A stretch of DNA of 64,000 nucleotides from contig NZ_JAALDK010000001.1 in the NCBI RefSeq assembly GCF_013366925.1, positions 1,929,089 through 1,993,088 of the forward strand, in the 5' to 3' direction. The first letter of the stretch is position 1. The number at the start of each line of letters is the position of its first letter. The notes below the pieces were generated by a model. It saw nothing but the letters and a program-made list of their open reading frames with translations. It ran no database searches and was not told the DNA's origin. Position numbers and translations under genes: made by a program. The stretch comes from Paraburkholderia youngii (GTDB lineage: Bacteria > Pseudomonadota > Gammaproteobacteria > Burkholderiales > Burkholderiaceae). Shown piece after piece: positions 1 through 64,000 of the stretch.

Positions 1-192
1 GATGCGGAAGCGACCGGTTTTGGGATCCCAGAAGGCAGAAGCGGAGACCATACCCGCGTAGCCTTCATTGAACGCGTGGTATGCGAGTCGGCCGCCGCTG
101 TGCGGGATACCGACACGGACGAGCAGGCCTTCGTCCACATGAGCGTTGCGCTGGTGAACCGGCATGCCGGGTTCAGCTGCTTCAAGGTACAT
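1..192 (-). CDS. Hypothetical protein, N-terminal fragment (runs off left edge)
   Basis: The minus strand is open from an ATG at 192 to the window edge, giving 64 residues that begin MYLEAAEPGMPVHQRN and contain a glycine-rich stretch (IPHSGGRLAYHAFNEGYAG). I do not recognise the family. It lies about 75 bp downstream of the 175-residue gene at 268-795 on the same strand, so it is probably the third gene of the operon headed by the DndC-like gene now at 40,674-42,098. No signal peptide or membrane segment is visible in the part present. The C-terminus is outside the window, so length and domain content are unknown. Confidence 0.55.
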   Translation of the reverse strand, partial: MYLEAAEPGMPVHQRNAHVDEGLLVRVGIPHSGGRLAYHAFNEGYAGMVSASAFWDPKTGRFRI

Positions 193-267
193 AAGCTACT
201 CCAGATGGATGCGCGGAGCAGCCCCTTGCGAGGGCGTGCCCCGCAAGGGTGAATGAGATGAGACCGT

Positions 268-795
268 TCACGCGGCCATCGAGAAGAGATCGAGCTGCTG
301 CACTTCCTTGACCGCATGGCTAATCAGGTACTGATCCACTTCCGCCGGCGTCAGGTTCAGACGCTCGGCGAGGCGCGCGAAATACTGCCCGCGCACTGCC
401 ATCTCCTGATATCGCTGGGACTTCCCGGTAGGCAGTGTCAGGATCGTTTCGTTGAGCCAGAAACGCGCCGATTCGATCCCTGCATGGGCCTGCACGCGCG
501 CATACCGGTCGTAGTCAAACGAACAGGTTACGAACTCACAGGCTCTTTCGGCATCGACGTCGAGGTGGTCGCTTTGTTCGAAATACACAACGCGTTCGCC
601 AGCAGTCGTTTGCGCATAGGTGGACAAGCGACCCGGATGCCGGTAGCGATTCCACTGCTCGGCGCCAAAATCACGAAGCTGCCGTTCTATTGTGAAAATG
701 GACAGGCTTGAGGCCCAACAATCAATGGTTCGACAGATCAAGTCGCGTCCATTAGATTTTCGCCTAGATGGACAGTTTCCTTGCCGTCTGTCCAT
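268..795 (-). CDS. Hypothetical protein, putative partner of the DndC-like gene
   Basis: A 175-residue protein of unrecognised family. The start is chosen at ATG 795 because this codon lies inside the 9-bp repeat TGTCCATTT (789-797). The matching repeat at 40,667-40,675 overlaps the TAA stop of the DndC-like gene, so joining the flanks gives TAAATG. That is what a coupled gene pair looks like. The frame stays open to 885, but that extra part would come from the inserted island. The body is soluble and rich in aromatic and charged residues (FGAEQWNRYRHPGRLSTY, VTCSFDYDRYARVQ) and ends QQLDLFSMAA. There is no metal site or helix-turn-helix I can name. In the present arrangement it has lost its upstream neighbour and possibly its promoter. 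Confidence 0.6.
   Translation of the reverse strand: MDRRQGNCPSRRKSNGRDLICRTIDCWASSLSIFTIERQLRDFGAEQWNRYRHPGRLSTYAQTTAGERVVYFEQSDHLDVDAERACEFVTCSFDYDRYARVQAHAGIESARFWLNETILTLPTGKSQRYQEMAVRGQYFARLAERLNLTPAEVDQYLISHAVKEVQQLDLFSMAA
768..795. repeat. Inverted repeat at left island boundary (candidate recombinase core)
   Basis: ATGGACAG at 768-775 and CTGTCCAT at 788-795 are perfect 8-bp inverted arms around a 12-bp spacer. This is the layout expected for a tyrosine-recombinase core site. The right arm overlaps the TGTCCATTT copy shared with the other end of the island. The exact crossover point cannot be fixed from this one sequence. Confidence 0.45.
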
Positions 796-797
796 TT
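789..797 (+). repeat. Left boundary repeat TGTCCATTT (candidate attL core)
   Basis: TGTCCATTT here matches 40,667-40,675 in the same orientation, with a further copy at 40,641-40,649. The left copy holds the start codon of the 268-795 gene and the right copy abuts the stop of the DndC-like gene, which suggests one ancestral site split by insertion. An inverted copy (AAATGGACA) lies at 696-704. Just inside the island, CATTCCGC (798-805) and GCGGAATG (815-822) form another inverted repeat. Confidence 0.55.
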
Positions 798-929
798 CAT
801 TCCGCATGTCACGAGCGGAATGACAGTCGTCGACGACATCCGCCGGCAATACAGGTGTCATTGTGCCGCTCCCGCCTGCCGTCAATCGATCTTCTGAGCG
901 GTCGCTTTAGCCATCTGCGGACGCTCACG

Positions 930-2018
930 TCAATGGATCGAGCGGCTCAGGCGATACCATGCGCAACCGTCGGACCGAAGTTCCATCTCAGCTTCGCCGC
1001 GGTGCAACAGGTAATTCAGGTGTGCGATGCTCTCGCCGGTGGCCATGCCGAGCAAGCCCGGCTCCGCCGAGCTGATCGGACGTGAGAAAAGCTGCGGGAA
1101 TACATCCACTGCGCGCTTCGGCTGAACCAGAGCCTGCCTTAGCCGGTCGAGCGTCGCATGGTGGCTTCGTCTCAAATAGTCAAGGCGCTCGTGAAGTCCC
1201 CTGAACGGCTCGTTGTGTGCGGGCAGCACGACCACGTCGTCGGGGATCATTTTCTGCAGTTTGTCGAGGGATGCTAACCAGTCCTCCATCGGGTTGGCGT
1301 CCGGTTCGGTCGGGAAGACCGAGACATTGGATGAGATCCGCGGCAATACCTGGTCGCCGGAGATCAATAGTTTCGATTCGGCGCAGTAGAAGCATGCATG
1401 TTCCGGCGAGTGCCCATTGCCGGTTACAACACGCCAGGAATGCTCACCAATGTTCAGGGTCTCGCCGTCGCCAAGCCGACGGAAGCTATCCGGAAACGCG
1501 TGCACGAACTTGCCAAAGCCGCCGAAGCGCATCTTGTAGAGCTCGATCGCGTCGTCGTCCCAGCCCGCCTGCCGGTAGAAGCGCACGCCGTCGTCCGGTG
1601 CGGCTCGTCCGCTATCGGCGGCCAAGACCCGGCACATCAGATATTCCATGCGGGTCATCCAAAGCCGGCAGTCGAACTTCCGCGTGAGCCACCCTGCCAT
1701 GCCGATATGGTCCGGGTGCATGTGCGTGGCGAAGACGCGCGTCAGTCTTACTTGCGCCAAAGCACCGCCGTCGGCAAACAGTTTGTGCCAAGCCGCTGCC
1801 GTGTCGCTGGTTTGCAGGCCGGTATCGACGACTGCCCATCCGTTGCCGTCACGCAATGCCCATAGATTGATGTGGTTGAGCGCGAGCGGCATCGGCATGC
1901 GCAACCAGAGCACGCCCGGCGCAATTTCGCTGACCGTCCCGGCTGCGGGCGCTTCGCCACAAGGGTAGTGAAGAACGGGCTTATCGTCTCGAGGAGGAAT
2001 GAGAGTCTCGTCACTCAT
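930..2018 (-). CDS. MBL-fold metallo-hydrolase
   Basis: A 362-residue metallo-beta-lactamase-fold protein. The signature HMHPDH lies at residues 99-104, with further metal ligands likely in GHSPEH (about 203-207) and SGDQ (about 220), and a late His in LPAHNEPF. These are the conserved positions of dinuclear-metal hydrolases of the glyoxalase II/RNase Z type. The protein has no signal peptide, so it should act in the cytoplasm on a soluble ester or thioester. ATG at 2018 has GAGGAGGAATGAG-like purine sequence nearby. It is the last gene on the left of the island, downstream of sucCD on the same strand. A thioesterase or lactonase role in the catabolic pathway is inference from context; the fold call is firm. 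Confidence 0.8.
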   Translation of the reverse strand: MSDETLIPPRDDKPVLHYPCGEAPAAGTVSEIAPGVLWLRMPMPLALNHINLWALRDGNGWAVVDTGLQTSDTAAAWHKLFADGGALAQVRLTRVFATHMHPDHIGMAGWLTRKFDCRLWMTRMEYLMCRVLAADSGRAAPDDGVRFYRQAGWDDDAIELYKMRFGGFGKFVHAFPDSFRRLGDGETLNIGEHSWRVVTGNGHSPEHACFYCAESKLLISGDQVLPRISSNVSVFPTEPDANPMEDWLASLDKLQKMIPDDVVVLPAHNEPFRGLHERLDYLRRSHHATLDRLRQALVQPKRAVDVFPQLFSRPISSAEPGLLGMATGESIAHLNYLLHRGEAEMELRSDGCAWYRLSRSIH

Positions 2019-2216
2019 GGAATCGGACCGATTCGTTTAGCGCGAGCAATGTAGGCAGCCAAGTTCAGCGAGACGCCCGACAAGCCAAAGCACCACAGCA
2101 TTGGTGTCTTTAGGATCCACGGATCGGACGGTCGATCTTGTGCTCGGCGACTTTGGTTGCCTCGGCTGCACCACGCGCGGGTTCGTATTCTACATCCCTA
2201 TTGTTGCCGCTCCTGA

Positions 2217-3098
2217 TCAAATCAGCGACTTCAGCAGCCGCCCCATTTCGGACGGGTTCTTGGTGGTCTTGATGCCGCACTCTTCCATGATGTCCAGCTT
2301 GGCCTGCGCGGTATCGGCACCGCCCGAGATCAGCGCGCCGGCGTGGCCCATGCGCTTGCCCGGAGGCGCGGTCACACCAGCGATGAAGCAGACCACCGGC
2401 TTCTTCATGTTGCCCTTGATCCAGTAAGCCGCGTTGGCTTCGTCCGGCCCGCCGATCTCACCGATCATGACCACGGCGTCCGTTTCCGGATCGTCGTTGA
2501 ACATCTTCATGATGTCGATGTGCTTCAGACCGTTGATCGGGTCGCCGCCGATACCGACTGCCGACGATTGGCCCAGGCCCAGCGCGGTCAGCTGGCCCAC
2601 GGCTTCGTACGTCAGCGTGCCCGAGCGCGACACCACGCCGATGCGGGCCTTGCGGTGGATGTGGCCCGGCATGATGCCGATCTTGATTTCGTCCGGCGTG
2701 ATCAGGCCAGGGCAGTTCGGGCCCAGCAGCAGCGTCTTGCTGCCGGCCTTACGCATCTTGTCCTTGACCATCATCATGTCGCGCACGGGGATGCCTTCGG
2801 TGATGCAGATTGCCAGATCCAGGTCGGCTTCGACCGCTTCCCAGATTGCCGCAGCAGCGCCAGCCGGCGGAACGTAAATCACCGACACGGTCGCGCCCGT
2901 TTCAGCCTTGGCTTCAGCGACGCTTGCGTAGATGGGAATGCCTTCGAAATCTTCGCCGGCGCGCTTCGGGTTCACGCCCGCGACGTACGCTTCGCGGCCG
3001 TTTGCGTATTCACGGCAAGCACGCGTGTGGAACTGACCGGTCTTGCCGGTGATGCCCTGCGTGATGACCTTGGTGTCTTTGTTGATCAGAATCGACAT
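2217..3098 (-). CDS. sucD: Succinyl-CoA synthetase alpha subunit
   Basis: A 293-residue protein close to the usual SucD length. It has an N-terminal CoA-binding Rossmann domain (ITGKTGQFHTR) and the phosphohistidine region GHAGALISGG near residue 245. With SucC it interconverts succinate, CoA and ATP (or GTP) with succinyl-CoA and ADP plus phosphate. The start at 3098 (MSILINKDTK) is the standard family start, although the frame is open further upstream. It lies about 105 bp downstream of sucC on the same strand. A TCA-cycle gene pair inside a catabolic island is odd. It may handle succinate released by the ring-cleavage hydrolase, which is inference. Confidence 0.95.
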   Translation of the reverse strand: MSILINKDTKVITQGITGKTGQFHTRACREYANGREAYVAGVNPKRAGEDFEGIPIYASVAEAKAETGATVSVIYVPPAGAAAAIWEAVEADLDLAICITEGIPVRDMMMVKDKMRKAGSKTLLLGPNCPGLITPDEIKIGIMPGHIHRKARIGVVSRSGTLTYEAVGQLTALGLGQSSAVGIGGDPINGLKHIDIMKMFNDDPETDAVVMIGEIGGPDEANAAYWIKGNMKKPVVCFIAGVTAPPGKRMGHAGALISGGADTAQAKLDIMEECGIKTTKNPSEMGRLLKSLI

Positions 3099-3203
3099 GT
3101 ATTGACCTCTGTTCGTTTGGCGTCGCATTGCGTTGCCGCCGTGACGTGGCACGGACCGGGACGCCCAGGCGCCGCCATTCGGCATCCTTGATGCGATGCG
3201 CCC

Positions 3204-4370
3204 TTATTTGCCTGCGGCAGCAGCGACGACCTTCTGAGCCGCTTCTTCCATGCTGTCCGCCGAGATGATCGGCAGGCCGGAATCAGCGAGCATCTTCTTG
3301 CCCAGGTCTTCGTTCGTGCCCTTCATGCGGACCACGAGCGGCACCTTCAGCGACACGGCCTTCGACGCCGCGATCACGCCTTCCGCGATCACGTCGCAGC
3401 GCATGATGCCACCGAAGATGTTGACCAGAATCGCGGTCAGGTTCGGGTTCTTCAGCATGATCTTGAACGCTTCGGTGACCTTCTCAGTCGTCGCGCCACC
3501 GCCGACGTCGAGGAAGTTCGCCGGTTCGCCGCCGAACAGCTTGATGGTGTCCATCGTCGCCATGGCGAGGCCAGCACCGTTCACGAGGCAGCCGATGTTG
3601 CCGTCGAGCGAGATGTACGCGAGGTCGAACTTCGACGCTTCGATTTCAGCCGGATCTTCTTCGTCCAGATCGCGGTAAGCGACGATTTCCGGGTGACGGA
3701 ACAGCGCGTTCGAGTCGAAGTTGAACTTCGCGTCGAGCGCGATGACCTTGCCGTCGCCGGTCAGGATCAGCGGGTTGATTTCGGCGAGCGATGCGTCGGT
3801 TTCCCAGAATGCCTTGTACAGGCCTTGCAGGATCGCGCGAGCTTGCGGGATCGAAGCGTCGGGCACGCCGATCTTCTTCGCGAGGTCGTCCGCTTCCGAG
3901 TCCTTCAGGCCGGTCGACGGATCCACAGCAACCTTGTGGATCAGCTCAGGCGTCTTTTCCGCGACTTCTTCGACGTCCATGCCGCCTTCGCTCGACGCCA
4001 TCACGACGATCTTCTGCGAAACGCGATCGATCACGAGACCGACATACAGTTCCTTCTTGATGTCAGCGCCTTCTTCGATCAGCAGGCGGTTCACCTTCTG
4101 GCCTTCCGGACCGGTCTGGTGCGTGACGAGCTGCATGCCGAGGATCTGGTTCGAGTATTCGCGAACCTGTTCCAGCGACTTGGCGACCTTGACGCCGCCG
4201 CCCTTGCCACGGCCACCTGCGTGGATCTGAGCCTTGACGACCCACACCGGGCCGCCCAGCTCTTCCGCGGCCTTGACCGCATCATCCACCGAGAAGACCG
4301 GCTTGCCGCGCGGTACCGCGACGCCGAATTTCCGCAGGATTTCCTTACCCTGGTACTCGTGAATCTTCAT
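3204..4370 (-). CDS. sucC: Succinyl-CoA synthetase beta subunit
   Basis: A 388-residue protein of the expected length with an N-terminal ATP-grasp domain (starts [17 protein letters not shown]; glycine-rich [14 protein letters not shown] near residue 50) and a C-terminal CoA-ligase domain ([17 protein letters not shown]). It supplies nucleotide binding and part of the succinate/CoA site. The ATG at 4370 is unambiguous. It is upstream of sucD in the same direction, and the pair probably forms its own transcript because about 200 bp separate it from the oxidoreductase gene at 4570-5586. The sequence looks intact. Whether this is a second sucCD copy beside a housekeeping one cannot be judged from this window. 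Confidence 0.95.
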
Positions 4371-4569
4371 GCGTGATTCCCTTCAGTCTGAGAGTTCGAT
4401 TGAGTTGTGTCGATCGAAAATTGCGAGAGGCGTTTCCCTGTACAAGCCGCAACGGAGGCGAGACAACCGATTGGTGCACCAAGAGCGAACCACGTGAAGC
4501 CGGTGGTCGACAAAGCACCCATCTCGGCGCCAGCCCATTTTCATATGTCTGAGAACGGTAATGGAAATC

Positions 4570-5586
4570 CTATCGGGACGCCACGCGGATCATTACCTTG
4601 CCTTCATTAGCACCGCTGAAAAACAGCCTTAGAGATTCAGCCGCGTGCTCGAGCCCGTCCACCAAGTGCGCTCGATGCTTCAGCTTGCCTTCGGTGAACA
4701 AATCGAGGAGTACTTCGTCGAACTCGGCGTAACGATGTTCGAATTGCGAAACGACGAATCCTTCCATCCGCGCTTGTTTGACGAGCATGAGCGGAAGATT
4801 CTTGATTCCGTATGCTTCGCTCTCGGTAGCCAGGTCATACTGCGAGATTGCGCCACAGACCACAATGCGGCAACCAACAGCCATATTTTCCAAGACAGCG
4901 TCAAGCGTCGCCCCCCCGACGTTGTCGAAGTAAAGATCGATGCCGTCGGGACACTCGCGACGAAGCGCTGCATCGAGTGGCTCAGCCTTGTAGTCAATCG
5001 CACCATCGAGTCCCAACTCGTCGAGCAACCTGCGGCACTTAGCCTCACCGCCGGCAATGCCGATCACGCGGGCGCCAAATGCCTTGGCTATCTGCGCCGC
5101 CAGGGATCCCGTCGCGCCCGCTGCACCCGACACCACCACAGTGTCCGACGGACTGAGCGCGCCCACTTCGAGAAGACCCACCGCGGCCGCACGCCCGATG
5201 TGCGAAAAGATTGAAAGGTGCGTTTCCAGCGGAACGCCTGGTGGCAGCTCGATTTTCTCAAGCGCGTCGGGACGGGCAACCGAGAATTCTTCCCATCCCC
5301 ATAGTCCCTGCACGAGATCTCCTCGGGAGAAGCACACCGACCCCGACTGAACGACCTCACCCACGGCCATGCCAACCATCACGCTGCCTACTCCGAGTGC
5401 CGAATGGGAAGATGCAGGATCGAGCCTGAGCCAATTGCGACTACTCGGGTCCAAGCTCAGCAATAGCGTGCGCACGAGAACCTCTCCGCCCGCCTGACTC
5501 GGCCTCTCTCGCTCCTCAAGCTTCAGACAGCTAGGGTCATAGGCGCCTCGCGCCGGCTTGTGGACAATCCACGACTTTTGCTTCAT
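4570..5586 (-). CDS. NADP-dependent MDR-family oxidoreductase (CurA/LTB4-dehydrogenase type)
   Basis: A 338-residue zinc-free medium-chain dehydrogenase/reductase. The nucleotide-binding loop GAAGATGSLAAQIAK lies near residue 145, and the sequence SWIVHKPARG at the start and NVGGATLDAVLENM are typical of the YncB/CurA/leukotriene-B4-dehydrogenase group, which reduces alpha,beta-unsaturated ketones or acyl compounds with NADPH. The start at 5586 (MKQKSW) is preferred over an upstream ATG because GGAGAACG precedes it. The strand matches the catabolic operon. It could reduce a double bond in the side chain of the aromatic substrate or in a ring-cleavage intermediate, but this is inference. Its neighbours are sucC downstream and a small hypothetical gene upstream. 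Confidence 0.8.
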   Translation of the reverse strand: MKQKSWIVHKPARGAYDPSCLKLEERERPSQAGGEVLVRTLLLSLDPSSRNWLRLDPASSHSALGVGSVMVGMAVGEVVQSGSVCFSRGDLVQGLWGWEEFSVARPDALEKIELPPGVPLETHLSIFSHIGRAAAVGLLEVGALSPSDTVVVSGAAGATGSLAAQIAKAFGARVIGIAGGEAKCRRLLDELGLDGAIDYKAEPLDAALRRECPDGIDLYFDNVGGATLDAVLENMAVGCRIVVCGAISQYDLATESEAYGIKNLPLMLVKQARMEGFVVSQFEHRYAEFDEVLLDLFTEGKLKHRAHLVDGLEHAAESLRLFFSGANEGKVMIRVASR

Positions 5587-5672
5587 ACGTTCTCCATGCA
5601 CCGCTCGGTTCCGCGATCGCTATTCCGAAATTCTCAACAAATAGGCGAACAAGGACGCTGCCTTATCGCGAT

Positions 5673-6014
5673 TTAATGGGTGTGTCCGACGGGAGACCGC
5701 AGACATTCATCGTCGGATCGGAGGCACCGCGTCACGTCCTCGTTCACCCTCGACCGTCTCACATCGCCCGATGCTTCGTGCAACAGGCCAAGGCCGCGAT
5801 TTTCGGCGGCCCGTTTAGCCGCGCGTATGGCATCGTGAAAATTACTTTCGGCTGCAACTCGAACTCGATCAACGCTCACGACCCATTGATCGAACGCATA
5901 GCGCCACCGAACTCTGCGCTCTTCGAGAAGCACGCAAAACCAGCGCCAAATCGAAGCGTCCTCCGCATTGGCCGCGGCAGCCGCGTCAAGGCGGGCCTGC
6001 TGCATCGTATCCAT
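5673..6014 (-). CDS. Small hypothetical protein
   Basis: A 113-residue predicted protein with an acidic-aromatic middle (EDASIWRWFCVLLEERR) and a C-terminal part ending CLRSPVGHTH. From memory it resembles short uncharacterised proteins common in Burkholderia accessory DNA, but I cannot name a family. No signal peptide or membrane helix. The ribosome-binding site in front of ATG 6014 is weak. It lies in the gap between etfA and the MDR oxidoreductase gene, and the opposite strand is also open here, so the coding call is moderate. Confidence 0.4.
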   Translation of the reverse strand: MDTMQQARLDAAAAANAEDASIWRWFCVLLEERRVRWRYAFDQWVVSVDRVRVAAESNFHDAIRAAKRAAENRGLGLLHEASGDVRRSRVNEDVTRCLRSDDECLRSPVGHTH

Positions 6015-6060
6015 CGTTCTGTTCCGCCTTAGATAGTTCCGATGGCGATTTCGACGAACC

Positions 6061-6996
6061 TCAGTTGATCCGCTCAGTCAGTTCGGGCACGGCAACAAAC
6101 AGGTCGCCGACGAGCCCGTAGTCGGCCACGCTGAAGATGGGCGCCTCAGCATCCTTGTTGATTGCCACGATCACCTTCGAATCCTTCATCCCGGCCAAGT
6201 GCTGAATCGCACCCGAGATGCCCACCGCCACATACAGTTGCGGTGCGACGATTTTGCCAGTCTGGCCCACTTGGTAGTCGTTCGGCACATAGCCCGCATC
6301 CACGGCCGCGCGCGAGGCGCCCAGCGCCGCACCGAGCTTGTCGGCCAGCGGCTCGAGCACCTTGGTGTAGTTCTCGCCGCTCCCCAAGCCGCGGCCACCC
6401 GACACGATGATGTTCGCGCTCGTGAGCTCCGGGCGATCGAGCTTCGTCACGTCGCGGTTCACGAGCTGCGAAATGCCACGGTCACCTGCGGCTTCGATCT
6501 TGTCCACCGATGCGCTGCCGCCTTCGGCCGCTACCGCATCGAAGCCCGTCGCACGCACCGTGATGACCTTGATCGCGTCGCCCGATTGCACCGTGGCGAT
6601 GGCATTGCCCGCGTAGATCGGACGCTCGAACGTATCGGCGGACACCACAGCCGTGATTTCGCTGATCTGCGCCACATCCAGCCTGGCCGCCACGCGTGGG
6701 GCAATGTTCTTACCATAGGCCGTTGCCGCCGCCACGATGTGCGAGTAATCCTTCGCAATGTTCAGCACCGTGGCTTCGACGTTTTCCGCCAAGCCTTGGG
6801 CCAGATGCGGCGCATCGGCCAGCAGCACCTTCGCCACCCCCGCGATCTTGGCCGCTGCCTCGGCTGCGCCATGCGCATTGTGGCCGGCGACCAGCACGTG
6901 GACGTCGCCGCCAATCTTCTGTGCAGCAGCAACTGTGTTCAGCGTCGCGCCCTTGATCGACGCGTTGTCATGTTCCGCAATTACCAGAATCGTCAT
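6061..6996 (-). CDS. etfA: Electron transfer flavoprotein alpha subunit
   Basis: A 311-residue protein of normal EtfA length. The C-terminal FAD-binding domain is clear: GGRGLGSGENY, followed by GASRAAVDAGYVPNDYQVGQTGK and VGISGAIQHLAGM. With EtfB it takes electrons from acyl-CoA dehydrogenases and passes them to ETF:quinone oxidoreductase. The start at 6996 (MTILVIAEHDN) is the family start. It follows etfB with a short gap of about 23 bp, so the two are co-transcribed. In this island the likely electron donor is the acyl-CoA dehydrogenase encoded at 26,781-28,085. It is intact with no unusual residues noticed. Confidence 0.95.
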   Translation of the reverse strand: MTILVIAEHDNASIKGATLNTVAAAQKIGGDVHVLVAGHNAHGAAEAAAKIAGVAKVLLADAPHLAQGLAENVEATVLNIAKDYSHIVAAATAYGKNIAPRVAARLDVAQISEITAVVSADTFERPIYAGNAIATVQSGDAIKVITVRATGFDAVAAEGGSASVDKIEAAGDRGISQLVNRDVTKLDRPELTSANIIVSGGRGLGSGENYTKVLEPLADKLGAALGASRAAVDAGYVPNDYQVGQTGKIVAPQLYVAVGISGAIQHLAGMKDSKVIVAINKDAEAPIFSVADYGLVGDLFVAVPELTERIN

Positions 6997-7019
6997 TTCG
7001 TCTCGCTCCGCGCGTAATC

Positions 7020-7769
7020 TCACAGCACCTTGGCTTCGGTCTTCAGCTTCTCGACCAGCGTCAGCACGTCCGGCACGATCACGCCGGCGCTGCGCTTGGG
7101 CGGCTCGGCCACCTTCAGCGTCTTCAAACGCGGTGCCACATTCACGCCGAGGTCCTCGGGTTTAATCGTTTCCAACGGCTTCTTCTTCGCCTTCATGATG
7201 TTGGGCAGCGTCACGTAGCGGGGCTCGTTGAGGCGCAGATCCGTCGTCACCACGGCAGGCAGCGTCAACGTCAGCGTTTCCGCGCCGCCGTCCACTTCAC
7301 GCGCAACCGTGGCCTTGCCGCCTTCGACCGTCACCTTCGAGGCAAACGTCGCTTGCGGCAGATTGGCCAGCGCGGCGAGCATCTGGCCCGTTTGATTCGA
7401 ATCGTCGTCGATCGCCTGTTTGCCCAGGATCACGAGCTGCGGTTGCTCCTTATCGACGAGCGCTTTGAGCAGCTTGGCCACAGCCAGCGGCTGCAGATCT
7501 TCGTTCGACTCGACCAGGATCGCGCGATCGGCACCGATCGCCAGTGCCGTGCGCAGCGTCTCCTGGCATTGCGCCACACCGGCCGACACCGCCACCACTT
7601 CCGTAGCCACACCCGCTTCCCTCAGACGCACCGCCTCTTCCACGGCAATTTCGTCGAACGGGTTCATCGACATCTTCACATTCGCAATATCGACGCCCGC
7701 GCCGTCCGACTTGACCCGGACCTTGACGTTGTAGTCGACCACGCGTTTCACTGAAACCAACAATTTCAT
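7020..7769 (-). CDS. etfB: Electron transfer flavoprotein beta subunit
   Basis: A 249-residue protein starting [20 protein letters not shown], the standard EtfB start, with the AMP-binding region ([21 protein letters not shown]) near residue 120 and the recognition-loop region [12 protein letters not shown]. It forms a heterodimer with EtfA. The ATG at 7769 is preferred over an upstream GTG at 7778. It precedes etfA in the same direction. Upstream lies a weak terminator-like element for the chemoreceptor gene, so etfBA may have its own promoter. Presence of a dedicated ETF fits a pathway with its own acyl-CoA dehydrogenase. Confidence 0.95.
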
Positions 7770-7787
7770 CTCAATCACCGTTCATTG

Positions 7788-7816
7788 AAAAATGCAAAAC
7801 CCTCCGAGGGCTCGGA
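7788..7816 (-). terminator. Putative terminator downstream of the chemoreceptor gene
   Basis: Read on the minus strand, TCCGA-GCCC-TCGGA (7803-7816) is followed by GGGTTTTGCATTTTT. The stem is short (5 bp), but the T-rich tail is in the right place, just after the stop of the gene at 7825. Confidence 0.4.
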
Positions 7817-7824
7817 ATTTCTTA

Positions 7825-9438
7825 CTAAACGACGGAAACTTCTAGCTGCTCCTCAACCTGGCGGCGTTCGGATGCCACCGTTCCTTCAGTGCTCTGCCGC
7901 AACAGGAAGACCGATACCGCGTCGCCTAGATTTTTTGCTTGCTCCTGGAGTGACTGCGCGGCGGCGGCCGCCCGTTCGACAAGCGTCGCATTCTGTTGCG
8001 TCGCCTCGTCCATCTGCGATACCGCCTGCTCGACCTGCTCGATCCCGCGGCTTTGCTCGTCGGACGCGCGTGCTATTTCGGCAACGATATCTGAGACGCT
8101 GCGGATGGCCTGCTTGACGTGCGTCATGGTTGCGCCCACGTCCGTAGCTTGCCGAGCACCCTCCTGGATCATCGCCACAGACGCGCTAATCAGTTCCTTG
8201 ATTTCCTTAGCCGCAGCCGCAGAGCGTTGGGCAAGGCTGCGCACCTCACTGGCAACGACTGCAAATCCGCGTCCCTGCTCGCCGGCGCGCGCCGCTTCGA
8301 CTGCGGCGTTCAAGGCAAGAATGTTTGTTTGAAACGCAATGCCTTCGATCACGCCCGTGATATCTGAAATCTTGGACGAGCTGCTGGCGATTTTCTCAAT
8401 AGTTCCAACCATGCCTTGTACTGCTTCGTTACCCGTGTCGGCTAGACTGGCTGCGCCAGTCGCGAGATCATTCGCCTGCATTGCATTGTCTGCATTCTGC
8501 TTCACGGTCTCCGTCAGCTGCGTCATGCTCGCTGCCGTTTCCTCCAGCGACGAAGCTTGTTCTTCAGTTCGTGAGGAAAGTTCCATATTGCCGCTTGCGA
8601 TTTCGTGAGACGAACGCCCGACCGAGGCAGCGGACGCCAGTATGCGGCGAACCGTCGACGATAGCTGCTCATCCATCCTTTTCAGAGCCGCGAGCAACTG
8701 ACCGAATTCACCTCCGCAGTCGACGATTAAATTGTTCTCCAGCTTGCCGACAGAGATGTTACCGGCGACACCTATTGATTTTTCGAGGGGGCGCGAGATC
8801 GAACGCAGGAGATAGATACTTATAGCGATTGCTGTGAGTAGGCCCATACCCGACATCGTCAACGCGAGAATCAGCGTTGTATGATAGGTCGCATGCCCCT
8901 GGTCGGCCCATTTTCCCGCTTCAGAACGTGTAACATCGACGCCATCATCAATGGCAGCCGTCAGTGCTTTCCAGACCGCTTCATCGGCGACGATATACTT
9001 TTCCGCAGTATCTCGGTCGCCGGCCGCATCAGCCGAAGCAATCTTCGCGTCACCGTCCATGATCTGAGGAAGTAACGCCACAATGCGGTCGGCCACAGCG
9101 CGTCCTTCGCCACTCGCAGCCCCACTGGCGTAGTAGTCATTCCACGCCTTATGCAGGAGGTCTTCATCTTCGCGAATTGCATCCGTGAACGATGAGACAG
9201 TGGACGCATCGGTCGTTGCCTGTATGCGGCGCAACTGTAAGCGTATGTCCAACAGCGCCTTGCGCATGTCGCCGAGGTTCGCAACAGGAAGCGCGCCTTT
9301 GAGGTAAACCTCCGCGACACGTGTATCTAGCCTGGATAGTCCGATAGCGCTAAAGAAACTCATCGCAGCCAGCATAACAACGCAGACAGTCGCACCCACA
9401 ATGACCGTGAAGCGCATCGTTCCTATCATGCCTTTCAT
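7825..9438 (-). CDS. Methyl-accepting chemotaxis protein
   Basis: A 537-residue transmembrane chemoreceptor. The first membrane helix is at about residues 9-32, a periplasmic four-helix-type sensor domain follows, the second helix is at about 190-212, then a HAMP domain (LRSISRPLEKSIGVAGNISVGKLENNL) and the cytoplasmic signalling hairpin with the conserved tip EGIAFQTNILALNAAVEAARAGEQGRGFAVVA. It lacks an obvious CheR/CheB-tethering NWETF-type tail. It is on the same strand as the degradation operon and may direct movement toward the aromatic substrate, but the ligand is unknown. A stem-loop separates it from the reductase gene upstream. Confidence 0.9.
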   Translation of the reverse strand: MKGMIGTMRFTVIVGATVCVVMLAAMSFFSAIGLSRLDTRVAEVYLKGALPVANLGDMRKALLDIRLQLRRIQATTDASTVSSFTDAIREDEDLLHKAWNDYYASGAASGEGRAVADRIVALLPQIMDGDAKIASADAAGDRDTAEKYIVADEAVWKALTAAIDDGVDVTRSEAGKWADQGHATYHTTLILALTMSGMGLLTAIAISIYLLRSISRPLEKSIGVAGNISVGKLENNLIVDCGGEFGQLLAALKRMDEQLSSTVRRILASAASVGRSSHEIASGNMELSSRTEEQASSLEETAASMTQLTETVKQNADNAMQANDLATGAASLADTGNEAVQGMVGTIEKIASSSSKISDITGVIEGIAFQTNILALNAAVEAARAGEQGRGFAVVASEVRSLAQRSAAAAKEIKELISASVAMIQEGARQATDVGATMTHVKQAIRSVSDIVAEIARASDEQSRGIEQVEQAVSQMDEATQQNATLVERAAAAAQSLQEQAKNLGDAVSVFLLRQSTEGTVASERRQVEEQLEVSVV

Positions 9439-9479
9439 AAGTTATCCACAGTTTCCTGCAAGGCCAAGGTTATGGCGCG

Positions 9480-9509
9480 CGCACAGGCATATTCGTGCAC
9501 GCCTGTGCG
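9480..9509 (-). terminator. Stem-loop after the catabolic operon reductase gene
   Basis: CGCACAGGC (9480-9488) and GCCTGTGCG (9501-9509) form a perfect 9-bp stem with a 12-nt loop just past the reductase stop codon. There is no T tract, so it may act with Rho or as an mRNA-stabilising hairpin. It separates the catabolic operon from the chemoreceptor gene. Confidence 0.4.
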
Positions 9510-9517
9510 GTCGAAAG

Positions 9518-10540
9518 TCATACCCTTTCGTCGGTCTTCACCGGCTCCGGTCTAGTGACGAACGCATCGCTGAAGAAATTTCCCGCGGGAAGTCCGTTCG
9601 CTAGAGTGAAGGTGTGCCGCGCTGCGTCGACCATCAGCGGGTTGCCACAGGCGTAAACTTCGTGCTGCGAAAGATTCGGGAAATCCGCAGACACGGCCTC
9701 ATGCACGAAGCCTTTGCGTCCGGTCCAACCGGGCTCGTCGCCCGACAGAACCGGAACGAAGCGGAAGCCGGGATGGGCCTGCTCCCACGCGCGTACCTCG
9801 TCGTATGCGTAGAGATCGCTAAGACGCACGCCTCCCCAATAGAGCACCGCGCCACGTTGCTGGATGACCGTCTCATGCGCCTTCAGCATCGCCGCAATCG
9901 GCGCGTAACCCGTTCCCGAGGCCAGGAAGATAACGGGCGCAGACGAATCTCGTAGCATGAACGTACCAAATGGTCCCTCGATTCGCAGCATGTCACGCGG
10001 CTTCAGCGAGCGGTAGACGTGGTTCGAGAAGCGCCCGCTTGGCACCGCGCGGACATGCCACTCGATCGTTCCGCTCTCGTCGGGCGCGTTCGCCATTGAG
10101 TAGCTGCGCCGCGCCCCATCCCGCAAGACCACTTCCACATACTGCCCCGGTTGAAAAGCAAAACCCGTTTCCGTTGGCACTGCCAGCCGCACGCGGGCCA
10201 CGTCCTCGCTCACGCGCTGGACTTCCAGCACCCGCGCGCCTGTCTGCAAAACACGCTGCCCCGGAGTGGACGCGACCTCATGGGCCTCGATCGTGACATC
10301 CGTCGTGCAGCGAGCCTGACAGGTCAAGACGTAACCGTCGCGCACGCCTTCCGGCTCGAATCCGCTCGGATAGCGCGCGTCGCCGGACACGACGCGTGCC
10401 TCGCACGCGTTGCATTGGCCACGCCGACAGCTATGACGCGGAAAGTAACCGGCAGCCAGCGCGGCATCGAGCAGGCTGCCCTCGGCGGAACACGGAATTT
10501 CGACACCCGCCGGCTCGATTCTCAGCTTGAATGCAGTCAT
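9518..10540 (-). CDS. Oxygenase ferredoxin/NAD(P)H reductase with plant-type 2Fe-2S domain
   Basis: A 340-residue electron-transfer protein. The N-terminal plant-type [2Fe-2S] ferredoxin domain has the motif CRRGQCNAC (about residues 38-46) with the fourth Cys in LTCQARC. An FAD-binding domain (RRSYSMAN) and an NAD-binding domain (ASGTGYAPIAAML) follow. The architecture matches reductases such as CarAd, BenC or the phenol hydroxylase component. It should deliver NAD(P)H electrons to the Rieske ferredoxin (19,058-19,402) and then to the ring-hydroxylating dioxygenase. It is the last gene of the long operon and follows the aldolase gene with only a few bases between. All domains appear complete. 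Confidence 0.9.
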   Translation of the reverse strand: MTAFKLRIEPAGVEIPCSAEGSLLDAALAAGYFPRHSCRRGQCNACEARVVSGDARYPSGFEPEGVRDGYVLTCQARCTTDVTIEAHEVASTPGQRVLQTGARVLEVQRVSEDVARVRLAVPTETGFAFQPGQYVEVVLRDGARRSYSMANAPDESGTIEWHVRAVPSGRFSNHVYRSLKPRDMLRIEGPFGTFMLRDSSAPVIFLASGTGYAPIAAMLKAHETVIQQRGAVLYWGGVRLSDLYAYDEVRAWEQAHPGFRFVPVLSGDEPGWTGRKGFVHEAVSADFPNLSQHEVYACGNPLMVDAARHTFTLANGLPAGNFFSDAFVTRPEPVKTDERV

Positions 10541-10544
10541 GGCA

Positions 10545-11582
10545 CTATCCGGTTACTCGTTCGGCCTCTTTTGCCTTGAGCAGATCAAGCGAAACGTCCA
10601 CAATCATGTCCTCCTGGCCACCGACCATACGACGGCGGCCAAGTTCAACGAGGATGTCGACGGTCTTGAGTCCGTACTTTTTTGCGGCAACTTCGGTGTG
10701 ACGCAGGAAGCTCGAATAAACACCGGCGTAACCCAGCGCGAGCGTTTCGCGGTCGACTCGCACCGGGCGATCTTGCAGCGGGCGGACGATATCGTCTGCA
10801 GCGTCCATCAGCTTGTAGAGATCACAGCCATGGTTCCATTCGAGTCGAGCGGCCGCCGCGATAAATACCTCGAGTGGCGCGTTGCCGGCACCCGCCCCCA
10901 TCCCTGCAAGACTCGCATCAATGCGGTCACATCCTTCCTCCACCGCCACGATGCTGTTCGCGACCCCGAGGCTCAGGTTGTGGTGTGCATGAATGCCGGT
11001 CTGCGTTCCGGGATCAAGGACGTCTTTGAATGCGCGGAAGCGTTCACGGACGTCGTTCATGCCAAGGGCACCGCCCGAATCCACGACGTAGCAGCACGTC
11101 GCTCCATAGCTTTCCATGAGCTTTGCCTGCTGAGCCAGATGCTGCGGCGTCGTCATATGGCTCATCATCAAAAATCCCACTGCTTCCATCCCAAGCTTGC
11201 GCGCATGCTCGATATGCTGTCGCGAGACATCGGCTTCGGTGCAGTGGGTCGCGACACGTACGATGCGTGCGCCGGCATCGTAGGCATTGCGCAAGTCGTG
11301 AATCGTGCCGATGCCAGGCAAAAGTAGCGTCGCGACCTTGGCATGCTTGACCGTGCCCGCCACTGCCGCTATCCATTCGAGGTCAGTGTGTGCGCCGAAG
11401 CCATAGTTGAAACTCGATCCTTGCAAACCATCGCCATGAGCGACCTCGATCGAGTCAACTTTCGCCTCGTCGAGCGCCTTGGCAATGGCGATAGCCTGTT
11501 CCACGCTGTATTGGTGACGAATCGCATGCGAACCATCGCGTAGCGTCACGTCGGAAATGTAGAGCTTTTTGTCAGATGTCAT
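10545..11582 (-). CDS. 4-hydroxy-2-oxovalerate aldolase
   Basis: A 345-residue DRE-TIM-type metalloenzyme of the MhpE/DmpG/BphI family. The N-terminus has the catalytic motif [17 protein letters not shown], and [15 protein letters not shown] near residue 200 provides metal-binding histidines. It splits 4-hydroxy-2-oxovalerate into pyruvate and acetaldehyde, and in known systems channels acetaldehyde to the partner dehydrogenase. The start at 11,582 (MTSDKKLY) has GGGAGAGACGGC upstream. The partner gene (11,596-12,546) lies 13 bp upstream in the same operon. This is the last carbon-cleaving step of a meta-cleavage pathway. Confidence 0.95.
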
Positions 11583-11595
11583 GCCGTCTCTCCCT

Positions 11596-12546
11596 TCAGG
11601 CAGTGGTACGGGCGACCATTTCGGCGGCCATGCGTTCAGCACAGGCCATCGCCGCGGAGGTCATGATGTCGAGGTTGCCGGCATAAGACGGCAGATAATG
11701 CGCGGCCCCCTCCACTTCGAGGAATACCGAGGTCTTCAACCCGCTCATCCGCGCGCCGACCCCGGGGATATTCAACGGTTGAGTGGCGTCAATGCGGTCG
11801 AATTGGATCGTCTGCTTGAGGCGATAGCCAGGTACGTAACGGTTGACGGCAGCCACCATTTCCTCGATCGACTGCGCCACGGCATCCTCGTCGGCCGGCT
11901 CTGACAAGCAGTACACCGTATCGCGCATGATCAGTGGCGGCTCTGCTGGATTCAGGATGATGATCGCCTTTCCCTTCGTCGCTCCACCGATCTGCTCAAT
12001 CGCCTTTGAGGTCGTTTCAGTAAATTCATCGATGTTCGCGCGCGTACCCGGGCCTGCCGATTTGCTCGAGATCGACGCGACGATTTCGCCGTAGTGCACT
12101 TTCGCGACACGAGAGACGGCGGCGACCATCGGAATCGTCGCCTGTCCGCCGCACGTGACCATGTTGACGTTTAGCGCATCGACATGCTCAGCGAGGTTCA
12201 CAACAGGTACGCAATACGGACCAATCGCTGCCGGCGTCAAGTCGATCATTCGCACGCCAGGCTTGAGCCCACGTAAGAACGCGTCGTTCTTCACATGCGC
12301 GGCGGCGCTTGTCGCATCGAATACGATATCGATTTCGTCAAACACCGGCAGACGGGTAAGCCCTTCGACGCCCTCGTATGTCGTGGCGACGCCCAAGCGC
12401 GAAGCACGTGCGAGGCCGTCAGATGCAGGGTCGATGCCGACCATCGCCCCCATCTCGAGATGCTCGCCATGTCGCATAATCTTGATCATCAAATCGGTGC
12501 CGATATTTCCGGATCCGATGATCGCGGCCTTCAGTTTCTTTGCCAT
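11596..12546 (-). CDS. Acetaldehyde dehydrogenase (acylating)
   Basis: A 316-residue protein of the MhpF/DmpF/BphJ family. The NAD-binding motif [10 protein letters not shown] is near the start and the catalytic Cys lies in [12 protein letters not shown] near residue 130. It oxidises acetaldehyde to acetyl-CoA with NAD+ and CoA, in complex with the aldolase encoded just downstream. The start at 12,546 ([11 protein letters not shown]) is the family start. The upstream CoA-ligase stop is about 20 bp away. Complete, with no unusual features. Confidence 0.95.
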
Positions 12547-12568
12547 TGCTCGTCCTTCGCTAGTGCGT

Positions 12569-14446
12569 TCAATGAGTGTTGGTGGCGGGAAAGATGACCG
12601 AGGCGCCTCCGCCAAATAATCGCTCGACCTCGTGTGCGCGCAACGTCAACACTCTCCGTTGATTGATGTATCCCTTGTCCGTAATCTCGCCACTCTCCTG
12701 GTTTGGCGGACCGCCGATGATGATTGCGCGTGCGACTCGGCCAGCAGAGCCATGACCCTCGTTGAGCGAGGAGAGCGCGGTTGCAATCCTTCTTCGGACC
12801 TCTGCATTGGCCGCCAATTGCTCACCCGTCATCGCACGCGCGTCGTCTCCGACCAACGCGTGCAACGCCGGTGACGGAAAAACGAGCAGGCCAATTTCAT
12901 CGCGATCATGTCCAGCCACAACAACGTCCTGCGCGTATGGCATCAGGGCGGCAACGGCACGTAGGCGCAACGTGCCGACCGATACCCGGCTCCCCGTGGT
13001 CAGCTTGAAATCTTCCGAGATGCGTCCATCAAACAGAACGCCAGCGTTCGGATCTGTGGGATTGGCCAAGCGCCCTGCATCTCCTATCAAATAAAATCCT
13101 TCCTCATCGAATGCCTCGTCTGTTAGCTCCCGCGCATGGAGGTACCCGGGGAAGACGTGTTGGCCGCGCACTCGCATTTCGAGCTTGTCACCGTTCGGTA
13201 CGAACTTGATTTCCGCGCCCGGAACCGGCACACCGAGATTGCCGGGCTCGGGATAATGGAAGTGCAGGCTGGTGATAACCGGTGAAGTTTCCGTCGAGCC
13301 CCACGCCGAAGTGAACAGTGGCGGCGCATCACGATGGCGTTCAGCGGCCGATTTCAGGCGATCCCATAGCGGCTTTGGCAACGCAGCGCCAGCGAAAAAG
13401 ATCGCCCGCATATTCTTGAAAAAATGCCGTGCAAACGTCTCGTTTTGCTCGAGATGAGGCAGCAACACATCGAATCCGCGCGGCACGTTGAAATAGAGTG
13501 TCGGCGACAGTTCGATTAAATTACGCACCGATTTTTCGATCGACCCAGGCACGGGCCGCCCATCATCGATATAGAGGGAGCCGCCATTGCGCAGGATCAT
13601 GTTGAAGTTGTGGTTGCCGCCAAATGTATGGCTCCAAGGCAGCCAGTCCACGACGATCGGTGCGGCGAAGTCAACAAACGGCCAAACCTGAGCGATCGCC
13701 TCCTGGTTTGCACAAAGCATTCCGTGCGTATTGATTACGGCTTTCGGGATGCCAGTCGAGCCTGACGTCAGCAGGTATTTCGCGTGCGTATCCGGCGTGA
13801 CGCATGCGTGAGCCTCCATGATGGCTGCCGTTTCCCGCGTCTTGCGTAGGCAGCCGAGATCGATCCCGCCGTCCGGTACATTCCGCGAATACACGAGCGG
13901 GCATTGCCTGCCGCTAGCCTGCATGGCCTTGCCATAAACTTCTCCGTCATCGGCATACATCAGACCCGGATCCAGCACGTTCAGGAGCGCGTTCAATTTG
14001 CTGCTATCGTGCGCTGCCCTCGAATAGGCTGCCGATATGAACGACACCGGCAAGCCGATATGCATCGCGGCCAGCGCCACAAGTGCAGCATCTATGCTGT
14101 TATCCGATAGAACGACAATGGGCCGCCCGGATGCAAGGCCGATATCGAGCAGGCCTTGGGCGATCGCGCCCACCTCCGCACGCACTTGCGCATACGTCAA
14201 ACGGCGCCAACCCGCACCGTCGTCAGTACGCTCCGCCAGGAAGACCTGTAGAGGCGTGGTGCGGCTCCAGTATTCAAGCCAGGTGCCGATACGCCGAACG
14301 TGCGGCCTTGGCGGCATACGGGAACGCAGAATGAAGCTGCCGTCAGGAGCGTCAACGCGTTCGATATCGGGCGTTGCCAAAGCAAGCCCCGCAGACGCCT
14401 GATTCCGGCCAAGCCCGTCGGGGACATCATGCGCCGAGTTCATCAC
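12569..14446 (-). CDS. AMP-dependent acyl-CoA synthetase, feruloyl-CoA-synthetase-like
   Basis: A 625-residue adenylate-forming enzyme. The nucleotide-binding signature [17 protein letters not shown] lies near residue 230, the adenylate-binding AWGSTETSP near 385, and the C-terminal motif [18 protein letters not shown] near 480. Length and the replaced hinge (SEDFKLTTG) are typical of feruloyl-CoA synthetase-type ligases rather than of ordinary fatty-acyl ligases. The reaction would be acid + ATP + CoA to acyl-CoA + AMP + PPi. It is embedded between the hydratase and acetaldehyde dehydrogenase genes, so it likely activates the aromatic acid substrate or the side-chain acid freed after ring cleavage. 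Which of these is not decidable here. Confidence 0.85.
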
Positions 14447-14447
14447 G

Positions 14448-15227
14448 TCACTCCAGCGCGCAGCTCACGCGGCCCAGGCCGCTGATCTCAACGTCGACGC
14501 GATCGCCCCTCGTCACCGGCACCATCGGCCCGAGCGCGCCCGACATCACGACGTCACCGGCGCGCAGGGGTTGGCCGAGTTCAGCCATCTTTTTGGCAAG
14601 CCAGTACGTCGCGCTCAGCGGATTTCCGAGGCAAGCCACCCCTGACCCGACGGAGGCAGTCATCCCGTTCTTCCTGAAGTCCATCCCGCATCCGGCCAGC
14701 GAGAGATCGCCTATACGGCGCGGCTCGAGGCCGAGAACGTAAAGCCCGCACGACGCATTGTCAGCGACGGTATCGACAAGCGTAATCTTCCAATCGTCGA
14801 TCGCACTGTCAACAACCTCGATCGCTGGCAACGCGTATTCCAAACCGATGAGAAAATGCCCCCAGCTCAAGTCCGGAGCATCGAGATCGCGACCAACAAC
14901 GAACGCGATCTCCCCTTCGGCCTTTGGCTGAATCAGCTTTTGCGCCGGTAGTTCGGCACCGCTCAAATACTCCATGTCCGCGAACAGCACGCCGTAGTCG
15001 GGCTGATCGACCCCAAGCTGCTGTTGTACGGCTTTCGATGTCAAGCCAATCTTTTTTCCACAGACTCGTGCGCCCGCCGCAAGGGCGCGGTTGACGTTGA
15101 CCTCGGCGACCGCGTAGGCATCCTGCACCGTTTGAATGTCGAAGGTCTCCGACACGCGAGCGATAGTCTTCCGTTCGGAGCGCGCCTGCCACAATGCTTC
15201 GGCTGCTCCCTCAATGCCTGGTCTCAT
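14448..15227 (-). CDS. 2-keto-4-pentenoate hydratase
   Basis: A 259-residue protein of the MhpD/DmpE/BphH family (fumarylacetoacetase-related fold). Recognisable parts are GKKIGLTSKAVQQQLGVDQPD near residue 58, KAEGEIAFVVGRDL with the metal-binding glutamates near 105, and GLEYALPAIEVVDSAI. It adds water to 2-hydroxypenta-2,4-dienoate to give 4-hydroxy-2-oxovalerate. It lies between the nitronate-monooxygenase-like gene and the CoA ligase, whose start is 2 bp past its stop. It supplies the aldolase/dehydrogenase pair encoded downstream, completing the lower meta pathway. Confidence 0.93.
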   Translation of the reverse strand: MRPGIEGAAEALWQARSERKTIARVSETFDIQTVQDAYAVAEVNVNRALAAGARVCGKKIGLTSKAVQQQLGVDQPDYGVLFADMEYLSGAELPAQKLIQPKAEGEIAFVVGRDLDAPDLSWGHFLIGLEYALPAIEVVDSAIDDWKITLVDTVADNASCGLYVLGLEPRRIGDLSLAGCGMDFRKNGMTASVGSGVACLGNPLSATYWLAKKMAELGQPLRAGDVVMSGALGPMVPVTRGDRVDVEISGLGRVSCALE

Positions 15228-15260
15228 GCCTCTCTCCTAATATTGACGGACCGACGCGCG

Positions 15261-16286
15261 TCACGCGGATGCCCCTCGCCAGCGGCCCAACAGTGCACCG
15301 GTCTGTTCCCGTTCTGTTGTCAGCATTTCGAGGTATTCGCATTCGAGCTGCCGTACCAACTCAGCGACGCTGCTCAAGTGCCCGATTGCGCCTAGCCCTT
15401 GTCCCGCCGACCACACGTCCTTCCACGCCTTTTTCCCGGCACTGATGTCGCCCGAAAAATCGATCCTTTTGCCTTCACTATCCCGGGACGCATCGATGCC
15501 GGCCGCGTGCAGCGTGGGTTTGAGCCAATTGGCAAGAACACCCGACACGGCTTTGGACTCAACTAAATCCTCAATCCGACTACTCACCACCAGATCGCGA
15601 TATTCGGCCGACGCCATGCTTTCGCGAGTCGCGATGAAGCGTGTGCCGGCCACGACGAAGTCGGCACCGATCAATTGGGCGGCGCGGATATCGCGTCCGC
15701 TCGTAATGCATCCAGCGAGCCCAAGTGGTCCGCTCCAGAATTGACGGACCTCGGCGACGAATGCGAAAGGGTTGTAATAACCCGTGTGCCCGCCAGCGCC
15801 ATGGGTAACAAGAATCAGCGCATCGACGCCTGCATCGACAGCCTTGCGCGCCAGCGTGGGCGTGACAACATCCGCCATCACGATGCCGCCGTAGCTATGC
15901 ACATGCTCGCGCACGCGCGCAGGGCTGCCGAGCGCGGTAGAAACGATGCGGGGCCGATATTTCATGACCAGTGCCAGCTCACGCTCGAAGCGATCGTAGG
16001 TGCTATGCACGATCATATTGAGCGCCCAGGGGGAAGCGCCCGGCATATCGCGCAAAGCGGATGTCACCTGCGCGAGCCATACCTCCAGGAGATCGACATT
16101 GCGAGCATTCGGGGCCGGGAAGCTACCGACAATGCCGGCTGTTGCACAGGCGATCGCAAGCTCCGGTCCGGAAACCAGAAACATCGGCGCCGCCATTAAC
16201 GGCAACCGACCGGCAGGGAACAGCTCGTCGAGGCAGCCGCGGTTTGTCGCACCGTCCATCTTCGTCGCGCCTCCCATATCCGTCAT
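15261..16286 (-). CDS. Nitronate monooxygenase/2-nitropropane-dioxygenase-family flavoprotein
   Basis: A 341-residue FMN-binding TIM-barrel protein. Key parts are APMFLVSGPELAIACATAGIVGSFPA near the start, VTHGAGGHTG (the family His-containing motif) near residue 165, and the phosphate-binding GCITSGRDIRAAQLIGADFVVAGTRF. The start at 16,286 is chosen because it overlaps the SDR stop as ATGA. Members include nitronate monooxygenases and FabK-type enoyl reductases. With no nitro substrate evident, an enoyl-CoA or dienoate reductase role in the pathway is equally possible. Its presence inside a meta-cleavage operon is not standard for biphenyl- or phenylpropionate-type pathways. Confidence 0.8.
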   Translation of the reverse strand: MTDMGGATKMDGATNRGCLDELFPAGRLPLMAAPMFLVSGPELAIACATAGIVGSFPAPNARNVDLLEVWLAQVTSALRDMPGASPWALNMIVHSTYDRFERELALVMKYRPRIVSTALGSPARVREHVHSYGGIVMADVVTPTLARKAVDAGVDALILVTHGAGGHTGYYNPFAFVAEVRQFWSGPLGLAGCITSGRDIRAAQLIGADFVVAGTRFIATRESMASAEYRDLVVSSRIEDLVESKAVSGVLANWLKPTLHAAGIDASRDSEGKRIDFSGDISAGKKAWKDVWSAGQGLGAIGHLSSVAELVRQLECEYLEMLTTEREQTGALLGRWRGASA

Positions 16287-17092
16287 GCTTTGCGCGGGGG
16301 ACGCCCGCGCACCTCCCACCCGCCATCGCTTTGAATGATGTTCGCCGTCGTCGCACATGAATTGGTGCGCGAGGCGAGCAGCACATAATGTCCCGTGTGG
16401 TCTTCCGGTTGGGCCATAAAGCCGAGCGGTACGGCGTCCGCCACGGCATCCGAGAATCCAGGGATCTCGGATAGCCGCGCGTCATGCTTGCCTAGTGACT
16501 CCGGGCCTTTGAGAGGGGTCGCAGTGCCGCCCGGGGCCACGCCGTTCACGCGAACGTCCGGCGCGAGTTCATAGGCGAGTTGCCGAATCATCCCGACGCA
16601 AGCGTGCTTCGAAGCCACATAGACGGGTCCGCCACCACCCGCATAAAAACTCGAGTTGGAGAGCGTAAAGATCATGCTGCCCCTCGTCTCACGCAATACT
16701 GGCGCCGCTGCCTGCGCGGCAAGCAGATACCCCATTACGTTGACGTCGAACACTTCGCGGAAAGTGTCAGCGAGCTGCTGTCCGTCGGCAAACTTCCGCA
16801 GCGATGCGAAGTAGTCCCAAACGCCCGCATTGCCAACCAACGTATCGAGTTTGCCGAATGCGCTCAGCGTCGCAGCGACAGCCTCTTCGTTGGCCGTGGC
16901 GGAGCGAACGTCACCAACAGTCACCGCAACGCGGTTGCCGAACTCCTGACGCAAGGCATCCGCGCCTTGAGCACTCCGCACCAACGCCCCGACGCCCTTC
17001 GCGCCCTCCTGGAGGAAACGCCGCAGCACGGCGAGCCCGATCCCGGAATTGGCGCCCGTAATCAGCGCTACATCGTTGTCTAGCCAACCCAT
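16283..17092 (-). CDS. SDR dehydrogenase, probable cis-dihydrodiol dehydrogenase
   Basis: A 269-residue classical short-chain dehydrogenase. The cofactor motif TGANSGIG is near residue 13, NNAG is replaced by VGNAGVWDY near 90, and the active-site pair is Ser in LSNSSFYAG with VYVASK near 160. The sequence style (FAGNAGVWDY-like) is that of the BphB/HcaB/cis-diol dehydrogenases, which convert the dioxygenase product to a catechol with NAD+. ATG 17,092 lies 3 bases after the beta-subunit stop; a TTG at 17,098 is an alternative start. Position right after the dioxygenase subunits supports the role. Confidence 0.88.
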   Translation of the reverse strand: MGWLDNDVALITGANSGIGLAVLRRFLQEGAKGVGALVRSAQGADALRQEFGNRVAVTVGDVRSATANEEAVAATLSAFGKLDTLVGNAGVWDYFASLRKFADGQQLADTFREVFDVNVMGYLLAAQAAAPVLRETRGSMIFTLSNSSFYAGGGGPVYVASKHACVGMIRQLAYELAPDVRVNGVAPGGTATPLKGPESLGKHDARLSEIPGFSDAVADAVPLGFMAQPEDHTGHYVLLASRTNSCATTANIIQSDGGWEVRGRPPRKA

Positions 17093-17094
17093 GG

Positions 17095-17646
17095 TCAAAG
17101 GAACGTATTAAGGTTCTTGGACATCAGCAGTGATTGCGTGATGACGATCTTGCGGCTCGCGATCTTGAAGCTGCCGTCGAATTCGCGGAGTAGATCCTCG
17201 CGCCTGCCAAGTAGCAGGTCGTTGTCCGCCTCGCCGCGACTGCGGTAATTAACAAAGACCGAATGGACCACATACTCGCCAGGCCGAGAACCGGGCAACG
17301 CCTCCACATTGCTGATCACATGCACATGCCGGGTTGGCGGATCCTCGGCCCATGCCGACGGTTGCTTGAACCTTGCAATGCGGCGCGCCAGATCGAAGTG
17401 GTTGTCGTCAAAATAAGCGGCGCGACCCGGGGCATACGCGCCGAGTTTATCTGCGCGCCTGCGGTTCTCGATGGCAGGCATCCAATAATGGATATCCTCC
17501 GTCATGAGCGAGAGCCAGTCGTCCCATGCCTCCGTATCGAGCAGCCGTGCCTCACGGAAGAGGAACTGCTCGATGCGATGGGCAACCTCCCGATCCACCG
17601 TGCCATCCGCCGGGCCGGCGGATACGAGCGTAGGTACCGCACTCAT
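17095..17646 (-). CDS. Ring-hydroxylating dioxygenase beta subunit
   Basis: A 183-residue small subunit with the alpha+beta-barrel/SnoaL-like fold seen in BphA2/HcaF. Typical pieces are FLFREARLLDTEAWDDWLSLMTEDIHYWMP and the late SRKIVITQSLLMSKNLNTFL, the standard end of this family. It has a structural role in the alpha3beta3 oxygenase and no cofactor. Its start overlaps the alpha-subunit stop as ATGA (17,643-17,646), so translation is coupled. The pair makes the terminal oxygenase of the three-component system. Confidence 0.95.
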   Translation of the reverse strand: MSAVPTLVSAGPADGTVDREVAHRIEQFLFREARLLDTEAWDDWLSLMTEDIHYWMPAIENRRRADKLGAYAPGRAAYFDDNHFDLARRIARFKQPSAWAEDPPTRHVHVISNVEALPGSRPGEYVVHSVFVNYRSRGEADNDLLLGRREDLLREFDGSFKIASRKIVITQSLLMSKNLNTFL

Positions 17647-19046
17647 GCGACCTCCTTTGCTGCCTGCCCGTGGACAAATGCATTCTCATCAAGCCTCGCC
17701 GAGTCGCGCTTCGGCACGTCACTCCACGAGCGGGCCTGCATCAGATCGAGCCAGCGCTGATAGAACGCCCGGTGGTTGGCCTCGTTGACCTGATTCCGGT
17801 AAACATTGCCGGGCAAGTCGCTGTCCTCGAGACGGCTGCCGCGACCAAGCCCCATGTACAGGTCCTGTTGCCGCGTGACGAAACCCGCATTGGTACGCGT
17901 CGAAAACTCAAAATTTTCGCCGTCGTCCATCTCGAACACACCCGTCGGCGAGAACGTCATCATCGTCCCCTTAAGCCACTTTTCCTTGATCTCCTGCGGC
18001 GCGCTCTTGTTGACGATGGTCCACGTGTGCAGTTCGATCTTGCCCGGTCCTCGCGGATGCCAAACGCGGAAAGTGTTCTGCCCCGGCAGGAACGACAGGT
18101 TCGGAAAGACGCTGACAGACGAAATCGAACCGATCATCTTGGAGCGAAACTCGCCAAGTCGCTCCGCAACTTTCGGTTGAATGCCATACAGATATTTGCG
18201 AATTTCCTTTTCGCCCAACGTAGCCGCGTTACCGATGATGTCGAGATTGAACTCCCAGCCGTGGCCGTTGAAGTTCACATGGTACGAGTCGGGATCCTTA
18301 TAAACTTCCGCGACCGGTCCGCCCAGCATTGCGCGTGCCGCCGAGTCGTGCGTCCAGAGCGCGTGGTAGATATCGCCGATGAAATTTTCCGTCGGAATCT
18401 TCCAATTGCAGTTGATCACCGACTTGACGCAGCCGCCGACAAACTCCGTGCCCTCCCCGTCCATATCGAGGATCACATCGAGGTAATACCGGAAATCGCC
18501 AAGGTATTCGTTCAACGAGGGCGCATCCGGATCCATATTGCCGAATACGAGGCCCTTGTAGGTTGCGACCTGAGCGACGGGGTGCAGGGCGTGCTCGGCA
18601 CGATTCATTCCACTTTCGTCGAACAATTCCTGGCCGGCCATGCCGCGCAGCGCACCGTCGATGCCGAAAGCCCAGCCGTGATAGTTGCAGACGAAACTGC
18701 GTGCGTTACCAGCGTCCGTGAAGTTCAGCTTGTTGCCGCGATGCGGACAGGTGTTGAGGAACGCCTTGATGGATCCGTCCTTCTGGCGAACGACGATGAC
18801 GTTGTCTTCGGCCATATAGGTCGTCAGATAATCGCCGGCCTTGGGAATCTGTGACTCATGCGCGAGAAACAGCCAGCTCCGGGCAAAGATCTTCTCGAGT
18901 TCCTGCTCGTATATGCGCTGATCCCAATAGACCCTGCGCGACAGACGCCCGGCGTCGAGATCGATCAGCCGGTCGAGGCCGGCAAGCGGCTCGCTAGCCG
19001 GATCCTTGCGCAGCCGCTCGCAGCTTCCGGTGCACTCGTATGTCAT
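17643..19046 (-). CDS. Ring-hydroxylating dioxygenase alpha subunit (Rieske)
   Basis: A 467-residue terminal oxygenase subunit. The Rieske [2Fe-2S] ligands are C100, H102, C120 and H123 (CPHRGN and CNYHGW). The mononuclear iron site is visible as H228 and H233 in ENFIGDIYHALWTH. The N-terminal part (RSWLFLAHESQIPKAGDY) strongly resembles HcaE/BphA-class subunits acting on substituted monocyclic aromatics. It inserts O2 to make a cis-dihydrodiol. It is encoded between the ferredoxin and beta-subunit genes. The substrate cannot be read from motifs, but an arylalkyl compound or aryl carboxylate of the phenylpropanoid, biphenyl or alkylbenzene kind is the best guess. Confidence 0.96.
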   Translation of the reverse strand: MTYECTGSCERLRKDPASEPLAGLDRLIDLDAGRLSRRVYWDQRIYEQELEKIFARSWLFLAHESQIPKAGDYLTTYMAEDNVIVVRQKDGSIKAFLNTCPHRGNKLNFTDAGNARSFVCNYHGWAFGIDGALRGMAGQELFDESGMNRAEHALHPVAQVATYKGLVFGNMDPDAPSLNEYLGDFRYYLDVILDMDGEGTEFVGGCVKSVINCNWKIPTENFIGDIYHALWTHDSAARAMLGGPVAEVYKDPDSYHVNFNGHGWEFNLDIIGNAATLGEKEIRKYLYGIQPKVAERLGEFRSKMIGSISSVSVFPNLSFLPGQNTFRVWHPRGPGKIELHTWTIVNKSAPQEIKEKWLKGTMMTFSPTGVFEMDDGENFEFSTRTNAGFVTRQQDLYMGLGRGSRLEDSDLPGNVYRNQVNEANHRAFYQRWLDLMQARSWSDVPKRDSARLDENAFVHGQAAKEVA

Positions 19047-19057
19047 TTCTTCGCTCC

Positions 19058-19402
19058 TCAGATTGCCGACGCCGCCGCGTCCGCTTCCTGTTCAAGGTCG
19101 GCGTAAATATCGTCGCCTTCCTCGATCACCTTGTAAGTCCGCAGATCCACCGTGCATGGGAACGCCATCGCTTGCCCTGTCGGAATATGAAATTGCCCAT
19201 CGTGGAGCGGACAGGCGATCAGATCGCCGTCTACAATTTCGCCTTCCGAAAGCGAAGCGGTCGCATGCGTGCACATATCGGACGTCGCATAGAAACTACC
19301 GTCGACGTTGTAGACCGCAAGCGGGCAGCTCGACTGCTCAACCTTGCACACCTGTCCTGGTTGCAGCTGGTCTCGTTTGATCAAGAAAATCTTGTTGCTC
19401 AT
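19058..19402 (-). CDS. Rieske-type ferredoxin
   Basis: A 114-residue Rieske ferredoxin with cluster ligands C44, H46 (CTH) and C64, H67 (CPLHDG). This matches the BphA3/HcaC group that carries electrons from the reductase to the terminal oxygenase. It is encoded 11 bp upstream of the alpha subunit gene and 1 bp after the extradiol dioxygenase stop, so it is in the same transcript. The acidic C-terminal tail (EQEADAAASAI) is slightly longer than usual. The matching reductase is the last gene of the operon. Confidence 0.95.
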   Translation of the reverse strand: MSNKIFLIKRDQLQPGQVCKVEQSSCPLAVYNVDGSFYATSDMCTHATASLSEGEIVDGDLIACPLHDGQFHIPTGQAMAFPCTVDLRTYKVIEEGDDIYADLEQEADAAASAI

Positions 19403-19403
19403 C

Positions 19404-20261
19404 TCAGGAGTCCTTCTCGCTTCGCTGCGGATGCAGCTGTACGAAACCCAGCCCGGTCACCCACTCCGGCACTGCCTCGTAGGCAATCGTTTCTCCGCGG
19501 GAGCCTTCGAGCGCTCCCATGGCGCAGGCCCAATTGCGGATTTCCATTCCACCCTCACCGCCGTGCTCGAGGATGTACTCGTCCGACAACGCGCATAGCG
19601 CATTGAGATCGCCTGCCTCGGCGTACCCGATGATTTCGCGATCGAACACTGCGTTCACTCGCCCCATTTGGGCAGAGCCTACCCAATGACTTATTCCACC
19701 GCTGCCGATCACGACGACGCGCTCATCGATGGGGAAAGCCTCGACTGCCCGCCTGATCTGTTCGCCCAGTTCCGCGGATCGCCGTAACGTGATGTACGGA
19801 TCGACGCCGCACGCCAGATAGACCGGAATGGTTTTGACGTCTACGCTCATCGTGCGCAACGGATCGACGATAAGCTGCTGAGGAATCGCCACCGAATGGT
19901 CCGCTGTGAACGCGCGCGCCACCGCCCAATCGAATCCGTTTTCACGTCCGTACGTAGCGATATGTGCCGCCAACGCCTCGTTATTGCTGAACGCAGCGCG
20001 TTTGAGTCCGGGTAGCTGATCGATGGGGCCGTCGACGTCTCCGGTCGCTATCAGGTAGCTCGGCAGACACTGCGGACCGAACAAGATGTAGTGATCGCAG
20101 CCGATGATGATTACGGTGGTCGGCTCTAGCTCTTGCAGGCGCTGCGCGCACTCCGCATAGGCCTGCCAGACCGCATCGCGCTGCTGCTTCGCCGGCGCCT
20201 CCGGCGCCACATACATGACGGGATCATGCGGGACCAGAAACGCTCCTACGATTTTTCCCAT
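19404..20261 (-). CDS. Class III extradiol ring-cleavage dioxygenase, catalytic (LigB-type) subunit
   Basis: A 285-residue LigB-family enzyme. Iron ligands and base fall where the LigB structure has them: H12 (VPHDPV), H57 (GCDHYI), E240 (GGMEIRNW), and the probable acid-base H192 (GSGGISHW). It cleaves a catechol next to the hydroxyls to give a ring-opened ketoacid. The small LigA-like subunit is encoded 4 bp upstream (20,269-20,565). Two-subunit class III enzymes occur in protocatechuate (LigAB), carbazole (CarBaBb) and related pathways. Because a C-C hydrolase gene follows the CarC/MhpC logic here, a CarBaBb- or MhpB-like role is more likely than LigAB proper. Confidence 0.92.
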   Translation of the reverse strand: MGKIVGAFLVPHDPVMYVAPEAPAKQQRDAVWQAYAECAQRLQELEPTTVIIIGCDHYILFGPQCLPSYLIATGDVDGPIDQLPGLKRAAFSNNEALAAHIATYGRENGFDWAVARAFTADHSVAIPQQLIVDPLRTMSVDVKTIPVYLACGVDPYITLRRSAELGEQIRRAVEAFPIDERVVVIGSGGISHWVGSAQMGRVNAVFDREIIGYAEAGDLNALCALSDEYILEHGGEGGMEIRNWACAMGALEGSRGETIAYEAVPEWVTGLGFVQLHPQRSEKDS

Positions 20262-20268
20262 AGTTGAT

Positions 20269-20565
20269 CTACCCCTTCAGTGCCGCTGCAAAAACCGCTT
20301 CCCCGTCCTTCACATCACGCAGACGCGACAGATAGGCCCTCATGTCGCGATTCGGCGAGAGCTCCTGCCAAAAACCCATGGTCAACATGCTGTTCACGCC
20401 GTATCGCTGAAGGCCTTTCACGTCGAACGACAAGATCATCTCGCGCTCGTCATCAGTCAGCGGCAAGCGCTCGAGGAACTGCTCCGCGCCCTCTTTGAAC
20501 CGCTGTTTGGCGCCGCGATCGATACACAGCTGATGCAGCACGCGCTCCACGCTGTTGCGGCTCAT
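20269..20565 (-). CDS. Extradiol dioxygenase small (LigA-type) subunit
   Basis: A 98-residue helical protein of the LigA superfamily (RNSVERVLHQLC, LERLPLTDDEREMILSFDVKGLQRYGVN, FWQEL). In LigAB-type enzymes this subunit caps the active site of LigB. ATG 20,565 overlaps the hydrolase stop as ATGA, which fixes the start although the frame is open further upstream. It is followed immediately by the LigB-type gene. Complete and of normal size. Confidence 0.9.
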   Translation of the reverse strand: MSRNSVERVLHQLCIDRGAKQRFKEGAEQFLERLPLTDDEREMILSFDVKGLQRYGVNSMLTMGFWQELSPNRDMRAYLSRLRDVKDGEAVFAAALKG

Positions 20566-21392
20566 GATGGCTGTCCAACGAAATCCGTGACGAGCCGGAG
20601 GAAATCGTCTCGGCGCTCCGTTTGCACCCAGTGGCCGCACTTGGCGAACTGGTGCAGGTCGGCGTTGGGAATGTGCTGAGCGAGTAGCGCACCGCAAGCA
20701 GGCGGCACGACTCTGTCCTCGCGCCCGTGCAGCACGAGCGTCGGCGCTTCGATGCCGGCAACGGCGGACGCGGGAAATCCCTTGACGATTGTCGGCCCGT
20801 CGTCATTCGGCCTCGGAATCAGCTTACGCAAGGCGTCTTGCGCACCAGGACGAGCGCTGGCCTCATAACGCGTCCGGACCATCTCATCGGTGATGATCGC
20901 CTGGTCATAAGGGAACAAACGCATCGTCTGCTCCATGTTCTCGAGCGACGGTTCATACGTCCATGCCGACCTCAGGCCGGGAGTCTGTTCGAATTCGCCT
21001 GCAGGGGTACCTAGCAACACTAGCCGGTCAACGCGTTGCTTATCGAAAAGCGCAAGCCCGATGGCGAGCGCGCCACCGAACGAGTTTCCGACGAAGGACG
21101 CCTTCTCGATACCAAGTGCGTCCATGATGCCCGTGAGATGGCGCACCCAGAGCTTGATGTCGTACTTGCTGCCTTCCTTGAACTCGGTGAAACCAAAGCC
21201 GGCGATGTCTGGCACGATCACGCGAAACTGCTCACCAAGATCGCTCATCACGCCCTTCCAGTTGGTCCAGCCCGACACGCCGGGACCGGATCCATGCAGC
21301 AGGAAAAGAGGCTTGCCCTGCCCGACCTCGTGATAGTTCGTTCGATGGTCCGCCGCCTGCAGCGTCTTTCCAACGCCTGCCAAATCGCCCAT
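20562..21392 (-). CDS. Alpha/beta-hydrolase, meta-cleavage product (C-C) hydrolase
   Basis: A 276-residue alpha/beta-hydrolase of the MhpC/BphD/CarC type. The oxyanion region is LLHGSGPGVSGWTNW near residue 35, the nucleophile elbow is GNSFGG near 105, the acid is Asp in HGREDRVVP, and the His is in KCGHWVQTE near the C-terminus. It hydrolyses the ring-fission product to 2-hydroxypenta-2,4-dienoate and an acid carrying the former side chain. The start at 21,392 has the ribosome-binding site GAGGAGAGCGAG. It is the first gene of the long operon and sits directly behind the promoter and palindrome at 21,413-21,472. Confidence 0.93.
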   Translation of the reverse strand: MGDLAGVGKTLQAADHRTNYHEVGQGKPLFLLHGSGPGVSGWTNWKGVMSDLGEQFRVIVPDIAGFGFTEFKEGSKYDIKLWVRHLTGIMDALGIEKASFVGNSFGGALAIGLALFDKQRVDRLVLLGTPAGEFEQTPGLRSAWTYEPSLENMEQTMRLFPYDQAIITDEMVRTRYEASARPGAQDALRKLIPRPNDDGPTIVKGFPASAVAGIEAPTLVLHGREDRVVPPACGALLAQHIPNADLHQFAKCGHWVQTERRDDFLRLVTDFVGQPS

Positions 21393-21412
21393 TCTCGCTC
21401 TCCTCGCGTTCT

Positions 21413-21440
21413 CTCCATACACATACGTATGTGTATGGAG
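21413..21440. promoter_or_regulatory. 28-bp perfect palindrome, probable TetR operator
   Basis: CTCCATACACATAC (21,413-21,426) is followed at once by its exact reverse complement (21,427-21,440). It lies directly downstream of the predicted -10 box, covering the transcription start of the hydrolase-led operon, where a repressor would block transcription. The TetR gene at 21,580 is divergent. A looser ACACATG/CATGTGT pair at 21,512-21,539, closer to the TetR gene, may be a second site. Confidence 0.75.
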
Positions 21441-21443
21441 TGC

Positions 21444-21472
21444 ATCGTATGTCGTGGCAGAGATGAAGTCAA
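21444..21472 (-). promoter_or_regulatory. Predicted sigma-70 promoter of the catabolic operon
   Basis: On the minus strand TTGACT (-35, 21,472-21,467) and TACGAT (-10, 21,449-21,444) are separated by exactly 17 bp. The palindrome starts 3 bp after the -10 box. Transcription would begin near 21,437 and read the hydrolase gene first. Confidence 0.65.
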
Positions 21473-21579
21473 TAACCCTCAGCAGTCAAATTTCCAGGTG
21501 TTAACGTGAATACACATGACCATACGGCTCTGCATGTGTCGATGAAGTAAAATATTTCTTTTGCCCTTACGGACACGCA

Positions 21580-22182
21580 ATGTCACGATCTTCGGTACCG
21601 CGTACTTCGGACGCGTCAAGCAAACCTCAACTCACGCCGGATGACTGGGTTCGTGCAGCCGCAGAAGTTCTGGTCGACAAGAGTGTCGAAGCCGTGCGTG
21701 TAGAGGTTCTGTCGAAGAATCTTGGGGTCACACGGGGCAGCTTTTACTGGCACTTCAAAGACCGCGACGATCTCTTGAGTCATTTGCTGACGTGGTGGCG
21801 CGATACCGCCACAGAGCAAATCATTGAGCGTTTTGAGAAACGCAACGTCAAGGCGCGAGAACTGCTGCGCGAACTGCTGGCATTGCCGTTTCACGGTGAA
21901 GCAGCGCAGGTTGCCGCCGCGACGGAGTTAGCGATACGGGGATGGGCAAGGCGGGACGAGATGGCCCGTCAATTTGTGGATGAGGTGGATGCGAAGCGCC
22001 TTGCTTATATTGCCCAGTGCTTTAGTGCACTCGGCTTCGATATTTCGGAAGCACGGAAGCGCGCATTCGCCCTTTATAGTTATGAGTTGGCCGAATCCCT
22101 ACTTTCAAACCAGGGTACCGATAAGCAGCGGGATGAGCGGCGCGTTTTCATGGAGCGCATGCTGCTGCGCGATGAACACTAA
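21580..22182 (+). CDS. TetR-family regulator of the catabolic operon
   Basis: A 200-residue regulator with an N-terminal TetR helix-turn-helix (VEVLSKNLGVTRGSFYWHFKDRDDLL, about residues 43-68) and a helical ligand-binding domain. The pattern RGSFYWHFKDRDDLL is typical of this family. It is transcribed away from the hydrolase-led operon, and the intergenic region holds the 28-bp palindrome and a promoter. It therefore most likely represses the degradation genes, with release by a pathway compound or CoA ester. Ligand identity is unknown. The start is ATG 21,580. Confidence 0.88.
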   Translation: MSRSSVPRTSDASSKPQLTPDDWVRAAAEVLVDKSVEAVRVEVLSKNLGVTRGSFYWHFKDRDDLLSHLLTWWRDTATEQIIERFEKRNVKARELLRELLALPFHGEAAQVAAATELAIRGWARRDEMARQFVDEVDAKRLAYIAQCFSALGFDISEARKRAFALYSYELAESLLSNQGTDKQRDERRVFMERMLLRDEH

Positions 22183-22376
22183 CTCTGGCCTACGAAAGCA
22201 GGACCTCGCAGCAGCGCCCGTCCTGACTTTCAGCTTCAGCAAGCCGTACCAGTAGGTCATGCTGCGACCGGCTGCTTGCGCATCCTGATGCCGTCAGGCG
22301 GGGCACAGGGCACAGCGACGAGCTTTTGTGCGAAATCTTCGGCACAGTAAAACAACCCAGGTCTGGAACACTGGAC

Positions 22377-23330
22377 TTAGTAATCGTCCAGGGCAGGTAC
22401 CGCGCTGCCAATCCGCAAACTTCTTGGGGTTACGCCGAACGCCTGCTTGAACGTCCGACTGAAGTGGGCTGCGTCGTTGAATCCCCATTTGTAAGCCACG
22501 TCCGTCACCGTTTTCGTACTGGCAGCCGCACATAGTTCGCGATAGCAGACTTTCAGCCGACGATCACGGATCCAACGACTGACCGTTGTCCCCGTACCTG
22601 CGAAGGTAACATGTAATTTCCGCACCGAAATATGATGAGCGTTTGCGATTGACGCAGCGCACAATTCGGGGTCGTCCAGATTTTTGTCAATGTACTGCCG
22701 GATCGCATTTAGCAGTATGGCCTTTGAGGATGGACGATCGGTGTCGACGGTAATCGCCGCGTCGAGCAAGTCGAAAAAGGACTGACAGGCAATCGCCAAT
22801 GCGCCATCGGACAGTTGATCGAGCTCCTGCGAGATCGTCCGGAGATGCTCACCGGCAATGGCCGACAAGCCGGAACCTTGCACCGCCGGTAACGCGCCGC
22901 ACAAATGAGTGGCAGCGCTCGCAACCGTCAAGGGAACTCGCTCGCGGGGCAAAAGCAGATAGAACTCGCGATGAGACCCCTCAACGTCAAAGTCAAAACC
23001 GAGCTCACTATCCCAGATCAGCAGATGATTGGGGGGCAGTACGACCTCGCGCCCATCTTCGTAGCGGCACGCTAGCCGTCCACTGAGGTTCATCAGAACA
23101 CCCAGTAGCGGTGCATCTCCCGACGCCGCTCGTTGGCCGGTAATCCGGCCACTCCGCAACTCCCCGATTGTCAGCCGATCCACTTTCCGGTACCGCACAG
23201 ATGCGTCAAATCCGTCCGGCTCTGGGATCGATAACGTCCAATTTACATGCAGATCAGAGAGCTTGCTGCTGAATGCGTCCTGCAAGAGCTTGTGGGGCAA
23301 CCCGTGGGTCGACCAGGTAACAGCTGCCAT
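22377..23330 (-). CDS. AraC-family transcriptional regulator
   Basis: A 317-residue protein. The N-terminal part resembles the AraC-binding-like domain of FeaR/NahR-independent activators (LMNLSGRLACRYEDGREVVLPP), and the C-terminal 100 residues are the AraC/XylS double helix-turn-helix (VAYKWGFNDAAHFSRTFKQAFGVTPRSLR). The start at 23,330 is preferred because AAAGGAACCCA precedes it; ATGs at 23,345 and 23,366 are alternatives. It is divergent from the saccharopine-dehydrogenase-like operon at 23,543, so it probably activates that operon and perhaps the ring-cleavage operon. It converges with the TetR gene; no clear terminator is seen between them. Confidence 0.88.
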   Translation of the reverse strand: MAAVTWSTHGLPHKLLQDAFSSKLSDLHVNWTLSIPEPDGFDASVRYRKVDRLTIGELRSGRITGQRAASGDAPLLGVLMNLSGRLACRYEDGREVVLPPNHLLIWDSELGFDFDVEGSHREFYLLLPRERVPLTVASAATHLCGALPAVQGSGLSAIAGEHLRTISQELDQLSDGALAIACQSFFDLLDAAITVDTDRPSSKAILLNAIRQYIDKNLDDPELCAASIANAHHISVRKLHVTFAGTGTTVSRWIRDRRLKVCYRELCAAASTKTVTDVAYKWGFNDAAHFSRTFKQAFGVTPRSLRIGSAVPALDDY

Positions 23331-23531
23331 TGGGTTCCTTTCCATTGGCGAATTGACAGATAACAACTACCAGCGATCGTGTGGATCAGGAAGGCCGCCG
23401 TCAAGTGCGCAGAAACCCGAATCCGGGCCCACGATGCACAAACCGACAAGTCGCATGCACGCATGTGCAAGCGCCGGATGCCAGTCACCCAGTACAGTCG
23501 GCCATCACTAACAGCAACCAAACTATTAAAT

Positions 23532-23545
23532 AGGAGGAGATGATG
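23532..23545 (+). promoter_or_regulatory. Ribosome-binding site deciding the start of the acyl-CoA operon
   Basis: AGGAGG at 23,532-23,537 stands before two adjacent ATGs (23,540 and 23,543). The spacing of 5 bases favours the second. Confidence 0.6.
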
Positions 23546-24667
23546 AGCGATCTGCGTCCTGTCGTCATCTATGGCGCCAGCGGTTATACCGGACGGTTGG
23601 TGGCCGAGTACCTGCGCGAATACAACATCCCGTTCGTCGCCGCAGGTCGCAACAAGTCGAAGCTACAGGAAGTCATGGCTTCAGTGCCCGGAATCGAAAC
23701 TGCCGATTACGAAATCGCCGAAGTCGACGGTTCTGTCGAGTCGCTGGTAGCGCTTTTCAAAGGCAGAAAGGTCGTCTGCAATATGGTCGGCCCTTTTTTG
23801 CGATATGCGCCCCCAGTCCTCGAAGCCGCGCTGCGCGCCGGATGCCACTATCTCGACACTGCCGGAGAGCAGCAACACCATCTTCAGTTACTTGACGAAT
23901 GGGGCCCCAAATTCGCAGCCGCCGGACTGGTCGTATCGACTGCTGTGTCCATGCAGTATGCGGTTCACGACATTGCTGCCCGCATAGTTCTGGAAACACC
24001 GGGAATCGACACTCTCGAGCTTGGGGAGTACGTCAGCGCAATTCCCACAGTGGGCTCGAGCCAGTCGATGTTCGACGTGATTCGCACAGATTCTTACTAC
24101 CTCCAGGACAACGTTCTTAAAAAGTACGATGGCATCGTCCAGCAGGACATGGTTGTGCCTGGTACCGCCTATGTTGTCCCGGGCCTGCAGTGGGGTGGCA
24201 CGGCACTCCCCGTGTTCTTCCGGGATGACCGCAGGGTGCGCAACTGTCGCATGTTCGTCGCGATGCGTAATGACAAGGGCGATATTCCCCAGCGGGTTCG
24301 TGCAGCGGAGCGCATGTTCAAGGTCATGTTCCAATGGTTGCCTGAAGAGAAGCTGCACCCGGTGCTAGACCGGATCGCAGCCAGCATGACGCCCAACACG
24401 CCGCCTCGTGAAAACCGGCAGGTGCACCGATCCGTTGACTGGTGTATTGGCCGCGGGAACAACATCACAGCACGCGCAGTTATTCACGGCACTTCCGGCT
24501 ATCAAATCACGGGTGTTTTGCAGGCTTATGCGGCCATGCGATTGCTCGGAAACACCTACAGCGGTGTGGGCTTCCGATCGCCGGCGCAGTTCCTGGGACA
24601 TCGCGAACTCATGGGGGCTCTGGAGGCGTTTGGCCTTGCACGCGTGACCGAGGAGACAGTGGCATGA
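23543..24667 (+). CDS. Saccharopine-dehydrogenase-like NAD(P)-binding protein
   Basis: A 374-residue protein with an N-terminal Rossmann fold (VVIYGASGYTGRLVAEYL) and the saccharopine-dehydrogenase/trans-acting-enoyl-reductase pattern (VVCNMVGPFLRYAPPVLEAALRAGCHYLDTAGE). Proteins of this type reduce or isomerise CoA- or carrier-bound intermediates in several lipid and terpenoid pathways, but the specific reaction is not known for this branch. Its stop overlaps the thiolase start as ATGA, so the two are translationally coupled. It heads the plus-strand acyl-CoA operon. A role in reducing or dehydrogenating the cyclic or side-chain acyl-CoA is inference. Confidence 0.75.
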   Translation: MSDLRPVVIYGASGYTGRLVAEYLREYNIPFVAAGRNKSKLQEVMASVPGIETADYEIAEVDGSVESLVALFKGRKVVCNMVGPFLRYAPPVLEAALRAGCHYLDTAGEQQHHLQLLDEWGPKFAAAGLVVSTAVSMQYAVHDIAARIVLETPGIDTLELGEYVSAIPTVGSSQSMFDVIRTDSYYLQDNVLKKYDGIVQQDMVVPGTAYVVPGLQWGGTALPVFFRDDRRVRNCRMFVAMRNDKGDIPQRVRAAERMFKVMFQWLPEEKLHPVLDRIAASMTPNTPPRENRQVHRSVDWCIGRGNNITARAVIHGTSGYQITGVLQAYAAMRLLGNTYSGVGFRSPAQFLGHRELMGALEAFGLARVTEETVA

Positions 24668-25887
24668 CCGCGGTGCCTGTTTGGATAGCCGGCGTAGGCA
24701 TGACCTCGTTTGGGGTTAGGCAAGACGCGTCGGTCAAGGATCTCACGAGGACGGCGGTGCTTGAGGCCATCTGCGACGCCGGAGGCGATATGAGCACCAT
24801 CGACGCAGCGTACTTTGGCAATACGTGTCAGGACGTCCTCGAAGGCCAGGTGGTAGTGGCCGGCCAGATGGCGCTGCGATCAATGGGCTTCGAACGCATC
24901 CCGATCGTGAACGTCGAGAACGCGTGCGCGACGGGGGCGACAGCCTTGCATCAGGCGATCATGCATGTGCGCTCTGGGGCAGCAGACGTCGTGCTGGCAG
25001 TCGGAGCCGAAAAACTGAGTATTGGCGACAAGAGCAAAGCACTTGGAGTCTTCGACGGCGGTGTCGACGTCAATGACAGGCAAGGTGTGCGAGCCGTTCT
25101 CGAGGAGCTGGGGGGCGGGATTCCAGACGATGGGCAACCTCACAGCCTGTTTATGGATATCTACGCTGCGCTCACCAGAGCACACATGAATGCGTTCGGA
25201 ACCACGCAGCGACAGCTTGCCGTCATCTCCTCGAAGAATCATGCGCATGCTGTCCATAACCCTCTCGCACACTTTCGCAAGGAAATGTCAGTGGAGGACA
25301 TCCTGGCGGCACGGCCGGTGTCGGGGCCGCTCACAGTCCCAATGTGCGCCCCACTAACAGATGGAGCGTCCGCAGTTGTCGTTTGCAATGCGGCCGGCCT
25401 GCGACGTCTCGGCAGCGCCCAGCCGATACGGGTACTTGCAAACGTTCTGCAGAGTGGGACCGTGCGTCCGCTCTCGGCTTGGGATCGATCAGTCACCCGC
25501 CTCGCTGCTCGGTCCGCCTATGAACAGGCGGGAGTCGGACCCGAGGACATTTCCGTCGCGGAGGTCCATGACGCATCTTCATTTGGTGAGCTTCTGCAAT
25601 CCGAGTTGCTTGGATTCTGTGAGATCGGCGCCGGCGGCCCGTTCGCGGAATCTGGTGCAACGAAGCTCGGCGGCAGCTTGCCGATCAATCCGTCCGGTGG
25701 CCTCGAATCCAAAGGTCACCCAATGGGGGCCTCTGGCCTCGCCCAGATCTATGAGCTTGTGCACCAGCTTCGCGGTAACTGCGGAGCACGCCAGGTGCAC
25801 GGCGCCCGTATAGCCCTCGCGGAGAACGGCGGCGGGCTCTACGCAGGTGAGGAGGCGGCCGCCGCAATCACCATTCTCGGCTCCTGA
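24664..25887 (+). CDS. Thiolase, SCP-x-like
   Basis: A 407-residue thiolase-fold enzyme. The nucleophilic Cys is C88 in VENACATGATALHQA, and the late GGLESKGHPMGASG carries the conserved His. The sequence belongs to the SCP-x/acetyl-CoA acetyltransferase-like branch, which cleaves branched or sterol-like beta-ketoacyl-CoAs. Such thiolases often work with a DUF35 partner; none is seen here. The start at 24,664 overlaps the previous stop, and the enoyl-CoA hydratase starts about 30 bp downstream. It probably performs the last cleavage of side-chain beta-oxidation. Confidence 0.88.
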   Translation: MTAVPVWIAGVGMTSFGVRQDASVKDLTRTAVLEAICDAGGDMSTIDAAYFGNTCQDVLEGQVVVAGQMALRSMGFERIPIVNVENACATGATALHQAIMHVRSGAADVVLAVGAEKLSIGDKSKALGVFDGGVDVNDRQGVRAVLEELGGGIPDDGQPHSLFMDIYAALTRAHMNAFGTTQRQLAVISSKNHAHAVHNPLAHFRKEMSVEDILAARPVSGPLTVPMCAPLTDGASAVVVCNAAGLRRLGSAQPIRVLANVLQSGTVRPLSAWDRSVTRLAARSAYEQAGVGPEDISVAEVHDASSFGELLQSELLGFCEIGAGGPFAESGATKLGGSLPINPSGGLESKGHPMGASGLAQIYELVHQLRGNCGARQVHGARIALAENGGGLYAGEEAAAAITILGS

Positions 25888-25916
25888 ATCGTCCGCAAAT
25901 CTTCTCGGAGGAGACA

Positions 25917-26747
25917 ATGACCTACCAGACACTTAACATCCGGCGCGATGGCCGGACTCTTTTCGTTGATTTCAACAGTCCCCCGCTGAACCTGATCAAT
26001 GCTCAGATGATCGGCGAGCTGTTCGACCTTGCGGGATCGCTCGCGTTTGACCGTGAGACCGCGGTCGTAGTCTTCGGCAGCGCGAACCCGGAGTTCTTCG
26101 TTGCGCATTTTGACCTGAACGACCTCCTCCGGCTCTCTAGCGACCCGACCGCGCCCCGGAGCCGTTACGACGACATCAACGTGGTGCAAGCCCTCTCGAC
26201 GGCATGGCAGACTCTGCCGCAGGTCACCATTGGCGTGGTCGATGGAATCTGCCGCGGCGCGGGGCTCGAATTCATACTCGCCCTCGATATGCGTTTCGCG
26301 ACGCCAGGAAGCAGGTTCTGTCTGCCAGAGGCCAGTGGCGGCATCTTGCCTGCAGGCGGCGGTACCACACGTCTGGCGATGTTGATCGGGCCTGCCCGCG
26401 CTCGTGAGGTGATCTTGTCGGCACGCGATTTCAGCGGCGACGAAGCGGCAACCTACGGTTTTGTGAACCGGGCGCTGCCGCGCGAGGATCTCCATACATA
26501 CGTAAGCACGCTTGCCCACGGTGTCGCGAAGCGACCGCCAAGCTCGATTGCCGCTGTGGACGAGGTCATCAAAAGCGTTTTTGGCTGGGCCGTCGACGCA
26601 CAATTCGCCGGCTTCGCCAGTGAGAACGCGGCGTTCATGAAGCTTGTAGACGAGCCCCCTGTCCGGGAGGGCCTGGAAAAGATGGCGCAAATGCAGGACG
26701 TCGAGCATGAGCGTGACCTCCCAGCGCTTCTCGCCGCCGCCGAGTAG
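25917..26747 (+). CDS. Enoyl-CoA hydratase/isomerase-family protein
   Basis: A 276-residue crotonase-fold protein. The usual two catalytic glutamates are present at the expected places (CRGAGLEFILALD and FCLPEASGGILPAGGGTTRL). The oxyanion-hole segment is diverged, with NPEFFVAHFDLNDL instead of the common FxAGADIxEM. The gene is preceded by GGAGGAGACA and sits between thiolase and acyl-CoA dehydrogenase genes. It should hydrate an enoyl-CoA, though a retro-aldol (hydroxycinnamoyl-CoA hydratase-lyase) action cannot be excluded given the feruloyl-type ligase in the same island. Confidence 0.85.
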   Translation: MTYQTLNIRRDGRTLFVDFNSPPLNLINAQMIGELFDLAGSLAFDRETAVVVFGSANPEFFVAHFDLNDLLRLSSDPTAPRSRYDDINVVQALSTAWQTLPQVTIGVVDGICRGAGLEFILALDMRFATPGSRFCLPEASGGILPAGGGTTRLAMLIGPARAREVILSARDFSGDEAATYGFVNRALPREDLHTYVSTLAHGVAKRPPSSIAAVDEVIKSVFGWAVDAQFAGFASENAAFMKLVDEPPVREGLEKMAQMQDVEHERDLPALLAAAE

Positions 26748-26780
26748 CCGAAACGACCGTCACAAACAGGAGACGCCGAA

Positions 26781-28085
26781 ATGACACAACAGGTCGAACA
26801 CGCTGCGCTGACTTCAGTGCGGCCGGATCTGCCGTACGTCGAACTCACGGGATTCGAAGTCCTCAGCGAGGAAGAACGCAACATCCAGCAAGCGATGCAC
26901 AAGTTTGCACGAGATGTAATGCGGCCTACGGCGATTGCCATCGACAAGCTGAGCGCCGAAGATGCGATTGCACCAGGCTCTCCGTACTGGGACTTTATCA
27001 AGACCGCAGCTTCAGCCGGGATCAGTTTCGACACCGACGCTGATGATGTGCCGCCCCAAGCACTGGCCAGGCTACAGGCTATCGTAATCGAAGAATTCGG
27101 GTGGGGTGACGTGGGACTAACGGTATCGCTCGCCGCAGCCGCGTTCCCGAACATGATCGCCAAGCGGGCCGCCAACCAGGAACTCATCGATCTGACTGCA
27201 AACAAGCTCGGATGCTGGATCGCGACCCAGCCAGATCGCGGTTCCGACGGCACAATGCTCTACCCGGGCGAACGGCACGCTACAGCACCGCAGGGCAACA
27301 AAGGCAATCTCACAGCGAAGGTCAGCGGTGGCGACATTGTGATCAATGGACAGAGTTCTGCCTGGGTCTCAAACGGTTCTGTAGCGCAGGTTGCAATCTT
27401 GACGATCGTGGCCGACTACGGTAACGGGTTCTTCGACGAAGAAGGGCATCCGCACGGTATCGAGGTGATTGTTCCCTTGGACCTTCCAGGCGTGAGCCGC
27501 GGCAAGCCGCTTGAAAAGCTCGGCCAGCGGGCGTTACCGCAAGGCGAGATCTACTTCGACAACGTCAAGGTGCCCCTGCGCTACGCAGTGTCCTCACGGG
27601 AGGAATATTGGCGCGGTCATGCAAATACGTGGTCGACAGCGGGCGTTGGCATGGGCCAGATGGCAACCGGCATGGCGAGGGCTGCATTCGAAGTGGCGCT
27701 CGCCTATGTGCACGAGCGGCGCCAGGGCGGCGCACTTCTCAGCGACCATCAAATGGTCCAGTACCGGCTCGGTGCCATGGCGCGGAAAGTCGAAACCATT
27801 CGCGCGGTGGCCAGGCGTGCCACTGAGTACACCCTACTCTCGCCGGCTAAACATCCGTACTTTACCGGCGCGTCGAAGGTTACGTGCACCGACCTCGCGT
27901 TCGAAGTCGTAGACGAGGCCCTGCAGCTGTTCGGCGGTTATGGATTGACCCGTGAATACCCGCTAGAGAAGCTCTTTCGGGACGCAAGGGCTGCCCGGAT
28001 CGAGGACGGCGAGAATCATCTTCTCAACATGAAATTTGGCTACCTGAATTCGCTGCTGTACCGCTGCAATCGAATCGGGTTGTGA
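26781..28085 (+). CDS. Acyl-CoA dehydrogenase
   Basis: A 434-residue flavoprotein with the acyl-CoA dehydrogenase N-terminal helical domain, the middle beta domain (GCWIATQPDRGSDGT, about residues 145-160) and the C-terminal domain (QLFGGYGLTREYPLEKLFRDARAARIEDGENHLL). The last segment replaces the usual YEGT with IEDGEN, so the position of the catalytic base is not certain. It oxidises an acyl-CoA to the enoyl-CoA and should pass electrons to EtfBA, encoded at 6,061-7,769. It has an extended N-terminus (about 35 residues) relative to common family members. Confidence 0.88.
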   Translation: MTQQVEHAALTSVRPDLPYVELTGFEVLSEEERNIQQAMHKFARDVMRPTAIAIDKLSAEDAIAPGSPYWDFIKTAASAGISFDTDADDVPPQALARLQAIVIEEFGWGDVGLTVSLAAAAFPNMIAKRAANQELIDLTANKLGCWIATQPDRGSDGTMLYPGERHATAPQGNKGNLTAKVSGGDIVINGQSSAWVSNGSVAQVAILTIVADYGNGFFDEEGHPHGIEVIVPLDLPGVSRGKPLEKLGQRALPQGEIYFDNVKVPLRYAVSSREEYWRGHANTWSTAGVGMGQMATGMARAAFEVALAYVHERRQGGALLSDHQMVQYRLGAMARKVETIRAVARRATEYTLLSPAKHPYFTGASKVTCTDLAFEVVDEALQLFGGYGLTREYPLEKLFRDARAARIEDGENHLLNMKFGYLNSLLYRCNRIGL

Positions 28086-28098
28086 ACTAGGAACTTGT

Positions 28099-29670
28099 AT
28101 GGCTATCACAGATTTCTTCGACCGCGGGTGGCGGGCCAACCCCGAGAAGATCGCCTTCATCGCTGGCGATCGCACCTTCACGTATAGGCACATCGGCGAG
28201 CTGTCCTGCCGCGTCGGCAATGCCCTACTCGGCCGTGGTATCGAGCGCGATGCCAAGGGCGCAGTGCTGGCAAGTAACGACCCTGAGGCGTGGGGTTGTG
28301 TGCTCGGACTGTGGCGCGCGGGGCTCGCCTGGGTCCCGGTCAATCCGGCGAATCCGCCAGAGGAGACCCAGCGGCTGCTGGACGGCTTTGACTGCGAAGT
28401 ACTGTTCTGTCACGAGCAGTTCCTGCCGCTTGTGCATGAAATTCGTGCCGACCTGAAAAAACTGCACACCGTGATCTCTCTGGGCGACGACGTCGAAGCT
28501 GCATCTGCAACGGGTGCCGTTACGCTCGAATCGTTCCTTGCAAACGCGCCAGCCTCCCTTCCGGACTTTGTCCCGGAACAGGGCTCACTCGCCGGCGTGA
28601 TGCCGACCGGGGGAACGACGGGGGCACCGAAAGGTGCGATGAACACTCACCGAAGTTTGTCCGTCAGCGCACTGCACCAGATGTTTGCCGCGCCATACTC
28701 TTCGGACGAGCCGATCGTGAATCTTGTCGCCGCTCCGATGACACACGCCGCCGGTACGCTTACCCTGCCATGTACCGCGCGCGCAGGGACGATCGTGGTG
28801 ATGAATCGAATGGACCTGCATCAGCTGCTTGATCTGATCGAAAAACACCGTGTTACGGAACTCTATCTGCCGCCCACGGTAATTTATCGACTTCTCGAAA
28901 TTCCCGGGATCGAAAAACGCGACTTCTCGTCGCTAAAATACTTCATCTACGGCGCAGCTCCGATGTCAACGGAGAAGTTGCGTCGCGCGATCGAAGTGTT
29001 CGGACCGGTGATGTTTCAGGGATACGGTCAAGCTGAAGCTCCCTCCGCGATTGCATTCATGCGTCCCGAAGACCACTTCCGCAACGGTGAAATTGCCGAC
29101 GACGCGCGGCTCTCGGCCGCCGGGCGGCCTGCTCCGCTCGTGCGTGTCGAAATCCTCGACGACAATGGCAGAATTCTTCCCATCGGCGCGGCAGGCGAGA
29201 TCTGCGTTCGTGGCGATCTGCTGATGGCAGGTTACTACAAGGCCCCGGACAAGACCGCTGAAACAATCATTGATGGCTGGCTCCACACCGGCGACATCGG
29301 TTATCTCGACTCAGAAGGCTTCCTTCATATTACCGACCGCAAGAAGGACATGATCATAAGCGGCGGATTCAACGTCTACCCGAGCGAGGTTGAGCAGGTC
29401 ATCTGGACCCACCCGGCGGTGCAGGATTGCGCCGTGATCGGCATTCCGCACGCAGACTGGGGCGAAGCAGTCACGGCTGTGATCGAACTGAACCAGGGCG
29501 AACAAGCGACCGAGGACGAGATCATTGCCTATTGTCGCCCAAAGCTCGGTGGAATCAAAACCCCCAAGCGCGTCGTGTTCGTCGATGCCCTTCCCCGAAG
29601 CCCCAACGGCAAGGTCCTAAAAAAGGATGTGCGCGCGCCTTTCTGGCGGGACGAGCAGCGCAAAATCTGA
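28099..29670 (+). CDS. AMP-dependent acyl-CoA synthetase
   Basis: A 523-residue adenylate-forming ligase. Core motifs: MPTGGTTGAPKGAMNTH (about residues 170-186), the YGQAEAPS adenylate loop near 315, LHTGDIGYLD near 395, the hinge DRKKDMIISGGFNVYP, and the C-terminal lysine in PRSPNGKVLKK. All are intact, so the enzyme should be active. It activates a carboxylic acid for the dehydrogenase, hydratase and thiolase encoded just upstream. The gene starts 13 bp after the acyl-CoA dehydrogenase stop. It is the second CoA ligase of the island besides the feruloyl-type one, which suggests two different acids are activated. Confidence 0.92.
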   Translation: MAITDFFDRGWRANPEKIAFIAGDRTFTYRHIGELSCRVGNALLGRGIERDAKGAVLASNDPEAWGCVLGLWRAGLAWVPVNPANPPEETQRLLDGFDCEVLFCHEQFLPLVHEIRADLKKLHTVISLGDDVEAASATGAVTLESFLANAPASLPDFVPEQGSLAGVMPTGGTTGAPKGAMNTHRSLSVSALHQMFAAPYSSDEPIVNLVAAPMTHAAGTLTLPCTARAGTIVVMNRMDLHQLLDLIEKHRVTELYLPPTVIYRLLEIPGIEKRDFSSLKYFIYGAAPMSTEKLRRAIEVFGPVMFQGYGQAEAPSAIAFMRPEDHFRNGEIADDARLSAAGRPAPLVRVEILDDNGRILPIGAAGEICVRGDLLMAGYYKAPDKTAETIIDGWLHTGDIGYLDSEGFLHITDRKKDMIISGGFNVYPSEVEQVIWTHPAVQDCAVIGIPHADWGEAVTAVIELNQGEQATEDEIIAYCRPKLGGIKTPKRVVFVDALPRSPNGKVLKKDVRAPFWRDEQRKI

Positions 29671-29819
29671 CATTCACACGGGGACGTAGAAGTTCGGCCG
29701 GTCGGCATACTCCGACCGGTCTTTTCGAACTCAATAACGATTGCATTGGTTCGCATACCGAAATAAATAGTGCAGGCCTAGCCTACCTTTCGTTAGCGAT
29801 GGCAAAGAGGAGACATTGA

Positions 29820-29942
29820 ATGGACAAGAACCGTCCTTTGGTTACACCGACAGACGTCAGGGGGATGCCAAACTGCGTCAAAGTGTTGTGTCGCGCTGCA
29901 GCAATGCGTGGCAATGCGGAGGTGCACGGCCATGTTCAGTAA
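29820..29942 (+). CDS. Possible 40-residue ORF with ribosome-binding site
   Basis: A short frame (MDKNRPLVTPTDVRGMPN...HVQ) starts at ATG 29,820 behind AGAGGAGA and ends 11 bases into the SDR gene. It could be a leader peptide that couples translation of the SDR, or the remnant N-terminus of a lost gene. There is no recognisable domain, and the evidence is only the spacing and the Shine-Dalgarno. Confidence 0.25.
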   Translation: MDKNRPLVTPTDVRGMPNCVKVLCRAAAMRGNAEVHGHVQ

Positions 29943-30729
29943 TCTCGTCGTGGCCATCACTGGTGCGGGGTCGGGCATTGGCCGCGCGCTGGCTATCGAA
30001 CTCGCTCGCAGGGGCGCTCGTCTCGCACTGTCAGATGTGAGCGAGCAGAATCTGGCGAAAACCGTCGAGCTATTGCCGGTCGCCACCTCGTCACGCTCCT
30101 ACTTACTCGACGTATCAAGTCGCGATGCAATGTTTCGGCACGCTGACGAAGTAGCCAGTGACTTCGGGCAGGTCGACTTTGTGATCAACAACGCCGGAAC
30201 CTCAGTGCTGGCCTCAGTCGAACACGCCACGATAGAGGAGTTCGAGAAGGTAATCGGAATCAACCTGTGGGGTGTGATCTACGGCACCAAAGCCTTCTTG
30301 CCAAAAATGCTGGCCCGGCGCCAAGGCTGCATCGTAAATATATCGAGTGTTTTCGGGCTAGTGGCGACACCCTGCTCGGCTGCATACACAATCTCCAAGT
30401 TCGGCGTTCGAGGACTAACAGAAACACTGTGGCAGGAATTGGAGGGCACCGGCGTGCGAGCCGTACTCGTGCACCCGGGTGGCATCAACACCAACATCAG
30501 CAACGTTCCAAAAGCCGAACATGAGACGGATTTTGAGCGTCGTCTACTGGATGCCAACAAACGCCAGATGACGACAACACCCGAGCAGTGTGCACGCGAG
30601 ATTGTGGCGGGACTGCTACGCGGCGACAAACGGCTGCTGGTTGGCAATGGCGCGCGCTCCTTGCAATGGATTGCTCGTCTGTTTCCCGACAGCTATGGCG
30701 CACTCGTGCGCAGAAAGTTGGGGGTTTAA
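29932..30729 (+). CDS. SDR-family oxidoreductase
   Basis: A 265-residue classical short-chain dehydrogenase with TGAGSGIGRALA near the start, NNAG near residue 82, and the catalytic Ser (VNISSVFG) and YTISK near 150. The C-terminal extension (SLQWIARLFPDSYGALVRRKLGV) is usual for lipid-linked or long-chain SDRs. The start is set at 29,932 by GGAGGTG (29,918-29,924) with a 7-bp spacer. It is about 260 bp from the CoA ligase gene, in the same direction. It may oxidise a hydroxy or hydroxyacyl group in the same pathway; the substrate is unknown. Confidence 0.85.
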   Translation: MFSNLVVAITGAGSGIGRALAIELARRGARLALSDVSEQNLAKTVELLPVATSSRSYLLDVSSRDAMFRHADEVASDFGQVDFVINNAGTSVLASVEHATIEEFEKVIGINLWGVIYGTKAFLPKMLARRQGCIVNISSVFGLVATPCSAAYTISKFGVRGLTETLWQELEGTGVRAVLVHPGGINTNISNVPKAEHETDFERRLLDANKRQMTTTPEQCAREIVAGLLRGDKRLLVGNGARSLQWIARLFPDSYGALVRRKLGV

Positions 30730-30947
30730 TCCGGCCCGACCCGGCGTTACGTCGCGGCAACGTCCTGGTCAACGGCCCGCAACTCGCCACGCCAACCCGT
30801 TCTAGCACGAGCGCGTCGCAGAGCACTGCGGCGGCCTTACTGTCCCACGGTTCCGCGAAGGCCGCTCCTCCCAATATGGCCTCGCTGAACTGTCGGAAGC
30901 TGTAGTTCGACCACAACGTATAGAAAAAAACGACAACGGAGACAATT

Positions 30948-31685
30948 ATGTGGAAGTGGAAGTACGCAACAACGGCATGCCTGTCAGCCTTGACGCTGAT
31001 TGCTGGATCTGTCGACAGCGCACACGCACAGGCGGCTGGCGACAACGTCGTCAGTCTTGGCTGGGCGCATGTGGCGCCACAGACCGGTAGCGGTCCGCTG
31101 ACGGTAACAAGCGTCGGCGGAACGCCTGTCGACATGCCGATTCCGGGTTCAGGGTCTGGTGCCCGAAGCGCAGACTTACCCGCCTTCATCTTCGAACACT
31201 ACATTACCAATCAAATTGGCGTTGCGTTTTTGGGTGGCTGGCCCGGTCGAATGCAGCTAGAGGGGCGGGGCGTGATGGATAGTTATGGCGTTCTGGGCGA
31301 TACGCGGACGTGGGCTCCCGAGGTGGTATTGCGTTACCACTTTGGTCAGCCCGACAGTCGATTCAGGCCCTTCGTCGGCGTCGGCGTCAATTACACGTGG
31401 TTCACTGACACGCGTGTCACGAACTCCGATTTTGTCGAGCAATCCTTCGGTCCCGGTGGTACTGCGACTGCACATGCCTCCAGTTCATGGAATCCGGTGG
31501 TACAGGCTGGCCTTGACTATCAGATATCCAGGCGCTGGTCTGTGGACATGCTGGTGGCATATATCCCTACCGACACCAATGTGACGCTGACAGGGAAAAC
31601 GGCAGGCGGAACAGAGATTGTCAGTCATGCGAAAGTCAGGCTTCATCCAATCGTGACTTTCCTCGGTATCTCGTACAAGTTTTAA
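30948..31685 (+). CDS. OmpW-family outer-membrane protein
   Basis: A 245-residue protein with a clear signal peptide (MWKWKYATTACLSALTLIAG, cleavage likely after AHAQA) and an eight-stranded beta-barrel pattern of alternating hydrophobics, ending in the aromatic residue F (LGISYKF). Members of this family such as OmpW/AlkL help hydrophobic compounds cross the outer membrane, and AlkL-type genes often accompany hydrocarbon degradation genes. It starts behind GGAGACAATT. The position inside the catabolic island supports substrate uptake. The gap 30,730-30,947 upstream has no recognisable gene. Confidence 0.9.
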   Translation: MWKWKYATTACLSALTLIAGSVDSAHAQAAGDNVVSLGWAHVAPQTGSGPLTVTSVGGTPVDMPIPGSGSGARSADLPAFIFEHYITNQIGVAFLGGWPGRMQLEGRGVMDSYGVLGDTRTWAPEVVLRYHFGQPDSRFRPFVGVGVNYTWFTDTRVTNSDFVEQSFGPGGTATAHASSSWNPVVQAGLDYQISRRWSVDMLVAYIPTDTNVTLTGKTAGGTEIVSHAKVRLHPIVTFLGISYKF

Positions 31686-31703
31686 CGGTCGAAGGTGCTG
31701 CCT

Positions 31704-31731
31704 AAGCTCCGAAGGTATTCGGACGGAGCTT
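31704..31731 (+). terminator. Stem-loop after the OmpW gene
   Basis: AAGCTCCG (31,704-31,711) pairs with CGGAGCTT (31,724-31,731) across a 12-nt loop, 19 bp past the OmpW stop. There is no T run, so the terminator call is weak. Confidence 0.35.
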
Positions 31732-31905
31732 GACTGCATCATCTCTAGCTCCGGGTTCGATAGAACTCAATCGACGGCGAACGATTCCGAAGGGCAGAAG
31801 CAACAACGGTTCGTTAATAAAAGCGTTATAAGTTTCGTCCCATTACGCCATCAACTACATGGCGCTCCTTTTGAGCTAATTTCATTCATATGAGGGGAAG
31901 ATCAC

Positions 31906-32679
31906 ATGCGAATGGCAGGCAAAACGGTGCTGGTCACAGGTGGAAATAGTGGAATTGGATTCGCTGCGGCCAAACGGCTATCGGAAGAAGGCGCTACTGT
32001 GGTTATCACCGGACGCAACGAAGCTACACTTTCCGAAAGCAAGGCGGCACTTGGCGAGTCGGCTTTTGCCTTTCGCTTGGATGCTACCGACTTCGTCGGC
32101 CTGGAATCCGGGCTCGCATCCATCGTGAGAGACGTAGGCAATTTCGACGCTGTGTTTCTGAATGCTGGCGACGCAAGCTTGACGCCAGTGGGCGGCACGA
32201 CTGTAGAACAGTTCGATCACTTGATCGCGACGAACCTGAAAAGTCCCTTCTTCTACGTTCAAGCGCTCCTACCCCACCTACGAAACAATGCTTCTATAGT
32301 ACTGAATAGTTCGATCGGCAATGCGATCGGAATGCCGGGGATGGCAGCCTATGCTGCCAGCAAGGCTGGACTGGTCGGGATGGCCCGATGCATCGCCTCA
32401 GAGCTGTCTGGAAGAGCGATCCGAGTAAATGTCGTCTCTCCCGGTAATATTCGAACTCCGTTCTGGCGAACTGTAGCAGACGCCGCGCTCATTCCAGCCG
32501 TACATGAGTTCGCGACGCGATCCGTCCCACTGGGCCGCCTGGGTGAGGCAGAAGAGGTCGCAGAGGTCGTGCTCTTTCTCTGCTCTAGTGAGTCATCGTA
32601 TGTGCAAGCTACCGAAATCTATGTTGACGGTGGGGTCACTGGCGCGATGATGGGGGCTCCCGCCTATCGCCAGGATTAG
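31906..32679 (+). CDS. SDR-family oxidoreductase
   Basis: A 257-residue classical SDR with TGGNSGIGFAAAKRL at the start, NAGD replacing NNAG near residue 88, the catalytic Ser in VLNSSIGNA and YAASK near 150. It is preceded by GAGGGGAAG. The C-terminus (DGGVTGAMMGAPAYRQD) is typical of the 3-oxoacyl-reductase-like group. It is the last plus-strand gene of the catabolic part and converges with the TetR gene at 32,956. Substrate unknown; it could be regulated by that TetR protein, though no operator is visible in its own upstream region. Confidence 0.82.
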   Translation: MRMAGKTVLVTGGNSGIGFAAAKRLSEEGATVVITGRNEATLSESKAALGESAFAFRLDATDFVGLESGLASIVRDVGNFDAVFLNAGDASLTPVGGTTVEQFDHLIATNLKSPFFYVQALLPHLRNNASIVLNSSIGNAIGMPGMAAYAASKAGLVGMARCIASELSGRAIRVNVVSPGNIRTPFWRTVADAALIPAVHEFATRSVPLGRLGEAEEVAEVVLFLCSSESSYVQATEIYVDGGVTGAMMGAPAYRQD

Positions 32680-32955
32680 CGTATCTGCATGCGGCAAGGT
32701 GCGACATCGCTTTGGTCGACATCACTCCGATGTGCTTAATCGATAACCCGCAGTTCTGTCGAATCCCTGAAGACGGTTCGCAGCAGGCATTCCCCCGTCC
32801 GCTCGTCGCGAAACACATCGGTAACCTGTCGGGATGCCAGCACTCTTAGCGGAGTGAAGCAGGCGATATCAGCTGGGTCGACAGGTGTAGATCGTCTCTC
32901 GAATCAGGCGCAGTTCTATGGAAAGTCTGGCAATCAGCGTCAGGAGCGTTTCACC

Positions 32956-33609
32956 CTACTGCGGGGCGGCGCTGAGCGCTCTCCATACGACCTTTGTCGC
33001 TGCACGAAGTGCTTCAACGTCGGCCGAGCCCCCACGTACAGGGCGAACGAGGACAATTAGTCCCGCCATATGCGAATAAAGCAGACGACCGCGGAGCGCG
33101 CATTCTTGAGGCGTAAGCGACGGGTTGATCTTCCCTACCAGGCTCGCAAATGTTTCCTGAAATTGGCGGTTAAATCTGGCCACCAAGCTCCGGGCAAACT
33201 CTTCACGCTCTCCCATGCTCCATCCTTCGAGACAAAACGGCGCAATGTGGGTACCGGGTTTGGTCAACTCATCAAAGGCGACGTCCACGATAGCGTCGAG
33301 CCGAACCTCTGGTGACCGTTCATCGTCCTTCACCAAACTTTGATACAGCGTCAGGTATCGCGTCGCGACCTCTTCCATCGCCGCACGCAACAAGTCTTCC
33401 CTGCTCGGGAAGTAGTGCTGCAAAGTAGCCAGGTGAATACCTACCTCACTGGCAACGCGCCGGAGAGCAAAACCGACGTTACCGTACTTTGCGAGCACAT
33501 CGATCGCCGCCTCGAGGATCTCCGGAGTTCGCGTTGTCCTGTTACCGCGACGCTTCGGCTCGTCGGGTTCCTCTTTCCTGCCAGCCAGGTTGATCGCGAC
33601 CTGTTTCAC
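32956..33609 (-). CDS. TetR-family transcriptional regulator
   Basis: A 217-residue regulator with a lysine/arginine-rich N-terminus and a TetR helix-turn-helix (FALRRVASEVGIHLATLQHYFPSREDLL, about residues 47-74). The C-terminal part resembles the BetI-like ligand domain (CLEGWSMGEREEFARSLVARFNRQFQETFASLV). Its upstream region carries several CGACCAAT elements and a long palindrome, candidates for autoregulatory sites. The target is not certain; it might control the SDR at 31,906 or the small genes around 34 kb. Confidence 0.85.
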   Translation of the reverse strand: MKQVAINLAGRKEEPDEPKRRGNRTTRTPEILEAAIDVLAKYGNVGFALRRVASEVGIHLATLQHYFPSREDLLRAAMEEVATRYLTLYQSLVKDDERSPEVRLDAIVDVAFDELTKPGTHIAPFCLEGWSMGEREEFARSLVARFNRQFQETFASLVGKINPSLTPQECALRGRLLYSHMAGLIVLVRPVRGGSADVEALRAATKVVWRALSAAPQ

Positions 33610-34085
33610 TTATGAACCCTCCTAGCTGATTGCCAATTGTCCGGGTATGGCGGTCGACGTAGCTGCACCGCCGAGCGACGACTGCCTTGATGGGGCACGA
33701 CCACGGCGTACCACGGTTGACTACCGCCCTCAACAGGATATCCGTCACTGCTCCGCGCCCAGATAGTACGTCAAACGACCAATAATTACCAGACAACCGA
33801 CCAATTCTTGGTTTACACGGCCGGATTTCTACCAACTATATGTATACAAATCCGTAGTTTCCCGGTTGCTGAGAATCTTGATTTATTGGTCGCATGACTG
33901 TATAAATCAGTCATGCGACCAATATTAGAGATTGCCTGACGCCGACCTTCCATCGGCCACGCATTTCTCCGTCGCGCACGTTGGTGACGCAGCCAACCCC
34001 GTTCCACGTTGGATAAGACACAGTCGAGGACGGGCGACGTTGGTAGCCGCGCCTGTGAATGCTTGATGTATCCATGGAGGTCGCG
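33610..34085. other. 476-bp gene-free region with repeated CGACCAAT motif
   Basis: No convincing gene. It holds CGACCAAT at 33,776 and 33,798, the latter as part of ACCAATTCTTGGT, and the 41-bp palindrome at 33,884-33,924 whose arms end in the same motif. This looks like a regulatory region rather than decayed coding DNA. Confidence 0.55.
33884..33924. repeat. 41-bp palindrome with 17-bp perfect arms
   Basis: TATTGGTCGCATGACTG (33,884-33,900) and its exact reverse complement (33,908-33,924) flank TATAAAT. It is followed by no T tract. It may be an operator for the TetR protein at 32,956-33,609, since the CGACCAAT core is repeated nearer that gene, or a recombination site. Confidence 0.6.
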
Positions 34086-34334
34086 ATGAGCCTCAGCGAG
34101 AAATCCTTGCGCAACCTGATCGACAAGTGGCTTGCGCCAACTCCGGCATCACCGGTACATCTAACGCGGTCGCGTTTGAGCAATGCGGCTTCGGGAGAAG
34201 CGCGTTGCGTCTTCGCGAGGTCTTCCAGACTGACTGGGACTGTGCCGCTCGAAATTATGTTCTTCAGGCACGATGACGGCCGTTGGTATGTATATCCTCC
34301 TGCGACGAAACGGCCGTCAATGCGCCCCGGCTGA
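34086..34334 (+). CDS. Small hypothetical protein
   Basis: An 82-residue protein starting MSLSEKSLRNLIDKWLAP behind GGAGG (34,075-34,080 region). It ends FFRHDDGRWYVYPPATKRPSMRPG. From memory it resembles short proteins of unknown function found in Burkholderia accessory DNA; no function is known to me. No neighbour within 270 bp on the same strand suggests an operon. The good Shine-Dalgarno and plausible composition support expression. Confidence 0.5.
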   Translation: MSLSEKSLRNLIDKWLAPTPASPVHLTRSRLSNAASGEARCVFARSSRLTGTVPLEIMFFRHDDGRWYVYPPATKRPSMRPG

Positions 34335-34598
34335 TTTTGCTCCAGAGGCAATTGCGATCGCCCGGACGCATCTCACGTTCGTCAACGTTCGTCCGAATCC
34401 GCGGTCAGCCGAGCCGAGGCACAACTATCGGGGAGAGCCGTTCGCGACCCGGCCCGTCCTCAGTTTCACGCTGTGTCGTTCGTGAAGACCATGAAGGGGT
34501 AGTCGTCCTCGATCGCATCGCAAATTCCTGACGTGCTGACGCTACGCGATACGTTCAAGCCGGCGAGACGTAGATCTACACTTGTCTGCCCGTCCATG

Positions 34599-35003
34599 CT
34601 AACCCACCCTTTCGCTCTCTGCCGTTCGCGTCTGACGAAGTGGGATGACGTCCGCCCCGGTTAGCTCCGCGAGCTTCCTCTTCAGCGTGAATATTTCAGC
34701 GACCAGCGATTGCTCACGGGCCAAGGCCGCCTCATAAAGCTCCCGATACTTCTTTGTGTCTTCTTTATGTCTGGCAAGCTTCCCTTGAATCTCCTGTTGT
34801 GGCGTGCGCCTCTGCTCCTCCGCAGCTGCCTTAATGTCGGCAATCAGTGCCGCAAACTGTGGACGGGACCTTTTAATACTGCCCTTCTTACAGCCCGCCT
34901 CCATGCTGACCGAGTCATTGCTGATTTTTGTGCCCTTCGGCACGACCTTCGGGACGCCTCGTCCAAGGCGCTCCAGCGCCTCCTCATATCTATCTCGTGC
35001 CAC
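34599..35003 (-). CDS. Small coiled-coil protein of the recombinase block
   Basis: A 134-residue charged protein (MARDRYEEALERLGRGVPKVVPKG...) with a predicted coiled coil over about residues 65-120 (AAAEEQRRTPQQEIQGKLARHKEDTKKYRELYEAALAREQ). The start is the GTG at 35,003, spaced 5 bp from AGGAG. A GTG at 35,009 is too close. It is the last gene of the recombinase set, about 40 bp after the third recombinase. Its place and size recall TnpC of Tn554 and GmtX of gamma-mobile-trio elements, which accompany tyrosine recombinases. This is positional analogy, not a verified homology. Confidence 0.65.
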   Translation of the reverse strand: MARDRYEEALERLGRGVPKVVPKGTKISNDSVSMEAGCKKGSIKRSRPQFAALIADIKAAAEEQRRTPQQEIQGKLARHKEDTKKYRELYEAALAREQSLVAEIFTLKRKLAELTGADVIPLRQTRTAESERVG

Positions 35004-35041
35004 GTACACTCCTGTTGCGTTTCCTCGCAGGACGCTGCCGG

Positions 35042-37119
35042 TCAGCTATGTGCAGGCTTACTTCGCTCCACGGGGACCGAGCTTATGCTCAGTGCTCGCC
35101 CCTTCTCGCTTGCAATCCGGTGCCTACGCTCCAGCAATCTCGCAAGGATATCTCTTTCGATCCTGGTCTCTGGTAGGTCCGGAGCCGCGCTGTCCAGCTC
35201 CATCACCATTTGCAACTGGATCCGAATGATCCGCTCAAACTTGGGCAACTGGATGACCAGGTTCTTGCAGTCATTCAGCAGGCATTCGAGGTTCATCGGA
35301 TCCTCGGGACGCTTGTCACACTGGCCTACTTTAGTACAGCCACCGGCAAATGTTTCGCGATAACCCCGCTTACCCTGACGGAACTCGTTCAGCGTCGTTT
35401 CCCGATCAAGCGACACCTGTTTGCGGCGCACCGCTCGGTCATACCATATAGCGTATCCGCCGCTTAGCTGCCCCGGATCGCCCATCTCCACGTTGACCAA
35501 ATGTCCGAGATATTCGGCGTCAGGCTCGGTCGCTTGCCACTCCACGCCGAAGTGCTTCCCGCCGGCTTGCTGACCGGAGATGAAGTCACCCGCAAACTGT
35601 GAGCCGCGGGCGTAATACAGCGACATCTCGTGGGTTATGTGCTGCAACTGGCGCTTCAGCGATGGCAGAGATACGAGGCCGCTGGCGTGGGCGTATAGTG
35701 CGAGCGATCGGCGGAACTGGTGTGTGGTAAGCCGCCACCGCTGGCCGACACTAAAGTCGCCCTCACCTCTCCAGTCCCGTTCCGGATCGACCAACTCCAA
35801 CTCCTCGATGTCTTTCTCTGTGATCGCGATCTCCAGTACGGAACGTAGCCGATTAAATGACCGCTCGGAAAACTGTAGGTTCGGAGTCCGGTTCCTCGCC
35901 TCGAACCTAGGAGAAAATATGCTACCTATGCTGACGAACAGACAATGTGAACTCTTTCCCGACGTACTGTCTTTTGGGGTGTCGCCTGCCAGACCATAGA
36001 CCGCTCGCGAGATGCGCTGCGCCAGGACGATTGCACGTCGGCCGCTACTGCTCGTCACCCATTGCGCACGTTTGGGCTTGCCGCCGGTCAGCTTCGTGAC
36101 GCGTCCTTGCACCATGTAATGCGCCACACCACCGGCCGTTACTTCCGCCAGGCAAAAATGCGGCAGTGCCTCGACTTCGTTGTGACGCATCCAGTAAAAG
36201 CCTGAATTTGTAGCGCACATGCCCCCATGATTTCTGTCAGCAACGCTGATAGACTTTGGAAATGCGCGCCATACCCCTTCCTCGCCCAGAAGTCTTCGAG
36301 ATCGTATTCACGCAGCACTTCCACGAAATCAGGTCTCGCTTCTTGCCTACGCTGTCCCAGGTCTTTCTGTCGGGCTCTGCTCCTTCCTAAGAGTTTGTCT
36401 TTCGCGCACGCACCCAACATCTCCAAGATTCTGTCGATAACTCGCTCACAGTCGCCCAGCTCGGAGGCAAGTGCAGCTAATACATGCGTATAAATTCGAG
36501 TCGGCAGCGGAGGTGTCTGGAAATGACCGACGGCCGCGCCGATGGCTGCTATTCTGCTGATGGTCCTCGCCTGTACAACCTTGAATCCCACCCGCTCCTG
36601 TCCCAATTGGCGCAGTAACTGCAGCAATGGCGAGAGGCATCTGGCGTGGACGGGGTACGTTGTCGCATGCTGTATCATCGCTTCCGAATCCGCCATCAGC
36701 TGCTCGAGCGTTGCGCATTGTGATTCCGCTACTGCAGCTAGCCGACAGATCATCGTGCAATACTTGATCATCGTCGCGTTGCTTAACGGGTCAGTCCGCA
36801 GGTAGATCAGGACGAACATCAGCCAGCGTATTTCATCTACCAGCGCCGAGCGCTGTGGCGTCATCTGCCTTAGCGCCGCCGGAATATCTGGGGCAGAGTA
36901 CGGAAGGCGCCAGTAATCGAAATACAAGACCGCTCCGGATCCATCAGTCCCATACGGCGAACGGTCCCAGGCGAGCTGTCCGTAAAACGATAGCGGGTCG
37001 CCGTCCAAATTTCGCGATACGACGAAGTTGTCCGGAGGCATCAATCCATTCGACGAATCATACTCGTCGGGAGCACTTTTTCCGGGAATGCTCTCCAGCC
37101 TTGCCTGGAATCTCGTCAT
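35042..37119 (-). pseudogene. Third tyrosine recombinase, frameshifted
   Basis: Two overlapping frames read as one protein of about 690 residues. The first (37,119-36,139) starts MTRFQARLESIPG at an ATGA overlap with the previous gene and covers the N-terminal part. The second (from about 36,220 to 35,042) carries the catalytic part: the first Arg in GFYWMRHNEVEALP and TTHQFRRSLALYAHASG. The frames differ by one base and meet at a run of five G (minus strand, 36,226-36,222); a sixth G would join them as EIMGGMCATNSGFYW. This could be a true mutation, a sequencing slip or a slippage site. If it is real, the recombinase set is disabled. Confidence 0.75.
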
Positions 37120-39044
37120 TGCAACCTTTCTATCTCAAGATAGGCCCGCATCTTCGCCGACCAATAGGGGGTCAAACTACCGTCTTGATCGACCTTACCC
37201 TCAATGTCCGCCACTATGTCCGGTCGAAGTTCCCTTACCCGGTCCAAAATGAACTCAATCCGTTTCAAGACCGGCTCATATTTGCTCCTGTACTCTTCAT
37301 GGGTACTCACGCGGCTCGCCCTGCGTCCGATGCACAGACGCGCGCTCAATAATTTGTGCACATCTGCCTCATCCGCGTGGGCATGGAAGTGCTCGCAGAA
37401 GTAGCAGCCCTCGGGGCACTTGCAATCCGGCGTGACTGGAGTGTTTTCAATGATCGGGTTCGGCTGCTGGGGCGCACCACAGCTTCCGCTAACCCGGTCC
37501 TCGCTGCCTGGCAGATGGTCGCCTTTCGCCAAGATCTTCACCTTCGTCTCGAGGACTTTCCAGAAGGCAGCAACCTCAAGTTTCCCAATAGTAGGTGATC
37601 CGTTGCTGTAGTATCGAGCGGCCGTCTCTTCCGTGTGTTGCATCGCCACCGCGGCAGTGGCCGGATCGCTGGTGCGGATCAAAAAATCCTGCTTACCCGC
37701 GCGGAGTTCGCGAGGATTTACTGTAGGCAAGCTAGGGTCGAGCATGCGAAGTGTCTTGTAAATCGACTGGACCGCAGCTTGTCCGCCTATGGGTTCGGGC
37801 TTTTCCGCTTGCTCGTTCGGACCAAGGCTGAAGAAGAGGTAGTCACAGGTTCGTCCTCGCAGAAGAAATGTGCGCAGATACAGGTATTGCCGCAGCAGCC
37901 GCGTATGATTCACCCCAATCTCGAAGGTGACCTGCGTCCCGCCGGCGCGGTACTTGATATTGCGAAACTGCTGTCGCGTCACATTCTTTCTAAGAATCTG
38001 CTCGTCCAGTTCAGGACTCCATGGCAGGCTGGCGACTACTGACAACGGCTGTCCCGACGATGCAAGGAGCAACATCAGGTACCCTTTCATCGCGAGCATT
38101 CCGCGCTCGATGCGTGAATGATGCAGTCGGTCGGCAGTAGCCGCCGCCAGTAACTGATGCATTCGCAAGTTGTCTAATCGCAATTTAGGGGGGTGTCGCT
38201 TCGTGAGATGGCGAACCTCTTCCGGCTTGCGGATCCTCCCATTTGCGAAATCGATGTGACGCCCTTGCCCAATGGGTTGCCGACGCTGCGTCACGGCCCA
38301 CGGTACCGTTGGAAATACCCATAATCGATTTCCGCGTTCACCTAAGTAATCGCAGACCGGAAGGGGGAATGGATATGGCTTGTGATTCACGAGCAAGTCG
38401 GTGAATCCTTCGACGAGGCATTCGCACCACGCCAGCACTTTGCCAACCACCGCCTCATCCGGCGGTAGAGTTGGCTCGACAAGCCGCTTATCCTTCGTAA
38501 TAAGGTTGATGCCAATTCCGAGATCCTCGAAGCCGGTCACCCGTTGTAGCACTGCGATAGCGTGGCTTTGATAGGCAGCCGCTGGATTCTGACCTAGCGT
38601 GCCCGTCATGATCCGTTCGCGTAGGTACGCGACATAGGACTTTAGCGCTTGCTTTAATGCAGGTTCAGCGTAAATAGCGTCGTGCCGACCGTTCAGGTCG
38701 CACCAATCCATGAAGCGGAGGTAACAGCCGTATGCGGGTCGCAGACTCGACAGGCGAGTTCCTCCCAACCTGGCCTCGAGGACCACGGATTGAATGACCG
38801 TCCGAACGTGCTCGACCCGCCGGCGGTGCATGGAAGCCGGGTCTACACGCCGGCCCTCATTCGCTCCTCGGGTGGCGTTACTCCTGCGCAGAAAGCAGAG
38901 TGCACCGAAATCCAGCGTTCCATTCCTGTGACCGAAAGCCAATATTACCCGCTCTGGATGCAGCAATACCGCGCCCTCAGGAAGCGGCAGCACATGAAGA
39001 TCAGTTTGCCGGCTCTGCAGGACGCTATCGCGTTCTCTCTTCAT
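37116..39044 (-). CDS. Second tyrosine recombinase/integrase-like protein
   Basis: A 642-residue protein. The start at 39,044 (MKRERDSV) overlaps the first recombinase stop as ATGA. The C-terminal half has the tyrosine-recombinase pattern NPRELRAGKQDF near residue 460 and HTEETAARYYSNG near 490. A late Cys/His cluster (CKCPEGCYFCEHFHAH) suggests a metal-binding region specific to this branch. It is translationally coupled on both sides. The same gene order is known from multi-recombinase elements, where the proteins act together on the element ends. Confidence 0.8.
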   Translation of the reverse strand: MKRERDSVLQSRQTDLHVLPLPEGAVLLHPERVILAFGHRNGTLDFGALCFLRRSNATRGANEGRRVDPASMHRRRVEHVRTVIQSVVLEARLGGTRLSSLRPAYGCYLRFMDWCDLNGRHDAIYAEPALKQALKSYVAYLRERIMTGTLGQNPAAAYQSHAIAVLQRVTGFEDLGIGINLITKDKRLVEPTLPPDEAVVGKVLAWCECLVEGFTDLLVNHKPYPFPLPVCDYLGERGNRLWVFPTVPWAVTQRRQPIGQGRHIDFANGRIRKPEEVRHLTKRHPPKLRLDNLRMHQLLAAATADRLHHSRIERGMLAMKGYLMLLLASSGQPLSVVASLPWSPELDEQILRKNVTRQQFRNIKYRAGGTQVTFEIGVNHTRLLRQYLYLRTFLLRGRTCDYLFFSLGPNEQAEKPEPIGGQAAVQSIYKTLRMLDPSLPTVNPRELRAGKQDFLIRTSDPATAAVAMQHTEETAARYYSNGSPTIGKLEVAAFWKVLETKVKILAKGDHLPGSEDRVSGSCGAPQQPNPIIENTPVTPDCKCPEGCYFCEHFHAHADEADVHKLLSARLCIGRRASRVSTHEEYRSKYEPVLKRIEFILDRVRELRPDIVADIEGKVDQDGSLTPYWSAKMRAYLEIERLQ

Positions 39045-40594
39045 CTGGTTGCCTCTGGTCCGTCCAGTTTTTCCCGGCCTTCCAGGGCGTGCCGCTTTAC
39101 CCTCTCGCCCAGTTCTGTCTCCCATGCATCTTGCGCCGCACGCGCCAATTCGACGGCCTCACGGTAGCGCACGTAGCCCTCAGTAACCGAAATACGCTTG
39201 TGGTGAAGCCGCGCCTGGACCCATTTCAGGCCATCCATCAGCGTCCCCTTTGGTCCGTCTGTTTGGTTCGGATCCCTCGGCTTGTCAACCAACCGTTCAA
39301 GCTCGTTCATCCCGAACGTCGCCCGCAACCAGTGGAACGTGTAATGAAAGTCGCCATCATGCTTACCGCGGACGGCCGGAATAATTTTATTGCGGATAAT
39401 GTGCCCTAGCGCGTCGCCGGTCTTGTGTCTGCGATGAGTGTTGGTTTCATTGAGTTCAGGAACGGCCTGCATCGATCGATACCATGGCTGCTTTCTCTTC
39501 TCGGTCAGGAACAGATACTGGTCGTCGATGTCGCCGCCGGCGGCCATCTTCCGCCGTTTCGTCGCGCGTTCACTGTGTGCGTAGCCGTGAAGGGCGTCAT
39601 ATAGCCATACCGGAATATGCAGCGGATAGTTCTGATTGAGCTTCGTGTCGATACCGGTGCCCGGGCCTACCGCGACAACCACGAATCCATGTCGGGCTTG
39701 CGTAGCGTAGCGGATGCACGCCGTTCTCCATGAACCACCGGGTGTAGTGCTTGCCCAAACATGCTTCCGCCGAAACGTCAAGACCGTTTCCAGCCGTGCG
39801 CCGGTGTACCAAGCCAGCCAATGCATTAGCTGGACTTCGTAGTTTCCGTGCGCGTGCAAGGCTTCCTCCAGCCAAATTTGTTGTTCCACGGTCAAAGGTC
39901 GCAGCTTGCCACCGTCCCTGATATGGGCATCGAACGGATTTGGAGTTGGCTTGCCCTTCACGTTTAAGTCCGTTGCTGTGACTGGAATTTCTAGGACGAT
40001 CCCCTGCGACGTTGGAACCGGAATTTTGACTTGCCTTTCTAGCCATGTAGGTTTCGCTGGCTTGAAATGCGTTTCGCTCATCAGATAGCGATAGAAGCGA
40101 ATGACAGTCTGCATGCGCCTCTGCCCGACGCTGTGGCTGATCACGTTTTGGATGACCAGGTCCGATAGGTATGTTTTGAATCGGTAAGTGGGACGCTCGT
40201 CCTTGAAGAAACCAGAGAAGTCCATCCAGTCAATGTTCTCTTCCTCGAGAAATCGTAGGTAGGCGACGAGATCGTTCACCGTGGATGCGATGTCGCGGGT
40301 CGATGAATGCGGGTCATACGCCTTCTCCTGCAACCTGTGTCGTATCCACAAGTTTGCTTCGTACCACGGAACGCCACCACTACGAATGACTATCGGGTAT
40401 AGGTCATAATCGGAACGCTTCCAGCGGGGTGAACCGTCTCCTCGGTTAACTTCGCCTTGGGTGTGCATCGGGCGGATGAAGTAATGGGCGCCGTTCGGCA
40501 GTTCGACTCGCGTCGCACCGGTGTCGGCTGCGTCGCACGTAACTGTTTCTACGTAGCGGGGGAGGACGATACGACGCGCATGGCTTTGGGACAT
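39041..40594 (-). CDS. First tyrosine recombinase (site-specific integrase)
   Basis: A 517-residue tyrosine recombinase with a complete catalytic set: Arg in YTGARLETVLTFRRKHV near residue 270, HWLRATFG near 420, and the nucleophile region LHHKRISVTEGYVRYR near 475. The N-terminal half holds a SAM-like core-binding domain (DLVAYLRFLEEENIDWMDFSGFF). It begins about 50 bp from the right island boundary at 40,641-40,675, and is the most likely enzyme to act on the boundary repeats. It is the first of three genes joined by ATGA overlaps. Confidence 0.88.
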   Translation of the reverse strand: MSQSHARRIVLPRYVETVTCDAADTGATRVELPNGAHYFIRPMHTQGEVNRGDGSPRWKRSDYDLYPIVIRSGGVPWYEANLWIRHRLQEKAYDPHSSTRDIASTVNDLVAYLRFLEEENIDWMDFSGFFKDERPTYRFKTYLSDLVIQNVISHSVGQRRMQTVIRFYRYLMSETHFKPAKPTWLERQVKIPVPTSQGIVLEIPVTATDLNVKGKPTPNPFDAHIRDGGKLRPLTVEQQIWLEEALHAHGNYEVQLMHWLAWYTGARLETVLTFRRKHVWASTTPGGSWRTACIRYATQARHGFVVVAVGPGTGIDTKLNQNYPLHIPVWLYDALHGYAHSERATKRRKMAAGGDIDDQYLFLTEKRKQPWYRSMQAVPELNETNTHRRHKTGDALGHIIRNKIIPAVRGKHDGDFHYTFHWLRATFGMNELERLVDKPRDPNQTDGPKGTLMDGLKWVQARLHHKRISVTEGYVRYREAVELARAAQDAWETELGERVKRHALEGREKLDGPEATR

Positions 40595-40640
40595 GGCTCA
40601 CCTTCGGCTTTTCTGTCGGTCTCAGTGTATGACCTGTCGA

Positions 40641-40649
40641 TGTCCATTT
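40641..40649 (+). repeat. Internal copy of TGTCCATTT near the right island end
   Basis: A second copy of the boundary sequence, 26 bp inside the copy at 40,667. Repeated short sites next to a crossover point are common arm-type binding sites of tyrosine recombinases. Confidence 0.45.
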
Positions 40650-40666
40650 TCTTAATGATCTGCCAA

Positions 40667-40675
40667 TGTCCATTT
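40667..40675 (+). repeat. Right boundary repeat TGTCCATTT (candidate attR core)
   Basis: Same orientation as the copy at 789-797. It overlaps the TAA stop (40,676-40,674, minus strand) of the DndC-like gene. On the minus strand the order is AAT-TAA-ATG-GAC, so this copy, like the left one, also reads ATGGAC. Confidence 0.55.
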
Positions 40676-42098
40676 AATTTTGGTGCGGCATGCGCCCATC
40701 GCGTTGGTTAGTTCGGCATACCCGAAGACCTTCGGCGGGCGCCTCCGCGTCGAACTGTCCGACGCGGAACCATCCGTGATTCGTGATGGGTACCTTCGGA
40801 AACGTGTCGACTTTGGGGATGCGGTATCGGCGCCCCAGTCTGTGGACTTCGTACCAGGCTGAGACCGCTGGAAACGCATGCGGTGCGTAGTGGTGCATGG
40901 ACAGCATGAAGTCGATCGCGACCAGTTGTGAGGGCGTAATCATCTCGAACTGCACGTCGCAGAGATCACGATTTTCTGGTGTGTCTGGAATGAGACCGGC
41001 CGCGAGATCGGCGTCGTGCTGTTCGGCGCGTTCAATTTCGAGCGCGTCGAGCGTGAGCAGGTAGCGCAACAGGTTCATGCGCTCCCAAAACGACAGCACA
41101 TCGGGCTGCACTCGCACATATCCGGCAGAACTCAGCGACCGACCCACCAGCTCGCGGCGCTTCAGATCCCACTGTGTCGCGAGCAGGTAATTGCGGAAAT
41201 CGTTGAGGCCCGCCATGTACGCATGCTCCGGCTCCCGGATCATCGATTCGAGCGACTTGTCCCGATCGCCAACGACGCAGCAGAACACGCATCCGAACCG
41301 CGAACCGCACGCCGTACGCTGCCCACTTTCGCCGAGAACAACTCCGCACGTGCCCTCGTTACCGGCGCGGTACAGGTCCGACAGACGTTCGATCGATCGC
41401 ACCGAAAACGCACAAGGAAACGGTCGCTTCTCTTCGTCAGCAAACATCGTCAGCATCAGCCAGACGTCATCGACCGACCTGTCGCGCAACGGTGAGATAG
41501 ACAGTGCATCGGTGGCGTCACGCGTAGGCGCAATCGCGCTTTCCGCTCGGGCCAGCATGGCAACGCCGCGCGAGGCGCTTTCAGCGATGCGATTGCCGAG
41601 AACGGTACAGATCTCGCGGTCGCCGCGGGCGGTGGCATCGCGCTCGAGCGCCGCGCGCAACCGCCCCTGTGGGATGAGCTTCCAGTCCGTCGCGCACGCT
41701 CTCGTGCGTCTGCCGGCACGCACGCCGTTTTCGACGGTGCGCACCAGGGTGCCGCGGCCGATGGTGGAAACGACAAACTGCATCGCCAGCGACGGCGTGG
41801 CAATGTGCGTCGTCACGCCGAGCCCATATGCGGCCGCGTGCTCGTCGACCTCTTCCAGCATGGTCTCGATATGCCGCGCAAGACTGCTGTTTTCGATCGT
41901 TGTATTGGCCGAAGAGATGTAGTGCGCGGGTTGCACGTGGCCTTCTTCCGCGACGCGGCGCACGGCTTCTAGCATGAGAATCGTCGCGCACGTCGAGTCC
42001 TTGCCGCTGGCCGTGCCGCACAACGGATGGCCGGCGCGGATCAGGCCCATGAGGACGGCGATCGCGGCCTCTATCTTTTGAAGAATCTCGTCAAACAT
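40674..42098 (-). CDS. DndC-like PP-loop/Fe-S protein (PAPS-reductase superfamily)
   Basis: A 474-residue protein. The PP-loop motif GTASGKDSTCATIL covers residues 28-41, RACATDWKLIPQ lies near 132-143 as in PAPS-reductase-type enzymes, and the cysteines C251, C264, C270 and C273 (ACGSRFGCVFC) resemble the DndC iron-sulfur region. DndC activates a backbone position for sulfur transfer in DNA phosphorothioation. The start at 42,098 (MFDEILQKIE) is chosen on family style; the open frame extends further but into IS21 end sequence. No dndA, B, D or E is present in the window. Its likely downstream partner (268-795) is separated by the island. The role is unknown: DNA or RNA modification or a regulator are possible. 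Confidence 0.8.
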   Translation of the reverse strand: MFDEILQKIEAAIAVLMGLIRAGHPLCGTASGKDSTCATILMLEAVRRVAEEGHVQPAHYISSANTTIENSSLARHIETMLEEVDEHAAAYGLGVTTHIATPSLAMQFVVSTIGRGTLVRTVENGVRAGRRTRACATDWKLIPQGRLRAALERDATARGDREICTVLGNRIAESASRGVAMLARAESAIAPTRDATDALSISPLRDRSVDDVWLMLTMFADEEKRPFPCAFSVRSIERLSDLYRAGNEGTCGVVLGESGQRTACGSRFGCVFCCVVGDRDKSLESMIREPEHAYMAGLNDFRNYLLATQWDLKRRELVGRSLSSAGYVRVQPDVLSFWERMNLLRYLLTLDALEIERAEQHDADLAAGLIPDTPENRDLCDVQFEMITPSQLVAIDFMLSMHHYAPHAFPAVSAWYEVHRLGRRYRIPKVDTFPKVPITNHGWFRVGQFDAEAPAEGLRVCRTNQRDGRMPHQN

Positions 42099-42145
42099 GA
42101 TTGCTTGGGCGCCGACAATTATCTTGTCCGGTCGATTGACGATTG

Positions 42146-43800
42146 TGTTGGCCGGTGGTGCGGAGTCGAAGGCGGCGTAGCCGCCGGAGACGACGCACCA
42201 CCGGCGGCGCCGGGATGATGGGGTCATAGGATGGCTGGTCGCGTTCAAGAAGAAGCGAACAGCCATGTCCGGAACCCGAATCACGGACCAGCAGGTCCGC
42301 CTCTATATGAGCAAGCGCAAACATCACACTCAGGAAGTCGCTGCTGCCAAGTCGGGCATGAGTTCGCGCACGGCACGGCGAATCGAACGCGATGGCCGGT
42401 TACCGTCGCAGAAGCCGCATCGCGATTGGCGCACTCGCCCCGATCCATTTGCCGAGGTCTGGGAGAGTGAAGTGCTGCCTCTGCTGCGCAGCGTCCCCGG
42501 GCTGAAGGCCATCACGCTGCTGGGCAAACTGCAGGAGACGCATCCGGGCGAGTTTCCTGACAGCATGCGGCGTACGCTGGAGCGACGCGTTAGCCAGTGG
42601 CGTGCCCTTGAGGGACCAGGCAAGGAAGTCTTCTTTCCCCAGGAGCATCTGCCTGGCGCACAGGGGCTGTCGGACTTCACCGATATGGGCGGCCTTGGTA
42701 TCACGATCACCGGCGTGCCGTTCGCCCACCGGCTGTACCACTTTGTGCTCGCGTTCTCGCACTGGGAATACGCCTGTGTCGTCGATGGGGGCGAGAGCTT
42801 TGAAGCGCTCTCCCAAGGCTTGCAGAATGCATTGTGGCAGGCCGGCGGATGCCCACGGGAACACCGCACCGACAGTCTGTCGGCGGCGTTCAGGAATCTG
42901 CAGGAACAGGACGACTTCACGGTCCGCTATACCGCGCTGCTCGAGCATTACGGCATGGTCGGCACGCGCAACAACCGCGGCCGGGGCCACGAGAACGGCA
43001 GCGTGGAGTCATCGCATCGTCACCTGAAGGAGGCAATCGATCAGGCGTTGATGCTGCGCGGTCATCGCGACTTTGCCGAGCGTGCTGCCTATGACGGGTT
43101 CGTTCGCGAAGTCGTCATGCGCCGCAACCGGCGCAATGCTGCTGGATTCAACGTTGAGCGCGAGCATCTGCACGATCTGCCCGAGCGTCGCACGACCGAC
43201 TTCGTCGAGGAAGAAGCGCGCGTTACCCGCTGTGGCACCTTTACCGTGCGCGGAATCCTCTACAGCGCACCATCGCGCCTGATCGGCCACCGCCTGCGGG
43301 TACGGCTCTATAACGACCGACTCGACTGCTATCTGTCCGGCGCACTGGTGCACAGCACCCAGCGAGGCTCGCGTGTGCCCTACGGCCGCGGCCGCGCCCT
43401 CGATTACCGACACTTCATCGATGCACTCAAACGTAAGCCGCAGGCCTTCAGGGGCCTGGCGTTTCGCGACGACCTGTTTCCGCGCGAAGCGTATCGCCGC
43501 ACCTGGGAGCAGCTTGAGGCAAGACTGGCACAACGCGAAGCCTGCAAGCTCATGGTCGGGCTACTCGAACTGGCCGCGCATCACGGCGTCGAGGCAATCC
43601 TGGCCGAACGGCTCGATGCGCTGCTCGCTGCCGGCAAGTTACCCGAGCTGGAGCAGTTGCGTCACGAATTTGCACCGCGTCAGCCCCAGTGTCCCGAAGT
43701 GGTGGTTGAGACGCCATCGGCGGCACTCTACGACACGCTGCTCGATGACGAGGTGCCGGTATGAACACCGCTGCTACCTACGATGCCGCCCGTCTACGGG
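42146..43800 (+). mobile_element. IS21-family insertion sequence, right end lost
   Basis: The left end is probably at the TGT near 42,146, followed by a repeat-rich stretch (GGTGGTGCG and CGCACCACC as inverted copies at about 42,155 and 42,200) typical of IS21 ends. istA is complete, but istB stops after about a dozen family-like codons near 43,800. It is inserted about 50 bp upstream of the DndC-like start and so may separate it from its promoter. Confidence 0.7.
42265..43764 (+). CDS. istA: IS21-family transposase IstA
   Basis: A 499-residue transposase with an N-terminal helix-turn-helix (TQEVAAAKSGMSSRTARRIERDG, about residues 22-44), a DDE catalytic core (first Asp in LSDFTDMGG near 135, second in EHRTDSLSAAF near 200, Glu in GHENGSVESSHRHLKEAI near 248) and a C-terminal beta-barrel-like part. 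The length is right for IS21 IstA. Its stop overlaps the start of istB as ATGA. Transposition normally needs IstB, which is truncated here, so this copy is probably immobile without help. Confidence 0.93.
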   Translation: MSGTRITDQQVRLYMSKRKHHTQEVAAAKSGMSSRTARRIERDGRLPSQKPHRDWRTRPDPFAEVWESEVLPLLRSVPGLKAITLLGKLQETHPGEFPDSMRRTLERRVSQWRALEGPGKEVFFPQEHLPGAQGLSDFTDMGGLGITITGVPFAHRLYHFVLAFSHWEYACVVDGGESFEALSQGLQNALWQAGGCPREHRTDSLSAAFRNLQEQDDFTVRYTALLEHYGMVGTRNNRGRGHENGSVESSHRHLKEAIDQALMLRGHRDFAERAAYDGFVREVVMRRNRRNAAGFNVEREHLHDLPERRTTDFVEEEARVTRCGTFTVRGILYSAPSRLIGHRLRVRLYNDRLDCYLSGALVHSTQRGSRVPYGRGRALDYRHFIDALKRKPQAFRGLAFRDDLFPREAYRRTWEQLEARLAQREACKLMVGLLELAAHHGVEAILAERLDALLAAGKLPELEQLRHEFAPRQPQCPEVVVETPSAALYDTLLDDEVPV

Positions 43801-43829
43801 TCCGATCGACCTTCCCAGACAGGCATTGA
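43761..43829 (+). pseudogene. istB: Truncated istB (IS21 helper ATPase), N-terminal remnant
   Basis: ATG 43,761 begins MNTAATYDAARLRV, the usual IstB opening, then diverges at about 43,800 and stops at 43,829. The rest of the ATPase, with its Walker motifs, is absent. The break marks the right end of the accessory DNA in this window. Confidence 0.7.
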
Positions 43830-43843
43830 GTCTGTCCTTCGGC

Positions 43844-43877
43844 AGCCTCGATCGCGCTTCGCGTTCGAGGCTTTTTT
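43844..43877 (+). terminator. Strong intrinsic terminator
   Basis: AGCCTCGA (43,844-43,851) pairs with TCGAGGCT (43,865-43,872), the stem extends through CGCG pairs around a small loop, and TTTTTT follows. The gene it once ended is not visible, since only the istB remnant lies upstream. Confidence 0.75.
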
Positions 43878-43949
43878 CTTGCGTTTTCTGTTGTCGTGCC
43901 GATGTGACAGTGCGTTATCGAGCGCCCGCGATTTCAATCAGGCAAAACA

Positions 43950-43974
43950 AATCCCGCACAGGGGGAGCGGGATT
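43950..43974. terminator. Hairpin, possible minus-strand terminator
   Basis: AATCCCGC (43,950-43,957) and GCGGGATT (43,967-43,974) are perfect inverted arms. On the minus strand the stem is followed by TGTTTTGCC. Confidence 0.35.
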
Positions 43975-44683
43975 AAAACAACAGGACGCAGAGGAGACGG
44001 GCACGCCCTGTCTGGGACCCACACGCACCGCGGAGATCATGTATCGATGCTGCATTATTCTCGACTCGTAATTGTCAAAAATTGTCAGATCTTCGGCGAT
44101 TTTCGGTTAGGGCTTTCCCTGTTTTCGGCATGCCAATTCCGGCGTCGCACATGGCCAATAGTGGGTGTCATCGGACGACAAAGCGAACTACAAATTGATA
44201 ATGCCAATTCAGATCAAATTGAATAGATCGTGACGAATCAAGCCGTGCGGAAGATCTCGAAATAAAAAAGCTATATCCCAAAATAAAGACCGGAACTCGC
44301 CCGGCGCTTCAGTGGTCCGAACACTATCATTGCCCATCGCGGCACCTTCTGGCGAGCCTGGCTCCAACAGGTTCGCCGTCATCCGCTTGTGGTCCGATAA
44401 AGTACTTTGCGTCTGATCGCATCGTCCGTCGAGTTTGAATAAGGCGTCTGTAGCGGTACGTCGCTCTATCGCCAGCGGCAACGATCGTGTCATTGCAAAC
44501 CGTAGATCGTTTATCGGATTGAATGAGCCTGAATAAGGAATTGCTGGTGAAACATCTCGCTGCTTCAATATCGCAATCGTGGCGGCTTTCTCTGCCTGCC
44601 GGTTTTATGCCTCTTCGCGCAAGTTACCTCGCTGCCACGATGATCACGCGTTCGCGCCGCCGCGAAACGTGGGAGTATGCACG

Positions 44684-45976
44684 ATGAGCGTCTTCCAGAT
44701 TGCCGGCGCGCTGTTGGCCATCGTCGCGCTGTTCGGCGTCCTCAACTATCGCTTCATCAGGTTACCCGACACCCTCGGCATCACCGCAGTCGGGCTCGTC
44801 GTCTGCGTCGGCATTTCGGCGCTCGGCTTCTACTATCCGGCGATGGCGATCGCCGCGCGCAAGATCGTCGTGCAGATCGATTTCGCCGACATCGTGTTTC
44901 ACGGCCTGCTAAGCCTGCTGCTGTTCGCCGGCGCACTGCACGTCGATCTGTCGAAGATGCGCACGCAGCGGCGCGCGGTGCTGATGCTCGCGACGATCGG
45001 CGTATTGATTTCGATCGCGGTGGTCGGCTTCGGCTTTTACTACGCGGCGCAATGGCTCGGCCAACCGGTCAGCCTGCTGTGGTGCCTCGCGTTCGGCGCG
45101 CTGATCTCGCCGACCGATCCGATCGCGGTGCTCAGCGTGCTCAAGCGGGCGGCGGCGCCCGAAAGCCTCGAAACCAAGATCACCGGCGAATCGCTGTTCA
45201 ACGACGGCACGGCCGTGGTCGCGTTCGTCACACTAGTCGGACTCGCGACCGGCGCAAACGAGTTTTCCGCGGGCGCGATCGCGTTCGATCTGCTGCGCGA
45301 AGTCGCCGGCGCGCTCGTGCTCGGCGCGGCGCTCGGCTTCGGCGCGTCGCTGCTGCTGCGAGGCATCGACAGCTATCCAGTCGAGATCCTGATCACGCTC
45401 GCGCTCGCGACCGGCGGCTATAGTCTCGCCGAAGCGCTGCACGTGTCGGCGCCTCTGGCGGTCGTGATCATGGGGCTCGTGATCGGCAATCACGGCGCGT
45501 CGACATCGATGTCTGAGAAGACGCGCGAGCATCTGTTCAACTTCTGGGACTTGCTCGACGAGTTGCTCAATCTCGTGCTGTTCGGGCTGATCGGACTCGA
45601 AATCATTGCGCTGTCGCTGCGCTTCGAGATCGTCTGGCTCGGGCTCGCGGCGATTCCGGTCGTGCTGTTCGCGCGCGGCGCCAGCGTCGCGATTCCGCTG
45701 CTCGCGCTGCAGAAGTTCCGGCGGCTCAGTCCGCATTCGGCTGTCGTGCTGACGTGGGGCGGACTGCGCGGCGGCATCTCGATTGCGCTCGCGCTCTCGC
45801 TGCCCGAGTTTCACGGACGCGAAATGTTCATCGGCGTCACGTATCTGGTCGTCGTGTTCAGCCTGCTGATTCAAGCGACGACCTTGGGTCCGCTGATCCG
45901 CCGGCTCAATTTCTCGGGCGCTCACGTAACCCAGCCGGCCGCGCCGGACTCATCGCCTGCACAAAACGCGCGCTAA
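44684..45976 (+). CDS. Na+/H+ antiporter, CPA1/NhaP type
   Basis: A 430-residue polytopic inner-membrane protein with about 12 hydrophobic segments. Signature CPA1 sequences are ALISPTDPIAVLSVLK near residue 138 and ESLFNDGTAVVAFV near 170, holding the ion-binding acidic residues, and WGGLRGGISIALALSLP near 360. It exchanges Na+ (or K+) for H+ and supports pH and salt homeostasis. The start at 44,684 (MSVFQIAGALLAIVALFG) follows the usual family start; the frame is open upstream into the gene-free region. It stands alone. Confidence 0.92.
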   Translation: MSVFQIAGALLAIVALFGVLNYRFIRLPDTLGITAVGLVVCVGISALGFYYPAMAIAARKIVVQIDFADIVFHGLLSLLLFAGALHVDLSKMRTQRRAVLMLATIGVLISIAVVGFGFYYAAQWLGQPVSLLWCLAFGALISPTDPIAVLSVLKRAAAPESLETKITGESLFNDGTAVVAFVTLVGLATGANEFSAGAIAFDLLREVAGALVLGAALGFGASLLLRGIDSYPVEILITLALATGGYSLAEALHVSAPLAVVIMGLVIGNHGASTSMSEKTREHLFNFWDLLDELLNLVLFGLIGLEIIALSLRFEIVWLGLAAIPVVLFARGASVAIPLLALQKFRRLSPHSAVVLTWGGLRGGISIALALSLPEFHGREMFIGVTYLVVVFSLLIQATTLGPLIRRLNFSGAHVTQPAAPDSSPAQNAR

Positions 45977-46389
45977 TCGTAAAGTGGATACCTACGCGGA
46001 TCTACACCGCGAGGTTGGTGGGAAAATCCCAAAGACAGTGCGAGACCGGCGCGAGCAGTTCGCGCGCCGATTTCAACGTTGGATTGGAGCGCCCGATTTA
46101 AGCGTCTTCTGAGCAGTGCCCGCCGTGATTCCGACTCGCGGCGGCCCACCACGAGGCAGGACCGATGGCGAGCGAATCGCCGCGGTCTTCCCTCCGGCCA
46201 CGGTTCGCGCCGCGGCCCTGGCTCGGGCTTGAACGAGTCCGCCGCCAGTTTCTGGCTTACTTTCCGCCAGTTTCCGGACCGTCGCGCCTGCCGCGGCGCC
46301 GGGCATTTGGCCGTCAATGCCGGTTCTCCCACATACCTGGCAGGCGCGGTTTGTCATCCTGTCGATTCAGGCGTTGGAAGGAGTTCGCC
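45977..46389. other. 413-bp intergenic region
   Basis: No supported gene. The frames here are GC-driven and have no recognisable features. It must contain the promoter for the DUF1488-like gene at 46,390, but no clear -35/-10 pair stood out. Confidence 0.4.
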
Positions 46390-46668
46390 ATGTCGGTCTA
46401 TGTCGATGAGGGGTTTCGGCCCTGTGTGACGGAATGCGCGACGGTCGCGTTCCGGGTGTGCTGCGACGATCGCGCGCAGGTTTTTGAAGTCAGCGCCGAC
46501 GCGCTGGTCGAGTTCTGCGGCGCCGAGAGCCGTCGCAAGGAGGACCTGCTGGTCGCGTTCGAGGATGCGCAGGACGAGATCCTCTCGGTCGCCGCGCAGC
46601 GCTGGCAGTACACGCCGAGCGAGCCGGTGCGCCTCGGTCTGGACGATTTCAAATTGGTCAGACATTAG
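46390..46668 (+). CDS. DUF1488-like small protein
   Basis: A 92-residue soluble protein with the pattern of DUF1488: a short strand region (ATVAFRVCCDDRAQVFEVSADALVEFCGA), then a helical part and a final TPSEPVRLGLDDFKLV. The start is ATG 46,390 after GGAAGGAGTTCGCC. The function of this family is unknown. The next gene follows in the same direction within about 20 bp, so they may be co-transcribed. Confidence 0.6.
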   Translation: MSVYVDEGFRPCVTECATVAFRVCCDDRAQVFEVSADALVEFCGAESRRKEDLLVAFEDAQDEILSVAAQRWQYTPSEPVRLGLDDFKLVRH

Positions 46669-46688
46669 GCGTGCGAGAAACGCCCTTC

Positions 46689-47480
46689 ATGAGCTGGATC
46701 GCTGCACTGCCGATGTACAACGTGACGCCCGCGCTCGGCCTCGAATGGCGCGAGTGGCTCGACGACGTGCTGCACCGGGTCAAGCCCGCGTGCCGCATCG
46801 TCGAACCGGACGAGGAATTGCACGGCTTCTGGCGGCGCCCGAACCTGCTGATCTCGCAGACCTGCGGTTATCCGCTGATGCACGGGCTTCAAGCGCAGGT
46901 GCAATTGGTCGCGACACCCTGCTTCGATGCGCCGGGCTGCGACGGCGCGCATTACTCGAGCGTACTGGTCACGCGCGCCGACGCGCGCTTCGACTCACTC
47001 GCCTCGTGCCGCGGCGCACGCGCCGCCTACAACCAGGACGATTCGAACAGCGGCATGAACGCGTTTCGCCACGCGGTCGCGCCGCTCGCTCGCGCCGGCA
47101 TGTTCTTCGGCTCCGTGCTGCGTACGGGCTCGCATCTTGGCTCGCTGCGCGCGGTCGCGGACAATCGCGCGGACGTCGCCGCGATCGACTGCGTGACCTT
47201 CGCCTTCGTTGGCGATGTGCTGCCCGAACTGGCGCGGCGCGTGCGCGCGATCGGCATGACCGCCGCGTCGCCGGGCTTGCCGCTGATCGCCGCGGCCAAT
47301 GTGCCGCCGGCCACGATCGCCGCGCTGCGCGACGCATTGAACGAGACGCTGAGCATCCGCCCCGAGCGAGCGAAACGCCTGCGTTTGAGAGGTTTTTCGG
47401 CGCTGCCGCTGACCGACTACGCGCGCATCGGCGAGCTCGAAAGCGAGGCGCGTGCCGCGGGCTACGCGCGGCTCGCTTGA
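46689..47480 (+). CDS. PhnD-like periplasmic-binding-fold protein without signal peptide
   Basis: A 263-residue protein of the phosphate/phosphonate-binding (PhnD/TAXI-like) fold. Typical parts are SWIAALPMYNVTPAL at the start, LISQTCGYPLMHGLQAQVQLVATPCF near residue 60, and YNQDDSNSGMNAFRHAVAPL near 115. No signal peptide is visible and no ABC permease or ATPase gene is adjacent, so it may be a cytoplasmic ligand-binding protein rather than a transporter part. ATG 46,689 is preferred over a GTG at 46,671. It converges with liuD. Confidence 0.75.
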   Translation: MSWIAALPMYNVTPALGLEWREWLDDVLHRVKPACRIVEPDEELHGFWRRPNLLISQTCGYPLMHGLQAQVQLVATPCFDAPGCDGAHYSSVLVTRADARFDSLASCRGARAAYNQDDSNSGMNAFRHAVAPLARAGMFFGSVLRTGSHLGSLRAVADNRADVAAIDCVTFAFVGDVLPELARRVRAIGMTAASPGLPLIAAANVPPATIAALRDALNETLSIRPERAKRLRLRGFSALPLTDYARIGELESEARAAGYARLA

Positions 47481-47512
47481 TTCACGCGGTCCTCATCTGC
47501 CACTCGGCGCGC

Positions 47513-49582
47513 TCATCCACCCGCCTGCTGCACGTCCAGCACCAGCAGCTGCGCGCCGTCGGTGACCTGATCACCGACCGTATACAGCACCTCGGCGACG
47601 GTGCCGGCCGCCGGCGCGCCGATCGTATGCTCCATCTTCATCGCTTCCATCACGATCAGCGGCGCGCCCTTCTCGACCACCGCGCCCGGTTCGACCAGCA
47701 CCGCGATCACCTTGCCCGGCATCGGCGCGGTCAGACGGCCTTCGCCGTGCTCGGCATCCGCAGCATGCGCGAGCAGGTTCTGCCATTCGAATGCGAGCGT
47801 CTCGCCGTGGCAGAACACGTGGAACCTGTCGCCGTCGACAAATACGCGCCCCGTCACGCGCGCATCGCCGATCGTCGCGCGGAATTCGTGGGCGCCCGCG
47901 CCGACCGACCAGCTGAAGTCCTCGCGCACGCCGTCGTGTTCGAGGGTTTGCACGAGCGCTTGCGGGTCCCCGTTGCGCGCGAAAACGACCGTGAACGACT
48001 CGGGGCTGTCGTCGTTGGCGCGGTCGTCGATCACGCGCCAGCCGAGCGTTTGCGTGTAGCCGCTATTGAGCCGCCAGTGCGACAGCGCGTCCCACGGCGA
48101 TGCGCCGTGCGCGGTGCCGCCCTCGCGCGTCAGCAACGCGGCGCACGCGAGCGCGAGCGCTTCCTTGAACGGCTTCTGTGCCGGCGCGAACAGCGCCTCG
48201 TGATGACGCTCGATCAAACCGGTGTCGAGGTCACCGCTCGCGAACGGTTCGCTCGCGACGATGCGCCGCAGAAACTCGACGTTCGTATGCGGCCCGACCA
48301 CCTCGCACGCATGCAGCGCGCGTGCGAGCCGCGCCAACGCCTCCTCGCGCGTCGCGCCGTGCACGATCAGCTTCGCGATCATTGGATCGTAGAACGGCGT
48401 GATCGTGTCGCCCTCGCGCACGCCGCTGTCGATCCGCACCGGCGCCTTGCGGCCCGGCTCGCCGAGCCCCGCCGCGTCGATCGCGAACTCGACGCCTTCG
48501 GGCATGCGCAGATGCTTGAGCATGCCGGTGGACGGCAAAAAACCGCGGGCCGGATGCTCGGCGTAGATGCGCGCCTCGATCGCGTGGCCGTCGAGCTTCA
48601 ACTGCTGCTGCATGAGCGGCAGTGCCTCGCCCGCGGCAACGCGCAGTTGCCATTCGACGAGGTCCTGCCCCGTCACCATCTCGGTGACCGGATGCTCGAC
48701 TTGCAGCCGCGTGTTCATCTCCATGAAATAGAACTCGCCGGTCGGCGTCATGATGAACTCGACCGTACCCGCGCCGACGTAATTGACCGCCCGCGCGGCG
48801 GCCACGGCCGCTTCGCCCATCGCGCGTTTGACCTCGGCCGACAGCCCCGGCGCGGGCGCTTCCTCGAGCACTTTCTGATGCCGCCGCTGCACCGAGCAGT
48901 CGCGATCGAACAAATAAACGGCGCCGCCGTGCCGATCGGCGAACACCTGGACTTCGACGTGCCGCGGCCTGGTCAGATACTTCTCGATCAGCACGCGATC
49001 GTTGCCGAAGCTGCTGGCCGCCTCGCGCTTGCACGACAGCAGCGCGGCCGCGAAGTCGGCGCTGCGCTCGACCACGCGCATGCCCTTGCCGCCGCCGCCC
49101 GCGCTCGCTTTCAGCAACACCGGGTAACCGATCGCGTCGGCCTCACCCTGCAACAACTGCGGCTGCTGGTCATCGCCGTGATAGCCGGGCACGAGCGGCA
49201 CCGCGGCCGCGTGCATCAGCGCCTTCGCGGCGGCCTTCGAGCCCATCGCGGCGATCGCTTCGACCGGCGGTCCGATAAAGACGATGCCGGCTGCCTCGCA
49301 CGCATGCGCGAAGTCTTCGTTTTCGGAAAGGAAGCCGTAGCCCGGGTGTATGGCCTGCGCGCCGGTCGCGCGCGCGGCTTCGATGATGCGTTCGATGCGC
49401 AGATAGCTTTGCGCCGCCGTCGAGCCGCCGATATGCACCGCTTCGTCGCAGGCGGCGACGTGTTTCGCGTTGGCATCGGCGTCCGAATAGACGGCCACGC
49501 TCGCGATGCCGAGCCGCTTGCAGGTCGCCGCGACGCGGCACGCAATCTCACCCCGGTTGGCGATCAGGATCTTGTTGAACAT
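47513..49582 (-). CDS. liuD: 3-methylcrotonyl-CoA carboxylase alpha subunit
   Basis: A 689-residue biotin-dependent carboxylase subunit. It has the biotin-carboxylase domain (MFNKILIANRGEIACRV, ATP-grasp glycine loop LKASAGGGGKGMRVV near residue 160, EMNTRLQVEHPVTE near 290) and the C-terminal biotin carrier domain with the biotinyl lysine in EAMKMEH near 650. With LiuB it carboxylates 3-methylcrotonyl-CoA in leucine degradation. It is the last gene of the liuABCD operon. Length and domains are normal. The operon context distinguishes it from acetyl- or propionyl-CoA carboxylases. Confidence 0.93.
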   Translation of the reverse strand: MFNKILIANRGEIACRVAATCKRLGIASVAVYSDADANAKHVAACDEAVHIGGSTAAQSYLRIERIIEAARATGAQAIHPGYGFLSENEDFAHACEAAGIVFIGPPVEAIAAMGSKAAAKALMHAAAVPLVPGYHGDDQQPQLLQGEADAIGYPVLLKASAGGGGKGMRVVERSADFAAALLSCKREAASSFGNDRVLIEKYLTRPRHVEVQVFADRHGGAVYLFDRDCSVQRRHQKVLEEAPAPGLSAEVKRAMGEAAVAAARAVNYVGAGTVEFIMTPTGEFYFMEMNTRLQVEHPVTEMVTGQDLVEWQLRVAAGEALPLMQQQLKLDGHAIEARIYAEHPARGFLPSTGMLKHLRMPEGVEFAIDAAGLGEPGRKAPVRIDSGVREGDTITPFYDPMIAKLIVHGATREEALARLARALHACEVVGPHTNVEFLRRIVASEPFASGDLDTGLIERHHEALFAPAQKPFKEALALACAALLTREGGTAHGASPWDALSHWRLNSGYTQTLGWRVIDDRANDDSPESFTVVFARNGDPQALVQTLEHDGVREDFSWSVGAGAHEFRATIGDARVTGRVFVDGDRFHVFCHGETLAFEWQNLLAHAADAEHGEGRLTAPMPGKVIAVLVEPGAVVEKGAPLIVMEAMKMEHTIGAPAAGTVAEVLYTVGDQVTDGAQLLVLDVQQAGG

Positions 49583-49634
49583 GAGTGTCTCGATGAAATA
49601 GGCGGTACGGGGCGGTTGTTGTTAGCAGGGCCTG

Positions 49635-50423
49635 TCAGTTGCGCCAGCCCGGCGTGCGCTTTTCGAGGAACGACGCGACGCCCTCGCGGCCTTCGGCGCC
49701 GGCTCGCGTCTTCGCAATCCGCACTGCCGTGTCTTCGATCACCGCGTCGCTCAATTCGCGGCCTGCGATGTCCTGCACGAGCCGCTTGCAGGCGCGCACC
49801 GCTTGCGGGCCGTTCGCGCACAGCGCCTGCGCGAGCTGCGCGACCGTTGCGTCGAGCTGCTCGGCACTGGAGACCGCTTCGCTGACGAGACCCAGCCGCA
49901 ACGCGGTCGCGCAGTCGAACGCTTCGGCGCTGACGAAGTAGCGCCGCGACGCCTGCTCGCCGAGCGCGCGAATCACATACGGCGCGATCGTCGCGGGAAT
50001 CAGCCCGAGCCGCGCTTCGGACAGGCAGAAGTGCGCGCTGTCCACCGCGACGACGACGTCGCATGCGGCTATCAGGCCCATGCCGCCCGCATACGCGTCG
50101 CCATTCACGCGCGCGATCACCGGCTTGTTGCAGCGATATACCGCCGACAGCATGCCCGCGAGACGCATCGCATCGGCGCGGTTCTCGTCGTCCGAGTAGC
50201 CGGACATTTTCTTCATCCAGTTCAGGTCGGCGCCCGCGCAGAACGCCTTGCCGTTCGCGGCGAGCACGACCGCGCGCACGTCGTCGCGGGTGTCGAGCGC
50301 GGTGAATGCGGCGGTCAGCTCGGCGATCATCGTTTCGTTGAACGCGTTGCGCACGTCCGGACGATTGAGCGTGACCGTCGCGATCTGGCCGGCAACCTCG
50401 ACCTTCAGCGTTTCGTATTGCAT
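49635..50423 (-). CDS. liuC: Methylglutaconyl-CoA hydratase
   Basis: A 262-residue crotonase-family enzyme with the oxyanion-hole motif AFCAGADLNWMKKM near residue 62 and ACDVVVAVDSAHFCLSEARLGLIPATI with the catalytic acid region. The sequence DLNWM is characteristic of the LiuC/AtuE type. It hydrates 3-methylglutaconyl-CoA to HMG-CoA. ATG 50,423 is preceded by AAAGGAGTGCTACGC. It is placed between liuB and liuD as in other betaproteobacteria. Confidence 0.92.
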   Translation of the reverse strand: MQYETLKVEVAGQIATVTLNRPDVRNAFNETMIAELTAAFTALDTRDDVRAVVLAANGKAFCAGADLNWMKKMSGYSDDENRADAMRLAGMLSAVYRCNKPVIARVNGDAYAGGMGLIAACDVVVAVDSAHFCLSEARLGLIPATIAPYVIRALGEQASRRYFVSAEAFDCATALRLGLVSEAVSSAEQLDATVAQLAQALCANGPQAVRACKRLVQDIAGRELSDAVIEDTAVRIAKTRAGAEGREGVASFLEKRTPGWRN

Positions 50424-50472
50424 GCGTAGCACTCCTTTGGCTGACTTTCTCGCAGCGCGGCGCCGCGCGCCA

Positions 50473-52080
50473 TCACATTCTGAACACGCCGAAGCGCGTG
50501 TCTTCGATCGGCGCATTCATCGCCGCCGACAGGCCGAGGCCGAGCACGTCGCGGGTCTGCGCCGGGTCGATCACGCCGTCGTCCCACAGCCGCGCGCTCG
50601 CATAGTACGGATGGCCCTGATGCTCGTATTGCTCGCGGATCGGCTGCTTGAACGCCTCTTCTTCCTCCGCGCTCCAGCTGCCGCCCTTCGCTTCGATGCC
50701 GTCGCGCTTGACCGTGGCGAGCACCGACGCCGCCTGCTCGCCGCCCATCACCGAGATGCGCGCGTTCGGCCACATCCACAGGAAGCGCGGCGAATACGCG
50801 CGGCCGCACATGCCGTAGTTGCCCGCGCCGAACGAGCCGCCGATGATCACCGTGAACTTCGGCACCTTAGCGGTCGCAACGGCCGTCACCATCTTCGCGC
50901 CGTTTCGCGCGATGCCTTCGTTTTCGTACTTGCGGCCGACCATGAAGCCGGTGATGTTCTGCAGGAACACGAGCGGAATCTTGCGCTGGCAGCACAGCTC
51001 GATGAAGTGCGTGCCCTTTAACGCCGACTCCGAAAACAGAATGCCGTTGTTCGCGACGATGCCGACCGGATGCCCCCAGATATGCGCGAAGCCCGTCACG
51101 AGCGTCGTGCCGTAGCGCGCCTTGAATTCGTCGAACGCGGAATCGTCGACGATGCGCGCGATCACCTCGCGGATATCGAACGGCTTGCGCGTGTCGACCG
51201 GAATCACGCCGTAGATGCTGTGCGTGTCGTACCGCGGCGGCTTCGGCTCCTGCAACGCGAGCGGCGTCGGCTTCACACGATTCAGATTGCCGACGATGCT
51301 GCGCGCGATCCCGAGCGCATGCGCATCGTTCTGCGCGAGATGATCGACGACGCCCGACAGACGCGTATGCACGTCGCCGCCGCCGAGATCTTCGGCGCTG
51401 ACCACTTCGCCGGTCGCGGCTTTGACGAGCGGCGGTCCGCCGAGAAAAATCGTCCCCTGGTTCTTCACGATGATCGACTCGTCGCTCATCGCCGGCACAT
51501 ACGCGCCGCCCGCGGTGCACGAGCCCATCACGACCGCGATCTGCGGAATGCCCGCCGCCGACAGATTCGCCTGGTTGTAGAAGATGCGGCCGAAGTGATC
51601 GCGATCGGGAAACACGTCGTCCTGATTCGGCAGATTCGCGCCGCCCGAGTCGACGAGGTACACGCACGGCAAGCGGTTCTCGCTGGCGATTTCCTGCGCG
51701 CGCACGTGCTTCTTGACCGTGACCGGATAGTAGGTGCCGCCCTTCACGGTCGCGTCGTTGCAGACGATCACGCACTCCTGCCCCGCGATGCGGCCGATGC
51801 CGGTGATCACGCCCGCGCCCGGCGCGTCGTCGTTATACATGCCGTACGCGGCCAGTTGCGACAGTTCGAGGAACGGCGTGCCCGGATCGAGCAGGTATGC
51901 GATCCGCTCGCGCGGCAGCAGTTTGCCGCGGCTCGTGTGCTTGTCGCGCGCGGCCTGGCCGCCGCCCTGCGCGAGCTGCTCGATCTTCGCGCGCAGATCG
52001 GCGACCAGCGCTTCGAGCGCCGCCGCGTTCGCGCGGAAGTCGTCCGAGCGGGGGTTCAGTTTTGATTCGATGATCGGCAT
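50473..52080 (-). CDS. liuB: 3-methylcrotonyl-CoA carboxylase beta subunit
   Basis: A 535-residue carboxyltransferase subunit with the N-terminal crotonase-like fold ([27 protein letters not shown]) and the conserved [16 protein letters not shown] near residue 180. The sequence [22 protein letters not shown] near the end is typical of MccB. It transfers CO2 from biotin on LiuD to 3-methylcrotonyl-CoA. It lies between liuA and liuC on the same strand with short gaps. Complete. Confidence 0.95.
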
Positions 52081-52114
52081 GACGTGGCTTCTCCAGAGGG
52101 CCGTTCGTTTTGCA

Positions 52115-53296
52115 TCACAGCGTTTCGGCGAACAGCTCCCGGCCGATCAGCATGCGGCGGATCTCGCTCGTGCCCGCGCCGATTTCATAGAGCTTCGCAT
52201 CGCGCCACAGGCGCCCGACCGGATACTCGTTGATATAACCATTGCCGCCGAGAATCTGGATCGCCTCGCCGGCCATCCACGTGGCTTTCTCCGCCGTGTA
52301 CAGGATCACGCCCGCGCAGTCCTTGCGGACCTGGCGCACGTGCTCGTTACCGAGCGTGTCGAGTTGGCGGCCCACCGCGTATAGATACGCACGGCATGCC
52401 TGCAAGGTCGTGTACAGGTCGGCGACCTTGCCCTGGATCAGCTGGAACTCGCCGATCGACTGGCCGAACTGCTTGCGGTCGTGGATATACGGCACCACCG
52501 CGTCCATTACCGCGACCATGATGCCGGTCGGGCCACCCGCGAGCACCGCGCGTTCGTAGTCGAGACCGCTCATCAGCACTTTGACGCCGCCGTTCAGCTC
52601 GCCGAGGATGTTTTCCTCCGGCACTTCGACGTCCTGGAACACCAGCTCGCCGGTGTGCGAGCCGCGCATGCCGAGCTTGTCGAGCTTCTGCGCGACCGAG
52701 AAACCCTTCATGCCCTTCTCGACGATGAACGCGGTAATGCCGCGCGAATTCGCTTCGGGATCGGTCTTCGCATAGACGACCAGCGTGTCGCAGTCGGGGC
52801 CGTTGGTGATCCACATCTTGGTGCCGTTCAGCACGTAGCGATCACCCTTCTTCTCGGCGCGCAGCTTCATGCTGACCACGTCCGAGCCTGCGTTCGGCTC
52901 GCTCATCGCGAGCGCGCCGACGTGCTCGCCCGATACGAGCTTCGGCAGATACTTGCGCTTCTGCGCTTCGGTGCCGTTGCGATGAATCTGGTTCACGCAC
53001 AGGTTCGAATGCGCGCCGTACGACAGGCCGACCGAGGCCGACGCACGCGAAATTTCCTCCATCGCGACCATGTGCGCGGTGTAGCCCATGTTCGCGCCGC
53101 CGTACTCTTCGGAGACCGTCATGCCGAGCACGCCGAGGTCACCGAACTTGCGCCACAGGTCCATCGGAAACTGATCGGTGCGATCGATTTCTGCGGCGCG
53201 CGGCGCGATTTCTTTGGCGGCGAACGACGCAATGCTGTCGCGCAGCATTTCGATCTCTTCGCCGAGCGGGAACTGCAAACCGGGCAGATTGGGCAT
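52115..53296 (-). CDS. liuA: Isovaleryl-CoA dehydrogenase
   Basis: A 393-residue acyl-CoA dehydrogenase. The catalytic glutamate is in [13 protein letters not shown] near residue 255, the position characteristic of isovaleryl-CoA dehydrogenases, and [35 protein letters not shown] ends the protein. It oxidises isovaleryl-CoA to 3-methylcrotonyl-CoA and passes electrons to ETF. It is the first gene of the liu operon behind the promoter and operator at 53,369-53,398. Confidence 0.95.
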
Positions 53297-53368
53297 TGCG
53301 GTGTCTCCTGAGTTCGTGGGCGGCCGCTGACGGAACGCGAAGCGGCACGCGAGAGCATGTCATCGCGC

Positions 53369-53397
53369 ATTTCACGCCAGATTGACGTAAGCGTCAA
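53369..53397 (-). promoter_or_regulatory. Predicted liu operon promoter
   Basis: On the minus strand TTGACG (-35, 53,397-53,392) and TGAAAT (-10, 53,374-53,369) are 17 bp apart, leaving about 65 bp of leader before liuA. Confidence 0.55.
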
Positions 53398-53398
53398 T
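53381..53398. promoter_or_regulatory. Palindromic operator in the liuA/liuQ intergenic region
   Basis: ATTGACG (53,381-53,387) and CGTCAAT (53,392-53,398) flank TAAG. It overlaps the -35 box of the liu promoter. The ACGT-like palindrome is of the kind described for regulators of branched-chain amino acid degradation, and lies between liuA and the divergent TetR gene. Confidence 0.6.
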
Positions 53399-53543
53399 AG
53401 GTATTTTTGAGTGTTACTCAGAAAATTCGCAAAGCTGCTCCAGACAGCCGATTCGGTGATAGTATCGCGGTCGTCAGGCAAATTCGCGGCGCTCAAACGC
53501 CAGTTTTACCCCCAACCTGCTTCAAAATCTGAATCCGACTCAT

Positions 53544-54281
53544 ATGACGGTTGCCGAGAAGGCCGGATTACCTGTCTCGCGTCGCCAGCCGGCCGGGCGC
53601 AAGTCACAGCAGCGCGTGAAGGAGATCCTTCAGGCGGGGCGCGACGTGTTTTCCGAAAAGGGCTACGAGCGCGCGACGACCGCGGAAATCGCGCAGCGCC
53701 TCGGCATTTCCGAGGCGACGGTGTTCAGCTACTTTCGCGGCAAGCGCGAGTTGTGCGCCCGGGTCATCGGCGATTGGTACGACGAGATCATCGACGCGAT
53801 CGAAGCGGGCCTGCCGCGCGACGGCGACGTGCGCCAGCAGTTCGCGTTCATCGTGCGCATGCATCTGCGGCTGATGCTCGTGAACGGCACCGACCTGTGC
53901 GCACTCGTGCTGTCCGAAGGTCGCGCGCGGCATCACGAACTCAGCGAAGCGCTGACCGAGTTGCAGCGCCGCTACACCGCGCCGTTGATGCGCGTGCTCG
54001 CGCAAGGCCAGCAAAGCGGCGAAATCCGCGCCGACATGCCGCTGCGACTGTTGCGCTCGATGGTGTTCGGCCCGATGGAACACGTGCTGTGGGACGCGAC
54101 GCTCGCGAACCGGCAGATCGATATCGAGGCCACCGCCGATCAGCTGATCGACGTGCTGTGGGCCGCGCTGACGCCCCCCGATCTTGCGCTCAGTGCATTG
54201 CAGCGTTTTCACGTCGAAGTGGCGGCGGCGAGCCGGCGCTTTGACGAAGCCAGCGCCGCGCGCCGCAAAAAAAGCGGCTAA
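53544..54281 (+). CDS. TetR-family regulator, LiuQ-like
   Basis: A 245-residue regulator with a TetR helix-turn-helix (TTAEIAQRLGISEATVFSYFRGKRELC, about residues 45-71) and a helical effector domain. It is divergent from liuA. In betaproteobacteria the TetR-type LiuQ is reported to control the liu genes, and context makes it the likely regulator here. The C-terminal tail is Arg/Ala rich (EVAAASRRFDEASAARRKKSG). The exact effector is unknown; an acyl-CoA of the pathway is plausible. Confidence 0.85.
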   Translation: MTVAEKAGLPVSRRQPAGRKSQQRVKEILQAGRDVFSEKGYERATTAEIAQRLGISEATVFSYFRGKRELCARVIGDWYDEIIDAIEAGLPRDGDVRQQFAFIVRMHLRLMLVNGTDLCALVLSEGRARHHELSEALTELQRRYTAPLMRVLAQGQQSGEIRADMPLRLLRSMVFGPMEHVLWDATLANRQIDIEATADQLIDVLWAALTPPDLALSALQRFHVEVAAASRRFDEASAARRKKSG

Positions 54282-54320
54282 TCTACGAGCTTTCCCGCCG
54301 CAGCCCGAAGGAGAGCCAAA

Positions 54321-55244
54321 GTGCCCGCAGCGAAAAGCGCGAAGGAAAGCAGCAAGCAAAGCGAGAAGTCCGGCGAAGAACGCAGCGACAGGCCGAAAGC
54401 CACAAAGAAAGCGCCAACGAAAAAATCAACCGAAGCGCCGTCAAAGTCCGCGTCCGCAGCACGCATTCGCATCGGCATCGGCGGCTGGACGTACGCTCCT
54501 TGGCGCGGCCCGTTTTATCCGGAAGACCTCACGCAAAGCCGCGAACTCGAATATGCGAGCCGGCATCTGACGTCGATCGAAATCAACGGCACGTTCTATG
54601 GTTTGCAGAAACCGGCCAGCTACGAAAAGTGGTTTCAGGAAACCCCCGACGATTTCGTCTTCTCCCTGAAGGCGCCGCGCTACGCGACCAACCGCAAGGT
54701 GTTGGCCGATGCCGGCGACACGATCGAGCGCTTCTTCGCAAGCGGCGTGCTGCTGCTCAAACAGAAGCTCGGGCCCATCAACTGGCAGTTCGCGCCGACC
54801 AAGAAGTTCGACGCCGACGATTTCGAGGCCTTTCTGAGGCTGCTGCCCGCGAGCATCGAAGGACAGAAGCTGCTGCATGCGGTCGAGGTTCGTCACGATT
54901 CGTTCAGGACACCGGAGTTCATCGCGCTGGCGCGCAAGTACAAGGTCGCGGTCGTGCTCGCGGCCGACAGCGAGTATCCGCAGATCGCCGACATCACCGC
55001 GCCGTTCGTGTACGCGCGCATCATGGGCACGAGCGACAAGCAAGCCAAAGGTTATTCGACGAAAGAGCTCGACGCATGGGCCGAACGCGCGCGCCAGCTC
55101 GCCGCGGGCATCACGCCGGACGATCTGGAAACCTGCGCCGAGCCGCCCGCGACAAAAGCGAAGCGCGACGTCTATCTGTATGTGATCAGCGGCTTCAAGG
55201 AGCGCAATCCGGCCGCCGCGATGGCGTTGATCAAGAAGCTCTGA
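54321..55244 (+). CDS. DUF72-family protein (YecE-like)
   Basis: A 307-residue protein. The first 45 residues are Lys/Ser-rich and look unstructured (KESSKQSEKSGEERSDRPKATKK), followed by the DUF72 TIM-barrel-like domain (RIGIGGWTYAPWRGPFYP, SIEINGTFYGLQKPASYEKWF, FSLKAPRYATN). The function of DUF72 is not established. The start is a GTG at 54,321 behind AAGGAGAG. It is transcribed with the LiuQ-like gene upstream but is separated by about 40 bp. The charged N-terminal extension is unusual for the family. Confidence 0.88.
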   Translation: MPAAKSAKESSKQSEKSGEERSDRPKATKKAPTKKSTEAPSKSASAARIRIGIGGWTYAPWRGPFYPEDLTQSRELEYASRHLTSIEINGTFYGLQKPASYEKWFQETPDDFVFSLKAPRYATNRKVLADAGDTIERFFASGVLLLKQKLGPINWQFAPTKKFDADDFEAFLRLLPASIEGQKLLHAVEVRHDSFRTPEFIALARKYKVAVVLAADSEYPQIADITAPFVYARIMGTSDKQAKGYSTKELDAWAERARQLAAGITPDDLETCAEPPATKAKRDVYLYVISGFKERNPAAAMALIKKL

Positions 55245-55483
55245 ATCCGCCTGCCGCCAGGCCGGCACGAGTGTCATAATCGCGCCAGCGCATCCGTGCG
55301 CGGTCGCGGCGGCGTCGCGTCAAGCCCGACGCAACACCATGCGCCGAACCTCGCCCGAGGCACGCAGCCAGCCAGCCCGCACGGTCCACGTCAAACCCAC
55401 GCAGCGCCCGCGCGCCCACGTCGCGGCGGCGCTCGCATAGTCAGGCGGCAAGACCGCCTCATCAACCGATTGCGGAGAACATC

Positions 55484-56602
55484 TTGAGCGCCCTCGACAA
55501 TCCCCTGCACGATCAGGAAGTCGGTTCGGCCGACGCCACCCAGGACACCACGCGCATCGACGACGTGCGCATCGGCGCGGTCCGTCCGCTGATTTCGCCG
55601 GCGCTGCTGCAGGACGAACTGCCGGTGCCGCCCGCGGTGCAGACGCTGGTCGAGAAGACCCGCGTCGAAATCGCCGACATTCTGCACGGCCGCGACGACC
55701 GGCTCGTGATGATCGTCGGGCCCTGTTCGATTCACGACCACGACCAGGCGATCGAATACGCGCGCAAGCTGAAGGCCGCCGCCGATCACTACCGCGACGA
55801 TCTGCTGATCGTGATGCGCGTGTACTTCGAGAAACCGCGCACGACGGTGGGCTGGAAAGGCTATATCAACGATCCGCGTCTGGACGGCAGCTTCCGCATC
55901 AACGAAGGGCTGCGTCGCGCGCGGCAGTTGCTGCTCGATATCAACGGTCTGGGTCTCGCCACCGCGACCGAATTCCTCGACCTGCTGAGCCCGCAATACA
56001 TCGCCGATCTGATCGCGTGGGGTGCGATCGGCGCGCGTACGACCGAGAGCCAGAGTCATCGTCAGCTCGCGTCGGGACTGAGCTGCCCGATCGGTTTCAA
56101 GAACGGCACCGACGGCGGCGTGCAGATCGCCGCCGACGCGATCGTCGCGGCGCGTGCGAGCCACGCGTTCATGGGCATGACGAAAATGGGCATGGCCGCG
56201 ATCTTCGAAACGCGCGGCAACGACGACGCGCACGTGATCCTGCGCGGCGGCAAGAAAGGACCGAACTACGACAGCGCGTCGGTGCAGGCGACCTGTGAAG
56301 CGCTGCGTTCAGCGGGTCTGCGCGAACAGGTGATGATCGACTGCTCGCATGCGAATTCGAACAAGTCGCATCTGCGGCAAATCGAGGTCGCGGACGATAT
56401 CGCGCGGCAACTGTCGGCGCGCGAAGGCCGCATCATCGGTGTGATGCTCGAAAGTCATCTGGAAGAAGGCCGTCAGGATCTGAAGGCCGGTGTGCCGTTG
56501 CGCTACGGCGTGTCGATCACGGATGCCTGCGTGAGCTGGGCGCAGACCGAGCCGGTGCTCGCCACCCTCGCCGAGGCAACCCGCAAACGCCGCGCCGGCT
56601 GA
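55484..56602 (+). CDS. aroG: 3-deoxy-7-phosphoheptulonate (DAHP) synthase, class I
   Basis: A 372-residue enzyme of the AroFGH class. Signature sequences are VGPCSIHDHDQAIEYARKL near residue 78, RVYFEKPRTTVGWKGYINDP near 108 and DCSHANSNKSHLRQ near 285 with metal and substrate ligands. It condenses phosphoenolpyruvate and erythrose-4-phosphate at the start of the shikimate pathway. The start is a TTG at 55,484 behind GCGGAGAAC; no ATG fits. The feedback specificity (Phe or Tyr) cannot be assigned safely, so the symbol is by similarity to the general class. Confidence 0.88.
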   Translation: MSALDNPLHDQEVGSADATQDTTRIDDVRIGAVRPLISPALLQDELPVPPAVQTLVEKTRVEIADILHGRDDRLVMIVGPCSIHDHDQAIEYARKLKAAADHYRDDLLIVMRVYFEKPRTTVGWKGYINDPRLDGSFRINEGLRRARQLLLDINGLGLATATEFLDLLSPQYIADLIAWGAIGARTTESQSHRQLASGLSCPIGFKNGTDGGVQIAADAIVAARASHAFMGMTKMGMAAIFETRGNDDAHVILRGGKKGPNYDSASVQATCEALRSAGLREQVMIDCSHANSNKSHLRQIEVADDIARQLSAREGRIIGVMLESHLEEGRQDLKAGVPLRYGVSITDACVSWAQTEPVLATLAEATRKRRAG

Positions 56603-56614
56603 CAGCGCAACGCA

Positions 56615-56636
56615 CGAACCGCGCGACCGCGGTTCG
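56615..56636 (+). terminator. Hairpin after the DAHP synthase gene
   Basis: CGAACCGCG (56,615-56,623) and CGCGGTTCG (56,628-56,636) form a 9-bp stem with a CGAC loop, 12 bp beyond the stop. No T tract follows. A second hairpin, GCCTGG/CCAGGC, is at 56,685-56,705. Confidence 0.4.
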
Positions 56637-56848
56637 GCGACGGCTCCGCTCGCGACCCGCTCGGGGCCGATCGAGGACGAGAACGCCTGGCCCAAGGAGC
56701 CAGGCACACGCGCCGCGCCAGTTGCCAGGGCAAACCGCCTGGCCGGGTTGGGCAGCGCGTGAACCTCACGCCTATCGCATCATTCACGCGTGCGCCTCAC
56801 AGGAAGCTGCAAAGCGCACCGCGAATGCTCCGGCGTGAAGCGCGTTGC

Positions 56849-57127
56849 TTACGACGCGTTGACGGCTTCCTTGAACGCCTTGCCCGCGGTGAACTTCACC
56901 GTCTTGGCCGCGGCGATCTGGATTTCTTCGCCCGTCGACGGATTGCGGCCCACGCGTGCTGCGCGCGCGCCGGTCGAGAACGAACCGAAACCGACCAGTT
57001 GCACCGTATCGCCGCCCACCACGGCCTTGGTCACTGCCTCGACGATCGCGTCGATGGTCTGGCCGGTTGCCGCTTTGCTTTCGCCCGTCGCTGCGGCGAC
57101 TGCATCAATCAGTTCCTGTTTGTTCAT
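56849..57127 (-). CDS. DNA-binding protein HU
   Basis: A 92-residue HU-family protein: [20 protein letters not shown], then [23 protein letters not shown] with the DNA-contacting arm, and the C-terminal [16 protein letters not shown]. Small, basic and complete. It bends DNA and shapes the nucleoid. The start is ATG 57,127. A strong hairpin lies in its leader (57,155-57,177). It converges with the DAHP synthase gene. Confidence 0.95.
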
Positions 57128-57477
57128 AGCACTTCCCGTATGGTAATCATGGAACCGGCGCCACTCTGAGGCGCCGGGACCGACACACTAACGCATAGGC
57201 GCACCTTCGCGCAAACCCTTGGTGTAAGGCTTGTATCAAGCCCGGAGCGCCGGTTTGACGTTTTTCCGTCGCAAACTGCCATAAGAATCGCGGGCTTATG
57301 TGCGCGCGCCATCTCATGAGCGTTTGCCGCGCATCACAATCCGTTGCAATTTCAGTACTTTAGGTCGCGTTATGCGAGCCCGCGCGGCCTTCCCGATGAC
57401 GATAGCCCTTTTCGTGAAGCGCGGGCGCGCTATTTGCGAAACACATCACAAGAAAACTTTCTGCAAGACATAAAAAA
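57128..57477. other. 350-bp divergent intergenic region with leader hairpin
   Basis: Contains the leader of the HU gene and the promoter region of the exported protein gene at 57,478. The hairpin CCGGCGCC (57,155-57,162) / GGCGCCGG (57,170-57,177) with a 7-nt loop lies about 28 bp before the HU start codon. No other gene was seen. Confidence 0.5.
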
Positions 57478-57873
57478 GTGAGAATTCGCCACTTTGCAAC
57501 ATGCGCGCTGCTCTGCGCGTTGTCATCGGTGGCTGCGGCTGCCAGCGACAACCCGTGCGCGACCCTCGTCGGCGCAACCAATTCCAGTGCCGCGCAGGGC
57601 TTTTCGCTACGCGACGGCGAACCGGTCGACTTCGTCGGCGGCGGAACAACGGTGCACGGCAAGCTGCTCGTGTTCAGCGACGGCGGCGTGTTTCGCGCGT
57701 ACTGGCAGCCGGACGATAGCCCGGAAAAATACGTGCTCGCGAATGCGGGCGCCGACGCGGTCCGGCTCGTCTCGTCAGCGCCGCGAGGCGCCCCTGCTCC
57801 AGCCGGCCAGCCCGGCACTGCGATGCAGCCGCAGCGGGTGCTGTCATGCCCCAACTTCGAGCATGCGCGATAG
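57478..57873 (+). CDS. Hypothetical exported protein
   Basis: A 131-residue protein starting at GTG 57,478 (MRIRHFATCALLCALSSVAAAASD) with a good signal peptide, cleavage likely after AAA-S. The mature part is unfamiliar, has two Cys (NPCATLVGA and VLSCPNFEHAR) that could form a disulfide, and a middle strand-rich part (GEPVDFVGGGTTVHGKLLVFSDGGVFRAYW). Probably periplasmic. No family is recognised. The ribosome-binding site is weak. Confidence 0.6.
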   Translation: MRIRHFATCALLCALSSVAAAASDNPCATLVGATNSSAAQGFSLRDGEPVDFVGGGTTVHGKLLVFSDGGVFRAYWQPDDSPEKYVLANAGADAVRLVSSAPRGAPAPAGQPGTAMQPQRVLSCPNFEHAR

Positions 57874-58088
57874 CCAGCTTTCGTCGAGAGTTCCGCCATC
57901 GGCATCCGGCATAAACGCCTGCTTCCGGCGCCGCCAGGTAGTACTTACCGCACGACGATTCGCAAGCATGCCGTCGGGTTCACGGACCCTTGGCTGCGAT
58001 GCTCTTTACCTCCCGGAACGCTCAAGTTAACCATCTTCGCGCCGATATAAACAGCTGCGTTTAGCGCGCAAACGTTAAAAGGACGGTG

Positions 58089-60062
58089 ATGGTTTGGCTC
58101 GCAAGACTGAAGCAGGTACTGTCGGTCGCCGACGGTGACCGTGCGCTGATGCGTGCGCGCTTGCACGCGTTCAGCCGCCAGGTACCGCTTCTCTACTTCA
58201 TCCTGCTCGTCAACACGGCGGCGGTCGCGGCGACGCATCTGGACAGCGCGCCGGCCTGGCTGTCGATATATATGCCCGGCGCGCTCGCCGCGCTGTGTGT
58301 GCTTCGCTGCGTGCGCTGGTGGCGCAAACGCAACCGGACGATGACGGACGCCCAGGTGGTCCGCGAATTGCGCGGCGTGACGTGGATCGTCGGCCTGTTC
58401 GGCGTCGCGTTCAGCGGCTGGTCGCTGCTGCTGTTCCCGTACGGCGGTGCGTATCAGCAGGCGCAGGTCGCGTTCTACATGGCGACGACGCTGGTCGGCA
58501 GCATGTTCTGCCTGATCCACCTGCGCAAGGCCGCGCTTCTGTTGCTTTGCATCGTCCTCCTTAGTTTCTCCGGGTTCCTCGTGTCCAGCGGCTCGCCGGT
58601 GTTCTTCGCGATGGCCGTCGACATGACGCTGGTCGGCGTCGCGCTCGCGGTGGTCATCCAGCTTTACTGCCGCACGTTTGCGGACGCCGTGCAAGCGCAA
58701 CGCGAACTACAGGCAAGCCATCAAAACACCCAACGGCTCAGCGACGACAACTACCGGCTCGCCAACATCGACAGCCTGACCGGCCTGCCGAACCGGCGCA
58801 GCTATTTCGCGGCGCTGAGCGCGATCCGCGAGCAGGCGCTCGAAACCGGCGGCGGCTTCAACGTCGGGCTCATCGATCTGGACGGCTTCAAGCAGGTCAA
58901 CGACATATATGGTCACGCGAGCGGCGATCTCGTGCTGCAGGAAGTCGGCACGCGGCTCGTGTCGATCAGCGAGACGGGGCTGATGTTCGCGCGTCTGGGC
59001 GGCGACGAATTCGGCGTGCTCGTGCGTCACAAGATGTCGAACGAAGCGCTGGTTCAGTTGGGGCAGCGGATCTGCGACGCGCTCAGTCGGCCTTACCAGG
59101 TCGCCGACAATGTCGCGGAGCTGTCGGGCACGATCGGCTGGGCCGCGTTTCCCGACGCGGGCTCGACGGTCGCGCAAGTGTTCGAACGCGCCGACGCCGC
59201 CCTCTATGTCGGCAAGGAGAACCGCCGCGGCATGCCGGTGATTTTCTCGACCGAACACGAAACGCAGATGCGGCGGCTAAGCCTCGTCACCCAGGAGTTG
59301 CGCCACGCGGATCTCGAAGCGGAGCTATTCCTCGAGTTCCAGCCGATCTACGATCTGCTCACCCACCGGCCGATCGGCCTCGAAGCGCTCGGGCGATGGC
59401 ACAACGCGCGGCTCGGCATGGTCAGGCCGGAGGAATTCATTCGGATCGCAGAGCGTACCGAACTGATTCTCGGCATCACCGATGTGCTGCTGCGCCAGGC
59501 GCTCGCCGAAGTCGCACACTGGCCGGCCGATCTGTATCTGTCGTTCAACCTGTCCGCGATCGATATCTCGACGTCGGCACGCGCCCGCCGCCTGATCCAC
59601 ATCGTCGCCGCAAGCGGTGTGTCGCCGCATCGCGTGACGTTCGAAATCACCGAAACCGCGTTGACGCGCGATTTCGAGCAGGCGCACAGTGCGATGACGA
59701 TGCTGAAGCAGGCCGGCTGCCGGATGTCGCTCGACGATTTCGGCACCGGCTATTCGAGCCTCAGCTACGTGCATCGCTTGCCATTCGACGCGATCAAGAT
59801 CGATCGCAGCTTCGTCTCCGACGTCGATACCAACAGCGCATCGAAGAAGATCATCAAATCCGTGATCGACCTGTGCCGCAACCTCGGACTCGAATGCGTG
59901 GTGGAAGGACTCGAAACGCCATTGCAGGCCCAGGTCGTGAAGGCGCTCGGCGCGCGCGCGGTGCAAGGCTATCTGTTCAGCCTGCCGATGCGGGCAAGCG
60001 CGGTCGGCACGTTCCTATGGACCGCGCTCGCGCAAAGCCATGCGGCGGAGACGCATTCGTAG
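58089..60062 (+). CDS. Membrane GGDEF-EAL protein (cyclic-di-GMP turnover)
   Basis: A 657-residue protein with several hydrophobic segments in the first 200 residues, a GGDEF domain (signature FARLGGDEFGVL near residue 310), and a C-terminal EAL domain (IGLEALGRW near 425; DDFGTGYSSLSYVHRLPFD near 555). Both active-site motifs look intact, so it may make or break cyclic di-GMP, or do both under different signals. The sensory part is an uncharacterised multi-helix membrane domain. ATG 58,089 is preferred over GTG 58,086. It stands alone, convergent with the DUF899 gene. Confidence 0.92.
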   Translation: MVWLARLKQVLSVADGDRALMRARLHAFSRQVPLLYFILLVNTAAVAATHLDSAPAWLSIYMPGALAALCVLRCVRWWRKRNRTMTDAQVVRELRGVTWIVGLFGVAFSGWSLLLFPYGGAYQQAQVAFYMATTLVGSMFCLIHLRKAALLLLCIVLLSFSGFLVSSGSPVFFAMAVDMTLVGVALAVVIQLYCRTFADAVQAQRELQASHQNTQRLSDDNYRLANIDSLTGLPNRRSYFAALSAIREQALETGGGFNVGLIDLDGFKQVNDIYGHASGDLVLQEVGTRLVSISETGLMFARLGGDEFGVLVRHKMSNEALVQLGQRICDALSRPYQVADNVAELSGTIGWAAFPDAGSTVAQVFERADAALYVGKENRRGMPVIFSTEHETQMRRLSLVTQELRHADLEAELFLEFQPIYDLLTHRPIGLEALGRWHNARLGMVRPEEFIRIAERTELILGITDVLLRQALAEVAHWPADLYLSFNLSAIDISTSARARRLIHIVAASGVSPHRVTFEITETALTRDFEQAHSAMTMLKQAGCRMSLDDFGTGYSSLSYVHRLPFDAIKIDRSFVSDVDTNSASKKIIKSVIDLCRNLGLECVVEGLETPLQAQVVKALGARAVQGYLFSLPMRASAVGTFLWTALAQSHAAETHS

Positions 60063-60089
60063 CGCTCGATCGCTTTGCGGCCGTGCCGC

Positions 60090-60803
60090 TCAGTACGCCA
60101 GCTTCGGATACCAGTCGGTGCCGCGGCCGCCGGGGGTCATGTCGAGGATCGTCCATAGCGGCATCAGATCGGGCGCGCCGCGCGGGTCCTGCCCGGGGTC
60201 CGACGTCGATGGCCCCATCTCCTCGGCCCAGAAGTGCCGCACGACACCGCCCGTGCGCGTGAATACGTTGAGCGCGGGAACGTCGTCGCCGGCGGGATCT
60301 TCGGCTGCGTAATCGCGATTGAACGTATTGCCGCCCGACGAATAGAGCCGCAGATGCCGCCAGCCACGCTCCTGCTTGAACGCGACGAGCCTGTCGATCG
60401 GCGAGCGGCCGATCACCACGAACGCGACGCGCTGCAGGATATCGGGCATTTCGCCGTCCCACGCACTCAATAGCGACGTGCACATCGGGCACGGCCGCGC
60501 GCGTTGCGGTCCGAACATCCAGTTGTAGGTCACCAGTGTGTCGTGCGCGCCGAACATCTGCGCTAGCGTGACCGGGCCGGCTTCGCCGTCGAAGCGGTAA
60601 TCCTGCGGCACGATGCCGCCCGCCGGCAGCGCGCGGCGCTGCGCGGCGACGCGCTCAATCTGGCGGCGCAGCTCGATCTCCTCGGCGAGCAACGCGTTGC
60701 GCGCGCGTCGATATTCGGCGCTCTCGCCGGGAAAGCGTTGAGGCAGGTCGGGCAGTTCGCGGGCCGGTTTTAGCGTATGCATCGATGTGTTTGCGTCGTT
60801 CAT
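60090..60803 (-). CDS. DUF899-family thioredoxin-like protein
   Basis: A 237-residue protein with the DUF899 layout: the N-terminal RRARNALLAEEIELRRQIERVAAQRRALP, YRFDGEAGPVTLAQMF, then TYNWMFGPQRARPCPMCTSLLSAWDGE with a CPMC motif near residue 110. The fold is thioredoxin-related; function is not established. The start at 60,803 (MNDANTS) has AAGGAG upstream. It is divergent from the LysR regulator gene. Confidence 0.88.
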   Translation of the reverse strand: MNDANTSMHTLKPARELPDLPQRFPGESAEYRRARNALLAEEIELRRQIERVAAQRRALPAGGIVPQDYRFDGEAGPVTLAQMFGAHDTLVTYNWMFGPQRARPCPMCTSLLSAWDGEMPDILQRVAFVVIGRSPIDRLVAFKQERGWRHLRLYSSGGNTFNRDYAAEDPAGDDVPALNVFTRTGGVVRHFWAEEMGPSTSDPGQDPRGAPDLMPLWTILDMTPGGRGTDWYPKLAY

Positions 60804-61087
60804 CAGCCATCTCCTTGTGAGAAGTCGTGCGAGAAACGGACGGAAGACGGGCGGCTGCCTGTGCTTTGCCGCCCTTCCTACAAGCGACGACGGATGAGAC
60901 CGCGAAAAATCGACAGGGCCGCCAATGATTTTTAAGCGGCAGCCTTTTTGCAGCCGCTTTTGCCGACGGTTCGACAACACACTCGCGAGACGCCACCGCA
61001 AGGTATGCTTGCGCCAAACAGCACGCCCACTACACCCGCCAACACCACGCGGCACGCGCGCCCCGCGCGACGCGGCCGCCCTGGGGA

Positions 61088-62041
61088 ATGCACATGCCGC
61101 TTCGTCTGCCACCCCTGCCAGCGCTCCGTTTTTTCGAAGCGGCCGGCAGGCATCAAAGTTTCAAGCTCGCCGCCGCCGAGCTGAACGTCACGCCGAGCGC
61201 GATCAGTCATGGCATCGTCGGGCTCGAGGAAGCGCTCGGCGTCGAGCTGTTCGTGCGCGAGCCGCGCGGCATCTCGCTGACGGCGGTTGGCGCGGATTAT
61301 CTGTCGTACGTGTCCGAGGCCTTTTCGCTGATCGCGATCGGCACGCAGCGTCTGCCCAATTACCGCGCGGATCGGTCGATCACGCTCAGCTGCGCGCCGA
61401 CCTTCGCGTCGCGCTGGCTGCTGCCGCGCCTCGCGGGTTTTCGCGCGCGCTGGCCAAATATCAACGTGAGCGTGGATACATCGCGCCGCCAGGTCGGTTT
61501 CCCGGTCGACGGCTTCGATTTCGCGATCCGCATGAGCCGAGCGCCGGTCGCCGGCACCGCATGGACGCGCCTGTTCGGCGAGCGTTTCGTGCCCGTGTGC
61601 AGCCCCGCTCACCTGGCGACGCTGCGCGACGAGCACGGCGTCCCGAGCCTGCGACGCGCGACGCTGATTCACGTGAACGCCGCGAGTGAAGACTGGCAGG
61701 CGTGGCTCGATGCAACCGGCACCGGCGGCATCGATATGGACGCCGGCTTGCACGTCGACACGATCCAGCTCGCCTTCGAAGCGGCCAGTATGGGCCTCGG
61801 CGTTGCGCTCGGCCGCAAGCCGCTGGTCGATGGCGATCTGGCGAGCGGCGCGCTGGTCGAGGCTTGCGCGCCCACCATCGCATCCACCACCGCGTACTGG
61901 CTGGTCAGCGCGGAGAATGCGGACAGCGCGATCCGGCGGCCCGAGCTCGCCGATTTCAGGCGCTGGCTCGTCGACGAGGCGGCGGCCTTCGACGTGCATG
62001 CCGACGCGGCCGCGGACGGCGATCTGGCAGCCTACAGGTGA
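61088..62041 (+). CDS. LysR-family regulator (GcvA-like)
   Basis: A 317-residue LysR regulator. The N-terminal winged helix (HQSFKLAAAELNVTPSAISHGIVGLEEALGVELFVR, about residues 24-59) is clear, and the effector domain follows, including SRAPVAGTAWTRLFGERFVPVCSP near 156. A second in-frame ATG at 61,094 is equally possible as start. It is followed in the same direction by the MFS transporter gene about 80 bp downstream and is divergent from the DUF899 gene, so it may regulate one or both. Substrate unknown. Confidence 0.88.
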   Translation: MHMPLRLPPLPALRFFEAAGRHQSFKLAAAELNVTPSAISHGIVGLEEALGVELFVREPRGISLTAVGADYLSYVSEAFSLIAIGTQRLPNYRADRSITLSCAPTFASRWLLPRLAGFRARWPNINVSVDTSRRQVGFPVDGFDFAIRMSRAPVAGTAWTRLFGERFVPVCSPAHLATLRDEHGVPSLRRATLIHVNAASEDWQAWLDATGTGGIDMDAGLHVDTIQLAFEAASMGLGVALGRKPLVDGDLASGALVEACAPTIASTTAYWLVSAENADSAIRRPELADFRRWLVDEAAAFDVHADAAADGDLAAYR

Positions 62042-62123
62042 GCGGCGCTCACCTGTCGTCGAAATCTTTTCCTTTGCCGGCCACGCGGCGGGCTGCGACG
62101 ATGGTGGCCAAGGAGAAGCCGCC

Positions 62124-63404
62124 ATGTCGACCACCCACACCGGACAACCCACCCCCGCCGTCGCTCCGGCGACGACCGTCACCACCACGATCGTGATCGT
62201 CGCCGCCGCGCTGATCCTGAGCGCCGCGATGGGCATCCGCCAGACTTTCGGCTTGTTCATCGGCCCGTTCTCATTCGACCGCGGTCTGCCGGTCACGTTG
62301 ATCGCCTTCGCGATCGCGCTGCACAACCTCGTGTGGGGCTTCGCGCAGCCGTTCGCGGGCGCGGCTGCGGATCGCTATGGCTCGGCGCCGGTCGTCGGGT
62401 TCGGCGCTTCGACGTTCGCGGCCGGACTCGCGCTGTCGGCGGTCGCGCCGAGCGGCGCACTGCTGGTGATCGGCATGGGGCTGCTGGTCGGCATCGGCGT
62501 CAGCTGCACGACTTTCAGCGTGGTGTTGCCGGCGGTCGGCCGCATGGCGTCGCCGGAGAAGCGCAGCGTCGCGATGGGCCTCGTCAGCGCCGGCGGCTCC
62601 GCCGGACAGGTGCTGATGGTGCCGCTCGTGCAAGGCATCCGGTTGCACGCGGGCATCGCGACCTCGCTATTCGTGCTCGCGTTCGTGATGCTGCTGATCG
62701 CGCCGCTCGGCATCGTGCTCGACCGTCGCGCGCGGATGCATGCGGCGGGCCAGGTCCGGTTCGACGACGCGCCCGCGACTCCGCTGCGCGAAGTTCTGTC
62801 ACAAGCGACGCGCCATCGCGGCTACCGCCTGCTGACGCTCGGCTTCTTCACCTGCGGCTTCCAGCTCGCGTTCATCGCGACGCATCTGCCCGCGTATCTG
62901 ACGCTGTGTCATATGCCGATCGGGCTGGGCGCCACCGCGCTTGCGCTGATCGGCCTGTTCAATATGGCGGGCAGTTGGGCGTGCGGCTGGCTCGGCGGCC
63001 GGTTCCGCCAGCATCATGTGCTCGGCTGGCTTTATCTGATTCGCAGCGCGACGATCGCCACGTTCTTCGCGCTGCCGAAAAGCGCGGTGTCCGTGGTGAT
63101 TTTCGCGGCCGTGATGGGCCTGACGTGGCTCGGTACCGTACCGCTGACGAGCGGGCTCGTCGCCAAGGTGTTCGGCACGCGTCACCTCGGCAGCCTGTTC
63201 GGCGTGTGCTTTCTGAGCCATCAGATCGGCTCGTTTCTCGGCGCGTGGCTCGGTGGCCTCGTGTTCGATCTGACGGGTTCGTACTCGCTGATCTGGGTAG
63301 CGACGGTCGCGGCGGGATTGCTCGCGGCGCTGCTGCATTTCCCGATCGACGACACGGCGGTGACGACGCCCGCGCGGCATGCGCCGCGTCCCGCGCAGGC
63401 GTGA
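62124..63404 (+). CDS. MFS transporter
   Basis: A 426-residue major facilitator protein with 12 predicted membrane helices. The loop-2/3 motif GAAADRYGSAPV near residue 78 is the typical MFS signature, and the second half repeats the pattern (GLVAKVFGTRHLGSLFGVCF). It resembles the oxalate/formate-antiporter-like or monocarboxylate branch, but the substrate cannot be assigned. ATG 62,124 follows AAGGAGAA. It probably pairs with the LysR regulator upstream. Confidence 0.88.
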   Translation: MSTTHTGQPTPAVAPATTVTTTIVIVAAALILSAAMGIRQTFGLFIGPFSFDRGLPVTLIAFAIALHNLVWGFAQPFAGAAADRYGSAPVVGFGASTFAAGLALSAVAPSGALLVIGMGLLVGIGVSCTTFSVVLPAVGRMASPEKRSVAMGLVSAGGSAGQVLMVPLVQGIRLHAGIATSLFVLAFVMLLIAPLGIVLDRRARMHAAGQVRFDDAPATPLREVLSQATRHRGYRLLTLGFFTCGFQLAFIATHLPAYLTLCHMPIGLGATALALIGLFNMAGSWACGWLGGRFRQHHVLGWLYLIRSATIATFFALPKSAVSVVIFAAVMGLTWLGTVPLTSGLVAKVFGTRHLGSLFGVCFLSHQIGSFLGAWLGGLVFDLTGSYSLIWVATVAAGLLAALLHFPIDDTAVTTPARHAPRPAQA

Positions 63405-63446
63405 TGCGCAATGCCGGTAGAGAAGCTGAAGCAATGCCAGTCGCGG

Positions 63447-64000
63447 CTACTTCTTCGGCGCATCCGCGGCGGCTTTCGGCACGCGCCCCATCAGATAGAA
63501 CTCGTCGTTCGGACGCATCGAGATCACGTTCGCCATCCGGTTCGATAGCCCGAAAAACGCGGTGATTGCCGCGATGTCCCAGATGTCTTCATCGGTGAAG
63601 CCGTGGCCGCGCAGCGTCTGGAAGTCTTCTTCGTCGACCGTGCCCGACGCGCGGCACACCTTCAGCGCGAAATCGAGCATCGCCTTCTGGCGCTCGCTGA
63701 TGTCGGCCTTGCGATGATTGACCGCAAGCTGATCGGCGAGCAGCGGCGCTTTCTCGTAGATGCGCAGAATCGCGCCGTGCGCGACCACGCAGTAAAGACA
63801 ATCGTTGACCGCGCTCGTCGCGACCACGATCATCTCGCGCTCGCCCTTGGTGAGACCGCCCTCTTTCAGCATCAACGCATCGTGATAAGCGAAGAACGCG
63901 CGAAATTCATCGGGCCGATGCGCGAGCGTCAGAAACACGTTCGGCACGAAACCGGCTTTGTCCTGCACTTCGAGAATGCGGGCGCTGATGTCTTCGGGCC
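63447..64000 (-). CDS. AhpD-like/carboxymuconolactone-decarboxylase-family protein (cut by right edge)
   Basis: The minus strand is open from the stop at 63,447 to the edge, so the N-terminus lies outside. The 184 residues present carry the AhpD/CMD signature NDCLYCVVAHGAILRIY with the redox Cys pair, and RKADISERQKAMLDFALKVC, matching peroxidase-related alkylhydroperoxidase-like proteins. The function would be thiol-dependent peroxide reduction, but individual substrates of this group are poorly known. It converges with the MFS gene. Confidence 0.85.
   Translation of the reverse strand, partial: PEDISARILEVQDKAGFVPNVFLTLAHRPDEFRAFFAYHDALMLKEGGLTKGEREMIVVATSAVNDCLYCVVAHGAILRIYEKAPLLADQLAVNHRKADISERQKAMLDFALKVCRASGTVDEEDFQTLRGHGFTDEDIWDIAAITAFFGLSNRMANVISMRPNDEFYLMGRVPKAAADAPKK

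Follow-up and report, generated by a model that had tools for sequence, protein, structure and literature searches.

The 40,049-bp island at positions 679–40727 is very probably a GInt (genomic island with three integrases), which would have entered by tyrosine-recombinase crossover at a 6–7-bp core inside a DndC-like gene, splitting it. The island lies in a 64,000-nucleotide stretch of Paraburkholderia youngii (hereafter the window; C1:1929089–1993088 of a 9.49-Mb genome in four contigs). GInts carry resistance, virulence and biosynthetic gene clusters, and their ends are hard to find. In the present case, an island appears to have brought a predicted aromatic-degradation pathway into the chromosome, and then probably became fixed there by losing one recombinase gene. 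Features are collected in Table 1.

Table 1 Coordinates of the island, its ends and the flanking host gene (window numbering)
Feature	Position	Strand	Basis
C-terminal part of split DndC-like gene (host)	268–678	-	96% to residues 457–593 of C3 copy
Crossover repeat CACGAAG, gin-distal (3′) end, includes 6-nt core	672–678	+	empty-site comparison
Element core arm CTGCCGTTC, imperfect inverted repeat of 40711–40720	679–687	+	sequence
AT-rich 3′ end of GInt	679–820	.	GC 48.6% vs island 58.8%
Four-site array: 698–704(-), 746–752(+, one mismatch), 768–774(-), 789–795(+)	698–795	.	motif search
MBL-fold hydrolase	930–2018	-	PF00753
Succinate-CoA ligase sucD	2217–3098	-	NF004230/TIGR01019
Succinate-CoA ligase sucC	3204–4370	-	alignment to annotated sucC of pBcn842-1
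Zinc-binding dehydrogenase-type reductase, ETF alpha/beta, chemotaxis receptor	4570–9438	-	Pfam/NCBIfam
Predicted aromatic ring-cleavage pathway	9518–21422	-	Pfam/NCBIfam
TetR and AraC regulators, thiolase, enoyl-CoA hydratase, acyl-CoA dehydrogenase, acyl-CoA ligase, SDRs, OmpW, TetR	21580–33609	.	
ginD, small protein (136 aa)	34599–35009	-	33–55% to ORFs behind ginC, related operons
ginC, broken: frames 36139–37119 and 35042–36220	35042–37119	-	listed homologues mostly ~670-aa single ORFs
ginB (669 aa), tyrosine recombinase-like	37116–39125	-	homology and position, related operons
ginA (517 aa), tyrosine recombinase	39041–40594	-	catalytic residues invariant in 25 aligned
gin-end sites TGTCCAT, 40641–40647 and 40667–40673	40641–40673	+	outer site 47 nt from core
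Element core arm GTTCGGCATA, gin end	40711–40720	+	sequence
Crossover repeat CCCGAAG, gin end, identical to empty site	40721–40727	+	empty-site comparison
N-terminal part of split DndC-like gene (host)	40728–42101	-	96% to residues 1–465 of C3 copy

The island interrupts one gene

Searched with tblastn, the ORF at the right flank (40674–42101) has a 96% copy on contig C3 of the same genome and full-length relatives elsewhere in the genus, matching from residue 1 to ~465 within frames of ~600 residues. The left-hand ORF (175 aa) matches the same loci from its own residue 40, directly downstream of the right-ORF match. Excluding 679–40727 restores a single ORF: 1–678 joined to 40728–42101 yields a frame of 594 codons, whose product aligns gap-free with the C3 protein at 97.1% identity over 593 residues. 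By homology, the 175-residue ORF is no gene of its own: residues 40–175 form the C-terminal part of one ~593-residue DndC-like protein, of which the "DndC" ORF is the N-terminal part. About 39 first residues of the former and about 10 last residues of the latter are island-derived.

The full DndC-like protein is matched in 28 of 144 genus genomes, and it runs uninterrupted over at least 560 of its 593 residues at 15 places in 13 of the 144, which establishes the empty state. TIGR03183 scores 114.8 on the window ORF (cut-off 290.4) and PAPS_reduct stays below its cut-off on the C3 copy; on these scores the split protein is DndC-like, not DndC. There are three copies in the genome, intact on C3 and on C4 (59%) and split on C1. 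Given the intact 96% paralogue on C3, loss of the split copy may be tolerated. Among neighbours of the intact C3 copy, SMC_N and Metallophos_2 are matched below threshold; one match, to a Gp3-like family, exceeds the threshold. On C1, homology to C3 extends to ~42105, a point shortly before the start codon, and 42265 marks the beginning of a transposase-like gene (Mu-transpos_C_2 above cut-off).

Aligning C3 with the window by blastn, left homology ends at 678 and right homology starts at 40721, the two overlapping by 7 bases on C3. We compared the empty site (AAAATCCCGAAGACCTTCGG) with the left junction (AAAATCACGAAGCTGCC) and the right junction (GCATACCCGAAGACCTTCGG), placing the crossover repeat with the help of the empty site in a further relative (AAAATCCCGAAGACC, L021). 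The repeat is 7 nt long with 6 of 7 positions matching (672–678 and 40721–40727), and by this comparison the crossover lies within it and not in TGTCCATTT. At the gin-proximal end the core has the empty-site sequence; the distal core carries a single base change, which is synonymous in the gene.

The sequence-only reading had the island enter exactly at the stop/start junction of a two-gene operon, with TGTCCATTT duplicated as the target. Its observations are sound in part: TGTCCATTT does occur in direct orientation near both ends (789–797(+) and 40667–40675(+)), more often than chance would give, and both ORFs run into it. Nevertheless, the flanks are two parts of one gene rather than an operon, the intact 593-aa homologues being continuous and those of the 175-residue protein starting ~465 residues further upstream, a finding that the sequence-only reading had itself named as refuting it; host homology stops 111 bp before the left TGTCCATTT copy and resumes 46 bp after the right one; and the motif recurs inside the ends of related elements. 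We therefore give entry between two coupled genes practically no chance. TAAATG, taken for a coupled junction, is an accident of element sequence, and TGTCCATTT, rather than being the attachment core, belongs to an array of sub-terminal sites. The broader proposal of a site-specific recombinase element carrying catabolic genes, with its recombinases near one end, is borne out by the gin operon (ginA starts at 40594) and the cargo.

A gin operon with a broken ginC

GinA has 125 homologues at E ≤ 0.001 among 7,995 candidates scored, and R267, H421, R424, H465 and Y474 are invariant in the 25 that were aligned. Phage_integrase and Phage_int_SAM_1 each match 16 of these 25; the recombinase ORFs of the window themselves gave zero Pfam or NCBIfam matches. 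The closest GinA (75%) is from Paraburkholderia caledonica (P0002), followed by another at 60%, and matches in plasmid records (161 records) are all below 60%. Of the relatives picked up by a pattern scan of 84,980 species genomes, 96 were confirmed and the best 80 kept, which gave 79 GinA loci; within this set the best GinA identity is 44%. The genes ginA, ginB, ginC and ginD follow one another in this order at 56 of the 79 loci (best 80 of 96 relatives), the remainder being cut or incomplete.

We found 454 GinC homologues, and most of the 120 listed have ~655–685 residues in a single frame. The window ginC loses its frame exactly between TG and MR of the box-I (catalytic-Arg) motif; GMR is present in all 34 aligned homologues, and the HxxR and H..Y boxes are visible in the 13 homologues inspected for them. 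Since ginC is interrupted at its catalytic-arginine box, and a Pseudomonas GInt needs each of its four gin genes (PMC5385486, text in part), we predict that the island cannot move without help in trans. An active island, its frame break owed to an assembly error or to programmed frameshifting, seems unlikely to us. Such a reading would suit a single frame shift within otherwise open code; moreover, the protein cluster of the C-terminal fragment has 7 member sequences but only 1 contig behind it, from this very genome, and so adds little independent support for the break. Programmed shifting, however, is not general, since the region is in one frame in the 34 aligned of the 454 GinC homologues.

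Cargo

The genes at 9518–21422 encode a reductase, a DmpG aldolase, an acetaldehyde dehydrogenase, an acyl-CoA synthetase, an FAA hydrolase, an HcaB-like dehydrogenase, Rieske dioxygenase alpha and beta subunits, a LigA/LigB-type dioxygenase and an alpha/beta hydrolase. The HcaB-like dihydrodiol dehydrogenase passes NF004849 (370, cut-off 330). HcaE reaches 404 against a cut-off of 830, so that a phenylpropanoid-type acid is no more than a predicted substrate. The conjugative Burkholderia cenocepacia plasmid pBcn842-1 has largely the same genes in a different order, and 20,534 of 33,920 cargo bases align to it at an average of 75%. No relaxase, transfer or conjugation family was found among the Pfam-scanned cargo ORFs (a subset of the ORFs), and we rejected an ICE/IME label on that basis.

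Relation to known elements

Gamma-mobile-trio islands have GmtX/Y/Z proteins; the recombinase ORFs of the window drew no NCBIfam match. GInts insert site-specifically and excise as circles. As described in the main text and legends of Bardaji et al. 2017 (PMC5385486), they carry the ginA-ginB-ginC-ginD operon at one end and, between it and a short, AT-rich other end, 2.5 to ~70 kb of cargo; the cut is staggered by 6 nt, and the flanking direct repeats are imperfect and 10–17 nt long. The island agrees with this in gene order, in the position of its cargo (~34 kb, an adaptive gene cluster) and in its short AT-rich end. Its imperfect direct repeats with a core of ~6 nt resemble the published ones but are shorter, at 7 nt. 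It departs from published GInts in lying mid-gene. Differences from the GInts of that text are also that GinC of the window subfamily keeps the first Arg described there as missing, that ginC is broken and that a conserved terminal site array is present.

Strand-biased circularizing integrative elements (SE), in the portion of PMC10214605 available, resemble the island in four conserved genes with two clear tyrosine recombinases and in imperfect inverted repeats flanking a 6-bp core. The core pattern (gin-proximal copy equal to the empty site, distal copy one base off) also fits the SE footprint rule of that text, and plain divergence fits too, since the distal change is synonymous. SE elements differ in the order intA, CDS2 (tfp), intB, CDS4 (srap), in occurring mainly in a subset of Gammaproteobacteria and in proteins that cluster apart from those of GInts (PMC10214605, same portion); the gene order here led us to reject the label. 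With Tn554, the island shares tandem tyrosine recombinases and a small protein, and GinD is described as having low identity to Tn554 TnpC (PMC5385486, main text). As Tn554 has two recombinases and no counterpart of the third protein (PMC10214605, in part), this label was also rejected. Three adjacent tyrosine recombinases are likewise a feature of RIT (recombinase in trio) elements, whose archetype is given recombinases of 315–410 aa and 34-bp terminal inverted repeats (PMC10214605, in part); proteins of 517, 669 and ~670–700 aa, a fourth gene, cargo and ~10-bp imperfect arms led us to reject this label as well.

A conserved site array at the island ends

Four ATGGACA sites of alternating orientation, one of them with a mismatch, lie in the left (3′) end, and there are two in the right (gin) end. 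In gin orientation, the gaps between the 6-mers of the four-site array are 14/17/41. With two further copies (40641–40649(+) and 696–704(-)), TGTCCATTT is present four times in the window (0.27 expected), a number reached by 0 of 100 shuffles. Allowing one mismatch, TGTCCATT has 29 matches in the window, 6 of them within the two island ends (273 bp in total). A relaxed array pattern matches the 9.49-Mb genome once only, at window 699–794 in the left end of the island; the pattern GATGTCCATTT adds one match each on C2 and C3.

The same four-site pattern was found in a cargo-less GInt of Caballeronia hypogeia (L073) and in two sets of three identical copies, of 5,782 bp (G083) and 6,041 bp (G082). 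We searched 86 sequences with a loose regular expression (four sites; gaps 5–60, 5–60 and 5–75), which matched once each in 20 of the 79 GinA loci (best 80 of 96 relatives), the six G083/G082 copies and the window. The reversed pattern matched in 0 of 86, and ten Markov resamplings of the same sequences gave 1 array in total. Loose as the pattern is, gaps are 14–15 / 17–19 / 41–43 throughout, with divergent intervening sequences. A tolerant scan of 83 sequences separated 24 scoring 25–28 of 28 from the rest, with none at 24 and a control maximum of 21. All 20 array-bearing loci carry the whole gin operon, making 20 of the 56 whole-operon loci (best 80 of 96 relatives). In the other 36 of these 56, the array was not found in the covered stretch, for which cargo may be the reason.

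When the last gap was fixed at 43, 11 of 196 genomes matched this stricter pattern. Every one of these 11 belongs to the 24 genomes in which GinA has a match, and the control gave 0. It is absent from 13 of the 24, including the genome studied here (last gap 41); in several array-free genomes the GinA match is weak or partial. Strict arrays lie on the ginA strand, 5.6–8.5 kb downstream of the ginA start, in 18 of 19 cases; the remaining array (G082:C4:959906) is an orphan. The distance from the last site to the start of the core is 18 nt in the elements of C. hypogeia and C. pedi (L085), and 19 nt in the window and G083. A perfect gin-end site was found at 47 nt from the core in the window, and at 49 nt in both Caballeronia elements; 12 of 15 elements have no gin-end site with at most one mismatch, only more degenerate sequence.

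We also searched 19 more distant genomes with a three-site pattern. It matched 6 times, in 5 genomes, against 14 for the reversed control, and had no match in five Pseudomonas genomes; by count it thus does no better than its control. What speaks for it is a fourth site: looked for among these 6 matches, it stands 40–45 nt on in 5 of them, as expected. Distant arrays are apparently on the ginA contig and strand in Keguizhuia (~11.5 kb downstream), Vogesella (~10 kb) and Methylobacter (~92 kb), and on contigs other than that of ginA in Herbaspirillum and Acinetobacter. The array may thus reach beyond Betaproteobacteria, to Methylobacter (ginA contig and strand) and Acinetobacter (gin genes on another contig).

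On balance, we favour reading the array, together with a matching gin-end site ~47 bp from the crossover, as a recognition signal of a broad GInt clade that earlier work missed, possibly a lambda-like arm-site assembly for a four-protein recombination machine. The main text and legends of PMC5385486 describe GInt ends as poorly conserved, with some well-conserved AT-rich stretches, and report no common 3′ self-recognition feature; by 2023, 20 GInts had identifiable termini (PMC10214605, in part). Within that open-access literature (main text and legends of PMC5385486; PMC10214605 in part), an ATGGACA array is undescribed. If the reading is true, a fixed terminal signal would allow GInt boundaries to be read in every genome of the clade, with the sequence as sole input and no need for an empty site; it would also suggest, in concrete terms, a reason why the element requires four proteins.

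We find it rather improbable that the array is instead a regulator-binding site for the gin genes, or a set of hairpins in a single-stranded intermediate as proposed for SE elements. One gin-end site does lie just upstream of ginA, the array sites form inverted pairs, and SE elements are proposed to move as a single strand (PMC10214605, in part). The array, however, is opposite the gin promoter end, with ~40 kb between it and ginA in the window, and its distance from the core is fixed. Its gap lengths are constant to 1–2 bp, which we read as protein phasing on duplex DNA and not as loops.

Proposed mechanism

The split gene, both ends, the ginABCD order, the ginC frameshift and the conserved terminal pattern are read directly from sequence, and a recognition role of the sites can be pictured as follows. 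GinA and GinB would likely carry out strand exchange at the core, which lies between the inverted arms CTGCCGTTC ... GTTCGGCATA; Gin proteins would bind the ATGGACA sites and build a synaptic complex. The 3′ end would be served by four sites in fixed geometry, ~19 bp from the core; the gin end would have one or two, starting ~47 bp inward. Entry of the GInt would have split the DndC-like gene and imported the predicted aromatic-degradation genes.

Recurrent insertion into DndC-like genes

The window element is single-copy in its genome, so target specificity has to be judged from relatives. In C. hypogeia and C. pedi, a cargo-less GInt splits another DndC-like gene, with residues 1–70 upstream of ginA and 68–593 behind ginD. 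The C. hypogeia core is ATCGAGA, with arms ACGGATAAG and CTTATCCGT. Because the two Caballeronia loci have the same insertion point, and identities of 88% and 93% over two long stretches, they probably descend from one event. The window and Caballeronia elements are two separate GInt insertions in the DndC-like family, at different points and in the same orientation. These two Caballeronia loci are the only ones of the 79 (best 80 of 96 relatives) with a DndC-like match in the covered stretch. Partial DndC-like matches in six further genomes (G211, G071, G001, G221, G207 and G056) were considered as the same insertion and rejected, there being no GinB match in any of them. The three identical G083 copies sit at one point of homologous genes, and the flank scanned there is a DUF932 gene.

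Cargo-less copies and two further arrays

Two genomes carry GInts (genomic islands with three integrases) devoid of cargo, each in three identical copies: 5,782 bp arm to arm in G083 (L155, L156 and L157) and 6,041 bp in G082 (L158, L159 and L160). The flanking sequences of the G083 copies are homologous, the one flank scanned being DUF932, and those of the G082 copies resemble each other. Because the copies are identical within each genome, their sequences suggest recent movement of both elements.

A four-site array in Methylobacter, whose contig matches that of L046 in length, shares the strand of ginA and lies ~92 kb downstream of it; the two possibly delimit a GInt of near 100 kb. The terminal array L178 has no ginA at the usual distance and is perhaps a remnant GInt end.

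Coordinates of the features discussed
Feature	Sequence	Position
ginC	window	35042-37119
Transposase-like gene	window	42265-43764
Four-site array, L184	Methylobacter	606783
Terminal array, L178	G082:C4	959906-960005

GinC boxes, a similar plasmid gene set and a transposase-like gene

GinC lacks catalytic residues according to the GInt and SE papers (PMC5385486, PMC10214605), whereas GinC of the window GInt's subfamily carries a first-Arg box as well as those for HxxR, H and Tyr.

The conjugative plasmid pBcn842-1 (L128, a 42.8-kb stretch) holds aromatic genes largely as in the window cargo, in a different order; the scanned stretch contains no four-site array (top score 20/28).

Immediately upstream of the DndC-like start codon in the window lies a transposase-like gene, which we take to be IS21-like. 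Homology between this DndC-like copy and the C3 locus, on another contig, stops short of it.
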